A stretch of 64,000 bases of DNA, taken from assembly GCA_002082245.2 (NCBI GenBank), contig NBTC02000002.1, positions 4,216,001-4,280,000 on the forward strand, in the 5' to 3' direction. Position 1 is the stretch's first letter. Each line of letters begins with the position of its first letter. Made by a program: the position numbers and the translations under genes. The stretch is from Yersinia enterocolitica (GTDB lineage: Bacteria; Pseudomonadota; Gammaproteobacteria; Enterobacterales; Enterobacteriaceae). Positions 1 to 64,000 of the stretch are shown piece after piece. Under the pieces are notes generated by a model, which was given only the letters and a program-made list of their open reading frames with translations, ran no database searches and was not told the DNA's origin.

Positions 1-48
1 CTTAAGTATCCATCATTACACTCCTTATTATCAGTAAAAGGAGCGATT

Positions 49-693
49 ATGAGCATGAATATTCAGGCACCTTACCAGTTGTTATTTGCTCAGAATGAGC
101 AAGAAGAAAACGAACTGCAACAATATATTCAGCGGGAGTATAGCCGTGAGTTCAATGCCACTATCCCACATTTTTTACCTCATTTATTAGGACTGTATCG
201 TGCCGATGGTGTCCTTATTGGTGCCTGTGGCTTGAATCGTGGTGATTTCGGGGCACTTTATCTTGAGCACTATTTGGACGCACCTATTGAGGTGGTCATT
301 GCAACGCAAACAGGGCATTCAGTTTTACGTAATCGTTTGGTTGAAATAGGTAATTTTGCTTGTTCGGAATCGGGAAATGCACGAATTATGTTTGCGGCTA
401 TTTGCCGGTTGTTATGTGAGAACCAGCTTGATTACGTGGTGTTTACCGGTACCCGAAAATTACGCAATATTTTTCACCGATTGAATTTAAAACCACTGGA
501 ACTGGCCCCTGCGCTGGCAAATCGTCTCGGTGAAGAGGCTTTTGCATGGGGGGAATACTACCAGAGCCAACCCTGTGTGATGGTGGGGGACTTAAATCAG
601 GGCCGCCAAGTGCTGAGTAAAACCAGCTTATTACTTTCCTTGTTTGCGCCAATGCCCAGCATTTTTACTTTTCAAAGGAGGACACAACGATGA
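49..693 (+). CDS. Thermostable hemolysin family protein (GNAT-like fold)
   Basis: The 214-residue product resembles the T_hemolysin family, whose fold is related to GNAT/acyl-homoserine-lactone synthases; the hemolytic name is historical and the reaction is unknown. A central stretch with VEIGNFA near residue 105 and the following FTGTRKLRNIFHRL segment are the recognisable parts. There is no signal peptide, so a cytoplasmic acyltransferase-like role is more plausible than a toxin. The ATG at 49 follows AAGGAG with good spacing; ATG 55 is an alternative. It is the first gene of a five-gene run in which each stop overlaps the next start by 4 bp, so it should be translated together with the ligase, diiron protein and reductase downstream. 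Its own promoter probably lies left of the window. Confidence 0.75.
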   Translation: MSMNIQAPYQLLFAQNEQEENELQQYIQREYSREFNATIPHFLPHLLGLYRADGVLIGACGLNRGDFGALYLEHYLDAPIEVVIATQTGHSVLRNRLVEIGNFACSESGNARIMFAAICRLLCENQLDYVVFTGTRKLRNIFHRLNLKPLELAPALANRLGEEAFAWGEYYQSQPCVMVGDLNQGRQVLSKTSLLLSLFAPMPSIFTFQRRTQR

Positions 694-2129
694 TCCTTTT
701 TGAACAGTTGGCGAAAATGGCGGCGCAAGACCCTCTGCGCCCTGCATTGTGCGATAGTTATCAGGTGATTAACTACGGTGAATTACTGCCCAAAATAGCG
801 GCATTGGCAGAGAGGTTCCGCCACCAGAAAATAGCGCGACTGGCACTCTTGCTGGATAACGGCATTGACTGGGCCATTATCGATTTGGCTTGCGCATTAG
901 CCAATATTGTTATGATACCGGTGCCGGTTTTTTTCAGTAATGAACAGCAGAATTGGCTACTGGATAGTAGCGGTGCGGATGCTTTGATTGGCCCTGCACG
1001 CGCGGATTGGATAACTACCACATCATTTGAATACGCTCTGCAACGCCGCCAACCGATAGCGGTGCCCGAGTTACCACCGCATACCGCAAAAATCACTTAT
1101 ACATCGGGGACCACGAGCCATCCCAAAGGGGTATGCCTGAGTTGGGATCATCAGATGCAAGTCAGTCTATCGCTTATCGACAGAGTGGCTCCTGCCAATG
1201 TTGAACAGCATCTGACATTGCTGCCCCTTTCAACATTACTTGAAAACATTACCGGACTGTATGTTCCGCTGTTAAGCGGGGCATGTAGCCGTATACCGCC
1301 GCTTGCTGAAGTGGGTTTTACCGGCTCCAGCCAATTCTCCTATCAGATCCTTGCCCAAGCAATTCAACAGTGGCGCCCGCACAGCTTGGTACTGGTACCC
1401 GAGCTATTACGCTTGTTGGTGATGTTATGTGCCATAAATCCAGATCTGACACAGAGTTTACGTTTTGTTGCTGTTGGCGGGGGCAAGGTTGCCACGGATT
1501 TAGTGGCTAAATCACATCAATTAGGATTGCCGGTTTATGAAGGATATGGGTTATCAGAATGTGGTTCGGTGGTTGCCCTAAATACGCAGGGGGATATGTT
1601 GCCCGGCTCAGTGGGTAAACCATTAGCGCATTGTCAGATAAGCATCGCGCAAGATGGGGAAATTCTGATTTCTGGTTCAACAATGCTTGGCTATTTGGGC
1701 GAGTCGGCACCGGCACAAGCTGTGACGACTGGTGATCTTGGGCATTTTGATAACCAAGGTTTTCTGCATATTACTGGCCGTAAAAAGAATGTTCAGATTA
1801 CAGCATTTGGTCGGAATTTTTCCCCAGAATGGGTTGAAGCCGAAGCCCAAGTTTTTCCGGCGATATCTCGTATTGTCATCTTTGGTGATGGGTTAACCGC
1901 CAATGTCGCCTTGATCCAACCGACACCCGGTTATGAAAATAGTCTTGCAGATCAAATAGCTCAACTTAATAGACGGCTGCCTGATTACGCACAGGTTCAC
2001 CATTATCTTCTGGCCCAGCTAAGTGTAGAAAACGGGTTATTAACCAATAACGGGCGTCCGAAAAGGCAGCAAATTCTGTCCGAGTATCACCTCCGTATCG
2101 ATCAATTAATTGCAGGGGGTAGGGTATGA
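690..2129 (+). CDS. AMP-dependent acyl-CoA synthetase/ligase family protein
   Basis: This 479-residue protein has the adenylate-forming signature: the phosphate-binding loop TYTSGTTSHPKG near residues 135-148, YGLSE near 285, TGDLG near 347, GRKKN near 365 and a C-terminal GRPKR containing the likely catalytic lysine around 458. Such enzymes activate a carboxylic acid with ATP to an acyl-AMP and usually transfer it to CoA. The protein is shorter than typical long-chain ligases (about 550 residues), and the substrate cannot be read from the sequence. It overlaps its upstream and downstream neighbours by ATGA, which suggests that it feeds an activated acyl group to the diiron and reductase partners. 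Confidence 0.85.
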   Translation: MILFEQLAKMAAQDPLRPALCDSYQVINYGELLPKIAALAERFRHQKIARLALLLDNGIDWAIIDLACALANIVMIPVPVFFSNEQQNWLLDSSGADALIGPARADWITTTSFEYALQRRQPIAVPELPPHTAKITYTSGTTSHPKGVCLSWDHQMQVSLSLIDRVAPANVEQHLTLLPLSTLLENITGLYVPLLSGACSRIPPLAEVGFTGSSQFSYQILAQAIQQWRPHSLVLVPELLRLLVMLCAINPDLTQSLRFVAVGGGKVATDLVAKSHQLGLPVYEGYGLSECGSVVALNTQGDMLPGSVGKPLAHCQISIAQDGEILISGSTMLGYLGESAPAQAVTTGDLGHFDNQGFLHITGRKKNVQITAFGRNFSPEWVEAEAQVFPAISRIVIFGDGLTANVALIQPTPGYENSLADQIAQLNRRLPDYAQVHHYLLAQLSVENGLLTNNGRPKRQQILSEYHLRIDQLIAGGRV

Positions 2130-2782
2130 ATTTCTATCAACAATTACAGCATGATACTGCGGCGGATAGAGAGAAACTCCTTTCTGCTCCGGTTATAGAG
2201 GCTTGTCGTAGTGGGAATATTAACGCCGAAATGTATATCGCCTTTTTGACCCAGGCTTTCTATCACGTTAGCCATACCGTCCCTTTACTGATGACGGCGG
2301 GTGGCCGGATGAGCTCAGAGTATGAGTGGGTTCGTGGGGCTATCGCCGAATATATTGATGAAGAATATGGGCACCAGGAATGGATATTAAATGATATTCG
2401 CACTTGTGGCGGTGATGCGCAGGCCGTTCGTCATGGTCAGCCAGTATTGGCGATAGAGTTAATGATAGCGTTTCTCTACGATCATGCCTCCCGCCTTAAC
2501 CCGATGGGTATTTTTGGTATGGTGCACGTCCTGGAAGGGACCAGTGTTGCTATCGCAACAACGGTTGCCCAACAGCTCAAACAAGGGCTGGGGTTACCGG
2601 AAAAAGCCACGAGCTACCTCAGTTCACACGGTGAACTGGATAAAGAACATCTGACTTTTTTTGAATCATTAATGAACCAGGTTGAAAAAGTCGAAGATCG
2701 TGCGGCGATTATTCATTCTGCCAAGGTGGTTTACCAGCTTTATGGGGACATGCTGCGTGGCCTGATGGATCAACCGCAATGA
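2126..2782 (+). CDS. Haem-oxygenase-like diiron protein (TenA/CADD-like)
   Basis: The 218-residue helical protein belongs to the TenA/PqqC/haem-oxygenase-like superfamily, in the iron-containing redox branch. Candidate metal ligands are E75 or E79, H83 (EYGHQEW), E137 (LEGTS), H168, D172 and H175. The H-x3-D-x2-H spacing at 168-175 matches, from memory, the ligand set of chlamydial CADD and related heme-oxygenase-like diiron oxidases. It is therefore more likely an O2-activating enzyme than a thiaminase. Its operon position between an acyl ligase and an SDR suggests that it oxidises or cleaves an activated acyl or amino-acid-derived substrate, which is inference. Confidence 0.75.
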   Translation: MNFYQQLQHDTAADREKLLSAPVIEACRSGNINAEMYIAFLTQAFYHVSHTVPLLMTAGGRMSSEYEWVRGAIAEYIDEEYGHQEWILNDIRTCGGDAQAVRHGQPVLAIELMIAFLYDHASRLNPMGIFGMVHVLEGTSVAIATTVAQQLKQGLGLPEKATSYLSSHGELDKEHLTFFESLMNQVEKVEDRAAIIHSAKVVYQLYGDMLRGLMDQPQ

Positions 2783-3588
2783 AACTCAATAATAGCCGAG
2801 TTCTACTGACCGGGGCCAGTGGCGGTATTGGCCGGGCACTGGCCCATGCATTGGCGAAACAGGGCGCGTGTTTGATATTGCACGGGCGCAATGAAATTGC
2901 CCTTACACAGCTTTTGAATGCATTACCTAATCCCGAGGATCATCAAGTATGGGTAGCCGACCTTTGTGACTCGGCGGCATTGGCAAAACAGGTTGAAGTG
3001 CTTAGGGATCAACCCAGCATTGATATTTTAATCAATAATGCTGGCACCAATCACTTTGCGTGGCTTGAGGATCAAAGTGAGCAACAGATAGTACAGCAGT
3101 TATCACTGAATATTCAGGCGCCGATATTACTGACTCGAGCTTTACTACCCTATATCAGTAATCCCGGCATTATTATGAATATTGGTTCCAGCTTTGGCAG
3201 TATTGGTTATGCCGGATATAGCGTGTATTGCGCCAGTAAATTCGCCCTTCGTGGCTTTAGTGAGGCACTGGCCCGGGAATTAAGCGGTTCGGCCATCAAT
3301 GTTCTCTATTTTGCACCCCGAGCCACACAAACCACACTTAATTCAACGGCTGTTTATGCCATGAATGCAGAATTGGGGACAAAAAGTGACAGTGCCGAGT
3401 TTGTGGCTAAACAGGTAGTTATTGCGCTGAATCAAGAAGTAACACGGCGCTGGCTTGGCTGGCCGGAGCGGTTCTTTGTCAAATTAAATGCAATTTTCCC
3501 CAGCATTGTTGATAAAGCTCTCGCGAAGCAACACGCTATTATTGCCCGCTATGCTCAGGCTTCCAGTGATAAGAAGGATTCACCATGA
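2779..3588 (+). CDS. Short-chain dehydrogenase/reductase (SDR)
   Basis: This 269-residue classical SDR has an N-terminal Rossmann nucleotide-binding motif TGASGGIG near residues 11-18, NNAG near 87 and the catalytic S...YCASK pair near 145-160. It is expected to reduce or oxidise a carbonyl/alcohol with NAD(P)H in the cytoplasm. The C-terminal LGWPERFFVKLNAIFP segment resembles SDRs that associate with membranes or act on lipids. It is translationally coupled to the diiron protein upstream (CAATGA) and the exported protein downstream (CCATGA). The substrate is unknown and the context points to the product of the ligase/diiron steps. Confidence 0.85.
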   Translation: MKLNNSRVLLTGASGGIGRALAHALAKQGACLILHGRNEIALTQLLNALPNPEDHQVWVADLCDSAALAKQVEVLRDQPSIDILINNAGTNHFAWLEDQSEQQIVQQLSLNIQAPILLTRALLPYISNPGIIMNIGSSFGSIGYAGYSVYCASKFALRGFSEALARELSGSAINVLYFAPRATQTTLNSTAVYAMNAELGTKSDSAEFVAKQVVIALNQEVTRRWLGWPERFFVKLNAIFPSIVDKALAKQHAIIARYAQASSDKKDSP

Positions 3589-4196
3589 AGACGTTAGTAT
3601 TATTACTTACCGTTTTTGGCAGTACCGCTGTTTATGCCCAAAGTGAGTTGGTCGATATCCAAAATCAATGGGCTGTTTGCCAATATCAGGTGGTGGCAAA
3701 ACAGAAAGAGTCCTGTTTGGAAAAACTCAGTACGATTGCAGATAAGGCCAGTTCAGCCAACGGATCACGTGCTGATCTATTAATTTGGTCTGCTATCGTT
3801 AAAAGCAGTTGGGCAGGAGAGAAGGGGGGGCTGGGAGCGTTGGATTTGGTTAAGGACGCGAAAGTTAAGCTGGAGCTGGCAATAAAACTCGATGCTAATG
3901 CGTTGGATGGCTCTGCTTATACCAGCCTCGGAACCCTCTATTATCAGGTTCCTGGTTGGCCTATTGGTTTTGGCGATAAAAAACAAGCCGAACTGTTGTT
4001 AAAAAAAGCGTTACAGGTGAATCCAACCGGCATAGATCCCAACTATTTCTATGGTGATTTCCTGTTGGAGCAAGGGCGCAAAGCGGATGCAAAAGGCTAT
4101 TTACAAAAAGCACTGGCGGCCCCAGCACGTTCAGGCCGAGAATTGGCAGATAAAGGCCGTCATCAGGACATTCAACAGCGACTTGATAAACTCTGA
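3585..4196 (+). CDS. Exported TPR-like protein
   Basis: The 203-residue product has a clear Sec signal peptide (MKTLVLLLTVFGSTAVYA, cleavage after about residue 19). A helical body follows with two cysteines close together (WAVCQ and ESCLEK). The second half carries TPR-like segments: a DANALDGSAYTSLGTLYYQ motif, then KKQAELLLKKALQVNP and RKADAKGYLQKALA. It may be a periplasmic scaffold or substrate-binding protein of the TatT-like kind. It is the last gene of the overlapping operon, with 27 bp to the transporter gene. No specific function can be assigned. Confidence 0.7.
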   Translation: MKTLVLLLTVFGSTAVYAQSELVDIQNQWAVCQYQVVAKQKESCLEKLSTIADKASSANGSRADLLIWSAIVKSSWAGEKGGLGALDLVKDAKVKLELAIKLDANALDGSAYTSLGTLYYQVPGWPIGFGDKKQAELLLKKALQVNPTGIDPNYFYGDFLLEQGRKADAKGYLQKALAAPARSGRELADKGRHQDIQQRLDKL

Positions 4197-4223
4197 AGTT
4201 TCACTCTAAAAGGTAGCGCCACG

Positions 4224-4913
4224 ATGCACAGAGAACGGCATAGTATAGAAAAGATAGGCTGGCTGCGGGCCGCAGTTCTTGGTGCTAATGATGGGATTGT
4301 CTCTACCGCAAGTTTGTTATTGGGTGTCGCGTCAGCCAATGCCACACATCAAAGTATTCTTTTGACCGGCATTGCAGGTCTGGTTGCGGGTGCGATGTCG
4401 ATGGCAACAGGGGAATATGTCTCGGTATCTTCTCAGTCAGATACAGAAAAGGCCGCATTGGCGGAAGAGCAAGCAGAACTGAACGCCGATTTTCAAGGTG
4501 AATATCGTGAGTTAACCTCGATTTATGTTCATCGCGGCCTTGATGTAGCACTGGCCAAGCAAGTGGCTGAAAAACTGATGAGCCATGATGCGTTAGGTGC
4601 TCACGCCCGTGATGAATTGGGGATATCTGAAATCACTACCGCTCGCCCATTACAAGCGGCCTGGGCTTCTGCGATGAGCTTCTCAGCGGGCGCAATACTG
4701 CCCTTGTTGGTGGCGTTTATTGTCACGGCTGACTGGGCAATTCCAGCCATTAGCCTGTCAGCATTGGCTTCTCTGGCTATTCTGGGGGGGATTGCCGCGA
4801 AAGCAGGCGGAGCGCCAATATGGCCAGGTATTATTCGAATTACCTTCTGGAGTGCGCTTGCGATGGGGGTATCATCGGGGGTTGGCATGCTATTTGGTTC
4901 AGTCACAAGCTGA
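4224..4913 (+). CDS. VIT1/CCC1 family membrane transporter
   Basis: The 229-residue protein belongs to the vacuolar-iron-transporter-like family, which in plants and yeast moves Fe/Mn. The N-terminal RAAVLGANDGIVSTASLLLG and the following AGAMSMATGEYVSVSSQSDTE are family hallmarks. A cytosolic acidic loop with EEQAEL and several Glu residues follows, and then two or three C-terminal membrane helices. It probably exports or sequesters Fe2+/Mn2+. Start ATG 4224 has a weak AGG upstream. It lies 27 bp after the five-gene operon, and linkage with a diiron enzyme is suggestive but unproven. Confidence 0.85.
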   Translation: MHRERHSIEKIGWLRAAVLGANDGIVSTASLLLGVASANATHQSILLTGIAGLVAGAMSMATGEYVSVSSQSDTEKAALAEEQAELNADFQGEYRELTSIYVHRGLDVALAKQVAEKLMSHDALGAHARDELGISEITTARPLQAAWASAMSFSAGAILPLLVAFIVTADWAIPAISLSALASLAILGGIAAKAGGAPIWPGIIRITFWSALAMGVSSGVGMLFGSVTS

Positions 4914-5088
4914 AATCAGAATAGGGCGGATCTGACAAGTAATCCTGATAATAGAACGTTTCATTTCAGCTAGTTAAAAGAGCTATTGGGTAACAGATAC
5001 ATCTTTCTCTGCTGCGAATTGGCTTAACATGTAGAAAGCTGCATCAGCCTAATTTCACCACCGTAATCCCTTTCTTCGTTTCTTGCTC

Positions 5089-5123
5089 AAACTTGTACAA
5101 TTATTATTTTCTTGTACAAGTTT
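5089..5123. promoter_or_regulatory. Perfect 12-bp inverted repeat, candidate operator of the MerR gene
   Basis: AAACTTGTACAA (5089-5100) and its exact reverse complement TTGTACAAGTTT (5112-5123) are separated by 11 bp. The right arm overlaps a plausible -35 (TTGTAC, 5112) with TATGGT about 18 bp further (5136-5141), 34 bp before the regulator's ATG. TGTACA-type repeats are the known operator form of LitR/CarH-class MerR regulators, so autoregulation by the adjacent gene is likely. Confidence 0.7.
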
Positions 5124-5174
5124 GTATTAACCCGCTATGGTTAATCTATAGGTGTTTTCGGCAAGGTAAATGGC

Positions 5175-5948
5175 ATGGCGACATACAGTATCAGTGAGGT
5201 GGCGCAACTTTGTGGTATTAATCCAGTAACACTGCGTGCCTGGCAACGGCGTTATGGCTTGTTAAAACCACAACGTACTGAAGGTGGCCATCGGCAGTTC
5301 AATGACGACGATATTGTCCGTATCCGCACTATTGTGCGCTGGATAGAACGCGGCGTCCCAGTTAGCCAGATCAAACCTTTACTCGACGGTGGCACAGCAC
5401 CTGGCGACAGCACTAACTGGGTAACACTGCAACAACAGTTACTGGCGCTGATTCAGGCTCCCGCACCGCATAAACTCCGTAGTCGTATCTTTGAATTAGG
5501 GCGCGAATATCCACCTCAGGCCCTGATTGAATATGTGCTAAGACCATTACGTTCACAGCTTAAGAATGAACATCAATTGCTGCACATGCTGAGTCGTCTG
5601 CTGGATGGCGTGATCATTGAATACGCGACTTTTTGTATGCTGGGTGCACGCAAGAAGCCAGGCGAGAATGTATTACTACTGGGATGGGGAAACATCGATC
5701 CTACCGAGTTGTGGATGGCCGCCATCGTTCTGGCGAAAAACAATATGCATATCGATATTTTGCCGGGATCGCTGGAAGCTCCGCAATTGGCTATGTTTAA
5801 GGCCGAACGCTACTTTCTCTGCACCGATGGCGTACTCAATACTGCCAAGCGGCGGCAATTAGCAGCTTGGTGCGATGCAGGCTTGAATATTACGCTTATC
5901 GATAACCATGCTCTGCTAATCCTTGCTTCGGAGCACTACCATGAGTAA
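5175..5948 (+). CDS. MerR-family regulator of MlrA/LitR architecture
   Basis: The 257-residue protein starts with a MerR winged helix (SEVAQLCGINPVTLRAWQRR, residues 6-25, then YGLLKPQRTEGGHRQF). A helical middle domain and a Rossmann-like C-terminal domain (NVLLLGWGNIDPTELW near 165-180) follow. The C-terminal part resembles the cobalamin-binding domain of LitR/CarH, but the E/DxH motif that ligates B12 is absent, as in E. coli MlrA. It is therefore probably not a B12 photoreceptor by itself. It heads a nine-gene operon, overlaps the next gene by 8 bp and probably binds the TTGTACAA repeat just upstream. Confidence 0.8.
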   Translation: MATYSISEVAQLCGINPVTLRAWQRRYGLLKPQRTEGGHRQFNDDDIVRIRTIVRWIERGVPVSQIKPLLDGGTAPGDSTNWVTLQQQLLALIQAPAPHKLRSRIFELGREYPPQALIEYVLRPLRSQLKNEHQLLHMLSRLLDGVIIEYATFCMLGARKKPGENVLLLGWGNIDPTELWMAAIVLAKNNMHIDILPGSLEAPQLAMFKAERYFLCTDGVLNTAKRRQLAAWCDAGLNITLIDNHALLILASEHYHE

Positions 5949-6375
5949 CGCTGAAGCACTGCTGGCACGTTTTTCACAATTCTATACCACGTTGGATACA
6001 GCACGTCTGGTCGAGCTATCTGATGTTTATCATCGCGATATCCACTTTATCGATCCCGTCGGAGAACATCAGGGATTGAGTTCACTTGAAGTTTATTTTC
6101 AATTGCTGCTCAGTAACTTAAGCACTTGTAGCTTTACCCTCACTGACATTCAGCACCATGACCAACAAGCCTCTGTGTGCTGGCATATGACTTATGCCCA
6201 TCCCCGTCTGCGCCGTGGCAGCTTGCTCAGTTTAGAGGGTATCAGCCAGTTACGCTTTGCTGAACAGCGGGTTATCTATCAGCGTGATTACTACGATCTG
6301 GGTGCCATGCTGTATGAACATATACCGCTGCTCGGCGGGATTGTTGTCAAATTGAAGAAGAGGCTACAAGCATGA
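5941..6375 (+). CDS. SnoaL-like/NTF2-fold protein
   Basis: The 144-residue protein has the NTF2/SnoaL-like pattern: an N-terminal helix (LLARFSQFYTTLD), LSDVYHRDIHFIDPVGEHQG near residues 24-43, and three later strands ending in YQRDYYDLGAMLYEHIPLLG. The D-P pair and acidic or aromatic cavity residues are typical, but no catalytic assignment is possible. Start ATG 5941 was preferred over an upstream in-frame ATG because it begins within ACCATGAG, overlapping the MerR stop, as is usual in this operon. The family often occurs with DUF1365, cfa and FAD-oxidoreductase genes. Confidence 0.75.
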   Translation: MSNAEALLARFSQFYTTLDTARLVELSDVYHRDIHFIDPVGEHQGLSSLEVYFQLLLSNLSTCSFTLTDIQHHDQQASVCWHMTYAHPRLRRGSLLSLEGISQLRFAEQRVIYQRDYYDLGAMLYEHIPLLGGIVVKLKKRLQA

Positions 6376-7088
6376 AACACGTGGTGATCACCGGAGCCAG
6401 TTCCGGTATTGGGCAGCAATTGGCGCTCGATTATGCCGCCGAGGGCTGGCAGGTGACCGCCTGTGGACGTGATGAAGCCCGGTTGATGGCACTTGGCGCG
6501 CATAATTCGGCAATTACGGCGCATCATTTCGACATAACCGATTTGTCTGCTACGCGTAGCGCGTTGGCGCAATGTCCGGCCGATCTGGTTATTTTGTGTG
6601 CTGGAACCTGTGAATACCTTGATAACGGTGTCGTCGAGGCTGAACGGGTTGCACGGGTGCTTAATACTAATTTTCTTGGTCCGATCAATTGCTTAGATGC
6701 CCTGTTACCACAACTGTCGTCCGGGAGCAGGATCGCATTGGTGGGGTCAACAGCCAGCATCATCCCCATGTCGCGCGCAGAAGCTTATGGTGCCTCAAAA
6801 GCTGCACTTGCCTATTTTGCCCGCAGCCTGGCCGTGGATTTGGCAAAATCCGGTATTAATGTTTCGCTGATATTACCCGGTTTTGTTGCCACACCGCTGA
6901 CTGACCGCAACGATTTTGCCATGCCGATGATAATCACCCCTAAGCAGGCTTCGCACTATATTCGCCGTGGTCTGGCAAAAGGGGCCGCTGAAATTGCTTT
7001 TCCCCCACTGTTCGCCGCGCTGTTACGACTAACAGCTCTACTTCCACAAGCTCTACAACGCTGGCTTGCCAAGCGTTTGGTGAGGTAA
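6372..7088 (+). CDS. Short-chain dehydrogenase/reductase in the cfa operon
   Basis: The 238-residue SDR has TGASSGIGQQLA near residue 6, a shortened LCAGTCEY in place of the usual NNAG (near 76), and the catalytic serine and YGASK (near 137-141). The last 30 residues form a hydrophobic or basic tail (LFAALLRLTALLPQALQRWLAKR) that could anchor it to the membrane, in line with a lipid substrate. It overlaps the SnoaL gene by 4 bp and sits 4 bp before the FAD-oxidoreductase gene. Confidence 0.85.
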   Translation: MKHVVITGASSGIGQQLALDYAAEGWQVTACGRDEARLMALGAHNSAITAHHFDITDLSATRSALAQCPADLVILCAGTCEYLDNGVVEAERVARVLNTNFLGPINCLDALLPQLSSGSRIALVGSTASIIPMSRAEAYGASKAALAYFARSLAVDLAKSGINVSLILPGFVATPLTDRNDFAMPMIITPKQASHYIRRGLAKGAAEIAFPPLFAALLRLTALLPQALQRWLAKRLVR

Positions 7089-7092
7089 TCCA

Positions 7093-8361
7093 ATGAGAAT
7101 TGCCATTATCGGCAGCGGGATTTCCGGTTTAACCTGTGCATGGAAGTTAGCTAAAAAACATCAGGTTACACTGTTTGAAGCCAATGATTATCCCGGTGGG
7201 CATACCGCGACCGTGGACGTCACGCTGGAAGGGCGCAGCTACGCTATCGATACCGGATTTATCGTCTATAACGAGCGGACCTATCCGCAATTTATTGCTC
7301 TGTTGGCTGAATTGGGCATCAGTGGGCAAGCCACGGAGATGAGCTTCTCGGTTACGCATCCTCGCAGTGGACTGGAGTACAACGGCCATACGCTCAATAC
7401 TCTATTTGCCCAACGCCGTAACCTGCTGAATCCACGCTTTTATCGCCTACTGGCAGAGATTATGCGTTTCAATCGCCAATGTAAGAAAAACCTGGCGAAT
7501 GGTGGTATTGCGGCTCAAACGGTGGACGATTTTCTGCAACAGGAAGGTTTTTCCCCCTATTTTGCCCAGCATTATTTGTTACCGATGGGGGCCGCTATTT
7601 GGTCTTCTTCAATGACTGATATGCGCCAGTTTCCATTAGCACTGTTTTTGCGCTTTTTCGATCACCACGGTCTGTTAGACATCACCAACCGCCCACAATG
7701 GTTTGTAGTGCCAGGCGGCTCGCGTGAATATGTGCGCCGCATGTTGGCCATAATGGCAGACAACCTGACATTGCACCTGAATATGCCAGTCCTGCGGGTT
7801 GAACGCCAACCACAAGGGGTGATACTTCATAGCGCCTTGGGGCAACAACATTTTGATCAGGTGATTTTTGCCTGCCATGCCGATCAGGCACTGCGTCTTC
7901 TGGCCGATGCCAGCCCGCAGGAGCAACGTGTTTTAGCTCAGTTGGGCTATCAAGCGAATGAAGTCATCCTGCATACCGATATTCGTCTGCTGCCACGCCA
8001 ACGCCGTGCCTGGGCCAGTTGGAATTATCGCTTACCAGCCAGCGACGAGCATGCAGAGAATCAACTCGCCAGCGTGACTTACAACATGAATATTCTGCAA
8101 GGCTTGGATGCGCCACAGACCTTTTGTATCACACTCAACCCACAGCAACCGATTGAACCGGCGCTAATTCTGCGCCAGTTTAGTTATCACCACCCGGTAT
8201 TCAATCAGACTACTGTACTGGCACAACAGCAGCGTTCGCTGATAAACGGGCAGCACAATACCTGGTTCTGCGGCGCTTACTGGTATAACGGATTCCACGA
8301 GGATGGGGTACGCAGTGCGCTGGACGTCACGCAGGTTTTGTTGCAGGAGAACGCCGCATGA
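7093..8361 (+). CDS. FAD-dependent amine-oxidase-like oxidoreductase
   Basis: The 422-residue protein has an N-terminal dinucleotide-binding motif (IAIIGSGISGLTCAW) and the second FAD contact GGHTATVDV. A C-terminal CGAYWYNGFHEDGVRSAL segment closes the FAD site. This is the amine-oxidase/phytoene-desaturase-like family typically encoded beside DUF1365 and a cfa homologue in proteobacterial photo-oxidative-stress operons. It probably acts on membrane fatty acids or their cyclopropane or methylated derivatives, which is inference from context. It overlaps DUF1365 by 4 bp. Confidence 0.85.
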   Translation: MRIAIIGSGISGLTCAWKLAKKHQVTLFEANDYPGGHTATVDVTLEGRSYAIDTGFIVYNERTYPQFIALLAELGISGQATEMSFSVTHPRSGLEYNGHTLNTLFAQRRNLLNPRFYRLLAEIMRFNRQCKKNLANGGIAAQTVDDFLQQEGFSPYFAQHYLLPMGAAIWSSSMTDMRQFPLALFLRFFDHHGLLDITNRPQWFVVPGGSREYVRRMLAIMADNLTLHLNMPVLRVERQPQGVILHSALGQQHFDQVIFACHADQALRLLADASPQEQRVLAQLGYQANEVILHTDIRLLPRQRRAWASWNYRLPASDEHAENQLASVTYNMNILQGLDAPQTFCITLNPQQPIEPALILRQFSYHHPVFNQTTVLAQQQRSLINGQHNTWFCGAYWYNGFHEDGVRSALDVTQVLLQENAA

Positions 8362-9083
8362 ATAGCGCCCTTTATGTAGGACATGTGCGCCATCGTCGCT
8401 TCAGCCCGGTCCAACACAGCTTTGATTACCAAATCTTCATGCCGTTGATTGATCTTGATGAACTGACACAATTGCCCGCGCTGGGTATTGCGTTGGAACG
8501 CTTTGCCCCAGCGTCGTTTTATCGTGGCGATTATCTGGGTGGTGGCGATATTAAACACAAAGCGCAGCAACGTATTGCACAATTGACCGGCGAAAAGTTG
8601 AATGGCCGCGTTATGCTGTTGTGCCAGTTGCGCTATCTGGGATGTTACTTCAATCCCGTCAACTTTTACTATTTGTATAACGATGATGACAAACTGTGTT
8701 GGTTGTTGGCCGAAGTTCGTAATACCCCGTGGAATGAACGCCATACCTATGCCGTAAATCCAGAAGGTACCTCAACCATAGATAAAGTTTTTCATGTATC
8801 ACCGTTTAACCCGATGGACATGACCTACCACTGGCGGCTCTCTGCCCCCGCACAGCGACTGCGCATTCATATCGAAAATCACCGTGTCAGCCGCGAATTT
8901 GACGCGACATTACTGCTTTATCGACACCCTCTAACGCGGGCAACGTTGCGCCGACAGTTATGGCTTCTGCCTCTAATGACACTGAAAACTGCCACCGCCA
9001 TTTACTGGCAAGCACTGAAGTTATGGCTGAAACGCACCCCTATTTACCCTCACCCCGCCGCCGGCGGCAAGGATGAACGATGA
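8358..9083 (+). CDS. DUF1365 family protein
   Basis: The 241-residue protein has the DUF1365 hallmark start (SALYVGHVRHRRFSPVQHSF), the internal LRYLGCYFNPVNFYY and NTPWNERHTYAV motifs, and HVSPFNPMDMTYHW. Conserved His, Asn and Tyr residues suggest an enzyme, but no activity is established that I can cite. It is consistently paired with FAD-oxidoreductase and cyclopropane-synthase homologues, here through 4-bp overlaps on both sides. Confidence 0.85.
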   Translation: MNSALYVGHVRHRRFSPVQHSFDYQIFMPLIDLDELTQLPALGIALERFAPASFYRGDYLGGGDIKHKAQQRIAQLTGEKLNGRVMLLCQLRYLGCYFNPVNFYYLYNDDDKLCWLLAEVRNTPWNERHTYAVNPEGTSTIDKVFHVSPFNPMDMTYHWRLSAPAQRLRIHIENHRVSREFDATLLLYRHPLTRATLRRQLWLLPLMTLKTATAIYWQALKLWLKRTPIYPHPAAGGKDER

Positions 9084-10309
9084 GTTCCTCAGAATACACC
9101 CTCGCCGATAGCACCCCTTTTTCGGGTCACAATAAAGGTGCTCGTCGCATTATTTTTACCTTGCTACAGCAGTTGCAAGGGGGCGGATTATTGCTGCGTG
9201 AAGCAGGTGTCGGTGAAATCCAGTTTGGTGATACCCAAGCCCCGCTACAGGCTGAAATCGAGGTTTATGATCCCCGAGTTTACCGCCGAATACTGTTGGG
9301 TGGCAGCATTGCTGGTGGAGAAAGCTACATTGACGGTTATTGGAGCAGTCCTGATCTAACTCGCCTGCTTCAGTTGCTGGCCAGTAACATGCAGTTGGTC
9401 GATAAGATGGAGGCCCGTTTAAGTTGGCTGACCGCCCCTTGGCATCGGCTGGTGCACCTGCTACGTGATAATAGTCGGCGGCAGGCACGGCGCAATATTG
9501 CCGCACATTACGATCTGGGTAACCGCTTCTATCAGCAGTTTCTCGACAGTGAAATGCTTTATTCCAGCGCGTTGTACAGTGAAACGGAGATGACATTGGA
9601 ACAGGCGCAACAGGCTAAAATGCGTCGCTTGTGCCAACAGTTAGATCTGCAACCACAAGATCATCTGTTGGAGATCGGTACTGGGTGGGGAGCGCTGGCG
9701 GAATTTGCCGCGCGTGAGTATGGCTGCCGCGTCACCACCACGACTATCTCGCAGGAACAGTACGTTTATGCCCAACAGCGTATTAAGCAAGCTGGATTAG
9801 AGGATCGCGTTACTCTGTTGTTTGAGGATTACCGTGAGCTGACGGGGCAATATGACAAACTGGTCTCGGTCGAAATGATCGAAGCCGTAGGCAAACGTTT
9901 TCTGCCTCTATTTATCAAATGTTGCCAGCAGTTACTGAAACCTAAAGGCAAAATGGTGTTACAGGTGATCACCATTACTGACCAGCGTTATCAGCAATAC
10001 AGCAGCAATGTGGATTTTATCCAGCGTTACGTCTTCCCCGGAGGCTTCTTGCCATCGATAACCGCGCTGTGCGATACCCTCACACGCCATAGCGATCTGG
10101 TGATGTGTGACCTATTCGATATTGGCCGTGACTATGCCCGCACGCTGCAACAATGGCGTGAGCGTTTTGAGCAGAATTGGCCTTTATTACAGAATCAGGG
10201 ATTTGACGAACGTTTTCAGCGCCAGTGGCGATTTTACCTGTGCTATTGCGAAGCTGGTTTTCTGGCGCGATCCATCAGCACCGTACAACTGAGTGCTGAG
10301 CGTCGATGA
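9080..10309 (+). CDS. Cyclopropane-fatty-acyl-phospholipid synthase homologue
   Basis: The 409-residue protein is slightly longer than E. coli Cfa (382). The SAM-binding motif LLEIGTGWGALAEFAARE lies near residue 195, SVEMIEAVG near 270, and RYVFPGGFLPS near 315. A C-terminal LCYCEAGF contains the conserved cysteine of the family. These enzymes transfer a methyl or methylene group from S-adenosylmethionine to a double bond of a membrane phospholipid acyl chain. In this operon it is probably a stress-induced paralogue of the housekeeping cfa, possibly making a methylated rather than a cyclopropane product. Confidence 0.9.
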   Translation: MSSSEYTLADSTPFSGHNKGARRIIFTLLQQLQGGGLLLREAGVGEIQFGDTQAPLQAEIEVYDPRVYRRILLGGSIAGGESYIDGYWSSPDLTRLLQLLASNMQLVDKMEARLSWLTAPWHRLVHLLRDNSRRQARRNIAAHYDLGNRFYQQFLDSEMLYSSALYSETEMTLEQAQQAKMRRLCQQLDLQPQDHLLEIGTGWGALAEFAAREYGCRVTTTTISQEQYVYAQQRIKQAGLEDRVTLLFEDYRELTGQYDKLVSVEMIEAVGKRFLPLFIKCCQQLLKPKGKMVLQVITITDQRYQQYSSNVDFIQRYVFPGGFLPSITALCDTLTRHSDLVMCDLFDIGRDYARTLQQWRERFEQNWPLLQNQGFDERFQRQWRFYLCYCEAGFLARSISTVQLSAERR

Positions 10310-10797
10310 GATTGGGCACCGGATTTTGGCTAACTACGCTCGGTTTTGATGCCTATTGGACGCTGGCCATTATTTGGCGTGAACAAGTAATGCTTTTTCT
10401 ACTTCTGGGCGCTGCGCTGGCACTGATATTTACCCCGCGGCAACAGCGTATATGGGTCCTGTTAGCGGCGCTACTGGGTATTACCATGGATGCGTTTTGG
10501 TGCTATCTCGATATCTTTAAATTTGCTGGCGGGGGCGGTGTTCCCATATGGATGTGCGCATTGTGGCTTACTTTCACTAGCTGGTTTTATTGGCTACTGA
10601 GACGGATTATCCCGACGGTGAAAACAGTTGTGTTGTTAGGTGCGCTTACCGGCCCACTAGCCTATGTCATCGGCTGGAAATTGAATGCGATGACCCCACA
10701 AATCGCACCTGAAATGATGATCCTCACCCTATCTTTAGGGTGGGCTATTTATCTGCCAGTTGTCAGTTGGCCAATACTACGCAGGAGAATTGAATGA
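10306..10797 (+). CDS. DUF2878 inner-membrane protein
   Basis: This 163-residue, strongly hydrophobic protein has about five predicted membrane segments (for example WREQVMLFLLLGAALALIF and a central WVLLAALLGITMDAFW). WxxxxxDxFWCYLDIF and GVPIWMCALWLTF are the distinctive parts. I recognise it as DUF2878, a companion of the cfa/DUF1365 operon with no known function. It overlaps the genes on both sides by 4 bp. Confidence 0.75.
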   Translation: MRLGTGFWLTTLGFDAYWTLAIIWREQVMLFLLLGAALALIFTPRQQRIWVLLAALLGITMDAFWCYLDIFKFAGGGGVPIWMCALWLTFTSWFYWLLRRIIPTVKTVVLLGALTGPLAYVIGWKLNAMTPQIAPEMMILTLSLGWAIYLPVVSWPILRRRIE

Positions 10798-11309
10798 AGA
10801 TGCTGTTAACTTTTCTTCTTTGTCTGAGTACTCAGGTGGCACAGGCCAGCGATTGGAGCACGTGGCCGACGGTAGGCAGTGCCACGCTACGTTGGGGGCC
10901 CTTTGATATTTATTTTTCAGTATTGCGTACACCGAGCGGACGCTATGAGGAGGGGGGATGGCCGCAGGCACTGAGTATTAACTATCAGCGTTCTATTACC
11001 CAAGAAGAGCTGGTGAACGCTACACAAGAACAATGGCAAGCCATGAAAATCAGCGTGTCTGCAGCACAGCAGCAGCGTTGGCTCAAGCAGATAGCGACGA
11101 TATGGCCGGCAGTAACCTCTGGCAGCCAACTCACTTTCGTGGGTGATAATACTGGCGGACAATTTTATTATCGCGCGCCATCTAATCCATATATTAAGCC
11201 GATTGGTGATCGTTTCGACCGTGCTTTCCGAGATGCATTTCTCGCTATCTGGTTGTCACCGACGACACAATATCCTGACTTGCGGCAACAATTGACTGGA
11301 GGTATCTGA
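10794..11309 (+). CDS. Exported chalcone-isomerase-like protein
   Basis: The 171-residue product begins with a Sec signal peptide (MKMLLTFLLCLSTQVAQA, cleavage after about residue 18). A chalcone-isomerase-like domain follows, with GSATLRWGPFDIYFSVLRTP, then YQRSITQEELVNAT and a C-terminal FRDAFLAIWLSP. In bacteria this fold is more likely to bind fatty acids or lipids than to act on flavonoids. Its export and its linkage to a cfa homologue suggest handling of lipid products in the periplasm, which is inference. Confidence 0.75.
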   Translation: MKMLLTFLLCLSTQVAQASDWSTWPTVGSATLRWGPFDIYFSVLRTPSGRYEEGGWPQALSINYQRSITQEELVNATQEQWQAMKISVSAAQQQRWLKQIATIWPAVTSGSQLTFVGDNTGGQFYYRAPSNPYIKPIGDRFDRAFRDAFLAIWLSPTTQYPDLRQQLTGGI

Positions 11310-11833
11310 TGAATATCAAAAGCCTGTTACTGGCTTTCCTGTTTGTACTGGCTGGATGCAGTGCAGATATCAATGACTATCAAAACAATAAACCTACTTT
11401 CGATTTGTTCGGCTACTTCAGCGGTGAAACCCGCGCCTGGGGAATGTTGCAGAATTATCAGAATAAACAGACTCGCCGTTTTGAGGTGGTTATCCAGGGC
11501 GATGTTGTCGGCAATACCCTGACGCTCAATGAGAAGTTTGTTTTTGCTGATGGCGAGCGCCAGACCCGAATCTGGCGCATCATCAGAAACGCTGATGGCA
11601 GCTATCAGGGGACGGCAGGGGATATCATTGGCGTAGCCCATGGTTATACCGCAGGTAATGCTTTCAACTGGCGTTATGATATGGACGTGAAAACAGAGAA
11701 CGGCAGCATAAAACTACACTTTGATGACTGGCTATATCGCCAGGATGATATCCATTTGTTCAACCAGACATCACTGCGCAAATTTGGTGTTGAAGTCGCC
11801 AAAGTGACACTGTTTTTTGAAAAGAAAAGCTAA
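11309..11833 (+). CDS. DUF3833 lipoprotein
   Basis: The 174-residue protein has a lipoprotein signal (FVLAGC, acylated Cys at residue 17) and a beta-rich body typical of DUF3833: FDLFGYFSGETRAWGMLQ, TLNEKFVFADGERQTRIW and a C-terminal DWLYRQDDIHLFNQTSLRKFGVEV. Its start codon overlaps the previous stop by one base (TGATG). It ends the light/oxidative-stress-like operon. Position +2 after the Cys is serine, so outer-membrane sorting is expected. Confidence 0.8.
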   Translation: MNIKSLLLAFLFVLAGCSADINDYQNNKPTFDLFGYFSGETRAWGMLQNYQNKQTRRFEVVIQGDVVGNTLTLNEKFVFADGERQTRIWRIIRNADGSYQGTAGDIIGVAHGYTAGNAFNWRYDMDVKTENGSIKLHFDDWLYRQDDIHLFNQTSLRKFGVEVAKVTLFFEKKS

Positions 11834-11892
11834 CGTTCTGTTGTTGGGTGCAATAATTCATCGAGTAAAGTATGTGAAGAGGAGATTTAACG

Positions 11893-11940
11893 ATGAAAGG
11901 AGCGATTCAATTTATTAATATTTTCGCCATGGTGTTGTGA
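11893..11940 (+). CDS. Possible 15-residue small membrane peptide, perhaps cut short by TGA
   Basis: A good ribosome site (GAGGAGATTTAACG) precedes ATG 11893, which encodes MKGAIQFINIFAMVL and then TGA. Past the TGA the frame continues for six codons (LILSRK) to TAA. If the TGA were TGG the product would be a 22-residue single-helix membrane protein with a basic tail. Either a very short peptide or a nonsense-mutated small gene. It is too short to identify. Confidence 0.35.
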   Translation: MKGAIQFINIFAMVL

Positions 11941-12315
11941 TTGATCCTGTCGCGTAAATAACAACGATGACGAATCTCGATGAGAGCGTTTGTTATTCTC
12001 AATAGCGTATAACATTATCTCAATTTCACTGATGTTAACATCGCGATTAATTTCATCGTTTATCAGCGATAGCCCCCGTTATGGTCAGATAAAATGATAA
12101 ATAAAGCCTATTATTCAATTGAATCTTAATACTACGACGTACTGAATTATGTGCTTTACTTAGAGTAGTCATTGTATTTACTGAGGTTACAGTCAGTTAT
12201 TTATCGGGCTTTTGGGTCGCTAATGTGGCTGTTCTAAGTCCGTCATCAATACACAATTTCTATTTTTATTTGCCGAATCTGCGAAATAAAAACCAAAAAG
12301 GAAGGTTGTATTATC
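11941..12315. other. Gene-free interval upstream of pfkB
   Basis: This interval holds no convincing coding sequence. Its right end carries the pfkB ribosome site (AAGGAAGG about 10 bp before the ATG). The sequence is AT-rich, with ATCGCGATTAATTTCATCG-like stretches that I could not assign to a known operator. Confidence 0.4.
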
Positions 12316-13269
12316 ATGACTCAGATTTTCACTTTAACATTATCCCCTTCGCTAGACAGCGCAACAACGACGCCCAAAATCTACCCTGAAGGAAAACTAC
12401 GTTGCACAGCACCTATTTTTGAGCCGGGTGGTGGCGGTATTAATGTCGCTCGTGCTGTTGTTTATCTTGGTGGTCAAGCTCATGCAATTTTTCCTATTGC
12501 TGGCCCTACAGGGGAGCACTTGAAAGAATTGCTTGATCGGGAAGGTATTGAGACGAAAACGCTGAAAACGCAGGATTGGACACGGCAGAACATGCATGTC
12601 CACGTAGACAACAGTGGTGAACAGTATCGTTTTGTTATGCCAGGGGCACGATTGAGTGATGCTGAGTTTGATCTACTGGTACTACAAGTGCAAAACATCC
12701 CTTCAGGATCGATTTTGGTTATTAGCGGTAGTTTGCCGCCAGGTACTGGTATTGAAAAATTAGTTCACCTGATTCAGCAGGCTAAAGCTATGGGATTGCA
12801 GTGCATCATTGATAGCTCTGGCGATGCATTAAAAGCGAGCTTAGATTTGGGGGGGCTTGCCTTGGTAAAACCTAATCAGAATGAGCTATCGGCCCTTATA
12901 GGGCGGGAGTTGAAGCATCCTGATGATGTACGCCATGCTGCTAAGGAGTTGGTTAACCGTGGCGCTGCCGAGCGAGTCGTGGTGTCGCTTGGGCCACAGG
13001 GAGCATTGGCAGTCGATCGTGATAACTGGGTACAAATCGTTCCCCCGCCGGTGAAGAAGATGAGTACCGTTGGGGCAGGGGACAGTATGGTTGGCGCAAT
13101 GACGCTGAAACTGGCAAAGGGTGCAGACCTGTTTGAGATTGTACGTTTTGGTGTTGCAGCAGGTAGCGCGGCAACACTTAATCTTGGCACTCGCCTTTGT
13201 TCATTGGAAGATACTCAACGTCTGTATGACTATATTTGTAAGAGTTCGCATCATCCTATCAGTTGGTAA
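12316..13269 (+). CDS. pfkB: 6-phosphofructokinase II
   Basis: The 317-residue protein closely resembles E. coli PfkB (309 residues). It has the start TLSPSLDSATTTPKIYPEGK, the ribokinase-family GGGGINVARA motif near residue 38, SGSLPPG near 138, VKPNQNELSAL near 187 and GAGDSM with catalytic Asp256. It phosphorylates fructose 6-phosphate to fructose 1,6-bisphosphate in glycolysis as the minor isozyme. It appears monocistronic, with a hairpin terminator about 80 bp downstream. The C-terminus is slightly extended relative to E. coli. Confidence 0.95.
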   Translation: MTQIFTLTLSPSLDSATTTPKIYPEGKLRCTAPIFEPGGGGINVARAVVYLGGQAHAIFPIAGPTGEHLKELLDREGIETKTLKTQDWTRQNMHVHVDNSGEQYRFVMPGARLSDAEFDLLVLQVQNIPSGSILVISGSLPPGTGIEKLVHLIQQAKAMGLQCIIDSSGDALKASLDLGGLALVKPNQNELSALIGRELKHPDDVRHAAKELVNRGAAERVVVSLGPQGALAVDRDNWVQIVPPPVKKMSTVGAGDSMVGAMTLKLAKGADLFEIVRFGVAAGSAATLNLGTRLCSLEDTQRLYDYICKSSHHPISW

Positions 13270-13349
13270 TGAACCGGATACCAGCTCGTGGCCTGGATGC
13301 GTGGGCAACGCGTTTAGCTAACAAAGAAAATCCGCAACGAACTGAACTC

Positions 13350-13376
13350 AATGCCCTAAATATTTGGGGCATTTTT
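13350..13376 (+). terminator. Probable rho-independent terminator of pfkB
   Basis: A 7-bp stem AATGCCC/GGGCATT with a loop of about 10 nt is followed by TTTTA, 80 bp after the pfkB stop codon. The rest of 13270-13638 holds no gene that I can support. Confidence 0.6.
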
Positions 13377-13638
13377 AGGGCTGAAAATGGGTTTTAAATT
13401 TATACCTTGGTGCTTTCATACTGAACCCAACTGAATGTTGCAATCAGTTCCCGAGGAGGGGGCCTAAGCTGGAACCCCAGAAATTTCCGCTGTGTAAATG
13501 CGCCAACATTCGAACCAGTCTGCACCATTACTTACGCGGGTTATCAGTGCTGTTGTCCGACGGCTGGCGCGATTTTATCCGGAAAAAGAACCTATACATG
13601 ATCTCGCAGTGAGGCTTTCTGTCCCTAGCGATTAATAC

Positions 13639-14598
13639 CTATTTCTTAGTCAGCCAGGGAGATGTAGTGCTCCAGAAGATGATATCTGCGCCAAGATAAT
13701 TGTCGGCAAATTGTACAAACTCATCCTTGCTAAATGGCTTACCCGTATTGGGGTTCTTGTAGGTCAAGGTCGGCTCCTGCACTGCCATGGCAATGAGTGC
13801 TAGCTTACTTTTGTATTTGTTGAAGAACGGATATGAGTTCTTCATTTGCGCTTTGCGGTTGGGAACAATATCTGGGCCGCCAAGTCCAATATTATTGGCA
13901 CTCGCGAACTCAAACAGCCGGCCCATGTAATTGTGGTCGTTGTTCCATTCGCACGGCCAGAAATTGACATATTGCACCACATGGGATTTGGTGAACACCT
14001 TTCGCGCAAAGGTGAGATTTTCCATTTCGCCTGCAAAATAGTTATCGCAGGAAAATCCCTTGGGTAGCTTTTTCTCGTCAAGATCAATGGCTGTTTCGGG
14101 TAGGTTCACACCATAGACTCGACCATCGAAACGCTCTGCAATCGCTGCCAACAGAGCCTGATAACGTTGGCGCACAGCAGGATCCCATTGCTGTGCCACC
14201 CAACCCGAACCACTCGGCTTTCCTTCGCCAGGATTATCAAATTGTGGCGATATCCCCCCACCGTATCTGGCATCATTCATCAGATAATCAGGAACGTACC
14301 GGGCATTCTGTTCGAAAAACCGATCCTGGATCTGGATGAAAAGTTTTTTATTGGCTACCTTAAGACGAGCCAAGTCCTTCTCAATCTGCGAGAAGTTGTA
14401 TTTGTTCTTCTCAGGTTCGAGTGAACGCCAATTGTAAACGATCTGCGCACCGCCAATATCGCTACGTGCGATAATGACTGATGCCGCTTCGAGGTCGCCA
14501 GAGCTGGTATAGACAAAATTTTCTGGCATTTTAGCTAATATGGGCAGTGTCGCAGTAAGCAGTGTTATTGCGACAGTGAGCCTAATGCTTTTGGTCAC
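13639..14598 (-). CDS. Exported glycosidase-like TIM-barrel protein
   Basis: I chose GTG 14598 (MTKSIRLTV...) because AAGGGA lies upstream at good spacing and a signal peptide (TVAITLLTATLPILA) begins there; an upstream in-frame ATG at 14688 would add 30 unlikely residues. The 319-residue product has beta/alpha-barrel features of clan GH-A hydrolases: YNWRSLEPEKNKYNF near residue 50, an acidic residue in GVNLPETAIDL, a WPCEWNND segment, and a second glutamate in AMAVQEPTLTY. It may be a secreted or periplasmic glycoside hydrolase, but family and substrate are unknown. No operon partner. Confidence 0.6.
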   Translation of the reverse strand: MTKSIRLTVAITLLTATLPILAKMPENFVYTSSGDLEAASVIIARSDIGGAQIVYNWRSLEPEKNKYNFSQIEKDLARLKVANKKLFIQIQDRFFEQNARYVPDYLMNDARYGGGISPQFDNPGEGKPSGSGWVAQQWDPAVRQRYQALLAAIAERFDGRVYGVNLPETAIDLDEKKLPKGFSCDNYFAGEMENLTFARKVFTKSHVVQYVNFWPCEWNNDHNYMGRLFEFASANNIGLGGPDIVPNRKAQMKNSYPFFNKYKSKLALIAMAVQEPTLTYKNPNTGKPFSKDEFVQFADNYLGADIIFWSTTSPWLTKK

Positions 14599-14894
14599 GA
14601 GATTATCCCTTTTTGAAGGTTCGGTTAGGGGGACATGACTTTTACACGTCCCAGACTGGTGAGTTATCAATGTGATATAAACCCACAATCAGACCCAGCC
14701 AAGCAATTTTTCCCCATCTGGACGCAGCTCCCCATTTGGGGGATACATGTCTGTAGCGAGTTTCATGGGGATCACTGAATAATAGATGAATAGCCTAAGT
14801 TTTCATTACAAAGCCATTTTTTTGCAATAAATTTGGTTCAATCATGATATGTTTGCAAAATTAATCACTCGCGATTGCACGGGAGACATCGACT

Positions 14895-15413
14895 ATGTTG
14901 GACAAGTCTGCATTATTACGCGTTAGCGCGCTGACGGCATCCTTGATGCTGGTTGCCTGTAACCAGAATTCCGGTGCCAGCACTGCTGCGGTTGGAAATA
15001 TACAATCCCGCGAGCAGGCGGTCTTGCCGACCACGGCGATTGAACAGAATATACCATCGGCTGTGACAGTCGCGGCTGAAATACCGGCGGGATGCCGGAT
15101 CCAGTCATCCGGCGAGTGGAAGGCATCTGTATATGCGCAGCCGCCCAGGCTTATAGTGTCAGGCGAGGTTGAAACTTCTACCGGTGGATATGAGGTCATG
15201 CTTGAGCGTGGCGGGGCTGGTCTCAATCCAGCTATCGTAATGATGGAACTGAAGGTCGTCCCGCCGCCCGCCGACGCGATGGTATCGCAGATGATTACAC
15301 CCCATTCGGTAAAGACTGAAGTACCTGACATGAGTCGTGACCTGACGCGAGTTGTTATCAACTGTGGTGGTGGAAAGCTCGCGGAGATAGCAGAAATCTC
15401 GGTGCTGAACTGA
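14895..15413 (+). CDS. Putative lipoprotein of unknown function
   Basis: The 172-residue product has a lipoprotein signal (LMLVAC, Cys at residue 22) followed by a low-complexity NQNSGASTAAVG linker. The folded part contains two cysteines (GCRIQSS and VINCGGGK) that could form a disulfide. GGGA preceding ATG 14895 supports the start. I do not recognise the family. It is transcribed alone, divergent from the glycosidase-like gene. Confidence 0.55.
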   Translation: MLDKSALLRVSALTASLMLVACNQNSGASTAAVGNIQSREQAVLPTTAIEQNIPSAVTVAAEIPAGCRIQSSGEWKASVYAQPPRLIVSGEVETSTGGYEVMLERGGAGLNPAIVMMELKVVPPPADAMVSQMITPHSVKTEVPDMSRDLTRVVINCGGGKLAEIAEISVLN

Positions 15414-15732
15414 GCAACCCATTGAATGATGTCGCGGGAGCTGTGGCCAATTTGACTGTGCATTCGCTGAGCGATTGTGAGGTGGAAGAGTTCGGTTTTG
15501 CCCCGCGCGCAGCTGACACGCACGTTCAGGGCTATGGTCTGCGTGTTGGAAGGATTTAAATGCAGTGCCACTGCCCTGCTCATAGATCACAATATGTGAC
15601 CGCACTTGTTTGAAATCCTTCGAATTAACCAACCGGCGGCCAATGTTTTGCCATTGGCCGGTAATGCCGAAAGAGCTGTGTTCCGTGGCAGTGGTGGCCC
15701 AGCGCCGCCTCGGCCCTGGGATACGTATCCAG
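15414..15732. other. Interval without a convincing gene
   Basis: One open stretch on the plus strand just after the lipoprotein stop reads a plausible peptide ending at about 15560 (AVANLTVHSLSDCEVEEFGF), but it has no start codon with a ribosome site. It may be a remnant. Nothing else can be supported. Confidence 0.3.
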
Positions 15733-16241
15733 CTACGCCTGCCCATTTTCGCTGTCAAAGAAGGCCTTCACTGTTCCCAGACTCTGATTACCCATCGAAG
15801 CATATTTGACCAGTGATTTATAGCGGTCCAGGTCGCCACGGACCTGAAGTTGCTCAAACAATGCGTTGGCTTCTGCAAGCAATAGCGGTTCCCGCTTTTT
15901 CTTCTCCCGCACAGTTGCTTTCAGTACTTTATTTCTGGTCACTATGTCAGCAAGCGTTCGCCGTCCTTGTTCCTTCCAATTTCCAGTTGCTGCGCGAACA
16001 TCGTTTGGAACCAGGCCACAGGCATATAGCACTGATAGATCACTTGCACACTGCCATCCGTTCTGCTCGCCAGTGTCCACGTCGTCTTGTCACACACTTT
16101 GCGGGTATCCAGTACCTCCTCCATGAGACGCGAGTCATTCGGGGAGGCAGTCATCGCGCGAATGGTACCTTCCTGTTGTAATCGCTGGCTCAAGAGATAG
16201 CGGGTCAAAATGAAGACATTACTAACATCGGGGTGTACTAA
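15733..16241 (-). pseudogene. Frameshifted, 5'-truncated gene of unknown family
   Basis: Two minus-strand frames fit together. One runs from about 16241 to 15942 (NVFILTRYLLSQRLQQEG ... VCDKTTWTLASRTDGSVQVIYQCY ... AQQLEIGRNKDG). The other runs to 15733 (GRRTLADIVTRNKVLKATVREKKK ... LVKYASMGNQSLGTVKAFFD). They join near 15970 with a one-base shift. The upstream frame is open without a good start codon (TTG 16208 only) and begins as if in mid-protein, so the 5' end is lost. The family was not recognised. It marks the left edge of the accessory block. Confidence 0.5.
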
Positions 16242-16781
16242 TCAACGGGGAGTAGGTCATAGGGGATGCAAGCAGGCTCCAGAAACTGCCAGAATAAAGT
16301 TTCATAAAATGGTTTCTACATAGTCGGTACACCTAAAGTATTATGTATTAATACCCTGAATAAAATGCAAAAAACTTGATTTATAAGAATCATTCTGTAT
16401 TTCTATACATAAGATATACTTATCTCTATTTGCATAATAACTATATTTTTTATTAATATAATCACCAAATGCAGCCATTCTTTTTCAGTGCCCAATGATT
16501 TTTAAGAACATTCCCACTCCATAATGCCTAACAGTTCAATTGCAATATTAAAGGCTTTGCTTTTGGTTTTAAATCCTGCTCTAGAATGAAATGAAAGTTA
16601 TATAATTCATTTTTTTTGATTGGTTCGGGATTTAATTTTTTTAAGTTAAAAAGTTGTCGGTGTATCTCTTTTTTAAACAATGTTTTATAGTGCTTAACTA
16701 TTTTTAAAAACCAATCTCTGGTCTGAATGTTTTAATTCAGCTTCTTTCCTTGCTATCTGAGGGAGGAGGTAAGGTGTATGT
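16242..16781. other. AT-rich gene-free interval upstream of the LuxR-type regulator
   Basis: Base composition falls sharply here compared with the flanking core genes. No coding sequence is supported. The right end contains the strong ribosome site GGGAGGAGG of the next gene. This looks like the left boundary of horizontally acquired DNA. Confidence 0.4.
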
Positions 16782-17387
16782 ATGCAGAATTTTTCTATTG
16801 TCGTTAATAATAAATACTTAGAGTTAGGTCTATTCGAATTGTTAAATCATGTATTACAAAAATCTGGCTATGAAGGTGCTGTTAATGTAGAACCTCAATT
16901 TTACTCTGAAAATGACTTTTTATTCATAGATGTCAGTAACATTGACCGATTTAATGTATTGAGTAGTGCAGCTAATAGTATTTTATTTGATAAAGTATTC
17001 ATCATAACATCTAGGTATGATTATGATTTTAATCGTTTTTTCATTGAGATGGAAACAAAAGGAAAGGTTACACTTCTCTGTTTTGATGATCCATTATCTA
17101 TTTTAGAAAAAAAAATCATGTCAGTCCTTAAGCGAAAGAAAAAGTATACCAATCAGTTAAGTTTTTCACTTGGTGATTTAACATTAAGTAATTACATAAA
17201 AAAAATAAATCTAACAAAACAAGAGGTTATTATAATCACTTATTTTAAGTGTGGTTTACCCGGACATGCTGTAGCAAAAATACTAAACAAGAGTGAAAAA
17301 ACAGTAAGTGCTCAAAAGAGATCGGTAATGAAAAAAATTGGGGTGAGAACTAATGCAGAGTTATTACAAAAACTCCAAATAAATTAA
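16782..17387 (+). CDS. LuxR/FixJ-type HTH transcriptional regulator
   Basis: The 201-residue protein ends in a LuxR-type helix-turn-helix (LTKQEVIIITYFKCGLPGHAVAKILNKSEKTVSAQKRSVMKKIGV, from about residue 145). The N-terminal part is receiver-like but lacks the acidic pocket and phosphoacceptor Asp of true response regulators, as in RcsA/FimW-like proteins. The gene is AT-rich and starts behind GGGAGGAGG. It lies 211 bp before a giant autotransporter gene in the same orientation, so control of that adhesin is the obvious hypothesis. Confidence 0.8.
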   Translation: MQNFSIVVNNKYLELGLFELLNHVLQKSGYEGAVNVEPQFYSENDFLFIDVSNIDRFNVLSSAANSILFDKVFIITSRYDYDFNRFFIEMETKGKVTLLCFDDPLSILEKKIMSVLKRKKKYTNQLSFSLGDLTLSNYIKKINLTKQEVIIITYFKCGLPGHAVAKILNKSEKTVSAQKRSVMKKIGVRTNAELLQKLQIN

Positions 17388-17413
17388 TAATTTATTTGAA
17401 AAAAATACATCTT

Positions 17414-17429
17414 GTGGGAAATTTCCTAC
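17414..17429. promoter_or_regulatory. GTGGGA-AATT-TCCTAC palindrome upstream of autotransporter 1
   Basis: GTGGGAAATTTCCTAC is nearly palindromic and lies 170 bp before the autotransporter ATG. It matches 10 of 14 positions of the RcsAB box (TAAGAATATTCCTA, from memory). The inverted second autotransporter has GTAGGAATAATCCCAC in its own upstream region, which is the same site read on the other strand apart from the centre. Confidence 0.5.
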
Positions 17430-17598
17430 TAAATTCATCCTTTTCGCCTATATTAATATCTATATGTATTAAGTAGATTCAGGATATCGAATAGCTTAAA
17501 AGCAGTAATGAGATATTCTAATTTTTCCTGTGAATATTAAGTCATACCTATTTATAGGTATGACTAATTGTCAGGCCTAAATCTAATGAGAGTACACC

Positions 17599-20500
17599 AT
17601 GAATAAAGTATTTAAAGTCATTTGGAATAGTGCCTTAGGCCGCTATGACGTTGCATCTGAAATCTCTAAATCAGGAAAAAAAACTAAGTCACTTTGCTCA
17701 GGAATTGTCGATACAACCTTAGGTTTAACAACCCCCTCTCGCCTGAGCCAGATTGCAATGACCTTGATGTTTACATTAGGGGCGAGTTCTGTCTTTGCCG
17801 CAGATATTAGCGTACCGGTATTTACGCCTGATGTAGAATTTGAACAGACCTTCACAGGGACTGGCAATACCTTAGTAGGCAGTTTTAGCAATATCGCTAA
17901 GGGAGATATTGGTTTTAAAAACAGTAAACTGGGTGATATTCCCCCGGGGAACTTCCTCTATGGTGCTGAGAATCTGATCAGTAAAAACATTTTCAACTTA
18001 GGTGAGATGGTTACTGAAACTTTCCTTGACCCGAAAGGCACTGGCGCATTAATTACTATTAATGTGTATAGCAGTACTGCGATGTCAATTAAACCGCTTG
18101 CCGATTTTGTGGTACCTGTTTCTTATGCGGTTGGTGAAAATGGCCAGTATGTGAATCGCAACTTATTCCATGTGCAGGATAGCAGTGATCTGACCGTGGC
18201 TGTCGGTAGCACGGCCGCAGGTTGGGTTAATGACAGCAATAACTATTTTAACGCCATTCTTAAAGGCAGCCTGAAAAGTGAAGCGGCGACAACAACTTCT
18301 TCAGGATTCTATGTTGACTCTACTACATCGGCCCAGAATACAGTCTTAAATTATAACGCCAAAACTGTAGTCAACCTGGGTAATAACAATAATAACATTC
18401 GCGATAGTAGTACCGCGGTGGCCAATTCGGTGCTTGATGACTTCGTCGGTACCTTCACCAGTCCCTATTTAGGGGCCCAAAATGTTCAAAATTTTGCTGA
18501 TTTCCAAAAATACAACAATGACTTGATTGCAGGTATTAAAAGTGGTGCGATCGTGCTGGACAGCAAAGGTTATCAAGCCGAGCTGGCGCGGGCCTATTTC
18601 ACTAACGGTTCCAATACTTCACCAAAAGTCACCCCGATCTATCTTGATATGGGGATTGATGCTAATGATGCCGTAAATCACATTGTCGATTCTGACCGTG
18701 TTGCCTTTATTCATGGTGATGGTCAGCATGCCATTGTGAATATTGGTGCTGATGCCAATATTCAGGCGTTCAATACGGATATTTCACTGGTGCGGCTGGA
18801 AGACGGTGCAACCCTGAATAACGCCGGGACTTTGGGGTCAACTTCTGCAACAGTTCGTGGTACCAATATTATTTTTGCCACTGACAGTACGGTTATTATT
18901 GACACTACTGGGGTACTGGATGCAGGGACTAATCCTGAGATGCTGGACTTCAAGCCCACACCTACCTCAACATTGCCGTTGTACATAGCTAACGGCAGTC
19001 ATACCGCTATTTTAGCTAATGGAGTTTCGTCAGTTACCAACAATGGTGTGATTAATACCGCTTCTCGTGGGGCAAGCGCTTATACTCGCGCGGCGGTGAT
19101 CGATGGCAACTCGACCTTCGTCAATAACGGCGCGATCAATATTGCTTCAACTATCGATTTGTCTCCTGCAGCAGGTTATTTGAATGAGGGGGTGAGTGTT
19201 CAGAAAGGCTCTACCTTTGAAAATAACGGTACCGTCTATGTGGGCCGTCAATCACAACGTTCGTTAACTGATGTAGTCACTGACCTGGCCATTAAGACTC
19301 AGTCTTATGCAGTTAGATTACTGCAAGATACCGTTAACTTGAGCAATATCGCTACCTTTACCAATAGTGCGACCGGTAAAATCGTGATTGGCAGCAAAAC
19401 TGAAAACTCTACAGCTATTGCTGCACAAGGAGCGAGAACAGTAGTCAATCAAAACGGCACTATTGAGCTCAACGGTGCTGGTGCTGTATCCGGACAAAAT
19501 GCAGGGCAGAATATCGGTATCTCTTCCAGCGCTAACGCCACGAATATCTTCAATAATGGTGATATCGTTATAAATGGTATCAATACCGTCGGTATCAAAG
19601 TACTGACCAACAGTTCAGCCACTAACGCCGGTAACGTTTATGTAAATAACGGGCTTGATGCTGCCACTAAACTGGCGAACTACGGTATTCAGGCGGTTGG
19701 TGCGGGCGCGGTGGCTAATCTCTCTGGTGAGGTAAAGCTGGCGGGCGATGGTGCTATTGGGGTGGTTGCTGAAGATAAAGGTACCATTAATGTCTCCGGT
19801 ACCGGTCAGGTTGAGTTTGTTTCAGGTAAAAAACAGGTGGGCTACCTGATTTACGGTACGGGCTCTAGCGTCAATAACATTGCCACGGGTGATGAAACGG
19901 TTTCAACCGAAGGCTCTACACTGTATCGCGTTGATAAGGGTGCCAGCTTTATCGGGACCACAGCCTCAACCATGAATGCCACCGGTAAAGATTCTTCTCT
20001 TATTCAAGTCACCGGTGTTGGCAGTACATTTAACTCCGGCGCGTTAGATATGGTCCTGTCTGGCGAGGGCTCTACTGGGGTAAAAGTCGAGGGTGGCGCC
20101 AGCGGCACCATCACGGCAGATGCCAGCCTGGAATTGAGCGGTGATGGGGCTACTGCCGGTATCGTCGATGGCAACTACTACGGCCTGGATGGTATTGCCA
20201 CCGGTGCTACCGGAAAATCTGTCTTAACCAGTTCGGCGGTATTGACCACCGGTAACACCGCGTCTGGTGCCTATGGCTATATCGCCCGTAATGGCGGTGA
20301 GCTTATCCACAATGGCTCCATTGATTTTACACAAGCAGGCAGTACTGGCGTGCTGGTAGACGGCGGGATTCTGACCAACCAAAACCTCATCACAGTCAAT
20401 GGGACTGCGGTCAATATTCAGGGTGCTAACTCTACCGTGAATAACAGCGGTACCGTCAACGCAACCGACGGCACCGCCGCTTATCTGCTGGGTGCGGGGG

Positions 20501-23500
20501 CGAGCCTGACCTTATCCGGTAACGGTGAAACCAAAGCGGGCGGCACTGCCCATGGCGTACTGCTTGATACCGGTGCCACAGCACTGACCGTGGATGGCGC
20601 AACCATCACCATGACCGCGGGCGGCACAGGTAATGCGATTGAAAACAAAGCGGAAATTACCGGTATTCAGTTAAAAGACACCACGCTGACGGTGGGTAAT
20701 GGTGCAGGTATTCGTACCGGTGCCTCCCTGGCGGCAACCAACTCTGGCACGATCAATGTCAACGGCAGCGGTACCGGTATTCTGTTTGCCAACACCGGCG
20801 ACACCATCACCGATAATACGCTGGACATGTCCGACTCGGCCGGTCTGGTGATTAACGTCAATTCAGCCGCGGGCAAAGGGATTGTCACCAACTCCCGTCA
20901 GGATCTGAAAACCGGTGCCAGCGTAAACGTCAATGATGCCGCAGGCGGTGCAGCCCTGATTGTCAAAGGCACTACCGGCCGTGTCGAGCAGTCCGGTAAC
21001 CTGATATCAACATCACTCACCAGCCCGGTGGTGGACATCAATAACGGTTATGTCACCAGCTTCGTCAACAGCGGTACCATTCAAGCCAACAGCGCCACGC
21101 AGCAGGCTGTCGTAACCAATACTGGGACGGGTCTGGCATTTACCAACGCCACGGGTGGCACAATTGTTGGCAAGGTGGATCTGTTAGCGGGCAACAACAC
21201 CGTGACCCTGATGCAAGGCAGTAAAGGCACTGACTTCACCACCGGCAGCGGCGATGATGCCTTCATTCTGAAAGGGCTGACATTAGCCGATACCGGCGTG
21301 TTCAGCTCACTGAACGGCGGTACCGGCAGCGATACGCTGACGCTGGACAGTTCGCTGTATACCCTGAGTGATGCTGATGCCATCCAGAATATGGAATACA
21401 TCAACCTGATCAATAACTCAACGCTGACACTGGACAATGTGCTGCTGGCGCTGGGTGACAGTCAGGATGACAATGCCAACACCGGTTTTAATCTGGGTGA
21501 CGGCAGTCTGTTGCAGGTTAATAACCTGAATGCCGTGAGCTTTAACAGCAAGTTGAACGGCCTCGGCACGATGGCCGTTAATACCGCCGGTAATGCCTTT
21601 GATTTTACGGCCAATGCGGCACAGAACGCCTTTAACGGGGTACTGGCATTAGGTCACGCCACCTTTGAACTGGCGGCGGATAACACGGCAGCATTAGTGA
21701 ATGCCACCCTGAAACTGGGCGCGGACAGTATCACCACCGTCGGTGACGGTGTGCAAACTATCGGTGGGTTGGCCTTTGACGGCGGTACGGTGAAATTTAA
21801 CACCGGCACTCCGGGTGAGACGGTGGCGAAAAGCACTATCCATACCACCAAAGAGATGAACCTGCTGGGCACCGGGACGGTGGTGGTGGACATCGACAGC
21901 GTCGACAACAGCCAGACGCCGGTCAATCCGGTACTGCCCATCATGGAGCAGGATGATGCCAATACCTTGCTGCAACTGGCGGTGAGTGATGTGGTGGTGC
22001 AAGGCAATGGTGGCAATCTGGTGCTGAAAGACCAGGATGGCAATGTCATTACCGATGCCACCACGGCCGATATTGCACAAAATGGCACCACGGTCGCCAA
22101 AGGCACTTACGATTATCGCCTGAGCAGCGGTACGGGTAACGACGGTTTGTATATCGGTTACGGCCTGACCGAAGTTGAACTGCTGGGCAGCGGTGCAGAT
22201 GCACTGGCGCTGTATGCCACCAATAAAACCGGTCCTGCGGCGGATTTGAGTGCCAAAGTGACGGGCAGTGGTGAGTTGGCGATTGATACCGGTGCAGGAA
22301 ATACGGTAACACTGTCCAATCTGGACAATGATTACACCGGTTCTACCGATGTACGCAGCGGCACCTTGCAGATGCTGAATGATAATGTGTTGGGGAATAC
22401 CTCGCTGTTATCACTGGCAGCAGATACCGCCTTTGACATGAAGGGTCATAGCCAAACCGTGGGCGAACTGAACAGTACTGCGGGCTCAACGGTTGATCTC
22501 AATGGTGGCAGCTTAACCTTGAGTCAGGGCGGTATGTCTGAGGGTGAACTGACCGGCAGTGGCGCGCTGACAATTGCCGCCAATGTGCTGAGCGTTAAGG
22601 GTGCCAATACTGGCCTGAGCGCGGTGACCACCATTGCCAGTGGCGCACAAGCGTTACTGAACAATGCAGCGGGTCTGGGCGATGGCAATATCGTTAACGC
22701 CGGTCTGCTGACACTGAAAGGGGCTGCGGGCCAGTTAGCAAATGCTATCAGTGATGCCGGCAGTGTGGTGCTGGAAGATAGCAGCGACATCACATTGAGC
22801 GGTGATAACAGCCTGTTCAGTGGCCTGTTTGCTATCACGAACGGCAGCCAGTTAACTGCTTCTCAGGCAGAACATCTGGGGACGGCGGCGGTCACCAACG
22901 ACGGCGCATTGGTGCTCAATAGTGCGAGTGACTGGTTGCTGGCCAACAGCATTAGCGGCAGTGGCAGCCTGACTAAAAACGGCACAGGCACCGTATCGTT
23001 GACACAATCTGCGGCCTATACCGGCCAGACAGATATCAATGCGGGTGGCCTGATGTTAGGCAGCAGTGCTGACCCCATGACGCTGGCAAGCCAGCAGGTG
23101 AATATAGCCAGCGGTGCCTTTATGGGCGGTTTTGGTGGTGTAGCGGGCGCGGTTGATAACCAGGGCGTGCTGTTTGTGGGCAACCCAGCGGCACCGATGG
23201 TACCGGCGATGGGCCGTCTGGCTCGCCTGGCGCCGGCCAGTAATATCTTTACCGTTGGCACTGACTTAACCAACAGCGGCACGGTATTTATCGGTAACAA
23301 GACCAGTGACGGTACGGGCACCACCGGTAACCAATTAGTGGTCAACGGCAACTATATTGGCAACAACGGTCTGCTGCACTTCAACACCGCGCTGGGCGAC
23401 GACAGCTCTGCCACCGACAGCATGATTGTGAACGGCAACACCAGCGGCACCACTAACGTAAGCGTAGATAATGCGGGCGGTACGGGCGCTAAAACCTTAA

Positions 23501-24678
23501 ACGGTATTGAGCTCATTCAGGTGAATGGTCAATCCGACGGTGAGTTTGTGAACCCTGGCCGTATCGTAGCGGGTGCATATGATTACTCACTCGTACGTGG
23601 GGTGGGTTCAAACGCCAGTAACTGGTATTTGACCAGCCTGAGCAATTTGCCGATTGATCCAGAGAACCCGGTTGATCCAGAAAATCCAGTGGGCCCAGGC
23701 GAGGAAACTAAACGTCCTGAAGCCGGCAGCTACACCGCGAACCTGGCCGCAGCCAACACTATGTTTGTGACGCGTCTGCACGATCGTTTGGGCGAAACAC
23801 AGTATATCGACGCCCTGACTGGCGAGCAGAAAGTGACCAGCATGTGGCTGCGTAACGAAGGCGGACATAACCGTTCACGTGACACCAGTGGTCAGTTGAA
23901 AACCCAAAGCAACCGCTATGTGATGCAATTGGGTGGCGATATCGCCCAGTGGAGCAACGATGGTCTGGACCGTTTACACCTGGGTGTGATGGCCGGTTAC
24001 GGTAATAGCAAAAGCGACACCCACGCGAAATCGGGCTATAAGTCGAGTGGTTCGGTTGATGGTTACACCGCCGGGGTGTACAGCACCTGGTATGCCAACG
24101 ACGAAGACAAGTCGGGCTTGTATGTTGACGGTTGGGCGCAGTACAGCTGGTTTAACAATAGCGTGCAGGGCGACGGTCTGGCGACGGAAGAGTATAAATC
24201 GAAAGGGATCACCGCGTCGGTCGAGAGCGGCTACACCTTTAAAATCGGCGAGAATAAGTCTAAGAACGAAACGTACTTTATCCAGCCGAAAGCCCAAATC
24301 ACCTGGATGGGTGTGAAGGCTGACGAGCACCGTGAAGCAAACGGTACTCAGGTGAGTGGTCAAGGCGACGGTAATATCCAGACCCGTCTGGGGCTGCGTT
24401 CTTATATGAAAGGCCACCACGAAAGTGATAATGGCAAGGATCGCGAGTTCCAACCGTTTGTGGAAGCCAACTGGATCCACAACACCAAAGATTTTGGCAC
24501 CAATATGAACGCGGTTGAAGTGAAACAAGCTGGCGCGAAGAATATCGGTGAACTGAAAGTGGGTGTTGAGGGGCAATTGAACAAGCAACTGAATGTCTGG
24601 GGTAACGTCGGCCAGCAATTGGGCGACAAAGGTTACAGCGATACTGCAGTGATGTTAGGGGTGAAATACAACTTCTAA
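17599..24678 (+). CDS. Giant type Va autotransporter adhesin, copy 1
   Basis: The 2359-residue protein begins with an extended signal peptide region (MNKVFKVIWNSALGRYDVAS) and a hydrophobic core ending in FAADI near residue 75. The passenger is beta-helix-like, rich in short N-G-T/N-N-G repeats (VNNGVINTAS, NNGTVYVG, VNNSGTVNATDG). A Pro/Glu linker (PIDPENPVDPENP) follows near residue 2020. The C-terminal 270 residues form the autotransporter beta-barrel (SMWLRNEGGHNRS ... GVKYNF, terminal Phe). It should be a surface-exposed adhesin or biofilm factor. From residue 822 on it is almost identical to the inverted copy at 39310-46365, whereas residues 1-821 diverge strongly. Confidence 0.9.
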   Translation: MNKVFKVIWNSALGRYDVASEISKSGKKTKSLCSGIVDTTLGLTTPSRLSQIAMTLMFTLGASSVFAADISVPVFTPDVEFEQTFTGTGNTLVGSFSNIAKGDIGFKNSKLGDIPPGNFLYGAENLISKNIFNLGEMVTETFLDPKGTGALITINVYSSTAMSIKPLADFVVPVSYAVGENGQYVNRNLFHVQDSSDLTVAVGSTAAGWVNDSNNYFNAILKGSLKSEAATTTSSGFYVDSTTSAQNTVLNYNAKTVVNLGNNNNNIRDSSTAVANSVLDDFVGTFTSPYLGAQNVQNFADFQKYNNDLIAGIKSGAIVLDSKGYQAELARAYFTNGSNTSPKVTPIYLDMGIDANDAVNHIVDSDRVAFIHGDGQHAIVNIGADANIQAFNTDISLVRLEDGATLNNAGTLGSTSATVRGTNIIFATDSTVIIDTTGVLDAGTNPEMLDFKPTPTSTLPLYIANGSHTAILANGVSSVTNNGVINTASRGASAYTRAAVIDGNSTFVNNGAINIASTIDLSPAAGYLNEGVSVQKGSTFENNGTVYVGRQSQRSLTDVVTDLAIKTQSYAVRLLQDTVNLSNIATFTNSATGKIVIGSKTENSTAIAAQGARTVVNQNGTIELNGAGAVSGQNAGQNIGISSSANATNIFNNGDIVINGINTVGIKVLTNSSATNAGNVYVNNGLDAATKLANYGIQAVGAGAVANLSGEVKLAGDGAIGVVAEDKGTINVSGTGQVEFVSGKKQVGYLIYGTGSSVNNIATGDETVSTEGSTLYRVDKGASFIGTTASTMNATGKDSSLIQVTGVGSTFNSGALDMVLSGEGSTGVKVEGGASGTITADASLELSGDGATAGIVDGNYYGLDGIATGATGKSVLTSSAVLTTGNTASGAYGYIARNGGELIHNGSIDFTQAGSTGVLVDGGILTNQNLITVNGTAVNIQGANSTVNNSGTVNATDGTAAYLLGAGASLTLSGNGETKAGGTAHGVLLDTGATALTVDGATITMTAGGTGNAIENKAEITGIQLKDTTLTVGNGAGIRTGASLAATNSGTINVNGSGTGILFANTGDTITDNTLDMSDSAGLVINVNSAAGKGIVTNSRQDLKTGASVNVNDAAGGAALIVKGTTGRVEQSGNLISTSLTSPVVDINNGYVTSFVNSGTIQANSATQQAVVTNTGTGLAFTNATGGTIVGKVDLLAGNNTVTLMQGSKGTDFTTGSGDDAFILKGLTLADTGVFSSLNGGTGSDTLTLDSSLYTLSDADAIQNMEYINLINNSTLTLDNVLLALGDSQDDNANTGFNLGDGSLLQVNNLNAVSFNSKLNGLGTMAVNTAGNAFDFTANAAQNAFNGVLALGHATFELAADNTAALVNATLKLGADSITTVGDGVQTIGGLAFDGGTVKFNTGTPGETVAKSTIHTTKEMNLLGTGTVVVDIDSVDNSQTPVNPVLPIMEQDDANTLLQLAVSDVVVQGNGGNLVLKDQDGNVITDATTADIAQNGTTVAKGTYDYRLSSGTGNDGLYIGYGLTEVELLGSGADALALYATNKTGPAADLSAKVTGSGELAIDTGAGNTVTLSNLDNDYTGSTDVRSGTLQMLNDNVLGNTSLLSLAADTAFDMKGHSQTVGELNSTAGSTVDLNGGSLTLSQGGMSEGELTGSGALTIAANVLSVKGANTGLSAVTTIASGAQALLNNAAGLGDGNIVNAGLLTLKGAAGQLANAISDAGSVVLEDSSDITLSGDNSLFSGLFAITNGSQLTASQAEHLGTAAVTNDGALVLNSASDWLLANSISGSGSLTKNGTGTVSLTQSAAYTGQTDINAGGLMLGSSADPMTLASQQVNIASGAFMGGFGGVAGAVDNQGVLFVGNPAAPMVPAMGRLARLAPASNIFTVGTDLTNSGTVFIGNKTSDGTGTTGNQLVVNGNYIGNNGLLHFNTALGDDSSATDSMIVNGNTSGTTNVSVDNAGGTGAKTLNGIELIQVNGQSDGEFVNPGRIVAGAYDYSLVRGVGSNASNWYLTSLSNLPIDPENPVDPENPVGPGEETKRPEAGSYTANLAAANTMFVTRLHDRLGETQYIDALTGEQKVTSMWLRNEGGHNRSRDTSGQLKTQSNRYVMQLGGDIAQWSNDGLDRLHLGVMAGYGNSKSDTHAKSGYKSSGSVDGYTAGVYSTWYANDEDKSGLYVDGWAQYSWFNNSVQGDGLATEEYKSKGITASVESGYTFKIGENKSKNETYFIQPKAQITWMGVKADEHREANGTQVSGQGDGNIQTRLGLRSYMKGHHESDNGKDREFQPFVEANWIHNTKDFGTNMNAVEVKQAGAKNIGELKVGVEGQLNKQLNVWGNVGQQLGDKGYSDTAVMLGVKYNF
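20062..24678 (+). repeat. Left arm of a 4617-bp near-identical inverted repeat
   Basis: It covers the last 1538 codons of autotransporter 1. The partner is 39310-43926 on the minus strand and has exactly the same length. I could find only four base differences by reading: two amino-acid changes (NPAAPMVPAM versus NPTAPVVPAM) and two silent ones. The match begins abruptly at GGCGAGGGC; upstream of it the two genes differ at many positions. Confidence 0.9.
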
Positions 24679-24695
24679 TAAGAGTGACACAAGCT

Positions 24696-24723
24696 GAATA
24701 GTGGCACTTCGGTGCCACTATTC
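24696..24723 (+). terminator. 12-bp hairpin with TTCG loop after autotransporter 1
   Basis: GAATAGTGGCAC-TTCG-GTGCCACTATTC is a perfect stem with a stable tetraloop, 18 bp after the stop. There is no T-run, so it may act as an mRNA 3' stabiliser or weak terminator. The second autotransporter has the same design with a different stem sequence. Confidence 0.6.
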
Positions 24724-24780
24724 ATCCACCGAAAATAAGTTATAGTCCATTTTTAATATAGATAGAATAGTAGAGAAAGG

Positions 24781-25227
24781 ATGCGTCGTATTATGCGGGT
24801 TATTATTTCAGGCTATTGTAGTTTGACACGCTTTTCACTAGAGATAATCCTTAAAGAAATAATGTCAATCCAAAAAAAACAAATAAGTATTAATGCAGAT
24901 AAATATGTATTGATAGATAACAAATATATAAAAAAAGATGAGAGAGATATATATATCCTGGATGTAGATAATAGCTCTCTTTTTGATTCATTTAAAACCA
25001 TTGAAAAAATAAGGAAGTCAAGTCCCCTTTCTTTTATTATAGTGCTTGGTAGAAAAAATGAAAAGATGGGAGGCTATAGCTATTTGTCCGTTGTGGCTGA
25101 TTGTATACTTTGTAAGACAGCATCTATAAAAACAATTAAAAACATGTTAATTGTTTTTTTAACTTCAAGTGAACCTCCTAAAAAATTTCATCGAACAAAA
25201 TTAGTCAAAAAGTTAATTAGTTACTAA
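24781..25227 (+). CDS. Regulator-like protein lacking a DNA-binding domain
   Basis: The 148-residue protein resembles the N-terminal receiver-like half of LuxR-type regulators such as the 16782 gene: a first strand MRVIISGYCSLTRFSLEIILKE, a DIYILDVDN strand and SPLSFIIVLGRKNEK. It stops after a short linker (KKFHRTKLVKKLISY) before any HTH. The ribosome site (GAGAAAGG) is directly adjacent to ATG 24781, so ATG 24793 may be the true start. It is very AT-rich. It could be a truncated regulator or a stand-alone partner that heterodimerises. Confidence 0.5.
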   Translation: MRRIMRVIISGYCSLTRFSLEIILKEIMSIQKKQISINADKYVLIDNKYIKKDERDIYILDVDNSSLFDSFKTIEKIRKSSPLSFIIVLGRKNEKMGGYSYLSVVADCILCKTASIKTIKNMLIVFLTSSEPPKKFHRTKLVKKLISY

Positions 25228-25236
25228 ATCCAATAC

Positions 25237-25365
25237 GGCACTATTGCAAAAATAAGATGATGGTAAGATAAATCTCCATTTTGGCCGAAGGAGTAAAGCA
25301 CGACCCCATTCACAGGTCGGCATTTTCAGAGTGCTATTATTCTCTGGTCTGTACGCTGGTACTAA
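25237..25365 (+). mobile_element. 5'-end relic of an IS26-like (IS6-family) element
   Basis: A left inverted repeat GGCACTATTGCAAA (25237) is followed by a leader matching that of the element at 30127-30946. The transposase start has ATG changed to ACG (25300) and encodes TPFTGRHFQSAIILWSVRWY, then TAA. The rest of the element is missing. Confidence 0.75.
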
Positions 25366-25568
25366 AACTGTGCTTAGTTGTTAATTCTGATTTGGGAGTC
25401 ATGACAATTAAATAAGCATTACAAAGCCATGCGAAGTAAATAAGTTAAGTTCTCGCTGGATTTGAAAGTTATCTTTTAAATTTACAGGGAATGTTTTGCG
25501 CGGGTATAGAAAATATAAATAATAAAAACAATGCATTTTTAATAAATATATTGTTTGAGGCGAGGTCA

Positions 25569-25832
25569 ATGAAACCTAATAATCTACGTAAAGAAGAAGT
25601 CATGGGCATATTGGAAGAAACTTGTAATGTTCTGAAAGAACAGTTTGGTGGATCTGTCCCCCCAGTGGGCAGTTGGCCAAAAACCAGAGAGTTGGCTGAT
25701 AAAGCGCATTTGGATATTTATACTGCAAGATTAGTATTAATGAAGTTGGTTGATGAGAACAGAGCCAAGATGTCTGAAACTAAAGTGTTGAATTCATTAC
25801 GCTGGTTTATTACTCAGACAGCAGAAGAATAG
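25569..25832 (+). CDS. PapI/FaeA-like fimbrial-type regulator
   Basis: The 87-residue protein matches the small winged-helix FaeA/PapI family in its core WPKTRELADKAHLDIYTARLVLMKLVDE (residues 36-63) and the ending LRWFIT. PapI-type proteins cooperate with Lrp at GATC-containing operators to switch pili on and off. ATG 25569, behind GAGGCGAGG, is a better start than an upstream in-frame ATG at 25491. No fimbrial genes are nearby; the nearest surface gene is autotransporter 1, so this is an orphan regulator or the remnant of a fimbrial cluster. Confidence 0.75.
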   Translation: MKPNNLRKEEVMGILEETCNVLKEQFGGSVPPVGSWPKTRELADKAHLDIYTARLVLMKLVDENRAKMSETKVLNSLRWFITQTAEE

Positions 25833-25911
25833 AGGCGACGATCCCATGGGCTTGTTGCAAATAATGAGAGCCGGTGACTCTCCTCATCGATGGGTGGGAT
25901 AATTGGCCCTG

Positions 25912-26616
25912 TCGCATTAACAGATCGAGGTCGGCAAAATAGCACTGCCTATTTTTTTATAGCGGCCAACAGATAAAATTGTTCTGCCGGTGACAATCCG
26001 TCGCCAGCAGGATGATGAAGTTGTCCTTTGCGTATCATCTGTACCAGCTCAATACCCGCCAACAAGGTCTGTGCCCGTCGAAAGGAGTTGAATCCCAGCA
26101 TCGTGCGTATCCGACGTTTGATATTCCGGTGATCTTGCTCGACAAGGTTGTTCAGGATCTTACTTTGCCTGACGGTAATCGCTTCCTCATCGGGTTTGTC
26201 GGCATTGAGCGTGGGCAAAGCTGCGGTGTTAGCACCACTTTTATCGATAGTGACTACCTAGGGTTTATCCTGGTGACGAATGGCCTTGCCGAAGAAACGC
26301 AGGGCTGCGGGGGCATCACGTTTGGCGGTCAATAGAGCGTCGATAGTCTGGCCATTGGAGTCCACAGCATGACACAGGTATTTCCACTGGCCGTAAACAC
26401 CGACGTCCCACGCTGCGCTTGTGCCGACTGAAAGCCTTATATAGCAAAGGGGTTCCCAGCGATACAGGGTAGAATGGCCAACGATAATACCGCGTTCTGC
26501 CATCATCTCTTCTAGGTTGCGTAGACTCAGGGCGTAAGCGAGATACCAGCGAACACATTGGGCGATGATATCAACGGGTAGTGCAGACGTTTGAAGGCTT
26601 TTCTTATCAGAGACAT
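25912..26616 (-). pseudogene. Degenerate IS6-family transposase
   Basis: The minus-strand reading starts at ATG 26616 (MSLIRKAFKRLHYP), shifts frame, and continues as RNLEEMMAERGIIVGHSTLYRW in the next frame. After further shifts and a stop near 26258 the C-terminal part RQSKILNNLVEQDHRNIKRRIRTMLGF lies at 25949-26218. The DDE-catalytic gene is broken in several places. The terminal 150 bp (25912-26060) is repeated at 29957. Confidence 0.8.
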
Positions 26617-27040
26617 TTCAAATAACACCTTAAAACTGTATGTTAACCGACGACAGCTTCATGCAACAGAGCCACTTAGCTTCCACTGGGCTAACCAGCA
26701 GAGCCAAAACAGTTTAAAAACATAACTTCACTTAGTCATTCATCCACAGTTCGTGGGGAAAATAAGAATACGTCGATCTTAAATATAGCTATTTATACGG
26801 GACGTATAAAAGTTTAACTAGTGCTTAGTGCAGAGATTGGAATTGTCTGAATTATTATCTAATAGCCATTATCCTATCAATAAGTGAAATTATTTCATGT
26901 TGAGTGTAGTGCTTAACTTTCCAATGGAGGGTAATATACGACTGAAATTTAGCTTTGTAATTTAAACTCTAGTTTTAAATTAGTCGCGTTCTTTTTGGTT
27001 TTTATATTTTACAATTTAATTGGATGAAAAAGAGGCAAGG
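26617..27040. other. AT-rich interval before the small secreted genes
   Basis: No coding sequence is supported. It contains the outer end of the IS6 relic and an AT-rich stretch from about 26760 that probably includes the promoter of the next gene. Confidence 0.35.
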
Positions 27041-27286
27041 ATGAGAGGGTTTTTATTATCACTTTTAGTATCTGGTGTAATTATGGGGACAATGGCTCCA
27101 GTTTTTGCTCAGAACGTTCCTTTTGATAGTAGCGGGAAAATGGGGAAAACTGGCTGGACGTCCTGGAAAAGAGTGGTTTTATCGAAAAACATGCCACTTA
27201 TGAGATATTGTAGTCGCGACTATTACAAAAATGGCCGTTACGTTACGTCACAAAATAAAATAGTACGCATGTATCAATTTTGTTGA
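27041..27286 (+). CDS. Small secreted cysteine protein, paralogue A
   Basis: The 81-residue precursor starts at ATG 27041 (MRGFLLSLLVSGVIMG) behind AGAGGCAAGG; an in-frame ATG at 27020 would add seven charged residues to the signal. Cleavage after PVFA gives QNVPFDSSGK and a mature peptide of about 58 residues. Two cysteines (RYCSRDYYKNG and the final Cys) could form one disulfide. It shares AQNVPF, G-W-x-x-W-K, Cx-R-x-x-YYKNG and a terminal Cys with the gene 79 bp downstream. The family was not recognised. Confidence 0.65.
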   Translation: MRGFLLSLLVSGVIMGTMAPVFAQNVPFDSSGKMGKTGWTSWKRVVLSKNMPLMRYCSRDYYKNGRYVTSQNKIVRMYQFC

Positions 27287-27364
27287 GCAACGAACAGTTG
27301 AACGAAGTTAACCATTATTTATTATGGCATCATAAGTAGATATATTAATTAAGGATGATTTTTA

Positions 27365-27604
27365 ATGAAAAATAAACTGTTATCCATTTTAATTTCTGGG
27401 ATGATTTTTGGCATCGCTGCATCTGGCCCTGCCTACGCACAAAATGTTCCGTTCAATGCTGGAGGCGGTGGTAAAACCATCTATGGTCCTTGGAAAAAGG
27501 TCCAGAATGGGTTTATATCAATTACGTGCTATCGAACAGTATATTATAAAAATGGTAATACTGCTCAGCAAAGTAAATGGATTCCATTTGGTACAAAATG
27601 CTAA
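27365..27604 (+). CDS. Small secreted cysteine protein, paralogue B
   Basis: The 79-residue precursor has a signal peptide (LLSILISGMIFGIAASGPAYA) followed by QNVPFNAGGGGK. The mature peptide of about 54 residues has two cysteines (ITCYRTVYYKNG and the terminal Cys), as in paralogue A. A glycine-rich N-terminus and basic YGPWKKV segment suggest an extracellular or periplasmic peptide. It probably arose by tandem duplication of the preceding gene and has its own ribosome site (AAGGATG). Confidence 0.65.
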   Translation: MKNKLLSILISGMIFGIAASGPAYAQNVPFNAGGGGKTIYGPWKKVQNGFISITCYRTVYYKNGNTAQQSKWIPFGTKC

Positions 27605-27649
27605 TCAAATTTAGTATTCACTGATGTTTTATAGAAAAATTTAATTTCA

Positions 27650-27673
27650 GGCCATCGTTCAATGACGAAGGCC
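27650..27673 (+). terminator. Probable terminator after the secreted pair
   Basis: GGCCATCGT-TCAATG-ACGAAGGCC forms an imperfect stem followed by TTTA, 46 bp after the second small gene. Confidence 0.5.
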
Positions 27674-27997
27674 TTTACTCCATTGAATTTTGGTACTTTT
27701 ATATAAAGTCCCCAATCACGGTATTTCAAATAGCTTTCCAGTATCACATCTCTTTTTATCTGCTTTCAGATTGTCAGAATTTGCTTACCTGAGCGGCTGT
27801 TGTGTCGTTGAAGGGGTCCGCTTGATGGTTAGGAAGTTGGATCCATTTTTTTCCCTTAGGTCAGAATCAAAAGAGGGGGACTGGGCCATGAGTTTCATCA
27901 GATCAGGTAGCGTGAGGTTGACGATTGATTTAAATAAACACCATTTTGATAACCAATCCAAATTTCAGGCAGATCTTCCCTATGCTGCCTATCGTAA

Positions 27998-28172
27998 TCA
28001 TCGCTCTGTTTTGAACTCCAGCCGACGTCGGGGCAACAACTCTTCTGCCCGGATACCGGCCCACGCACTGTTAAAAACCATCCGGCTATCACACAGTACA
28101 CACTGGTACGGATCTACATTCGTAAATTGTTTCATCAGCGACACAAAGCCCAGCTTCTGCGGTTTTTCCCTT
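27998..28172 (-). pseudogene. C-terminal relic of an IS91-family transposase
   Basis: The minus strand reads REKPQKLGFVSLMKQFTN-VDPYQCVLCDSRMVF-NSAWAGIRAEELL, ending in TGA at 27998. The D-P-Y-Q-C-x-x-C-x-x-R-M-V-F pattern and A-G-I-R-x-x-E-L-L follow the C-terminus of IS91/IS801-type (HUH) transposases as I remember them. A stop (TGA) just upstream shows that the gene is decayed. Its left side, 27690-27997, holds nothing I can name. Confidence 0.5.
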
Positions 28173-28209
28173 CATTTCAATCCCCAGTGCAGTATAGGGT
28201 TGTGCCGTA

Positions 28210-28681
28210 TTAACGTAGGCTAGTCAGCAAAAGTTGCGCTGCCGTGTTGGTGCCACTTTTATCAATGGTCACTACTTCCGGTTCGCCGTGATGTCTAATG
28301 GCCTTGCGAAAGAAACGTAATGCGGCTGCGGCGTCTCGCCTGGCGGTCAGCAGGAAGTCAATGGTTTGACCCGCAGTATCGACCGCACGGTACATATATT
28401 TCCACTGACCTTTGATTTTTATGTAGGTTTCGTCCATGCGCCACCGACGGTCCACTGTGCGCTTATGCCGACGAAACGCCTTATCCAACAACGGCACCAG
28501 GCGGATAACCCAGCTAACCCAGCGGTGAAATGTGGAAATGGTCAACGATAATGCCGCGCTCTGCCATCATCTCTTCGAGATTGCGCAGGATCAGGGTATA
28601 AGCGAGATACCAGCGAACACACTGAGCGATAACATCAGCGGGGTAATGCAGTCGACGGAAGGCGTTTCGGATTAGAGACAT
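28210..28681 (-). pseudogene. IS6-family transposase, frameshifted and 3'-truncated
   Basis: The minus-strand start at ATG 28681 gives MSLIRNAFRRLHYPADVIAQ, then RNLEEMMAERGIIVDHF. A frameshift near 28545 leads to FHRWVSWVIRLVPLLDKAFRRHKR, WRMDETYIKIKGQWKYMYRA and ARRDAAAALRFFRKAIRHHGEPEVVTIDKSG. The reading ends at about 28210, where unrelated sequence (the IS91 relic side) begins. It is closely related to the relic at 25912-26616. The 14-bp end TTTGCAACAGTGCC lies at 28763-28776. Confidence 0.8.
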
Positions 28682-28762
28682 GGGCAGGTAACATCACAAA
28701 AAAAAACAGCATGTTACCGGACTGCACCTTAATGCGACACAATCGTTTATCACCACTGGATA

Positions 28763-28776
28763 TTTGCAACAGTGCC
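28763..28776. repeat. IS6-type terminal inverted repeat
   Basis: TTTGCAACAGTGCC is the exact reverse complement of GGCACTGTTGCAAA, which also begins the element at 30127. It marks the right end of the truncated IS at 28210-28776. Confidence 0.7.
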
Positions 28777-28791
28777 CAATGGTTCAACAAC

Positions 28792-28830
28792 TAGAATAGG
28801 TAGCCATAAAAGTAATGGCTACCTATTCTA
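28792..28830 (-). terminator. 16-bp hairpin downstream of aqpZ
   Basis: TAGAATAGGTAGCCAT and its perfect complement flank a 7-nt loop (28808-28814), 34 bp past the aqpZ stop on the minus strand. There is no long T-run, but stem length and position fit transcript termination. Confidence 0.6.
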
Positions 28831-28863
28831 ATTAGGTTAAATCACTTTAAGTTAAATGAATAG

Positions 28864-29559
28864 CTAATTTTTATCACTAAGTAAGTTACGATAAATAAGG
28901 CCGCCTATAATGCCGCCTAATATAGGCATTATCCAGAACAACCATAATTGCTGTAATGCCCAACCGCCCTGGAAAATAGCCACTGCCGTACTACGTGCAG
29001 GGTTAACGGATGTATTAGTAACTGGAATACTAATTAAATGAATAAGTGTCAACGTTAGGCCAATTGCCAATGGAGCAAATCCAACCGGAGCTCGTTTATC
29101 GGTCACTCCGTGAATAACGATAAGGAAAAATGCCGTCAATACTACCTCAGCAACAATGGCTGCCTGCATAGAGAAGCTACCGGGAGAATATGCGCCGTAG
29201 CCGTTTGAGGCGAAACCATTTACTGATGCATCAAAACCAGTTTTACCATTGGCTATAAAAAATAGAATAGAGGCCCCAATGATACCACCAATGACCTGAG
29301 CAAAAATATAAGGGGCTATATCTTTAGTTTTAAATCGGCCTCCAGCCCATAAACCTAAAGTAACGGCTGGATTAAAATGCGCTCCGGAAATATGCCCTAC
29401 GGCGTAAGCCATGGTTAAAACAGACAAACCAAATGCCAGTGCTACACCAGTAAAGCCGATACCTAACTCAGGGTACGAGGCCGCCAATACAGCACTACCG
29501 CACCCACCAAATACTAACCAAAAAGTACCAAAAAACTCAGCAGCTAACCTTTTAGACAT
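28864..29559 (-). CDS. aqpZ: Aquaporin Z
   Basis: The 231-residue protein is close to E. coli AqpZ throughout. It has the start [25 protein letters not shown], both half-helix NPA motifs (HFNPAVT near residue 61 and SVNPARS near 184), and the selectivity-filter arginine just after the second NPA. Six membrane helices form a water channel in the inner membrane. It is flanked on both sides by IS6-family relics and lies next to tRNA-Phe, so although a normal enterobacterial gene it sits in a rearranged accessory region. Confidence 0.95.
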
Positions 29560-29956
29560 GACTACCTCATAATATCAACGACATTGAAATAAATACAAAA
29601 AGTATCAGTAATTACATACCTCTATATTGTGTTTTTACTAACATAGAGCAATGATTAATACGTCATCTAAAAACAATCTATTTAGACGAGGAATTAAATT
29701 ATTAATTTTCATAAAATGGAATAACTTACAATATGAACATTGTATAATATTCATATTGATTGTCTTTAAGGATTCTCCTATAATTAACATGATATATCAT
29801 GTTAATTAATATTCAGAAAAATTTAAGCGTTTCATAAGCTTTATTAACTTATAAGGTAGTAGCCTTAACAAGGCAGTCTAGGAAAATGTCAGTATTGCTG
29901 AATTTTTCATCAATCATCTTTGATCTGGAGGCTCAAAACACCACTATTCTGATCAG
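29560..29956. other. AT-rich aqpZ upstream region with strong palindromes
   Basis: No gene is present. It contains a 9-bp inverted repeat CAATATGAA/TTCATATTG (29729-29758, with TATAAT in the centre) and a 28-bp perfect palindrome at 29781-29808. Both lie 170-250 bp upstream of the aqpZ start. Confidence 0.45.
29781..29808. promoter_or_regulatory. 28-bp perfect palindrome
   Basis: The half-site TAATTAACATGATA is followed by its exact complement, giving 28 bp of uninterrupted dyad symmetry. It may be a regulator operator or cruciform site. It is not the end of any recognised IS. Confidence 0.5.
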
Positions 29957-30112
29957 TTATGTCGCATTAACAGATCGAGGTCCGCAAAATAGCACTGCCT
30001 ATTTTTTTATAGCGGCCAACAGATAAAATTGTTCTGCCGGTAACAATCCGTCGCTAGCAGGATGATGAAGTTATCCTTTGTGTATCATCTGTACCCGCCA
30101 ACAACTGTATCT
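29957..30112 (-). mobile_element. 3'-end relic of an IS6-family element
   Basis: This segment repeats 25912-26060 with few differences (TCGCATTAACAGATCGAGGT through TATCATCTGTACC). On the minus strand it encodes the C-terminal transposase residues ending LLAAIKK. The 5' part is absent; a different IS follows at 30127. Confidence 0.75.
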
Positions 30113-30126
30113 GGCAGAATATTTAA

Positions 30127-30946
30127 GGCACTGTTGCAAATAGCCCGTTAGGGTCAACACTCCCTTAGGCTAAAAAACATTAGAGGCTGAAAACGTAGTT
30201 CACCAGACGCACTTCGCCCTGAGGATGACCATAATACCAAGGTTCAGCCTGACCTTTACGCAACGCATTCATCACTTCTATACCCTTGATCGTGGCATAA
30301 GCCGTTTTCATGGATTTGAAGCCTAACATCGGATTGATTATCCGCTTCAGCTTACCGTGATCACATTCAATCACGTTGTTGAGGTATTTCACCTGACGGT
30401 GCACCACGTTTGGCGGGCATTTGCCTTCCCGTTTCAATAACGCGAGCGCTCTGCCATAGGTGGGTGCTTTATCTGTAATAATGCGTCGTGGCTGTTCCCA
30501 ATCCCGTAAGTTACCTAATATCTACTTCAAAAATCGATAAGCCGCTTGGGTATTACGTCGAGACGAAAGATAAAAATCAATCGTTCTACCGTGGCTGTCT
30601 ACGGCCCGGTACAGATAAGCCCATTTGCCACCAATTTTGACGTAGGTTTCATCCAGATGCCAGGGACGAAGGTCGGTCGGATGACGCCAGTACCATCGCA
30701 GGCGCTTTTCCATTTCAGGTGCATAGCGCTGAACCCAACGATAAATCGTGGTGTGGTCAACATTGATGCCCCGTTCAGCCAGCATTTCCTGGAGTTCGCG
30801 ATAGCTGATGCCGTATTTACAATACCAGCGAACGGCCCAGAGGATAATGGCACTCTGAAAATGCCGACCTTTGAATGGGGCCATACGCTACTCCTTCAGC
30901 CGAAATGGTGCTTTAGCTTATCATCACAAGATTTTTGCAACAGTCC
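30127..30946 (-). mobile_element. IS26-like (IS6-family) element, almost complete
   Basis: An 820-bp element with left end GGCACTGTTGCAAA at 30127 and right end TTTGCAACAGTCC at 30934-30946, where one base of the inverted repeat seems to be missing. It carries one transposase gene on the minus strand. Its length equals that of IS26. Confidence 0.85.
30180..30884 (-). pseudogene. IS26-like transposase inactivated by one amber codon
   Basis: The frame is continuous from ATG 30884 (MAPFKGRHFQSAIILWAVRW) to 30180 except for TAG at 30522-30524. Reading through it gives RFLK-stop-ILGNLRDWEQPRR and then TDKAPTYGRALALLKREG. The DDE residues are in place: DETYVKIGGKWAYLYRA, the second Asp in TDKAPTYG, and the C-terminal IECDHGKLKRI. 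Total length 234 codons, equal to the family. One nonsense mutation therefore seems to be the only lesion in the coding part. Confidence 0.85.
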
Positions 30947-31256
30947 ATATAGATAGCCTCAGACTGGCGTTGGAAGAGACTTTTGAGAGAAAAGAGGTTT
31001 TTTTTAAAAATCGGCATAACAGAAAGAAAAAATTACCGCTTTCCTTAACAGAATATTGACAGGTGCGCTGAAAAACTGTCAATTTCCTCCGCCTTAAGAC
31101 ACAATAAAACCGAAGTTTGTCATCGACATTCTCCGGTTTATTGTTCCCCTATGTTCAACCAAGGTGTAGCAGTTACAGCCTACTTTCACGATGATGATTC
31201 GGGTACTTTGTCATGCCTGTTAAAAATCTTAGTTCTTAACAAGCAGGTTATGAATT
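30947..31256. other. Gap between the IS26-like element and tRNA-Phe
   Basis: No gene is supported. ACAATAAAACCG and CGGTTTATTGT around 31088-31136 can pair and may form the tRNA transcript terminator on the minus strand. The segment is the part of the island closest to the tRNA 3' end. Confidence 0.35.
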
Positions 31257-31332
31257 TGGTGCCCGGACTCGGAATCGAACCAAGGACACGGGGATTTTCA
31301 ATCCCCTGCTCTACCGACTGAGCTATCCGGGC
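31257..31332 (-). tRNA. pheV: tRNA-Phe (GAA)
   Basis: Read on the minus strand, the 76 nt begin GCCCGGATAGCTCAGTCGG, have the anticodon GAA in the loop TTGAAAAT, the T-arm GGTTCGATTCC, and end with encoded CCA. They match E. coli tRNA-Phe. Position next to speC corresponds to pheV of E. coli, a common integration site for genomic islands. That fits the IS-rich block lying on its 3' side (lower coordinates). Confidence 0.97.
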
Positions 31333-31662
31333 AACGGGGCGCATTAAACCGTATTGGCGGCAAGTCGTCAATGAGTTTCTCTTATAAAGGCGATCGGTTG
31401 CTCTCTTTTCATGCAAAAATAGCGAGAAAACTGTTGGGAAGTTAATTTTTATGGTGCATCTACATATTTCATCTACTTGATTTATAGATTTTTTATTTTT
31501 TAGTGTGTTAAATAACAATGGCTTAGATATTCACTAAAAGTGCATTTTTATTGGCCTGAAAGGTTGAACCTACCGGCAAAACATGCAATTATTGCGAAAA
31601 TTTAGCGTTACTATTCATCCCTCTAATCCATATCATTTCGATTAAGTAAGCAGGAGGCGGTT

Positions 31663-31758
31663 ATGACAATAGTAGACTATTCAATGCATAATGAGCGCTT
31701 CTCATGCTATTTCTCCTGTTTATCTGCTGTTAAGTTCCTTGTTACTTCCATGCGGTAA
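31663..31758 (+). CDS. Possible 31-residue leader peptide upstream of speC
   Basis: ATG 31663 follows a very strong ribosome site (CAGGAGGCGGTT). It encodes MTIVDYSMHNERFSCYFSCL followed by SAVKFLVTSMR and stops at 31756. It lies 239 bp before the ornithine decarboxylase start. SpeFL, the leader of inducible ornithine decarboxylase in E. coli, senses ornithine, but I see no resemblance to its sequence. The case rests on ribosome site and position only. Confidence 0.4.
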   Translation: MTIVDYSMHNERFSCYFSCLSAVKFLVTSMR

Positions 31759-31996
31759 GGCTATCTGTCGTTCACTGTTAGGCATTATTAAAAATAGAGC
31801 TGGATCTCTGATTTTACTGATGTCTATTGGTCGATGCGAAGACCAGTTAACTCACTATTCTAGCTTCTATTTGAGCGAGTGATCGTGTGCGTAATAGATA
31901 TCAATTTGCCGGCATTGCATAAAATCTTCACCTTATGCGATGTCATATACATGCCAAAATGGCAGCCTCATACCTGACCGTTTGAGAGTAAGTGAC

Positions 31997-34159
31997 ATGA
32001 CACTATTAAAAATAGCAACAAGTGCTCGTTTGGCTTCTTATATAGAAAGCCAGCGGGGAATGGTATACCTCAATCAAACTGATTTTACTGATGTTGCCGC
32101 TGTGGTGATGTCGGTTGAAGATGCCAATGCCGGTATATTGTCAAAGTTGCATGATCTGGGTTTTGCTATTCCTACTTTTGTTGCTGTCACGGCACAACAG
32201 ACGGTTTCTGCCGATTATTTGCCTCTGATTAAGGGGATTATTACGCTCGGCGAAGCAAACAAAGCTTTTTACAATGCTCAGGTAGAAGCTGCCGCCAGTG
32301 AATATCAAAAAAATCTATTACCGCCATTTTTCTCAACATTGAAAAAATATGTCGAGATGAATAATTCAACTTTTGCTTGCCCAGGGCATCAGGGTGGCGA
32401 GTTTTTCCGTAAGCATCCTGCCGGTCGCCAGTTTTTTGAGTTTTATGGCGAGACCATTTTCCGTTCAGATATGTGCAACGCAGACGTCAAACTGGGTGAC
32501 TTGCTGATCCATGAAGGTGCAGCTAAAGATGCACAAAAATATGCAGCTAAGGTCTTCAATGCGGATAAAACCTATTTTGTTTTGAATGGTACATCGGCTG
32601 CAAATAAGGTCGTGACTAATGCCTTATTGACCCGTGGTGATTTGGTATTGTTCGATCGTAATAACCATAAATCCAACCATCATGGTGCGCTGATTCAGGC
32701 TGGGGCGACACCAATCTATTTGGAAACGGCCCGCAACCCGTTCGGTTTTATTGGTGGTATTGATGCTCATTGTTTCGACGAGCGTTATTTACGTCAGCAA
32801 TTGCGGGAGGTTGCCCCAGAAAGAGCAGAAGAGGCGCGGCCATTCAGATTGGCGATCATTCAGTTGGGTACCTACGATGGCACGGTGTATAACGCACGTC
32901 AGGTGGTTGATACTATTGGTCATTTGTGTGATTACATTCTATTTGATTCTGCGTGGGTAGGTTACGAACAGTTTATTCCGATGATGAAGGATTTCTCACC
33001 GCTATTGCTGGATTTAAATGAAAATGACCCTGGGATTATTGTGACTCAGTCAGTGCACAAGCAGCAGGCTGGTTTCTCCCAAACCTCGCAGGTACATAAA
33101 AAAGATAATCATATCAAAGGGCAAAAACGGCACTGTAATCATAAACGTTTTAATAATGCATTTATGTTGCATGCCTCAACCAGCCCGTTCTACCCATTAT
33201 TTGCTGCACTGGATATTAACGCCAAAATTCATTCTGGTGACAGTGGCCGCCGCATGTGGATGGATTGTGTCAAGTTGGGCATCGATACGCGTAAACTATT
33301 ATTAGAACGCTGCTCAATGTTGCGGCCATTTATTCCTCCCACTGTCAGTGGTAAAAATTGGCAAGATTACGATACGGACGTTATTGCCAATGACACACGT
33401 TTCTTTAATTTTGTGCCTAATGAACGTTGGCATGGATTTGAAGGGTATAACCAAGACCAATATCTGGTTGATCCTTGTAAGTTATTACTGACGACACCGG
33501 GTATCGATGCTAACAGCGGCCAATATACCCAATTTGGTGTTCCGGCAGCGATACTGGCTACCTTCTTGCGTGAAAATGGTATTGTGCCGGAAAAATGCGA
33601 TCTGAATTCAATTTTGTTCCTGCTAACACCGGCAGAAAATCCAGCAAAAATGGCACATCTGGTTGATATGCTGGTTCAGTTTGAGCGCTACGTGGAGCAA
33701 GATGCTTTATTGTGTGATGTATTACCGACGATATACCGTAAGAATGAAGAGCGCTATCGCGGCTACACTCTACGCCAGTTATGCCAAGAAATGCATGATC
33801 TCTATGTCAGCTATGATGTTAAACAACTGCAAAAGGATATGTTCCGCAAAGCCAGCTTACCGCCGGTATTAATGAACCCGCAAGATGCCAATATCCAGTT
33901 TATTCGCGATAATATCGAGCTAATCCCTATTGCCGAGGCTGGAGGGCGCATTGCTGCTGAAGGCGCACTCCCTTATCCACCAGGCGTATTGTGCGTGGTG
34001 CCGGGTGAAATGTGGGGCGGGGCGGTACAGCGTTATTTCCTGGCGTTGGAAGAGGGGATTAATTTATTGCCCGGCTTCTCGCCTGAATTGCAGGGCGTTT
34101 ATATCGAAAAAGGTGATGTAGAGTGGCGGCGTATCTTTGGTTATGTCATTACGCCGTAA
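31997..34159 (+). CDS. speC: Ornithine decarboxylase
   Basis: The 720-residue PLP enzyme converts ornithine to putrescine and CO2. ATG 31997 (MTLLKIATSARL) was chosen over an upstream in-frame ATG because GAGAGTAAG precedes it and it aligns with the E. coli start. Motifs include STFACPGHQGGEFFRKHPAG, the PLP lysine in SVHKQQAGF (K355), and ADMCNADVKLGDLLIHEG-like conserved stretches. Genomic context (next to tRNA-Phe, with mltC-yggX-mutY beyond) is that of speC rather than the potE-linked speF. A hairpin terminator follows. Confidence 0.9.
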   Translation: MTLLKIATSARLASYIESQRGMVYLNQTDFTDVAAVVMSVEDANAGILSKLHDLGFAIPTFVAVTAQQTVSADYLPLIKGIITLGEANKAFYNAQVEAAASEYQKNLLPPFFSTLKKYVEMNNSTFACPGHQGGEFFRKHPAGRQFFEFYGETIFRSDMCNADVKLGDLLIHEGAAKDAQKYAAKVFNADKTYFVLNGTSAANKVVTNALLTRGDLVLFDRNNHKSNHHGALIQAGATPIYLETARNPFGFIGGIDAHCFDERYLRQQLREVAPERAEEARPFRLAIIQLGTYDGTVYNARQVVDTIGHLCDYILFDSAWVGYEQFIPMMKDFSPLLLDLNENDPGIIVTQSVHKQQAGFSQTSQVHKKDNHIKGQKRHCNHKRFNNAFMLHASTSPFYPLFAALDINAKIHSGDSGRRMWMDCVKLGIDTRKLLLERCSMLRPFIPPTVSGKNWQDYDTDVIANDTRFFNFVPNERWHGFEGYNQDQYLVDPCKLLLTTPGIDANSGQYTQFGVPAAILATFLRENGIVPEKCDLNSILFLLTPAENPAKMAHLVDMLVQFERYVEQDALLCDVLPTIYRKNEERYRGYTLRQLCQEMHDLYVSYDVKQLQKDMFRKASLPPVLMNPQDANIQFIRDNIELIPIAEAGGRIAAEGALPYPPGVLCVVPGEMWGGAVQRYFLALEEGINLLPGFSPELQGVYIEKGDVEWRRIFGYVITP

Positions 34160-34173
34160 ACTGAGGTACTGAT

Positions 34174-34201
34174 AGACAGCCGATGAGAGCATCGGCTGTC
34201 T
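34174..34201. terminator. Bidirectional hairpin between speC and the TSUP gene
   Basis: AGACAGCCGATG and CATCGGCTGTCT form a perfect 12-bp stem around the loop AGAG, placed between two convergent genes. Confidence 0.75.
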
Positions 34202-34229
34202 CACAATAAGTTATTACAAATTAGGCTTA

Positions 34230-34979
34230 TCAATAACCTAAATAGCGTGCGACTAAAACTGTGCCGGAAATCAGCAATAAGATATTTATTAATCGGATAA
34301 GCTGGTCGCGACTTATCCCCAAACTGATTTTATTGGCGATAACCAAACCAACTAACATCCCCGGTACCAACAGTAGTACCATCCATAAAATAGATAGGTC
34401 CATGTAGACCCCTGCTAGCGTAAACAAAATAACTCGCGTGAGGGTACTCAGGCCGATAAGCGTGGTCTGGGTAATCCGCAAATTATCTTTGCTGGCTATT
34501 CTGCCGGATAAATAAATAGCATAAATAAACCCGCCGCTGCCAAATAGCGCGCTGAAAATACCGCCAATCAAGCCAAAAGGAATGGCGGCAACAGGTTTGA
34601 ATTGTCCTTGTGGTTTACGCCGGCTAAGGGCGTAAATGGCATATAAAATGACAAATATGCCGAGCGCCAGTAGCAAAATATCAGGGCGAGTACGTAGCAG
34701 TAACGTCGCGCCGATCAGACTACCAATAATCATTAGTGGGACTAATCGCTTAAGTTCAGCAAGGTCGGCATGACGGCTATGGCGAGCTACATTGGTAATG
34801 GCTGCAAACATATCGACAATTGCCAATAATGGGACAATCTTAGCGACAGGAATAAATAGCGCTAATATCGGACTGGCAATTAATGCAGAACCAAATCCTG
34901 TAATACCAAAGATGATATAAGCGATGACCATAGTGGAGAAGATTACCACCATTTCAAACAGGGTAAGTCCAAAGTCCAT
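34230..34979 (-). CDS. TauE/SafE-type (TSUP) membrane transporter
   Basis: The 249-residue protein has about eight hydrophobic helices and the TSUP pattern in both halves (IFGITGFGSALIASPILAL near residue 22, and IGGIFSALFGSGGFIYAIYL near 138). Members export sulfite, sulfoacetate or other organic anions. The substrate here is not evident. It is convergent with speC and alone in its transcription unit. Confidence 0.85.
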   Translation of the reverse strand: MDFGLTLFEMVVIFSTMVIAYIIFGITGFGSALIASPILALFIPVAKIVPLLAIVDMFAAITNVARHSRHADLAELKRLVPLMIIGSLIGATLLLRTRPDILLLALGIFVILYAIYALSRRKPQGQFKPVAAIPFGLIGGIFSALFGSGGFIYAIYLSGRIASKDNLRITQTTLIGLSTLTRVILFTLAGVYMDLSILWMVLLLVPGMLVGLVIANKISLGISRDQLIRLINILLLISGTVLVARYLGY

Positions 34980-35211
34980 TTGTTCAATCTGCCGATAGTA
35001 GGGATAGGATGATTAGCGATACTATAAACATTTTATTGAGAATGGTTGTTATTCAAATGTGCACTTTTGTCGGGCAATCACACTTTAGACATAAAAAATG
35101 ACACTGTGGGTGGAGCCTGTCATTTCAGTTTTCCCTTGGTTGGCGTTGCAGGGGGGGATTAGCCACCTGCAACGCCAATTTCTTGGGCTATAAAATCCGC
35201 TATAAATAAAA

Positions 35212-36288
35212 CTAGTGGCGGCGATAACTCTTCTGCGCGCTGTTCACTTTCACCAGATAACGGCGAGATTCGCCTGAAGGGTGTTTAGTGGTCAGCGTTT
35301 GGAATACATCACCAGGAGCCATATTGTTGATAATATTAACAGCCTGGTTCTTATCGCTGGAGAATACCCGCAATACGCTACCAGCTCCGCCGTTATAAGA
35401 GGTAATAACAGCATAACGCCGTGAGGTGGCATTCTGAATTCCGCCTAGATAAGTATTTTGCAGAATTGACAGATATGCCGTACCAGCATCAATATTATTT
35501 TCTGGATCAAACAGATAGCTACGGCTTGGCTGGCCACTTTTACCCTTCATTTTGAACACATCTCGCCCGGCAGTATGCTGTACAACTTGCATCAGGCCCA
35601 ACGCATCAGAGCCACTGACCGCATATGGGTTGAAGCTAGATTCTGTTTGCATAATTGCCAGGATCAATGACTCTTCGACGCCATAACGCTCCGCTGACTG
35701 GCGCACCAGTGGCAGGTATTTATGGGCACGTTGATCCAGATGGTTAGGGACTAATTGCAAGGTGACCGACCAGATAACATGCAGGCCGGAAGTGCGTTTT
35801 TGCATTCTGGTTTGTAGCAGATAATCAGCAAAATGGGCCGCGCGCCATTCCCAACGGATCGGCTGGCCATTGTTATCTAGCACCTGCCCATAGAGGAAGG
35901 GCTCTTTACTGATCTGAATATCGTTAACATCCGAATAGAGGTCGATAGAGCCAGGATCATCACCCATTAAAAGTGTGGTAATAATCGCCTGACGCAAGTG
36001 AGCCGCCGGATCTGTCGTGGCAATGGTTTCAACCGTAATCGTACCGGCATCGAAGTTGATATGGCTGCGGGTTTGATATTGATCCGTATACTTAACGTAA
36101 TCTTTTGGACCCGCGATTAAGACTTCTTTTAATCCCCAAATATTTTCAATGTTATGGGCAAATTGGCCCATTAAAATCTCAAAACCGTTGGTATCTTTGA
36201 CATAGGCTTCGTTTTCTGTTTGATTCTTATTGCCTGAGCAAGACACTAACAATGGTGCAACTATCAGCAAAGCTAAAATTTTCTTCAT
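35212..36288 (-). CDS. mltC: Membrane-bound lytic murein transglycosylase C
   Basis: The 358-residue lipoprotein cleaves peptidoglycan strands to 1,6-anhydromuropeptides from the outer membrane. The start ATG 36288 ([17 protein letters not shown]) places the lipobox Cys at residue 17. The SLT domain shows the catalytic Glu in [15 protein letters not shown], then [15 protein letters not shown] and the [17 protein letters not shown] segment. It follows yggX in the order typical of Enterobacterales. Confidence 0.95.
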
Positions 36289-36345
36289 CTTACAAGCCAT
36301 ATCTTGATGAGGAATAACAACGGGGCCAGCGCAGACCCCGTGTGG

Positions 36346-36618
36346 TTACTTACTCGGTGGAGTATAACCTTCAATATGAACATCCTGCCCTTCGAACAGG
36401 AAGTTAACCATCTCCTGCTCTAACAGTTTGCGGTCTTCGACATTCATCATGCTCAGTTTTTTCTCGTTAATCAGCATGGTTTGCTTGGTTATCCATTGTG
36501 ACCAAGCTTCTTTTGATATTTCGTTATAGATACGTTTGCCAATCTCACCTGGATAGAGCTGAAAATCTTGCCCCTCAGCATCATGTTTTAAAAATGTGCA
36601 AAAAATTGTTCTGCTCAT
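36346..36618 (-). CDS. yggX: Fe(2+)-trafficking protein
   Basis: The 90-residue protein has the YggX hallmarks: [19 protein letters not shown] with conserved Cys7, [21 protein letters not shown] and [13 protein letters not shown]. It protects iron-sulfur proteins from oxidation and supports their repair. It lies between mutY and mltC, 57 bp from mltC, and is probably cotranscribed with the [4Fe-4S] enzyme MutY. Confidence 0.95.
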
Positions 36619-36645
36619 GCTAAATCCTCTTCTATGGCGCTATAC

Positions 36646-36710
36646 CCTTCATACTTGAAGTTGCAGGGGGTTAGCTATGTTGGTCACTCGGCTGTTTTGC
36701 CAACTGATGT
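36646..36710. repeat. Dispersed Yersinia-type short repeat overlapping mutY 3' end
   Basis: ACCCTTCATACTTGAAGTTG followed by CAGGGGGTTAGC resembles the repeats at 37806, 56630, 56754 and 60070. It runs into the last codons of mutY, so the terminal residues of MutY (about 12) may derive from the repeat. Confidence 0.5.
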
Positions 36711-37732
36711 AATAGGCGTTCAACTGGGGCCGCCAATCCTACCGCGGGTGGTTGTGCTAAGTTATACCAGAGACCTGCACCATCATCCATGCATCCACGG
36801 GATGACGCCGTATTCAGCCACATGGGGACAATATCCAGATGGAAGTGGCTGAAGGTATGACGAAAAGCAGTTAACTGCTGCAAACTGCTGCTGGCAATAC
36901 TTTGTTGCTGCAACCAACGCTCCAGTTCGGCTTGTTCAGAAAATTGCGGGAAGCAAAATAGCCCCCCCCATAGACCTACTGGCGGGCGCTGTTCGAGCCA
37001 TACCTGCGATCCGTTTTGCATCAACAAAAAGTAAGCTGTTTTTTCCGGTAATGTCTGTTTGGGTTTTTTACCGGGGTAGCGTGCCCAACTGTGATTAGCA
37101 TAAGCCATACAACCGGTATTCAGTGGGCAAAGCTCACACTTGGGCTTAGAACGGGTGCACACCGTGGCACCTAAATCCATCATCGCCTGATTAAACTGAC
37201 CTACGCCTTTGGCTGGCGTAACATCTTCACTGCTTTGCCACAGGCGGCCTTCGACTTCCTTTTTACCGGGCCATCCCTCAACAGCGTAACAACGGGCCAG
37301 CACTCGTTTGACGTTACCATCTAAAATAGGAAAATGTTTCCCTAACGAGAGCGACAAAATAGCGCCCGCAGTTGAGCGCCCAATCCCTGGCAGTGCGAGA
37401 ATCTCGTCAAAAGTAGTAGGGAACTCGCCTTGATGGCGTTCAACAACCGTTTGGGCGGCTTTATGCAGATTTCTGGCACGGGCGTAGTAACCCAGCCCGG
37501 TCCATAAATGCAGAACTTCATCCAACGGTGCCGCAGCCAGCGCACTGATATCAGGGAAGCGCAACATAAAACGTTGGAAATAGGGAATGACGGTCGCAAC
37601 CTGAGTCTGTTGCAACATCACTTCTGACAACCATACCTGATAAGGTGTTTTATCCAATTGCCACGGCAAGGTTTTGCGACCAAAGCGTTGGTACCACTCA
37701 AGTACCTCGTGCGCGAACTGTTGCGCTTGCAT
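36671..37732 (-). CDS. mutY: Adenine DNA glycosylase
   Basis: The 353-residue enzyme removes adenine mispaired with 8-oxoguanine. The start ATG 37732 matches E. coli MutY ([14 protein letters not shown]). The N-terminal part has [20 protein letters not shown], the helix-hairpin-helix [13 protein letters not shown], and [11 protein letters not shown] with the catalytic Asp. The [4Fe-4S] cysteines are in [17 protein letters not shown], and a C-terminal MutT-like domain follows. The last few residues overlap a dispersed repeat. Confidence 0.95.
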
Positions 37733-37805
37733 CATAAGTTGGTATCAATATCCGGCAGGTAATAAATTAGAGCTGGATTGCAGCATAGAGTTCTCACCCT
37801 GTAAA

Positions 37806-37866
37806 CCCCCTTCGTACTTGAAGCTACAACTGTGTTAGCCGCACTCACGCACCCGAATCACTGACT
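37806..37866. repeat. Dispersed Yersinia-type short repeat
   Basis: CCCCTTCGTACTTGAAGCTA through CACGCACCCGAATCACTGAC sits in the mutY-trmB divergent intergenic region and is the same family as the copies at 60070 (same orientation) and 56630/56754 (opposite). Confidence 0.6.
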
Positions 37867-37997
37867 TTAATCGGCCACTTTGGTTATATCTACGTTATTT
37901 ACTGCTTAATTTTGTACTTATGACGCCCAGAGTTGATAAACTACCGTATCTTTGCATAATGCGCGTTCACATACGCAATCAACAGACAGAAAGTACC

Positions 37998-38717
37998 ATG
38001 ATAAATGACGTCATATCCCCGGAATTTGATGAAAACGGCCGAGCCATACGCCGTATTCGTAGTTTTGTCCGTCGTCAGGGGCGGCTGACCAAAGGTCAAC
38101 AACTGGCGCTAGATAGCTACTGGCCGGTGATGGGCGTGGAATATCAAGCAACGCCAGTTGATGTAAACGCCTTGTTTGGCCGCGAAGCTCCGGTGGTACT
38201 GGAAATCGGTTTCGGCATGGGGACTTCACTGGTGACCATGGCTGCCAGTAATCCGCAGCAGAATTTTCTGGGGATAGAAGTGCATTCTCCGGGGGTTGGT
38301 GCTTGTTTGGGGGCTGCTCACGAGGCGGGACTAAGCAACTTGCGGATTATGTGTCATGACGCGGTTGAAGTGCTGGAAAATATGATTCCAGATGCTTCAC
38401 TGGATATGGTACAGCTATTCTTCCCTGACCCATGGCACAAAGCGCGCCATAATAAGCGTCGTATCGTCCAGATACCTTTTGTTGAATTAGTGAGAAGTAA
38501 ATTAAAAGTGGGTGGCGTGTTCCATATGGCGACCGACTGGCAACATTATGCGGAACATATGTTGGAAGTGATGTCAGGTGTAAACGGATACCGCAACCTT
38601 TCAGAACAAAATGATTATGTTCCTCGTCCGGACTCGCGTCCGCTGACAAAATTTGAATTACGTGGCCAGCGTCTGGGACATGGCGTTTGGGATCTGATGT
38701 TTGAGAGGAAAGAATAA
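37998..38717 (+). CDS. trmB: tRNA (guanine-N7)-methyltransferase
   Basis: The 239-residue SAM-dependent enzyme methylates G46 in tRNA variable loops. ATG 37998 ([20 protein letters not shown]) aligns with E. coli TrmB; an in-frame ATG 26 codons upstream is less likely. Motifs are [44 protein letters not shown] and [19 protein letters not shown]. In E. coli yggL follows directly; here an integrase relic and a giant autotransporter intervene. Confidence 0.95.
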
Positions 38718-38940
38718 TGGCTAATTATAGTTTCCAATCTGATTATTCGTGATGAAATTAACAGTAAGTTTATTTTATTTTGTTGATTAATAAGTGATTT
38801 AGTGGGGTTTCTTGTTATCTCATCAAATCACACTAAAAACCACGATATCCTACATTTTACTGTAGATTAGAATGTAGCTCGTTAATCCACCTGTGGTGTA
38901 ATGGATGTCATATAACAGTGACACTCATGGCGCTAATAGG

Positions 38941-39181
38941 TGGATAAACCAGAAAAAAAACCACTATCAACTAAAGCCATCGACGCGATGAAACCCGGTG
39001 ATAAGGCCAGTTGATACCGGCGAAAATCGCCATTACGGATCACTTGTGCGCTAGCGGCATTAAAGCTTTCTTCTACCGCTATACCAGCCCCATAACTCAC
39101 AAACTCACCCAAGTTAAGATCGGTCACTTCCCTAATATCTCGCTAGCGCAGGCTGGTGCTGAACTGCAAACACTTAAGTAG
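38941..39181 (+). pseudogene. N-terminal relic of a DUF4102-type tyrosine integrase
   Basis: Plus-strand frames give KPLSTKAIDAMKPGDKAS, then after frameshifts DTGENRHYG and ASGIKAFFYRYTSPITHKLTQ-VKIGHFPNISLAQAGAELQ, ending TAG at 39179. This is the N-terminal arm-binding domain (DUF4102) of island and prophage integrases of the P4 type. It has at least two frameshifts and no catalytic domain. The minus-strand open frame over the same bases is a shadow. Confidence 0.65.
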
Positions 39182-39263
39182 GCAAAGAATGAAAGCCGCC
39201 ATTGGCAACAGTACCGCTTATATAATGCTGAATTTCTTTGAGCAGTTATTGTATCTGCATGAA

Positions 39264-39293
39264 TCAATAACGGTGCCGAAGCACCGTTATTGA
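39264..39293 (-). terminator. 13-bp hairpin with TTCG loop after autotransporter 2
   Basis: TCAATAACGGTGC/GCACCGTTATTGA with loop CGAA (TTCG on the minus strand) lies 17 bp beyond the autotransporter stop. It is the counterpart of the hairpin after copy 1, with an unrelated stem. Confidence 0.6.
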
Positions 39294-39309
39294 TGAGAGC
39301 TAATAACGA

Positions 39310-42300
39310 TTAGAAGTTGTATTTCACCCCTAACATCACTGCAGTATCGCTGTAACCTTTGTCGCCCAATTGCTGGCCAACGTTACCCCAGACATTCAGT
39401 TGCTTGTTCAATTGCCCCTCAACACCCACTTTCAGTTCACCGATATTCTTCGCGCCAGCTTGTTTCACTTCAACCGCGTTCATATTGGTGCCAAAATCTT
39501 TGGTGTTGTGGATCCAGTTGGCTTCCACAAACGGTTGGAACTCGCGATCCTTGCCATTATCACTTTCGTGGTGGCCTTTCATATAAGAACGCAGCCCCAG
39601 ACGGGTCTGGATATTACCGTCGCCTTGACCACTCACCTGAGTACCGTTTGCTTCACGGTGCTCGTCAGCCTTCACACCCATCCAGGTGATTTGGGCTTTC
39701 GGCTGGATAAAGTACGTTTCGTTCTTAGACTTATTCTCGCCGATTTTAAAGGTGTAGCCGCTCTCGACCGACGCGGTGATCCCTTTCGATTTATACTCTT
39801 CCGTCGCCAGACCGTCGCCCTGCACGCTATTGTTAAACCAGCTGTACTGCGCCCAACCGTCAACATACAAGCCCGACTTGTCTTCGTCGTTGGCATACCA
39901 GGTGCTGTACACCCCGGCGGTGTAACCATCAACCGAACCACTCGACTTATAGCCCGATTTCGCGTGGGTGTCGCTTTTGCTATTACCGTAACCGGCCATC
40001 ACACCCAGGTGTAAACGGTCCAGACCATCGTTGCTCCACTGGGCGATATCGCCACCCAATTGCATCACATAGCGGTTGCTTTGGGTTTTCAACTGACCAC
40101 TGGTGTCACGTGAACGGTTATGTCCGCCTTCGTTACGCAGCCACATGCTGGTCACTTTCTGCTCGCCAGTCAGGGCGTCGATATACTGTGTTTCGCCCAA
40201 ACGATCGTGCAGACGCGTCACAAACATAGTGTTGGCTGCGGCCAGGTTCGCGGTGTAGCTGCCGGCTTCAGGACGTTTAGTTTCCTCGCCTGGGCCCACT
40301 GGATTTTCTGGATCAACCGGGTTCTCTGGATCAATCGGCAAATTACTCAGGCTGGTCAAATACCAGTTACTGGCGTTTGAACCCACCCCACGTACGAGTG
40401 AGTAATCATATGCACCCGCTACGATACGGCCAGGGTTCACAAACTCACCGTCGGATTGACCATTCACCTGAATGAGCTCAATACCGTTTAAGGTTTTAGC
40501 GCCCGTACCGCCCGCATTATCTACGCTTACGTTAGTGGTGCCGCTGGTGTTACCGTTCACAATCATGCTGTCGGTGGCAGAGCTGTCGTCGCCCAGCGCG
40601 GTGTTGAAGTGCAGCAGACCGTTGTTGCCAATATAGTTGCCGTTGACCACTAATTGGTTACCGGTGGTGCCCGTACCGTCACTGGTCTTGTTACCGATAA
40701 ATACCGTGCCGCTGTTGGTTAAGTCAGTGCCAACGGTAAAGATATTACTGGCCGGCGCCAGGCGAGCCAGACGGCCCATCGCCGGTACCACCGGTGCCGT
40801 TGGGTTGCCCACAAACAGCACGCCCTGGTTATCAACCGCGCCCGCTACACCACCAAAACCGCCCATAAAGGCACCGCTGGCTATATTCACCTGCTGGCTT
40901 GCCAGCGTCATGGGGTCAGCACTGCTGCCTAACATCAGGCCACCCGCATTGATATCTGTCTGGCCGGTATAGGCCGCAGATTGTGTCAACGATACGGTGC
41001 CTGTGCCGTTTTTAGTCAGGCTGCCACTGCCGCTAATGCTGTTGGCCAGCAACCAGTCACTCGCACTATTGAGCACCAATGCGCCGTCGTTGGTGACCGC
41101 CGCCGTCCCCAGATGTTCTGCCTGAGAAGCAGTTAACTGGCTGCCGTTCGTGATAGCAAACAGGCCGCTGAACAGGCTGTTATCACCGCTCAATGTGATG
41201 TCGCTGCTATCTTCCAGCACCACACTGCCGGCATCACTGATAGCATTTGCTAACTGGCCCGCAGCCCCTTTCAGTGTCAGCAGACCGGCGTTAACGATAT
41301 TGCCATCGCCCAGACCCGCTGCATTGTTCAGTAACGCTTGTGCGCCACTGGCAATGGTGGTCACCGCGCTCAGGCCAGTATTGGCACCCTTAACGCTCAG
41401 CACATTGGCGGCAATTGTCAGCGCGCCACTGCCGGTCAGTTCACCCTCAGACATACCGCCCTGACTCAAGGTTAAGCTGCCACCATTGAGATCAACCGTT
41501 GAGCCCGCAGTACTGTTCAGTTCGCCCACGGTTTGGCTGTGACCCTTCATGTCAAAGGCGGTATCTGCTGCCAGTGATAACAGCGAGGTATTCCCCAACA
41601 CATTATCATTCAGCATCTGCAAGGTGCCGCTGCGTACATCGGTAGAACCGGTGTAATCATTGTCCAGATTGGACAGTGTTACCGTATTTCCTGCACCGGT
41701 ATCAATCGCCAACTCACCACTGCCCGTCACTTTGGCACTCAAATCCGCCGCAGGACCGGTTTTATTGGTGGCATACAGCGCCAGTGCATCTGCACCGCTG
41801 CCCAGCAGTTCAACTTCGGTCAGGCCGTAACCGATATACAAACCGTCGTTACCCGTACCGCTGCTCAGGCGATAATCGTAAGTGCCTTTGGCGACCGTGG
41901 TGCCATTTTGTGCAATATCGGCCGTGGTGGCATCGGTAATGACATTGCCATCCTGGTCTTTCAGCACCAGATTGCCACCATTGCCTTGCACCACCACATC
42001 ACTCACCGCCAGTTGCAGCAAGGTATTGGCATCATCCTGCTCCATGATGGGCAGTACCGGATTGACCGGCGTCTGGCTGTTGTCGACGCTGTCGATGTCC
42101 ACCACCACCGTCCCGGTGCCCAGCAGGTTCATCTCTTTGGTGGTATGGATAGTGCTTTTCGCCACCGTCTCACCCGGAGTGCCGGTGTTAAATTTCACCG
42201 TACCGCCGTCAAAGGCCAACCCACCGATAGTTTGCACACCGTCACCGACGGTGGTGATACTGTCCGCGCCCAGTTTCAGGGTGGCATTCACTAATGCTGC

Positions 42301-43926
42301 CGTGTTATCCGCCGCCAGTTCAAAGGTGGCGTGACCTAATGCCAGTACCCCGTTAAAGGCGTTCTGTGCCGCATTGGCCGTAAAATCAAAGGCATTACCG
42401 GCGGTATTAACGGCCATCGTGCCGAGGCCGTTCAACTTGCTGTTAAAGCTCACGGCATTCAGGTTATTAACCTGCAACAGACTGCCGTCACCCAGATTAA
42501 AACCGGTGTTGGCATTGTCATCCTGACTGTCACCCAGCGCCAGCAGCACATTGTCCAGTGTCAGCGTTGAGTTATTGATCAGGTTGATGTATTCCATATT
42601 CTGGATGGCATCAGCATCACTCAGGGTATACAGCGAACTGTCCAGCGTCAGCGTATCGCTGCCGGTACCGCCGTTCAGTGAGCTGAACACGCCGGTATCG
42701 GCTAATGTCAGCCCTTTCAGAATGAAGGCATCATCGCCGCTGCCGGTGGTGAAGTCAGTGCCTTTACTGCCTTGCATCAGGGTCACGGTGTTGTTGCCCG
42801 CTAACAGATCCACCTTGCCAACAATTGTGCCACCCGTGGCGTTGGTAAATGCCAGACCCGTCCCAGTATTGGTTACGACAGCCTGCTGCGTGGCGCTGTT
42901 GGCTTGAATGGTACCGCTGTTGACGAAGCTGGTGACATAACCGTTATTGATGTCCACCACCGGGCTGGTGAGTGATGTTGATATCAGGTTACCGGACTGC
43001 TCGACACGGCCGGTAGTGCCTTTGACAATCAGGGCTGCACCGCCTGCGGCATCATTGACGTTTACGCTGGCACCGGTTTTCAGATCCTGACGGGAGTTGG
43101 TGACAATCCCTTTGCCCGCGGCTGAATTGACGTTAATCACCAGACCGGCCGAGTCGGACATGTCCAGCGTATTATCGGTGATGGTGTCGCCGGTGTTGGC
43201 AAACAGAATACCGGTACCGCTGCCGTTGACATTGATCGTGCCAGAGTTGGTTGCCGCCAGGGAGGCACCGGTACGAATACCTGCACCATTACCCACCGTC
43301 AGCGTGGTGTCTTTTAACTGAATACCGGTAATTTCCGCTTTGTTTTCAATCGCATTACCTGTGCCGCCCGCGGTCATGGTGATGGTTGCGCCATCCACGG
43401 TCAGTGCTGTGGCACCGGTATCAAGCAGTACGCCATGGGCAGTGCCGCCCGCTTTGGTTTCACCGTTACCGGATAAGGTCAGGCTCGCCCCCGCACCCAG
43501 CAGATAAGCGGCGGTGCCGTCGGTTGCGTTGACGGTACCGCTGTTATTCACGGTAGAGTTAGCACCCTGAATATTGACCGCAGTCCCATTGACTGTGATG
43601 AGGTTTTGGTTGGTCAGAATCCCGCCGTCTACCAGCACGCCAGTACTGCCTGCTTGTGTAAAATCAATGGAGCCATTGTGGATAAGCTCACCGCCATTAC
43701 GGGCGATATAGCCATAGGCACCAGACGCGGTGTTACCGGTGGTCAATACCGCCGAACTGGTTAAGACAGATTTTCCGGTAGCACCGGTGGCAATACCATC
43801 CAGGCCGTAGTAGTTGCCATCGACGATACCGGCAGTAGCCCCATCACCGCTCAATTCCAGGCTGGCATCTGCCGTGATGGTGCCGCTGGCGCCACCCTCG
43901 ACTTTTACCCCAGTAGAGCCCTCGCC
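39310..43926 (-). repeat. Right arm of the 4617-bp inverted repeat
   Basis: It is the reverse-complement partner of 20062-24678 and ends at GGCGAGGGC on the minus strand. The sequence outside the arm differs at once, both in the passenger and after the stop codon. Confidence 0.9.
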
Positions 43927-46365
43927 CAGGATGTTCATTGTCAAAGCACCCGAATTAAAAGTACTGTTCTCCCCGGTAACCTGGATAAGTGTTGAATTGA
44001 TACCGTCAGCATCTAATGTAGAAGCATTGCTCCCCGCGAAACTGGCTCCGGTATCAATACGATATAATATCGAACCTTCAGTGGAGACTTTTTCATTACC
44101 CACGGCGCTATTATTAATGGTTGAACCAGCGCCAAATGCATAGTAACCAATCTGGTTTTTACCACTTTTAAATTCTACCTGCCCATTAGCACTGACATTG
44201 ATTGTTCCATTATTACGGGCATGGACGCCGATGGTGCCGTCGCCATATAGGTTAACGTTACCTGTCAGATTCGCTACAGCATTATTACCTTCGGCCCAGA
44301 TACCGTAATTAGCCCGACCTGAAGCATCGACACCACCATTGATATCAATCTCACCAGAGCTTGAGGCAGAAGCACTATCATTCACTTTTGTGGCATCAGA
44401 AAATACCTTGATACCGACTGAGTTGGTGCCATTGAGGATAATTTTACCGGTATTATTGACGTTACGGGTCTTCTCGGTAGAGGAAATACCAATGTTAATA
44501 CCAGTCGGATCGCTGCTTGCACCATTGATAGTAATAGTACCAGCCTGATTTACAGTAGTATTAGCACCGCGAGCATCGATACCAACGCTGTTACTTGTCT
44601 TGCTTCCAATAATAATATGTCCGCTGGCATTATTATTAAATGTACCGTTGCCAGAAAGATATACTGCATAGGAACGCATTTTAATCAGTAGATCATCTGC
44701 CACCTGACCAATTTGACGCTGTGCTTCACGACCAATATAAATCAGGCCATTATTATTAGACGTTGAAGTACCTTGAGTAACGATACCACGATTATAATAG
44801 CCACCAGCCGCATCACCAATCTCAGCTGTGGAAGCCATATTAATAGTACCGTTGTTGGTAAATTGGGTGGTATCACTTAATAGTGCCACTGCAGTGCTCG
44901 CACTGCTGGTACGGGAGGCTACGTTAATAATGCCGTCATTGGTGACCACAGAGCTACCATTGGCTAAAATCGCAGTATGATCACCGATTGTCACATCACG
45001 TTTTTGAGTTGCAGCGAAGTCTTTGATTTCGTCATTGGTACCCGCATCTATAATCCCGGTCACACTATTATTGACCGTGCTGTTTGTTGCGAAAACAATA
45101 TAGGTACCTGAAATGGTAGCTGCAGCAGAGCCAATAGTCCCATTATTGTTCAATGTTGCGCCGTTGGTTAAACGGATTAACGATGCATCAGTGTAGAATG
45201 CCTGAATATTTGCGTCAGTGCCTACGTTAACAATAGAGTGCTTACCCTCGCCATGAATAAAGGCAACCTGGTCTTTATTAACTAAATAATTAACTGCGTC
45301 ATCAACACTGATTTTAGGATCTAAGATAACTTTTTGTGCGGTATTATTATTTTTTAAAGCAAGTGCCAACTGAGCTGCATACTCTTTGTCAGTCAATGTT
45401 ACTTTGTTATCTTTAATCGCCTGAATAAGCGCTTCATTATAGGCTTTTAATTCTGCAAAATTAGTGACGTTTTGCTGACCGATAACACTCGTGAATTCGC
45501 CTGTGTAATCGTCAATGACAAATGAAGCCGCATAGCTTGAACTATCGGAAATATTGTTATTACGATTGCCTAAGCTAACAATAGTTTTCCCATCATAGTT
45601 AAGAACCGTATCACTTACCGAAGTATTATCAGAGACAACATGGAACACTGACGTTGTTGTTGCTGCTTGTTGTGTGTCAGTTTTCTTCTGCGTACCTTTT
45701 AAGATAGCATTAAAATAGTTGGCAGTGTCTGATGTCCAGTTAGAGCCGGTGCTACCCACATTTACAGTCATATCACTATTAGGTTGCAGCACGAAGAATC
45801 GGCGATCGACATATTGCCCATCAACACCGACTGGAAGTGAAGTAGTAACATTAATCGCTGAAGCAGGGGCACTTTGCATTTTACTGCTATCGTAAACATT
45901 GACACTCACTTTTTTGCCGGTGATCGGGTCAACATATTCAATAGCTGTTGTTTGCGCACCAATAATGAGTCGATTGAAATCGATCAATTCCGCACCAGAT
46001 GTAATCAGAGACCGATCAAGTGCCCCTAAGGTCGTGCTTATATAACCGTTTTGGCCTTTAGCTATGTTCGCAAAGCTCCCCGACAAGGTATTACCTGAAC
46101 CTGTGGAGATCTGTTCAAATTGAACTTCAGGTGTAAATCCGGGAACACTTATATCTGCAGCAAAAGCAGAGTTCGTCCCTAATGTAAACATCAAGGTAAT
46201 GGCAATCTGGTTCAGGCGAGAGGGTGTCGTTAAACCTAAAGTTGTATCGACAGTTTCTGCACCTGAGCAAAATGACTTAATCTTTTTTCCTGATTTAGAA
46301 AACTCAGATGCAACATCGTAGCGACCTAAGGCACTATTCCAAATGACTTTAAATACTCGATTCAT
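39310..46365 (-). CDS. Giant type Va autotransporter adhesin, copy 2
   Basis: The 2351-residue protein has the same plan as copy 1: extended signal peptide region (MNRVFKVIWNSALGRYDVAS), a hydrophobic core ending in FAADI, a beta-helix-like passenger, a PENP linker and a C-terminal beta-barrel ending KYNF. Residues 814-2351 are nearly identical to residues 822-2359 of copy 1. Residues 1-813 are only loosely similar (roughly half identical in the parts I aligned by eye) and are coded by noticeably more AT-rich DNA. It reads toward trmB, convergent with copy 1 across the intervening core genes. Confidence 0.9.
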   Translation of the reverse strand: MNRVFKVIWNSALGRYDVASEFSKSGKKIKSFCSGAETVDTTLGLTTPSRLNQIAITLMFTLGTNSAFAADISVPGFTPEVQFEQISTGSGNTLSGSFANIAKGQNGYISTTLGALDRSLITSGAELIDFNRLIIGAQTTAIEYVDPITGKKVSVNVYDSSKMQSAPASAINVTTSLPVGVDGQYVDRRFFVLQPNSDMTVNVGSTGSNWTSDTANYFNAILKGTQKKTDTQQAATTTSVFHVVSDNTSVSDTVLNYDGKTIVSLGNRNNNISDSSSYAASFVIDDYTGEFTSVIGQQNVTNFAELKAYNEALIQAIKDNKVTLTDKEYAAQLALALKNNNTAQKVILDPKISVDDAVNYLVNKDQVAFIHGEGKHSIVNVGTDANIQAFYTDASLIRLTNGATLNNNGTIGSAAATISGTYIVFATNSTVNNSVTGIIDAGTNDEIKDFAATQKRDVTIGDHTAILANGSSVVTNDGIINVASRTSSASTAVALLSDTTQFTNNGTINMASTAEIGDAAGGYYNRGIVTQGTSTSNNNGLIYIGREAQRQIGQVADDLLIKMRSYAVYLSGNGTFNNNASGHIIIGSKTSNSVGIDARGANTTVNQAGTITINGASSDPTGINIGISSTEKTRNVNNTGKIILNGTNSVGIKVFSDATKVNDSASASSSGEIDINGGVDASGRANYGIWAEGNNAVANLTGNVNLYGDGTIGVHARNNGTINVSANGQVEFKSGKNQIGYYAFGAGSTINNSAVGNEKVSTEGSILYRIDTGASFAGSNASTLDADGINSTLIQVTGENSTFNSGALTMNILGEGSTGVKVEGGASGTITADASLELSGDGATAGIVDGNYYGLDGIATGATGKSVLTSSAVLTTGNTASGAYGYIARNGGELIHNGSIDFTQAGSTGVLVDGGILTNQNLITVNGTAVNIQGANSTVNNSGTVNATDGTAAYLLGAGASLTLSGNGETKAGGTAHGVLLDTGATALTVDGATITMTAGGTGNAIENKAEITGIQLKDTTLTVGNGAGIRTGASLAATNSGTINVNGSGTGILFANTGDTITDNTLDMSDSAGLVINVNSAAGKGIVTNSRQDLKTGASVNVNDAAGGAALIVKGTTGRVEQSGNLISTSLTSPVVDINNGYVTSFVNSGTIQANSATQQAVVTNTGTGLAFTNATGGTIVGKVDLLAGNNTVTLMQGSKGTDFTTGSGDDAFILKGLTLADTGVFSSLNGGTGSDTLTLDSSLYTLSDADAIQNMEYINLINNSTLTLDNVLLALGDSQDDNANTGFNLGDGSLLQVNNLNAVSFNSKLNGLGTMAVNTAGNAFDFTANAAQNAFNGVLALGHATFELAADNTAALVNATLKLGADSITTVGDGVQTIGGLAFDGGTVKFNTGTPGETVAKSTIHTTKEMNLLGTGTVVVDIDSVDNSQTPVNPVLPIMEQDDANTLLQLAVSDVVVQGNGGNLVLKDQDGNVITDATTADIAQNGTTVAKGTYDYRLSSGTGNDGLYIGYGLTEVELLGSGADALALYATNKTGPAADLSAKVTGSGELAIDTGAGNTVTLSNLDNDYTGSTDVRSGTLQMLNDNVLGNTSLLSLAADTAFDMKGHSQTVGELNSTAGSTVDLNGGSLTLSQGGMSEGELTGSGALTIAANVLSVKGANTGLSAVTTIASGAQALLNNAAGLGDGNIVNAGLLTLKGAAGQLANAISDAGSVVLEDSSDITLSGDNSLFSGLFAITNGSQLTASQAEHLGTAAVTNDGALVLNSASDWLLANSISGSGSLTKNGTGTVSLTQSAAYTGQTDINAGGLMLGSSADPMTLASQQVNIASGAFMGGFGGVAGAVDNQGVLFVGNPTAPVVPAMGRLARLAPASNIFTVGTDLTNSGTVFIGNKTSDGTGTTGNQLVVNGNYIGNNGLLHFNTALGDDSSATDSMIVNGNTSGTTNVSVDNAGGTGAKTLNGIELIQVNGQSDGEFVNPGRIVAGAYDYSLVRGVGSNASNWYLTSLSNLPIDPENPVDPENPVGPGEETKRPEAGSYTANLAAANTMFVTRLHDRLGETQYIDALTGEQKVTSMWLRNEGGHNRSRDTSGQLKTQSNRYVMQLGGDIAQWSNDGLDRLHLGVMAGYGNSKSDTHAKSGYKSSGSVDGYTAGVYSTWYANDEDKSGLYVDGWAQYSWFNNSVQGDGLATEEYKSKGITASVESGYTFKIGENKSKNETYFIQPKAQITWMGVKADEHREANGTQVSGQGDGNIQTRLGLRSYMKGHHESDNGKDREFQPFVEANWIHNTKDFGTNMNAVEVKQAGAKNIGELKVGVEGQLNKQLNVWGNVGQQLGDKGYSDTAVMLGVKYNF

Positions 46366-47350
46366 AAAACGCTCAATTTTCTCTATTTATTTTGGGTTAT
46401 AATTAACGAGCAACATTTTTCACTTAACCAAAAAGTAAGTGTGTTGGTGAACTGCCACTGGTGAATGCTTTAAATCTGATGTTGCATTATTGGTACTTAT
46501 AGTAAACGTACGGGGTTATACATATATATAGGAGAGAAAGACTACTTTTGTAGGAATAATCCCACGGCGGACGAGGAGCTAACAATTAAGGTTTATATAT
46601 CAATAGATTAATTTAATTTCTTGGATAGGAATAATCTCATAATGATATGAAAGTCTTATGTAAATTAGTCTTGTTTTTTATTTTAAAACGTAATCAATTA
46701 TAGGCATTTATCGGCAAGGATAAATAATATATGTCTCTTTTTAATAGAGATATTCTCCTTTTAATTCTTAACAAAAACACTATATTTAATATTGCCTATT
46801 TAATTTTAGTGAGAGTTCTTAACTAAAACCGCTCAATTATGCATAAAAAGAAAATTTATTAGTAGTTATGATCACAAAACTGATGAGTGCGATGCATCGC
46901 TCCAAATATGACTGACCTGTCCCTTGGAATAGATGCCGCTCTCTATGAGTGATATGGGTTCCTTCATGCTCGAAATCCCCCGTCAACCAACCAGTGGATG
47001 TGAAAAGGGTGTTCCGCCATTGGGGATGTGACAAATTTATCCTGAACTGCAGTGTGTAACGCGATGAGCACGCAGAAATCGGGGTGAGTGAGGTCCTTGG
47101 GTAGATATTAACAGGTGGTGTTGCCATAAAGCCTTAGAGGTCGATTAAAATTGATTCCAATGGAATCAAGGCTTGGTGACAGTGGCAACCTCAAGTGAGT
47201 GAGGGTAAGCTAGGCGCATGCTGCTAGTATCTGCTAAACTCGTGATATTGATAAGCTACTGAAAATCAGATGGTTATTAAAGTGTAGGTTGAAATTAAGA
47301 TTTTACTCTACGCGCTTAAAAATACCATTAAAATCAAATAGGAAAGAATA
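46366..47350. other. Long AT-rich interval upstream of autotransporter 2
   Basis: The interval is AT-rich up to about 46850 and probably includes the autotransporter promoter on the minus strand. Two TAGGAATAAT-containing sites lie at 46550 and 46625. From 46850 to 47130 the composition is higher in GC and a 96-codon minus frame is open, but I see no family resemblance or ribosome site strong enough to call it a gene. Confidence 0.4.
46550..46565. promoter_or_regulatory. GTAGGA-ATAA-TCCCAC palindrome upstream of autotransporter 2
   Basis: GTAGGAATAATCCCAC matches 11 of 14 positions of the RcsAB box as I remember it. A second version, ATAGGAATAATCTCAT, lies at 46625-46640, 75 bp away, about seven helical turns. 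The first lies 185 bp before the autotransporter start. It corresponds to the site at 17414 of copy 1. Confidence 0.5.
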
Positions 47351-47677
47351 ATGGCTAACAATCGTAGTCGTCGTTTACGCAAGAAGATGCATATCGACGA
47401 GTTTCAGGAATTGGGTTTTTCCGTACAGTGGACCTTCCCTGAAGGGACTGGTGTTGATGTAATTGATAAAACTGTCGATGCTTTTATCGATGAAGTCATT
47501 GAAGCCAATGGTCTGGCATTTGATGGTAGTGGCTACTTGCAGTGGGAAGGTTTGATTTGCCTGCAAGAGATCGGTCATTGCACTGATGAGCACCGTGCAT
47601 TGGTTACTAAATGGCTGGAAGCTCGCAAGTTGAAAAATGTAGAAACCAGTGAGTTATTTGATATCTGGTGGGATTGA
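47351..47677 (+). CDS. yggL: YggL family (DUF469) protein
   Basis: The 108-residue acidic/basic protein has NRSRRLRKKMHIDEFQELGF and VDAFIDEVIEANGLAFDGSG, typical of YggL, a 50S ribosome-associated factor. Its start ATG 47351 has GGAAAG upstream. In E. coli it follows trmB directly; here about 8.6 kb of acquired DNA separates them. A strong terminator follows. Confidence 0.92.
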   Translation: MANNRSRRLRKKMHIDEFQELGFSVQWTFPEGTGVDVIDKTVDAFIDEVIEANGLAFDGSGYLQWEGLICLQEIGHCTDEHRALVTKWLEARKLKNVETSELFDIWWD

Positions 47678-47705
47678 TCTTCCGGTTTAACGGCAGATAA
47701 TTAAT

Positions 47706-47736
47706 AAGGGCGCCTAAGCAGGCGCCTTTGTTTTTA
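47706..47736 (+). terminator. Rho-independent terminator of yggL
   Basis: GGGCGCCT-AAGC-AGGCGCCTT is a GC-rich stem of 7-9 bp followed by GTTTTT, 28 bp after the yggL stop. Confidence 0.85.
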
Positions 47737-47786
47737 TCAGGCATGGCTAGTGGAAGCTGTTACTAAGTTCTATTGGGAGCATTTTT

Positions 47787-48731
47787 TTGGCAAAAATTTT
47801 AGAGGTAGCAACAATCTTAAATAATGCCTTACTGGCAGATATCTTACAGCAGGTTCGCCCGCTGATTGGTCAGGGGAAGGTTGCTGATTATATTCCCGCA
47901 TTAGCGGAGGTCTCGGCAGATAAGCTGGGCATTGCTGTGTGTACTCTGGATGGCGAGATTTTTCAAGCCGGAGATGCTGATGAACGCTTCTCTATCCAAT
48001 CGATTTCGAAAGTGTTAAGTCTGACTCTGGCATTATCCCGTTACGGCGAGCAAGAGGTGTGGCAGCGGGTAGGCAAAGAGCCCTCCGGCCAGCCCTTTAA
48101 CTCACTGGTTCAGCTAGAATTAGAGAAAGGTAAACCACGCAATCCTTTTATTAATCCAGGGGCGCTAGTGGTATGCGATATGTTACAAAGCCGCTTGAGT
48201 GCGCCGAAACAGCGGATGTTGGAAGTGGTGCGCCAGCTCGTGAGCGATGATAGCATCAGCTACGATCCTCGAGTGGCTCGTTCTGAGTTTGAACATTCAG
48301 ATCGTAACGCGGCTATCGCATATCTGATGAAGTCTTTTGATAATTTTGATAACGATGTGCTGACGGTACTGCAGACCTATTTCCACTACTGCGCCCTGCG
48401 CATGAGCTGTGTCGAACTGGCTCGCTGTTTTGTCTATCTGGCGAATCAGGGGCGCAGTATTGGTAGGCATAGCCCGCTGATTACGCCGATACAGGCGCGG
48501 CAAATTAATGCCTTGATGATTACCAGTGGCATGTACGATGGGGCGGGTGAATTTGCCTTCCGCGTTGGTATGCCGGGCAAATCCGGGGTAGGTGGTGGCA
48601 TTATCGCCATTGTGCCGGATGAGTTGTGTATTGCGGTGTGGTCACCAGAATTGGACCATGCGGGGAACTCTCTTGCCGGAACTGCTGCCTTAGAGCTATT
48701 GGCACAGCGGATTGGCCGCTCCATTTTTTAA
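47787..48731 (+). CDS. glsA: Glutaminase
   Basis: The 314-residue serine-dependent enzyme hydrolyses glutamine to glutamate and ammonia. The start is TTG 47787 with GGGAGC 9 bp upstream; no ATG fits the family start better. Motifs are the catalytic [11 protein letters not shown] (SxxK), [19 protein letters not shown] and the C-terminal [16 protein letters not shown]. It lies between yggL and yggN, and an insertion sequence begins 8 bp after its stop codon. Confidence 0.92.
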
Positions 48732-48738
48732 ATGTCTA

Positions 48739-50259
48739 TCCCAGTTTAAAATGTCACCCTGATTTCCCATTTTTGAATGTCACTTTTTATCCAAATTCTG
48801 AAGAGAAAAGGGCAGTCAGGTCATCTTTTCAGACTGGGTTTGAACAGGGGCGGGTCGGCAAGTACCGGGTTCATTGCCCTCAGTTGTTCCTGAACCTGAG
48901 CACGCCTTTTAGGCATATGTTGGCTGCGATTTCTTTTCCCCGCTGTCTCGAGTTCGTCCTGCTTTTCCTGCGCTAATTTCAGAACTGCCCCCAGTCGCTT
49001 GTTGTCCACAATGCGGCCCTGATCGATACAGGCCAGCTTGTCGAATACCTGATACTTCAGCGTTCTGTTGCCATAGCGGAACGCCAGCGTGCCGTCCGGA
49101 TAGTCAAAAGCCAGGATTTTCTCACCCGCAATATGCGCATTTTCCCCCGAGGGTTCAACAAGATAAAGCATCTTATCATATTGAAAGGTCAACGATTTTG
49201 AGAGCGTACGCAGCGTCTGCCAGGCAAAAATATCATCCAGCTCTGAGCGGTTCTCGCTGACAGGTCGATGGAGGTCTTTCGGGTAGGTTGCGGGTCTGGC
49301 GAATCGACGATTAAAGTCGCGAATAAAAACGTCCAGCCACGCATTGGCCGCGTCAATGCCACTGATGTTTTCCAGCCGCATCTCCTTAATCAGCCGATCC
49401 TGCAGCGTCAGGTTGGCACGCTCGACGCGCCCCTTAGCCTGGCTGCTGTTAGCACATATCAGTTCAATATTGAGATCATGCAACGCACGTCCGAACTGAG
49501 TCATGCCGGTCCGACGAGTCTCAGCCTGGCTGACTCTGAACACAGCATGCTTGTCGCTATAAAACGCCACCGGCTTGCCGTGTTTATCCACGTACTCGCG
49601 CGTTGCCAGCATGTAGTCGAAGGCTGATTCGCTCTGACAAAATCGCAGATGCATCAGGCGACCGGTGGCATCATCGATGTAAACCAACAGGCAGCACTTG
49701 GAGGCACGTCCTTCAAACCAGTCGTGGTGTGAACCGTCGATTTGAATGAGTTCACCCAAACAGTCGCGTCGATAACGGGGCTGATAAACTCGCGGTCGCC
49801 GATGGGCATGCGGCACCCAGAGACCGTCGGCAGTCATCCAGCAGCGCAACGTCTCGACAGAAACGGAAATCCCATGGCGCTCCTGAAGCTTTTCTGCGGC
49901 AAGTGTGGGCCCGAAACCGACGTAATTTTCACGTAGCAGCGTCAGTATCCGATGGCGCAGTGCAATATCAATGCGATGAGTTCCGGGCAAACCGCGACGG
50001 CTGTTCGTCAGCCCGGCAGCACCGGATTCCCTGAAGCGGTTCATCAGACGTTGTACCTGACGTTCTGTGAGATCCAACTGAGAGGCGGCATCACGGCGAC
50101 GCAGGCGCTTTTCAACAACGGCCTGGATCACCGGCAAGCGGTGAAGTTCTTTATTGGACATGGTTACCAGCATCAGAAGAGATCTCCCAGAAAGGTGGAA
50201 AATGCGCCGTATCTGGGTGACATTATAAACTAGCTAAAAAGTGACATTATCAAATGGGA
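48739..50259 (-). mobile_element. ISNCY-family insertion sequence between glsA and yggN
   Basis: The element of about 1.52 kb is bounded by TCCCAGTTTAAAATGTCAC (48739) and its imperfect complement GTGACATTATCAAATGGGA (50241-50259), matching at 16 of 19 positions. Similar TCCCAT...ATGTCAC copies lie just inside each end, which could be internal transposase-binding sites. The boundaries are estimates; no clear target duplication is visible. Confidence 0.7.
48821..50173 (-). CDS. ISNCY-family DDE transposase
   Basis: The 450-residue protein has an N-terminal HTH (RDAASQLDLTERQVQRLMNR), an rve-type DDE core (IQIDGSHHDWF, then FYSDKHAVFR and QAKGRVERANLTLQDRL), and a C-terminal beta and basic tail. 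ATG 50161 (MSNKELHRLPVIQ) may be the functional start; ATG 50173 also has GGGAGA upstream. No frameshift is seen, so the element looks active, unlike the IS6 relics. Confidence 0.9.
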   Translation of the reverse strand: MLVTMSNKELHRLPVIQAVVEKRLRRRDAASQLDLTERQVQRLMNRFRESGAAGLTNSRRGLPGTHRIDIALRHRILTLLRENYVGFGPTLAAEKLQERHGISVSVETLRCWMTADGLWVPHAHRRPRVYQPRYRRDCLGELIQIDGSHHDWFEGRASKCCLLVYIDDATGRLMHLRFCQSESAFDYMLATREYVDKHGKPVAFYSDKHAVFRVSQAETRRTGMTQFGRALHDLNIELICANSSQAKGRVERANLTLQDRLIKEMRLENISGIDAANAWLDVFIRDFNRRFARPATYPKDLHRPVSENRSELDDIFAWQTLRTLSKSLTFQYDKMLYLVEPSGENAHIAGEKILAFDYPDGTLAFRYGNRTLKYQVFDKLACIDQGRIVDNKRLGAVLKLAQEKQDELETAGKRNRSQHMPKRRAQVQEQLRAMNPVLADPPLFKPSLKR

Positions 50260-50289
50260 CTTACATTAAAACAGCGCTTCAGGAGTCTT

Positions 50290-51030
50290 ATGTTACATAA
50301 AATGAAAGCATTACGAACGGCAGCCCTGACGGTATTGATGCTGACTGCCGGACAGGTGCAAGCTGAATATCAGTGCAGTGTAAAACCGCAGGATGATGTG
50401 ATTATCAGCCCGCAATCTGTGCAGATAGTGGGAGCCAGCGGTAATTTGCAGATTTCGCCTGATGGCGATGTTACCCGTAATGGTAAAACACTGACGCTGA
50501 CCGATGCGCAGCGCCAACAGGCGTTCCGCTACCAGACTGCGTTGCGCAAAGATTTGCCGTGGATAGATCAGGGCGCGCAACAGCATCTTGAAAAAGCACG
50601 AGTTTCTTTGGATAAAGTGATTATTCAACAACTGGGGAGCAGCAGTAATGTGCGCAACCGACTCACCACATTGAATGATCAACTAAAGCAACAGATGAAC
50701 CGTATCATTGAGAAACGTAGCGATGGTTTAACCTTCCATCATCAGGCCATCGATCAGGTAGAAAAAGATGGTCGCCAGTTGGTGCAGCAAAGTATGGGCG
50801 GTGTGTTGCAAGATAGCTTGAACGAGATGGGGGTTAAGCAGGCGACTAGTGGTAGTGGTGGTAATAATCCGTTGCAAGCCATTATGGGCAATCTGGGTGG
50901 GTTACAACAGGCTATTCAGAACGAATGGAATAATCAGGAACAGGAGTTCCAGCAGTTTGGCCATGAAGTCTGTGGGCGGGTGACGACACTGGAGCAGCAG
51001 CGTAAGGATTTACTTAAGGCGCTGAACTAA
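50290..51030 (+). CDS. yggN: YggN (DUF2884) periplasmic protein
   Basis: The 246-residue protein has a signal peptide (ALTVLMLTAGQVQA) followed by EYQCSVKPQDDVIISPQ, and SDGLTFHHQAIDQVEKDG and QQFGHEVCGRVTTLE later, like E. coli YggN. ATG 50290 is supported by AGGAG four bases upstream; an earlier ATG at 50254 lies inside the insertion sequence. The insertion lies only about 30 bp upstream, so the native promoter is displaced or lost. Function unknown. Confidence 0.9.
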   Translation: MLHKMKALRTAALTVLMLTAGQVQAEYQCSVKPQDDVIISPQSVQIVGASGNLQISPDGDVTRNGKTLTLTDAQRQQAFRYQTALRKDLPWIDQGAQQHLEKARVSLDKVIIQQLGSSSNVRNRLTTLNDQLKQQMNRIIEKRSDGLTFHHQAIDQVEKDGRQLVQQSMGGVLQDSLNEMGVKQATSGSGGNNPLQAIMGNLGGLQQAIQNEWNNQEQEFQQFGHEVCGRVTTLEQQRKDLLKALN

Positions 51031-51064
51031 ATCCCCTTGATATTCAATCCATTGTGGGTTAGCT

Positions 51065-51107
51065 AAAGCAGGTTTAGGTTGTAGGCTTCGCCTGAACCTG
51101 CTTTTTT
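51065..51107 (+). terminator. Rho-independent terminator of yggN
   Basis: A 14-bp stem (AAAGCAGGTTTAGG with CCTGAACCTGCTTT, one G-T pair) and a T6 run lie 34 bp after yggN and just before the end of the opposing hemW gene. Confidence 0.85.
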
Positions 51108-51117
51108 ACGCATAGAT

Positions 51118-52248
51118 TTACAAAAACAGTTCTAGCAGTGAATTAAGGAATAATTTTCCTTTCTCGGTAATTTGCCAGTACTCCTCTGTTTCGATTAAAT
51201 ACCCTTTGGCCAATGCCTCGTCTAACTGTGGGCGAATAGTGCTTTCAGCCAGACCAGTGAAGTGGTAGAAATCTGCCCGTGGTGCGGCTTCTAATAACCG
51301 GAAACGGTTCATAAAGAACTCAAAAGGCCGGTCAGCCGTTTCCACTTCATACTGTTTATCCAGATATTTACCCTGCATGAAGCCACGGGGATGTTTGGTC
51401 TTTATCGTCCGTAGGATGCGGCCATCGCTAAACGTGACTTTACCGTGCGCCCCGCAGCCAATTCCCAGATAATCACCAAAGCGCCAGTAATTGAGGTTAT
51501 GTTGGCATTGGTAGCCCGGTTTGGCATAGGCCGAGGTTTCATACTGCTGATATCCGGCATCAGTAAGTAATTGATGTCCTTGCTGGAAAATATCCCACAG
51601 TGCATCGTCATCTGGCAAAACCGGCGGGCGTGAACTGAAACCAGTATTAGGCTCAATCGTCAGTTGATACCAAGATAAATGTGGCGGATCCAGTGCGATA
51701 GCTTGGCGCAAATCATCCAGCGCCTCTTCCAGTGTTTGATCAGGCAAGCCGTGCATTAAATCCAGATTAAAGCTACGTAAGTTCAGTGAGGTTGCCAGCT
51801 CTGCGGCTCGTTTAGCTTCATCTGGCCCATGAATCCGCCCAAGACGCGTTAATTTCTGTGCGCTAAAGCTTTGTACGCCGATGGAGATACGGTTAATACC
51901 GGCGCGTTGATAGCCGCTGAAGCGGTCAGCTTCGACAGCGCCTGGGTTTGCTTCCATGGTGATTTCAGCACCGGCTGTAAGGGGTAATCTGGCACGCACA
52001 CCATCAAGCAGTTGTTGCATCGCTGCGGCACTGAGTAAACTCGGGGTGCCACCACCAATAAAAATAGTGCTAATTTCACGACCACTGGCCAGTGGTACGT
52101 CGGCATCAAGATCCGCTAATAAGTGCTCTACATATTCCTGATGAGGAACATCACCTTTCAGTGCATGAGAGTTAAAGTCACAGTAAGGGCACTTCTGCAC
52201 ACACCAGGGAATATGAATATAGAGACTGAGCGGCGGTAACTTAAGCAT
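51118..52248 (-). CDS. hemW: Radical SAM haem chaperone HemW
   Basis: The 376-residue protein starts at ATG 52248 ([16 protein letters not shown]). It binds [4Fe-4S] through C16, C20 and C23 (CxxxCxxC) and delivers haem to respiratory enzymes. [24 protein letters not shown] and [19 protein letters not shown] are conserved. It lacks the extra cysteine of coproporphyrinogen oxidase HemN. The start overlaps rdgB by 8 bp, so the two are cotranscribed leftward. Confidence 0.93.
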
Positions 52249-52834
52249 TACGCAGCGCATCCAACATCAGTTTCAGCGCCTGACCACGGTGTGATACTGC
52301 ATGCTTCTCTTCACGAGTTAATTCTGCGGCGGTTTTACCCAACGCCGGGATGTAGAAAATAGGATCATAACCAAATCCAGCCGCACCAGCAGGTTGATGG
52401 GCAATCACACCCGGCCATTGGCCGTGAAATACTAAAGGTGTTGGGTCTTCTGCATGGCGCATGTAAACCAGCACGCAGTGGAATTGGGCACCACGTTGTA
52501 CATCAGGGGTATCTTTCAACGCCACTAGCAGTTTTTCGAGGTTATCTTGATCACTGGCATCAGTACCCGCGAAGCGTGCGGAGTAAATCCCTGGTGCGCC
52601 ACCTAGCGCATCAACAGCAAGGCCCGAGTCATCGGCGATAGCAGGCAAACCGGTAATTTGTGCGGCATGGCGCGCTTTTAATATGGCATTTTCGATAAAA
52701 GTTAAGCCAGTTTCATCGGCGGATTCTACGCCTAGTTCGGTTTGTGCGACCACATCCAAACCAAAATCGGCCAGCAAATTTGCCAACTCACGCACTTTGC
52801 CGGGGTTACCGGTGGCTAATACTATTTTTTGCAT
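52241..52834 (-). CDS. rdgB: XTP/dITP diphosphatase
   Basis: The 197-residue enzyme clears the deaminated purine nucleotides ITP, dITP and XTP. The start ATG 52834 ([20 protein letters not shown]) fits the family. [40 protein letters not shown] and the C-terminal [10 protein letters not shown] are the expected motifs. Confidence 0.95.
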
Positions 52835-52887
52835 GGAGGGATCCTGAATTTTATTAGAGCTGACAGTTATTCTTGCGGAAGTCTCTA

Positions 52888-53190
52888 TCACTCGAGCAGT
52901 GCCGCAACTTCTGGCGGGATCTGTTGCGGATTAACAATTTTGATCTGTTTGTGCCGCCCCTGTTCACCTTTTTCGATAACTACCTGGCTTTTCGCTACCC
53001 GAAATTGTTTAGCGATAAACTTGATCAAGTGGGTATTAGCTTGGCCATCTACCGGTGGGGCGGTAATGGCGATTTTCAGTTCATCGCCATGTAAACCGAC
53101 TATCTGATCACGGCTGGCTTTGGGCTGAATATATAGCCTCAGAACCAGCCCGTCCAGCAAGGGTGTTACTGCACTCACAGCATAACCCAA
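52888..53190 (-). CDS. yggU: YggU (DUF167) protein
   Basis: The 100-residue protein matches YggU nearly throughout: [40 protein letters not shown] and [20 protein letters not shown]. The function is unknown. The start overlaps the end of yggT by 16 bp; a GTG four codons later is an alternative start. Part of the proC-yggT-yggU-rdgB-hemW leftward run. Confidence 0.92.
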
Positions 53191-53729
53191 AGCTCGCCTA
53201 ACATATCCATACCTAAGAAGTTGATCAGATACAGGATAAGAATAACGATCATCGCCGAAAAATCGATACCGCCCATGGCAGGCAAGATGCGGCGAATCGG
53301 AGCCATTAAAGGCTCAGTCAACTGATACAGCAGATAGTCCATCGGACTACGGCCTTGGCTTACCCAACTCATCAATGCACGGATAATCATTACCCAGAAA
53401 ATCAGGTAACCGGCAGCTTTAAACAGTGCAATAACACCAAACAGCAGATTATAAGGGTTGAGTGAGATAGCACCGCTACCAATCAGCAGCAACAGTGGGA
53501 ACTTAATGGTCATCAGCAGGTATGCCAGCAGCAGTGATGCGCTGTCGATTGGCCCCATGGAAGGAATGATCCGACGCAATGGACCAATAATCGGCTGGGT
53601 AATTTTCACCACAAATTGTGAGAATGGGTTGTAGAAATCGCTGTGAACCCACTGCATCCAGATACGCAACAGCAGTACCATCACATACAGGTCAATGACC
53701 GTTTTGGCCAAAAAAGTCAGCGTTAGCAT
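53175..53729 (-). CDS. yggT: YggT integral membrane protein
   Basis: The 184-residue protein contains two YGGT repeats, each with two hydrophobic helices and the signature [20 protein letters not shown]...[14 protein letters not shown] and a second [18 protein letters not shown]...[11 protein letters not shown]. It is implicated in osmotic tolerance and cell envelope functions in other bacteria. It follows proC after about 130 bp. Confidence 0.92.
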
Positions 53730-53858
53730 GAGTTGCTTTAGTCCTTATCCTTAATATTGGATATACACAAATAGAGAATCTATCAGCGTACTTTATAAGC
53801 CCCTATCTTAACGAGAAAGCAATAAGGGTAGTGTCGGATTTTGTAAATTTTGTCGTAG

Positions 53859-54680
53859 TTAGAACAGCTTTTCCATTTCTTTCGCCCGTTTGATAGCGGC
53901 TTGCATGGCGCTGGCAACAGTTTCTGGTAAATGCTGCTCGTTAAATACCCTAATTGCCTCGGCCGTCGTCCCTCCTTTCGAGGTCACCTGTTTACGTAGT
54001 GTCGAAAGTGGCAATTGCGGGTTAGCTTCCACGAGTGCAGTCGCTCCAGAGGCGGCTTGTTGCACCAGTAGGCGTGCGGTTTCACTATCAAAACCTAACC
54101 GTTCGGCTTCTTGTTGCATTGCTTCCATAAACAGGAAGAAATAGGCCGGTGCACTGCCTGCTGCGGCAATAACGTTGTTGATGCCGTTTTCATCATTCAC
54201 CCAACAGACTTTTCCTACCGAGCTCATCAGCGAGGCGGTAAAGTTACGATCGTCCTGTGAAACCTGCTCTGGTGCATATAGGCCGCTCATCCCTTTACCC
54301 ACCAGAGATGGGGTATTAGGCATAATACGCACCAAATTGAGTTTATCCCCCAATAGCGCATAGAAACGTGCAACCTGAACACCTGCAGCAATGGAAAGCA
54401 CTAGTTTGCCGGTGAAATCGACATTATCTCGCAATGCCTGACATACATCGGCCATTAATTGAGGTTTAACCGCTAAGACGATCACCCCAGCCTTTTGTGC
54501 TTGAGTGTTATTATCATCACTACTGATGACACCAAATTCAGCGGCCAGAGCATCACGATTTTTAGCTGAAGGTGCGCAAACGCTGATCATTTTAGCGGGA
54601 TAACCACCGGCAACCAACCCTGCAATAATTGCGCGAGCCATATTGCCAGCGCCAATGAATGTTATGTTGCGATGTTGCAT
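53859..54680 (-). CDS. proC: Pyrroline-5-carboxylate reductase
   Basis: The 273-residue enzyme makes the last step of proline synthesis with NADPH. The start ATG 54680 (MQHRNITFIGAGNMARAIIA) has GGAGAAATTG upstream; a TTG one codon earlier is unlikely. VLAVKPQLM, VRIMPNTPSLVGKGM and AAAGSAPAYFFLFMEAM are conserved, as is the C-terminal TSKGGTTAEAIRVF. It sits between yggS and yggT as in other Enterobacterales. Confidence 0.95.
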   Translation of the reverse strand: MQHRNITFIGAGNMARAIIAGLVAGGYPAKMISVCAPSAKNRDALAAEFGVISSDDNNTQAQKAGVIVLAVKPQLMADVCQALRDNVDFTGKLVLSIAAGVQVARFYALLGDKLNLVRIMPNTPSLVGKGMSGLYAPEQVSQDDRNFTASLMSSVGKVCWVNDENGINNVIAAAGSAPAYFFLFMEAMQQEAERLGFDSETARLLVQQAASGATALVEANPQLPLSTLRKQVTSKGGTTAEAIRVFNEQHLPETVASAMQAAIKRAKEMEKLF

Positions 54681-54767
54681 CAATTTCTCCTATGCCCTTG
54701 GTACTTAAAGCCGCAGCCCGAAGGTGTTAATTAACATTAGCGGCTCTGACGCTACTGACTTTGGGGG

Positions 54768-55454
54768 TTAAGCGCGGGTACCAAAAATGGCGGTACCAAT
54801 ACGCACTAATGTACTTCCGGCACTAATAGCGGCTGCCATATCATCTGTCATGCCCATAGAAAGCGTATCCATCTGAGGGTAGCTGGCTTTTAAAGTCAAG
54901 AAAGCCTGATGCATTTGCTCAAATACCGCCAGTTGTCGCGGGTAATCGCTTTCCGGTGCCGGAATAGCCATCAATCCGCGTAAATTCAGGTTAGGCAGCT
55001 CACTAATACTGGCTGCTAATGCGGGTAGCTCTGTTAAGGCAACCCCAGATTTACTTTGCTCATCACTGATATTGACCTGAATCAGTACGTTCAGTGCGGG
55101 CATTGCTGCTGGGCGCTGAGTGCTTAGGCGCTGCGCTATCTTCAGCCGATCAACGGTATGACACCAGGCAAAATTTTCTGCCACTAACCGGCTTTTATTG
55201 GATTGCAGCGGGCCAATAAAGTGCCATTCAAGATCGGCGCTATTGGCAAAGTAGTGGATTTTATCTACCCCTTCCTGCACATAGTTTTCGCCAAAAGCAT
55301 ATTGCCCTGCCACGATGGCCTCTTCGATAGCGCTCACAGGTTTGGTTTTACTAACTGCAAGCAATGTCACTTCTTCTGGAGAGCGTGCGCAATTGTGTGC
55401 AACTGTTGCGATCCGCGCTCTGACATCCTGTAGATTCTGCTCAATTGTGCTCAT
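54768..55454 (-). CDS. yggS: PLP homeostasis protein (YggS/PROSC family)
   Basis: The 228-residue protein binds pyridoxal phosphate through the lysine in LLAVSKTKP (near residue 36). It has AFGENYVQEGVDKI, WHFIGPLQSNKS and the C-terminal LSMGMTDDMAAAISAGSTLV. It controls intracellular PLP and amino-acid balance. The start ATG 55454 lies 20 bp from the start of the divergent yggR. Confidence 0.95.
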   Translation of the reverse strand: MSTIEQNLQDVRARIATVAHNCARSPEEVTLLAVSKTKPVSAIEEAIVAGQYAFGENYVQEGVDKIHYFANSADLEWHFIGPLQSNKSRLVAENFAWCHTVDRLKIAQRLSTQRPAAMPALNVLIQVNISDEQSKSGVALTELPALAASISELPNLNLRGLMAIPAPESDYPRQLAVFEQMHQAFLTLKASYPQMDTLSMGMTDDMAAAISAGSTLVRIGTAIFGTRA

Positions 55455-55473
55455 ATGGACCCAGGAGTTTGAT

Positions 55474-56613
55474 ATGGATTTCACCAGTCTGGATGATAAA
55501 AACACAGACCAGGATAACCCTGTATTTAGCGATGGCACAGCTAAATGCATTGACTTAGAAAGCCCCGAACATACCGATGATGGCTTTGATGAACAGGACT
55601 TCGCGAATAAGGTGGCGGCTAGTGTAAATCATAACGCATCGGATCTGCACCTTTGTACCGGTTATCACCCGGTATTACGTATTGATGGCGTACTGAAAAC
55701 CTTCACTCACTGGCCACGGGTGAGTGTCAACTGGCTCAATAAGCTCAGTCGGCACTTATTAAGCGAGGCGCAGTATCGCCGATTGCGGGAAATGGGGCAG
55801 GTGGATTGTGCTTATACGACAATTAGTGGACAACGGCTACGGGCTAATATTTTTCAGCAACAGCAGGGGCAATCGGTAGCTTTTCGTATTATCTCTGCGG
55901 CATGCCCATCACTGGAAGAGTTGGATGTCCCACCGATTATTCACCAACTCGTTGAGCAAGATAATGGGTTGATTCTGGTTACTGGTGCGACAGGCAGTGG
56001 TAAGTCCACGACATTAAGCGCGATGATCAGTGCCATCAATCAGCATCAGGCTCGTCATATCATTACGCTTGAAGATCCGATTGAGTTTGTTCATAGCAGT
56101 CTTTCATGTTTGATCCAGCAACGGGAGCTGGGGAGCCATACCCAATCTTTTAGTCATGCCTTAACTGGAGCATTGCGTCAGGATCCCGATATCATTTTGT
56201 TGGGTGAGTTACGTGATCTGGATACGATTCGTTTAGCTCTGACTGCCGCTGAAACGGGGCATTTGGTGCTGGCTACGCTACATACTCGTACAGCAACACA
56301 GGCAATTGATCGGCTGGTAGATGTTTTCCCTGCGGCAGAGAAAGCCACTATTCAGGCACAATTGGCAGCGAGCTTACGTGCGGTTATCGCACAAAAGTTA
56401 TGTAATAAAACAGCCGGTGGGCGCATTGCCGTTTTTGAAATTCTGATACAAACCACTGCCGTCAGCCATTTGATTCGTGAAGGTAAATCCTATCAGCTCC
56501 CGAATGTGATACAAGCTGGCGCGCAATGGGGGATGCAAACCTTTGAGCAAGGGATGGTGCGGCGGGAGAGGCAGGGGATATTGGCAGAGAATAATGTTAG
56601 CCAATTAACATAG
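55474..56613 (+). CDS. yggR: PilT/VirB11-type ATPase YggR
   Basis: The 379-residue protein has an N-terminal GspE/PilT-like domain and a Walker A motif VTGATGSGKSTT near residue 170. ITLEDPIEFVH, the Walker B-like DPDIILLGELRDLDTI and the His-box ATLHTRTATQAIDR are present. It resembles PilT retraction ATPases, but no pilus genes are nearby. ATG 55474 has AGGAG six bases upstream. It starts with an unusual acidic extension of about 45 residues before the conserved domain. Confidence 0.9.
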   Translation: MDFTSLDDKNTDQDNPVFSDGTAKCIDLESPEHTDDGFDEQDFANKVAASVNHNASDLHLCTGYHPVLRIDGVLKTFTHWPRVSVNWLNKLSRHLLSEAQYRRLREMGQVDCAYTTISGQRLRANIFQQQQGQSVAFRIISAACPSLEELDVPPIIHQLVEQDNGLILVTGATGSGKSTTLSAMISAINQHQARHIITLEDPIEFVHSSLSCLIQQRELGSHTQSFSHALTGALRQDPDIILLGELRDLDTIRLALTAAETGHLVLATLHTRTATQAIDRLVDVFPAAEKATIQAQLAASLRAVIAQKLCNKTAGGRIAVFEILIQTTAVSHLIREGKSYQLPNVIQAGAQWGMQTFEQGMVRRERQGILAENNVSQLT

Positions 56614-56629
56614 CGCCGCTAACCAACAG

Positions 56630-56684
56630 TAAGTGATTCGGGTGAATGAGAGCCGCTAACACTGCCACGGCTCCAGGTAGGAAG
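56630..56684. repeat. Dispersed Yersinia-type short repeat, tandem copy 1
   Basis: TAAGTGATTCGGGTGAATGA through CACGGCTCCAGGTAGGAAG repeats 56754-56808 almost exactly over 55 bp (one or two differences). Confidence 0.8.
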
Positions 56685-56753
56685 AAGTTACCCAAAGTAA
56701 TTGGGGTTGTGGCAAGGCAGCAAACGAATAAACCCCGATGAGCTTACGATCTG

Positions 56754-56808
56754 TAAGTGATTCGGGTGAATGAGAGCCGCTAACACTGCCACGGCTCCAA
56801 GTAAGAAG
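56754..56808. repeat. Dispersed Yersinia-type short repeat, tandem copy 2
   Basis: Same 55 bp as the copy 124 bp upstream. An adjoining CCCCGATGAGCTTACG (from 56733) also appears inverted next to the copy at 60070, so the full unit is longer than 55 bp. Confidence 0.8.
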
Positions 56809-56813
56809 GGTAA

Positions 56814-57938
56814 TTATGCTGACGGGATCTGCTGAGTAATACAGTGAATATTCCCCCCACCGAGCAGGATCTCTCGGGCGGGAACACCGGTAATCACAAA
56901 GTCTGGGAACATCTGCTGCAACAGATCTTGCGCCACGCCATCGGTACGGTAATCTAACAACGGGTAAATGATTTGTTGGTTACTGATCAAAAAGTTGACG
57001 TAAGAGCCAGCCAGTCGTTCACCAGCGGTACGGGGAACCGCATCGCTGGATAGCACATCGAAAGTCTCTTCTTCGGTGTTATACAGTGGGCCGGGAGCCG
57101 GTAGTTTCCAGATTTTTAGCTTGCGGCCTTTGGCATCAACCGCATTGGATAACACATCAAAAGCAGCAACTGATCGTGCGTACTGTGGATCTTGTTGATC
57201 GTCGGTCCAATGTAGGGCAACTTCACCCGGGCGAACAAAACAGCACATATTGTCGATATGACCATCAGTTTCATCGTTATAGACGCCATCTTGCAACCAG
57301 ATGAAGTGTGTAACACCCAGGTATTCACGCAATAACTGTTCAATCTGTGCTTGATTCAGATGCGGATTGCGGTTTGGATTCAGCAAACATTCAGCGGTGG
57401 TTAGCAAAGTGCCTTCACCATCGGTATGAATCGAACCACCTTCTAATACCAGTGGGGCGCTGTAATAGGCGTTATGCAGGAAGTCACTCACTTGAACGGC
57501 AACTTTCTCATCTTGTTGCCAGTTGGCATACAGGCCACCGTTAAGGCCGCCCCATGCGTTGAACTGCCAATCCACAGCGCGGCGTTCACCGCTACCGTTA
57601 ATCACCATCGTCGGGCCGGTGTCACGCATCCAGGCATCATCACTGGCCATTTCGACCAATGTTACGTTAGCAGGCAGGGTTGCTTTAGCCTGAGCCATAA
57701 ATTCAGCTGGCACGCCCATAAATACGGGGGTTGTACCGCTGATGGCCTCAGCAACTTTGGCAAACGTCTGCTGAGCGGGAGCCCCCTTGCCACGCCAGTT
57801 ATCTTGACGGTATGGCCACAGCATCCAGACCGCATCCTGCTTTGCCCACTCGGCAGGCATAAAGAAGCCATCCTGCTGTGGTGTGCCGGGTAGGGCTTGT
57901 GAAGCTGAAGCTTGTAAAATCGCATCTTGTGCAGACAT
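56814..57938 (-). CDS. aguA: Agmatine deiminase
   Basis: The 374-residue enzyme converts agmatine to N-carbamoylputrescine and ammonia. It has [14 protein letters not shown], an [13 protein letters not shown] catalytic His region and the C-terminal nucleophile Cys366 in [13 protein letters not shown]. It lies 3 bp after aguB in the same leftward operon. Together with SpeC in this window it provides the alternative route to putrescine. Confidence 0.95.
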
Positions 57939-57941
57939 AAA

Positions 57942-58826
57942 TTATCTCCGGGTCTTGCCGTCAGAAGTGGCTAAAGCTTGATACATTTCTGGGCGGCGAT
58001 CGCGGAACAAGCCCCATGAAGCGCGCTGGGCAGCGATTTCTTGTAAATCAAATTCATGTACCAAAACAGCCTCATCCGTTTTGTTGGCCTGAGCCAGCAG
58101 AGCGCCAGTCTGGTCAGCAATGAACGAAGATCCGTAGAAGGTCATTTCCAGGCCCGCTATAAATTTACTTTTCTCGGTACCGATACGGTTAGATGCAATT
58201 ACGGGCACCAGGTTTGCAGCGGCGTGGCCCTGCTGTACGCGGGTCCAGTGTGGTTGGCTATCGATTTCAGGATAGGCAGGTTCAGAACCAATCGCGGTCG
58301 GGTAGAAGATGATTTCCGCACCAAGCAGTGCCAGGCTACGGGCCGTTTCCGGGAACCACTGATCCCAACAGATGCCAACGCCTACTTTGGCATAACGAGT
58401 TTGCCAGACTTTAAAACCGGTATCGCCCGGAATAAAGAATTGTTTTTCCTGATAAGCCGGGCCGTTAGGAATATGGGTCTTACGGTATACATCTAACACC
58501 GAGCCATCAGCATCAATCATAACCAGCGAGTTATAATAAGCATTGTTGGCTTTCTCAAAGAAGCTCAGCGGTAACACTACTTCCAGCTCGGCTGCCAACT
58601 TGGCGAAGTGCTTAATTAACGGGCTACTATCCAGCTCTTGGGCCAGTGCATAGTGTTCCGGGCTTTGATCAATACAGAAATAAGGTGCGGCAAACAGCTC
58701 CTGAATCAGGATGATCTGTGCACCTTTGGCATGCGCTTGACGTACCAGTTTCTCGGCATTTTCAATGTTCTTAGGTAGGTCCCAAGAGCAAGCCATTTGG
58801 GTCGCAGCAACAGTCACTTTTGTCAT
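57942..58826 (-). CDS. aguB: N-carbamoylputrescine amidohydrolase
   Basis: The 294-residue nitrilase-family enzyme cleaves N-carbamoylputrescine to putrescine, CO2 and ammonia. The catalytic triad is visible as E43 (ILIQELFAAPYF), K116 (VYRKTHIPNGP) and C153 (VGICWDQWFPE). It is the promoter-proximal gene of the agu operon. The following 180 bp to ruvX hold no gene. Confidence 0.95.
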   Translation of the reverse strand: MTKVTVAATQMACSWDLPKNIENAEKLVRQAHAKGAQIILIQELFAAPYFCIDQSPEHYALAQELDSSPLIKHFAKLAAELEVVLPLSFFEKANNAYYNSLVMIDADGSVLDVYRKTHIPNGPAYQEKQFFIPGDTGFKVWQTRYAKVGVGICWDQWFPETARSLALLGAEIIFYPTAIGSEPAYPEIDSQPHWTRVQQGHAAANLVPVIASNRIGTEKSKFIAGLEMTFYGSSFIADQTGALLAQANKTDEAVLVHEFDLQEIAAQRASWGLFRDRRPEMYQALATSDGKTRR

Positions 58827-59007
58827 GAGAAAACCTCAATAAATGTAAAAAACACCCGCATGGGGTGTGCAATATTTGAGCCGCTGATTGGCATAGGTTC
58901 AGTATACAATCCTGTGGGTACAGGTGTCACGATATGCGGGGGATTGCCAAACCAGACGGTGGAAACATAATCTGGGTAACCGTATCTGAAGCTGAATAAA
59001 AACCTAT

Positions 59008-59430
59008 TCAGCCAGCCTGTTCATCAAACCAACTTTCCAGAATAATGACCGCAGATGCAGCATCGACACTGCCTTTATCCAAAGCACGGTAGCCGCCACT
59101 GTCAAATAAGTTGGCGCGGGCTTCTACGGTGCTGAGGCGTTCATCCTGTAAGGCTATTTGTACACCAAAGCGGCCATGTAAGCGGTTGGCAAACCTGCGC
59201 GCGCGGGTAGTTAGGGGTTGCTCGGTGCCATCCATATTCAGCGGCAGTCCGACAACGACTAAATCAGGTTGCCACTCTTTCAGCAGTTTTTCGACTTTCT
59301 GCCAGTCTGGCGTGCCATCCTGCGCTTTAAATGACGTTAGTGCGCGGGCAGTGCCGGTCACTTCTTGGCCAATAGCTACGCCGATACTTTTAGTCCCAAA
59401 ATCAAAGGCAACAATCGTGCGATTAGCCAT
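59008..59430 (-). CDS. ruvX: RuvX/YqgF RNase H-like protein
   Basis: The 140-residue protein has [38 protein letters not shown] and [11 protein letters not shown] with the predicted catalytic acidic residues. YqgF is a Holliday-junction-resolvase-like nuclease that is also implicated in 16S rRNA processing. It shares one base with the yqgE stop, so the two are cotranslated. Confidence 0.95.
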
Positions 59431-59993
59431 TAGGCGTGTCCTGCTTGCGGAGCAATATTAAAGATATTGATACCCAACTTGTTGGCCGCAGCTTGCCAAC
59501 GTTCTGCAATTGGCGTGTGGAACAGAATGTTGGTATCAGCCTCAATCGTCAACCAGGTGTTATCCAGCAATTCCTGCTCTAGTTGCCCCTTTTGCCAGCC
59601 TGCATAACCCAATGCCACCAGTAGATTTTTAGGTTGTTCTGGCGTCCCTAGGGTCTCCAATACATCTTTGGAGGTGGTTATCATCGTATCGGCTGAGATA
59701 GGAATACTGGAGCCGAATCCCTCCCGTGGTGAATGCAGGATAAACCCCCGATCCTCTGCCAGTGGCCCACCGGTTAATACCGGTTTATCCAGACGTATCG
59801 CCGGGTCTCGCGGTGAAGGGCTGATTTTCAGTTTTTCCAGCACAGTTTCTACCGTGAACTGTTCCATAGGTTTGTTTATCACTAAGCCCATTGCGCCCTC
59901 TTGGTTATGCTCGCAGATGTAAATAACCGAGCGCATAAATAGGGGGTCTTGGAGTGAAGGCATAGCGATAAGAAAATGATGCTGTAAATTCAT
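59430..59993 (-). CDS. yqgE: YqgE (UPF0301) protein
   Basis: The 187-residue protein starts at ATG 59993 ([19 protein letters not shown]). It has [20 protein letters not shown] and [15 protein letters not shown], typical of the AlgH/UPF0301 family. The function is unknown. It lies between ruvX and gshB, as in E. coli. Confidence 0.95.
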
Positions 59994-60069
59994 TATGTTA
60001 TATAGGGGATTCGCTGAGTTAAGGGGTGAACTTTTGTCAGTATGCGGATAAATGCCAATAAAGTCACGG

Positions 60070-60150
60070 ATCCCCTTCGTCCTTGAAGCCGCAGGGGTGT
60101 TGGCTGCGTTCACGCACCCGAATCACTTGACTGCGTAAGCTCATCGGGAT
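60070..60150. repeat. Dispersed Yersinia-type short repeat
   Basis: TCCCCTTCGTCCTTGAAGCC through ACCCGAATCACTTGACTGCG and then TAAGCTCATCGGG is the reverse complement of the repeats at 56630-56808 including their CCCGATGAGCTTA extension. It occupies the yqgE-gshB gap. Confidence 0.7.
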
Positions 60151-60278
60151 TAATGAGCCTCATCCTTGAGGCTCACCCTGCGGGCTAGCATAAATGCTGT
60201 TCAAATCGGTTCCTGACCGATTTGTTACTCTCTTGCCGCCTGCCTGCAACACCCATGACTTTGGGGAGGGTATCTGGT

Positions 60279-61232
60279 TTATTTATTAGCTAACCGCGCT
60301 TCGATTGCATCCATCAGCATTTTGGTAATGGACACATCCGGGAAGGCAGCTTCAATTTCACGGATGCAGGTCGGACTGGTGACGTTAATTTCAGTCAGGC
60401 GATCGCCGATAATATCTAACCCGACGAAAATTAAGCCTTTTTGCTTCAGTACCGGCGCGACAGCGCGGGCAATCGCCCAGTCGCTCTCACTGAGTGGACG
60501 GGCTTCGCCTCGGCCGCCAGCTGCCAGATTACCCCGAGTTTCACCTTGCGCCGGGATACGTGCCAGGCAGTAAGGCACCGGCTCGCCGTCAACCACCAAG
60601 ACCCGTTTATCGCCTTCTTTGATGGCTGGCAGGAAGTTCTGTGCCATGCAGAATCGGTTGCCCAATTCGGTCAGAGTTTCAATAATCACCGACAAGTTAG
60701 GGTCATCTTGTTTCACACGGAAGATTGAGGTCCCCCCCATACCATCCAGCGGTTTCAGAATGATATCACCGTGTTTTTGATGGAATTTACGAATGCGGTC
60801 TTTATTGCGGCTGACCAGAGTATCCGGCGTTAATTCAGGGAACCAGGCGGTAAACAGCTTCTCATTACAGTCACGCAGGCTCTGCGGCTTGTTCACTACC
60901 AGTGTGCCCTTATCTTCTGCGCGCTCCAGAATATAGGTGGCGTAGATGAATTCAGTATCAAACGGCGGATCTTTGCGCATCAGGATGACATCAAGGTCGT
61001 GCAGGGGAATATCCTGTTCAGCGCCGAAACTGAACCAACTCTCTTTATCCTGTTTTACGCTGAGTAGACGGGTACTGGCTCGGCCTTCACCACCCTGTAA
61101 GTACAGGTCACCCATCTCCATGTAATGCAGTTCCCAACCGCGGCGCTGTGCTTCCAACAGCATGGCGAAGCTGGAGTCTTTCTTGATATTAATGGACGAG
61201 ATTGGGTCCATTACGATGCCGAGCTTGATCAT
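60279..61232 (-). CDS. gshB: Glutathione synthetase
   Basis: The 317-residue ATP-grasp enzyme joins gamma-glutamylcysteine and glycine. It has MIKLGIVMDPISSINIKKDS, GDIILKPLDGMGGTSIFRVK, PCLARIPAQGETRGNLAAGG-like conserved residues and LIFVGLDIIGDRLTEINVTS. It is downstream of rsmE by 25 bp in the same orientation. Confidence 0.95.
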   Translation of the reverse strand: MIKLGIVMDPISSINIKKDSSFAMLLEAQRRGWELHYMEMGDLYLQGGEGRASTRLLSVKQDKESWFSFGAEQDIPLHDLDVILMRKDPPFDTEFIYATYILERAEDKGTLVVNKPQSLRDCNEKLFTAWFPELTPDTLVSRNKDRIRKFHQKHGDIILKPLDGMGGTSIFRVKQDDPNLSVIIETLTELGNRFCMAQNFLPAIKEGDKRVLVVDGEPVPYCLARIPAQGETRGNLAAGGRGEARPLSESDWAIARAVAPVLKQKGLIFVGLDIIGDRLTEINVTSPTCIREIEAAFPDVSITKMLMDAIEARLANK

Positions 61233-61257
61233 TCTTCTCTCCTAATGGGAACGAATT

Positions 61258-61989
61258 TTATCCCAGATCACCAAACCGCACCTGTAAAGCAGTGATTGCG
61301 GTAAGAGCTGTAGTTTCGGTACGTAGAACTCGTGGACCTAGCAGGATATCAGTAAATCCAAGGCGCGAGGTCATGGCAATTTCATCGGCAGAGAGGCCGC
61401 CCTCCGGGCCAATCAACAAACGCACGTTGTTGAGTGTAGGGGGAAGGGTATTGATGCTGTTGCTGGCGCGCGGATGCAGATTCAGTTTCAGGCTATCATC
61501 CTGCTCAGCACACCAGTCTGATAGTTGCATGGCGTTGCGGATTTCCGGGATCCTATTGCGGCCACACTGCTCGCAGGCAGCGATAGCAATTTTCTGCCAC
61601 TGCTGGAGTTTCTTCACTAAACGCTCGCCATCGAGCTTAACCCCACAACGTTCAGAAAACAGCGGAGTAATCACATTGACACCCAGCTCAATCGATTTCT
61701 GCACGGTAAATTCCATTTTCTCGCCCCGGGAGATCACCTGACCCAAATGTAAGCTCAGTGGTGATTCACGGTCTTCCAATTGCCCTTCACCAAGCCGAAC
61801 CCGCAGATTTTTTTTATCTGAGCGGACAATTTCGGCAGCGAAGACCTGATTGCTACCATCAAATAGTTGCAGGCTTTGCCCCTCAACCATACGGAGCACG
61901 CGGCCTACATGATTGGCTGCCTCATCGCTCAACGCCAGTTCGGTATTCGCCTGCAAAGGCTGTGGATGATAAATGCGGGGTATGCGCAT
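61258..61989 (-). CDS. rsmE: 16S rRNA (uracil1498-N3)-methyltransferase
   Basis: The 243-residue SPOUT methyltransferase starts at ATG 61989 ([12 protein letters not shown]). It modifies U1498 of 16S r[48 protein letters not shown] and [12 protein letters not shown] are the expected motifs. Confidence 0.95.
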
Positions 61990-62101
61990 GGGTTGCTCTA
62001 AGTCCTGAAACGAAAACATACCGCGCAGCGAGTGGTGCCACGCGAAATAAATAAGTGCCTAAGGAGACCAGAGGCAGGGAAGTATCAACCCATATACTAG
62101 A

Positions 62102-62809
62102 TTAGCCTTTTTGCTGCTGGCAAGCCCGTTGTACATAAGGGTTATGATTACCCTGAGCTTTCGCTATCCGCTCATCACGTTGGCATTCCCAGTTGGTGAC
62201 AGGGTACTGGCGGTTCCAGACCTCAAACAGCTTGCTTTGTTGGCTGGAAAGTCGCAGTTGATATTGATCGCGCATATAAAAATAGGTGCGGGCAATTGCT
62301 CCGCGAGCACGCGCTGGCGGCTCTGCCAGTTTATTTTTAAAATCAATTTTCATATCACATTGACCGTATTGGCCCTGGCCGCCATTCCATTGGGAATACA
62401 TGAAGTTATTGCGGTCACCATTCACTTCGCCAATAGCCGGTTGCAGATTATGCAGATCAGTTTCTATTTGGCGATAGATGGGATCTTTAGTGCAGTTTTT
62501 GCGGCCACCTTGTTGCCAGCATTGGCGCTGGTGGCCAAATTGCCAAGCCGGAACCACATGCTCCCACTCGATCCTTGCTGCTCGCTGGGCGTTTTTTCTT
62601 GGTTGATAGCCACAACTTTTCAGGTCAGGAATACCTTTCTTACCTTGCCAATCAATTTTGCATCCGCAGTAAAAACTGCCGGGGGCATCCTGATTAATTT
62701 TTACAGCGACCGCTTTGGCCTGAGAAAAGTTATTAATGCTTTGACTGTGACTGACCAGAGGAAGCAACGAGGAGGATAAAACCAGCAAGAATAGAATATT
62801 GCGTAACAT
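62102..62809 (-). CDS. endA: Periplasmic endonuclease I
   Basis: The 235-residue precursor has a signal peptide ([16 protein letters not shown]). The metal-dependent nuclease motif [17 protein letters not shown] contains the general-base His, with [19 protein letters not shown] after it. Eight cysteines suggest several disulfides. It degrades double-stranded DNA in the periplasm. Confidence 0.95.
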
Positions 62810-62906
62810 ATCTCAAAACAGCCCGATGATGAAAAGCAGGCAGGTTATAGATAATACTGATGGATAGCAAATTAACATGCTGTTTTATAACAAGTAACAC
62901 CAATTC

Positions 62907-63419
62907 CTAACAGCTTTTTAGCGCGTTAAATTGCAGCTTTTCACCACAGTGGCGGCAGCGATATTCGCTCTCGCCGCGCTGTACTTTATTGTGGCGACGA
63001 ATGGTTAATGCATGTTGCTGGCATTTGCACTGATAATTGAAGGTCTTACTGCGCACCGAGGCGACTTCAAACTGGTGGGTGCGGCTGGCGGGGACTTGCA
63101 ATACCTGCTCCATCATCCAGCGCCACTCTTTACCATGGGGAGCAACTCGGCCAAATTGGCGATAAACCAGCAAGTGAGCCAGTTCGTGCGGCACCACTTC
63201 CTCGATAAAGTCCTGCTGATTTTCCAGTAACAATACAGGGTTAAGACGAATCTCGAAGGATTGCAGATAGGCACTACCCGCGCTAGTGCCGCGTTGATGA
63301 TAATTGATTTTCGGCTCCGAGTAGGCGGTGCCAAGATGTTGATTCGCTAACTGCAATTTGTGGCGCAGGCAGCGCATAACGGCTTGCTGTAACGCGATTG
63401 GGATTCGTTGTGTACTCAT
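62907..63419 (-). CDS. sprT: SprT zinc metalloprotease-like protein
   Basis: The 170-residue protein has the HExxH zinc motif at H78-H82 ([16 protein letters not shown]), followed by [11 protein letters not shown]-terminal zinc ribbon has CKCQQH and [10 protein letters not shown]. It is similar to E. coli SprT and lies next to endA. Confidence 0.93.
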
Positions 63420-63479
63420 ATCGCCGAAGAATAAAACGGTCGATAAGCAGATGCAAGCCAGTAGGCAGGACTATTTTGA

Positions 63480-63530
63480 GTAGATTATTATATAAAAACA
63501 TATAATATAAAAATATATAATGAAATCTAG
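63480..63530. promoter_or_regulatory. AT-rich repeated operator-like region upstream of the ArsR gene
   Basis: The segment contains several ATATAAT-type repeats (ATTATTATATAAAAAC, CATATAATATAAAAAT, ATATATAATG) with partial dyad symmetry about 63505. It ends 15 bp before the start of the ArsR-family gene, the usual place for an autoregulatory operator of BigR/YgaV type. Confidence 0.45.
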
Positions 63531-63545
63531 TTATCCGAAGGGCTT

Positions 63546-63875
63546 ATGAATAACCATCAAATGATCAGCATGGATCTTATGAGGCAAGCGGCAGCAGCGG
63601 CTGGTGATGTATTACGGGTGCTGTCAAATGAGGATCGTTTGCTCTTACTGTGTCAATTGAGCCAGGGAGAAAAAGCAGTAGGTGAATTAGAAGCCGCATT
63701 GGGGATTCATCAACCAACGTTATCACAACAGCTTGGTGTGCTGCGTAGTGATGGGCTAGTGAACACTCGCCGCGACGGTAAGCGGATATTTTACTCAATC
63801 GCCGATAGTAAAGTTTTGGCACTGTTGGAGCTGCTCTATCAGCTTTATTGCCCACAAGAGAAGGAGGCAATATGA
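63546..63875 (+). CDS. ArsR-family repressor of BigR/YgaV type
   Basis: The 109-residue winged-helix protein has the recognition helix HQPTLSQQLGVLRSDGLVNTRRDG. Two cysteines, C36 (LLLLCQLSQGE) and C102 (LYQLYCPQE), correspond to the pair that forms a tetrasulfide or disulfide in BigR, SqrR and YgaV, sensors of reactive sulfur species. It overlaps the downstream YeeE/YedE-like gene by ATGA. An AT-rich operator-like region precedes it. Confidence 0.85.
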   Translation: MNNHQMISMDLMRQAAAAAGDVLRVLSNEDRLLLLCQLSQGEKAVGELEAALGIHQPTLSQQLGVLRSDGLVNTRRDGKRIFYSIADSKVLALLELLYQLYCPQEKEAI

Positions 63876-64000
63876 CTATCGATTGGATTAACTTTACCCC
63901 TTACAGTGCACTGGCCGGAGGGGCAGTATTGGGCGTTGCAGTAACGTTTCTATTGTTAGCCACTGGCCGGATTGCTGGTATTAGTGGCATTTTGGGGGGC
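63872..64000 (+). CDS. YeeE/YedE-type sulfur transport membrane protein, truncated by window end
   Basis: Only the first 43 residues are present (MTIDWINFTPYSALAGGAVLG followed by VAVTFLLLATGRIAGISGILGG). The GG-rich first helix and ATGRIAGISG are typical of YeeE/YedE (DUF395/DUF6691) proteins. These take up thiosulfate or other sulfur species. It is translationally coupled to the sulfur-sensing repressor. Confidence 0.75.
   Translation, partial: MTIDWINFTPYSALAGGAVLGVAVTFLLLATGRIAGISGILGG

Follow-up and report, generated by a model that had tools for sequence, protein, structure and literature searches.

A shared 3′ module of dispersed giant autotransporter genes in Yersinia enterocolitica probably evolves in concert while the tips stay locus-specific

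The Yersinia enterocolitica genome analysed here (5.07 Mb, two contigs) carries a giant type Va autotransporter gene in three dispersed copies, which, in our reading of the sequences (probability about 0.87), exchange DNA with one another, such that a shared module evolves in concert, whereas the tips remain specific to their loci. Two of the copies, A and B, lie within the 64,000-nucleotide stretch of DNA that was analysed (the window), and the third, C, lies far outside it. Sequence comparison establishes the three copies, the differing ends of the tracts that they have in common, sites that have changed in concert in two strains, and a similar case in a second Yersinia species; that RecA-type recombination is the agent, that the tip is the ligand-contacting part, and that selection favours tip diversity, we infer.

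The three copies and their common module

Gene A (17599–24678, + strand) and gene B (39310–46365, − strand), delineated by their open reading frames and by family profiles, encode giant AIDA-type autotransporters of 2359 and 2351 residues, respectively. Type Va autotransporters are defined by an extended signal peptide, an autochaperone and a C-terminal barrel domain; ESPR, PATR, AC_1 and barrel domains were found in both proteins, with ESPR, AC_1 and PF03797 above cutoff in each, placing the two in the type Va (AIDA-like) class. The barrel matches 4mee_A ("Diffuse adherence adhesin") at 4.9e-90. The closest profile is that of the ECSE_1600 family (NCBIfam NF011422), which aligns with residues 853–2358 of A and leaves the tip uncovered, yet the scores (836.8 bits for A and 835.9 bits for B) fall far below its curated cutoff of 2335, and both proteins stand outside the family. 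By autotransporter topology, the tip is the membrane-distal end of the molecule. The model of the B tip (residues 60–830; pLDDT 86.4) presents regularly repeated short strands and is likely to be a beta-helix; Ag43 structures were its top PDB matches in a fold search, with TM-scores of only 0.09–0.18.

The lower passenger, autochaperone and barrel of gene A make up arm A (20062–24678, +), which was aligned base by base with the complement of arm B (39310–43926, −): there are seven mismatches in 4617 bp (99.85% identity), five of them synonymous and two residue-changing. Counting one base beyond the stop codon, the match is 4618 bp, and agreement ends there. The first-pass annotation had assigned the same length to both arms, as we find, and four base differences, which the alignment raises to seven. 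It had also described strongly diverged 5′ halves with a sharp boundary: the start of the module common to A and B is indeed exact, at GGCGAGGGC, but the divergence is not uniform, as identity is 84% over the first ~281 bp and about 58% in the remaining tip. Upstream of the boundary, alignment delineates the signal peptide and variable tip of A (17599–20061, +), and the signal peptide and divergent tip of B (43927–46365, −), the latter being 56–58% identical at the nucleotide level to A, C and 11 single-copy relatives.

Where only two arms had been noticed, a genome search found a third full module (G000:C2:1490646-1495262) that is 100% identical to arm A and, like arm A, differs from arm B at seven positions. 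It belongs to gene C (L117:6183-13262), an open reading frame of 2359 codons that lies 2.7 Mb from the window copies along the contig, or about 2.1 Mb in the opposite direction if the contig is circular. Genes A and C are 96.7% identical overall: there are no differences from nt 2008 to nt 7080 of A (5073 bp; as assembly polishing can remove a few differences between repeats, this figure may be inflated), and before nt 1742, the tips form a patchwork of 74–97% identity. The start of the common tract thus depends on the pair, being nt 2008 of A for A and C, and nt 2464 for A and B. Chance cannot account for three such runs, exact or nearly so, each exceeding 4.6 kb. When flanks of 600 bp upstream and 300 bp downstream were compared among the genes, the only match was 47 bp common to B and C; this is a terminator-like hairpin after the B stop (39263–39309, −), identical after C and similar in relatives, with a different hairpin after A.

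Concerted change in two strains and a second species

Further evidence comes from another strain, known from its proteins only, which was reached through a protein search in which the B tip was the query (83 proteins, 7995 candidates scored). P0001 matches the B tip at 812 of 812 residues and P0013 the A tip at 815 of 820; P0013 is from Yersinia sp. 2466 StPb PI, and P0001 is presumably encoded on the same chromosome, as each is associated with one contig of 4,877,441 bases. In the module, the two proteins differ from one another at five of 1536 residues, plus one three-residue gap, whereas the counts between strains are higher, 12 of 1536 for P0013 against A and 14 of 1539 for P0001 against B; paralogues within a strain are therefore closer than orthologues between strains, with orthology retained in the tips. 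Ten module residues are the same in A, B and C but differ from those in both copies of the other strain, and no residue past the junction (codon 821) groups by locus. Residues 1864 and 1867 show a crossed pattern, as would arise had the two loci traded both alleles, and residues 1906 and 1936, together with the three-residue gap, are private to one protein. With an outgroup (P0026, from Yersinia sp. 1652 StPb PI), nine of the 10 strain-grouping residues could be polarized by eye: seven are new in the window's genome, where they appear at all three loci, and two are new in the other strain, where they appear at both loci. Given that the junction codon is the same in both strains and that the module residues group by strain, the junction is old and the module has been homogenized since the strains separated. 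The trees concur: B is a lone branch of length 0.73 in the tip tree, and falls within the A–B–C clade with support of 1.0 in the module tree. This disagreement between trees, with orthologous tips and a strain-grouped module, points to concerted evolution by gene conversion.

Two other accounts of the near-identity have to be weighed against this. A single recent duplication could have seeded each site, with later replacement of the B tip and no continuing conversion; the 4617-bp identity and the sharp junction would, on their own, fit, as would the lack of a copy in the closest relative, G011 (among its best 12 or fewer candidates). What speaks against it, and makes it very improbable, is that the changes specific to each strain recur across its loci, all three in this genome and both in the other strain, that the A–C and A–B tracts end at different points, and that the A and C tips are a patchwork before the common tract begins. 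The first-pass annotation had offered recent duplication or ongoing conversion: the two-strain residues and the trees favour conversion, and the grouping by strain and the unequal tracts tell against duplication alone; its proposal that barrel and distal passenger are kept uniform while the tips differ is borne out in both strains. Less probable still is an artefact of assembly or polishing, which that annotation had named, for the second arm, as the finding that would overturn its reading. Long repeats are prone to collapse, and the absence of any A–C difference over 5073 bp could be read in that light, but the three copies have distinct flanks and tips, seven differences between A and B were retained, and a separate assembly encodes proteins of both types, A and B, that have a module version of their own in common.

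Gene conversion between copies is also apparent outside the giant genes. Survey of 71 barrel hits, for which part of the hits were fetched, left 67 after removal of duplicates, and, with A restored and seven short ones dropped, 61 autotransporter genes no shorter than 2 kb. Seven of these have a partner in the same genome that is at least 98% identical over the 3′ end: A, B and C, two genes on the second contig of the window's genome (98.1% over 1073 bp), and a pair in G006, a second Yersinia species (98.2% over 1188 bp, a further variation in tract extent alongside the differing starts of the A–C and A–B tracts). The best matches of these seven between genomes are 78.2–86.8%, or up to 88.9% for the barrel alone. 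In the G006 pair, the passenger of a 925-residue protein follows its orthologue in G020 (91.5–97% over nt 200–1400), whereas the last 1185 bp of its gene are 98.3% identical to the giant gene in G006 itself and only 81.4% to the G020 orthologue; since the barrel of that giant gene retains 86.7–88.8% identity to three other giants, the direction of conversion can be read, from the giant gene to the smaller one. The second contig (239 kb, probably a plasmid) has several autotransporter genes, shared barrels and large repeats (L194:4269-5334, L195:8145-9213 and L197:4514-5583). Weaker 3′ likeness within a genome was seen in G006 (92.6%) and G009 (86–94%); in the latter, the likeness is among the 3′ ends of seven autotransporter genes (L202–L204, L206 and L207), and L204 additionally holds shorter barrel pieces.

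There is evidence against such homogenization being general: for the majority of the 61 genes, no partner in the same genome exceeds 85%. The giant family itself was matched at 1e-200 in 16 of 149 genomes (best two candidates per genome); one of another genus, G091, has two full-length giants that are 72.7% identical over the 3′ 2.3 kb, from which it follows that copies need not convert. As the 11 other Yersinia species with the full-length gene each show a single copy (best 12 or fewer candidates per genome), exchange between giant copies is documented by the window's genome and one other strain. The module has no Chi octamer. Its GC3 is 62.3%, versus 50.7–60.6% in the 11 single-copy species, with tips not raised (figures for one species, not normalized), and GC-biased conversion in the module is possible.

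The tips have a history of their own. Over about residues 100–600, the A tip is 96–100% like a single Y. mollaretii allele (P0022), and the nearest other match to the B tip is 67% (P0002). Furthermore, a pair of proteins assigned to Y. mollaretii diverge, at 79–89%, over about residues 100–700, yet are 97% alike in the first 100 residues and mostly 90–100% alike after the tip (with one block at 78%). One of these two tips is the one that is 96–100% like that of A, which suggests that tips move between species, and an exchange of tips among Yersinia species is indicated.

Overall, we propose that the three dispersed loci exchange DNA by homologous recombination, in which the matching lower passenger, autochaperone and barrel would be repeatedly overwritten between copies, resulting in concerted evolution. 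The tips would escape overwriting across loci because their sequences are too unlike, such that each locus keeps its own tip allele, although recombination with other Yersinia seems to replace tips as well. The outcome would be a set of surface proteins with one common anchor and shaft, and different membrane-distal ends.

Genomic setting and the question of inversion

Gene A is situated in a variable island (13270–31256) that, by comparison with relatives, extends from a pfkB-type kinase gene to tRNA-Phe (31257–31332, −; identified by tRNA search), which forms its edge. Just upstream of A is a gene with the profile of a LuxR-type (GerE) regulator (16782–17387, +). The kinase gene and speC are only about 1.2 kb apart in G003, and in G011, the tRNA-Phe island is about 57 kb and has no match to that of the window. 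The GC content of the island is 43.1% at 13270–17598 and 41.0% at 24679–31256, and it contains a 143-bp direct repeat (95%; 25910–26052 and 29960–30101), as well as other repeated pieces. An attachment site was sought through the last 14 to 24 bases of the tRNA-Phe 3′ end, and no second copy was found in the window.

Gene B is carried on an 8.6-kb insert (38725–47339) that separates trmB from yggL, two genes with a one-base overlap elsewhere; the joint is empty in six of the seven relatives read and occupied by a different insert in G010. The insert is edged by 19-bp direct repeats identified by comparison: the left, AGGAAAGAATAATGGCTAA (38706–38724, +), is at the end of trmB, and the right (47340–47358, +) at the start of a gene that we take to be yggL. 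These repeats are doubtful as a clean transposon duplication: at the same site, the 2.8-kb insert of G010 (L170:10920-13712) has degenerate repeats, and its right 150 bp are 94% identical to the right end of the B insert. That insert holds LysR, MFS and SnoaL-like genes by reading of its open reading frames, so the trmB–yggL joint takes differing inserts; another variable joint lies between speC and mltC, where Y. similis and Rahnella rivi have about 8–9 kb of extra DNA (L014 and L030). Within the B insert, a stop-free fragment (39005–39178, +) is reminiscent of PF13356, the arm-DNA-binding domain found in phage-type integrases, although its 23.9 bits fall short of the 27-bit cutoff, and the region upstream of B (46366–46900, −) is 73–81% like that 5′ of the single-copy gene in six of 11 relatives (matches longer than 60 bp).

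Those relatives are 11 of 24 other Yersinia genomes, each with one full-length copy that is 80–84% identical over the module (best 12 or fewer candidates per genome). By upstream flank, 10 of the 11 have their copy at a common site, and the eleventh, G023, is on a contig too short to tell. Neither the window's genome nor G011 has a giant gene at this conserved site, which in the former holds an 809-residue open reading frame with a distant autotransporter barrel; in G011, no giant copy was found at the sites compared either. Locus C was considered as the ancestral site and rejected, since its flanks match none of the 11 single-copy loci fetched from relatives.

Between the arms are the core genes speC, TauE-like, mltC, mutY and trmB (31940–38717), oriented as in the relatives examined. 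The gene list of the first-pass annotation was right as far as tested (tRNA-Phe, an aqpZ-like MIP gene, mltC, mutY and trmB), but missed the TauE-family gene (34230–34979); speC and yggX are the names that it gave, and the other core names are backed by family or tRNA models. It had considered this segment to be invertible. Were the segment to flip in the population as a switch, the arms would be suitable, being inverted and long enough for homologous recombination, and there is a precedent in Haemophilus influenzae, where a ~400-kb segment bounded by hmw1 and hmw2 inverts (PMC10127715); the long inverted repeats expected at both ends of such a segment are indeed present here. However, speC–trmB–yggL has the orientation of the window's genome in all 23 informative named loci (28 of 80 loci were examined, five of which lack trmB or yggL; six of the 23 are Yersinia and the rest related genera), and in all seven further Yersinia relatives, a set that overlaps the named loci. 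Both orientations were thus seen in none of these loci of other species, all of which lack B at trmB–yggL and so inform on the ancestral order rather than on flipping within the species. The window's genome keeps that ancestral order. A crossover between the arms is physically possible, and would, as had been suggested, invert the core and exchange the sequences after the stops, but its effect would be limited to near-identical modules and 3′ flanks. As the arms are 3′ modules, promoter and tip stay together; inversion would leave both adhesins almost unchanged, with no adhesin switch of the hmw1/hmw2 kind, and we consider an invertible switch unlikely. Under the concerted-exchange reading, the inverted-repeat layout arises because B inserted at trmB–yggL and A in the tRNA-Phe island, and any inversion is a by-product.

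Related systems and implications

Repeated surface genes are already known to change in concert. Among autotransporters, Ag43 (agn43) of Escherichia coli resembles A and B in being an autotransporter adhesin and, albeit with low TM-scores, the top fold match of the B tip. The A and B proteins are more than twice the length of Ag43, whose gene copies reportedly undergo exchange and whose expression is phase-variable. The likeness to HMW1A/HMW2A of H. influenzae lies in two large adhesin loci that end a chromosomal segment, repeated inversion of which is documented (PMC10127715), homologous recombination being the inferred agent. HMW, however, is a two-partner secretion system in which inversion at the promoter regions switches expression (PMC10127715), whereas here the repeats are 3′ modules, inversion would be nearly silent, there is a third copy and the modules evolve in concert.

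Within Yersinia, YapJ, YapK and YapV are, by description, adhesins of the same secretion type (PMC9289746), and the word recombination is absent from the main text of that review. The yrIlm gene of Y. ruckeri (PMC10174560) is likewise a multi-copy adhesin gene of this genus, but it encodes an inverse autotransporter within an IS256-flanked composite transposon, and is described as subject to amplification and loss, not to conversion between dispersed copies. The autotransporters of Bartonella (PMC2697382 and PMC3610622) similarly form multi-copy families shaped by duplication, but as tandemly duplicated clusters within a plasticity zone; in each of the two papers, concerted evolution occurs once, in a cited title concerning a type IV system. 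Among the titles and abstract openings of the open-access literature (a scope that mostly excludes subscription papers), no concerted autotransporter modules were found in Yersinia, nor any case in which dispersed Yersinia autotransporters, or different autotransporter genes, have an anchor and shaft that evolve in concert.

It is conceivable, though we offer this as speculation, that the shared module serves as a genome-wide recombination handle: with an anchor and shaft common even across genes, as in G006, incoming or locus-specific tips could be mounted at any of the three loci, giving a dispersed repertoire of variable tips on a constant shaft that would need neither silent cassettes nor a dedicated recombinase. 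Family trees of autotransporters can, as in one of the Bartonella papers, be built from the barrel alone (PMC2697382). If barrels are overwritten between passengers, as in G006 and on the second contig, such trees would track conversion rather than the history of the adhesins. Moreover, tip and module at three loci may provide a natural system for determining the rate of gene conversion between copies that are megabases apart.
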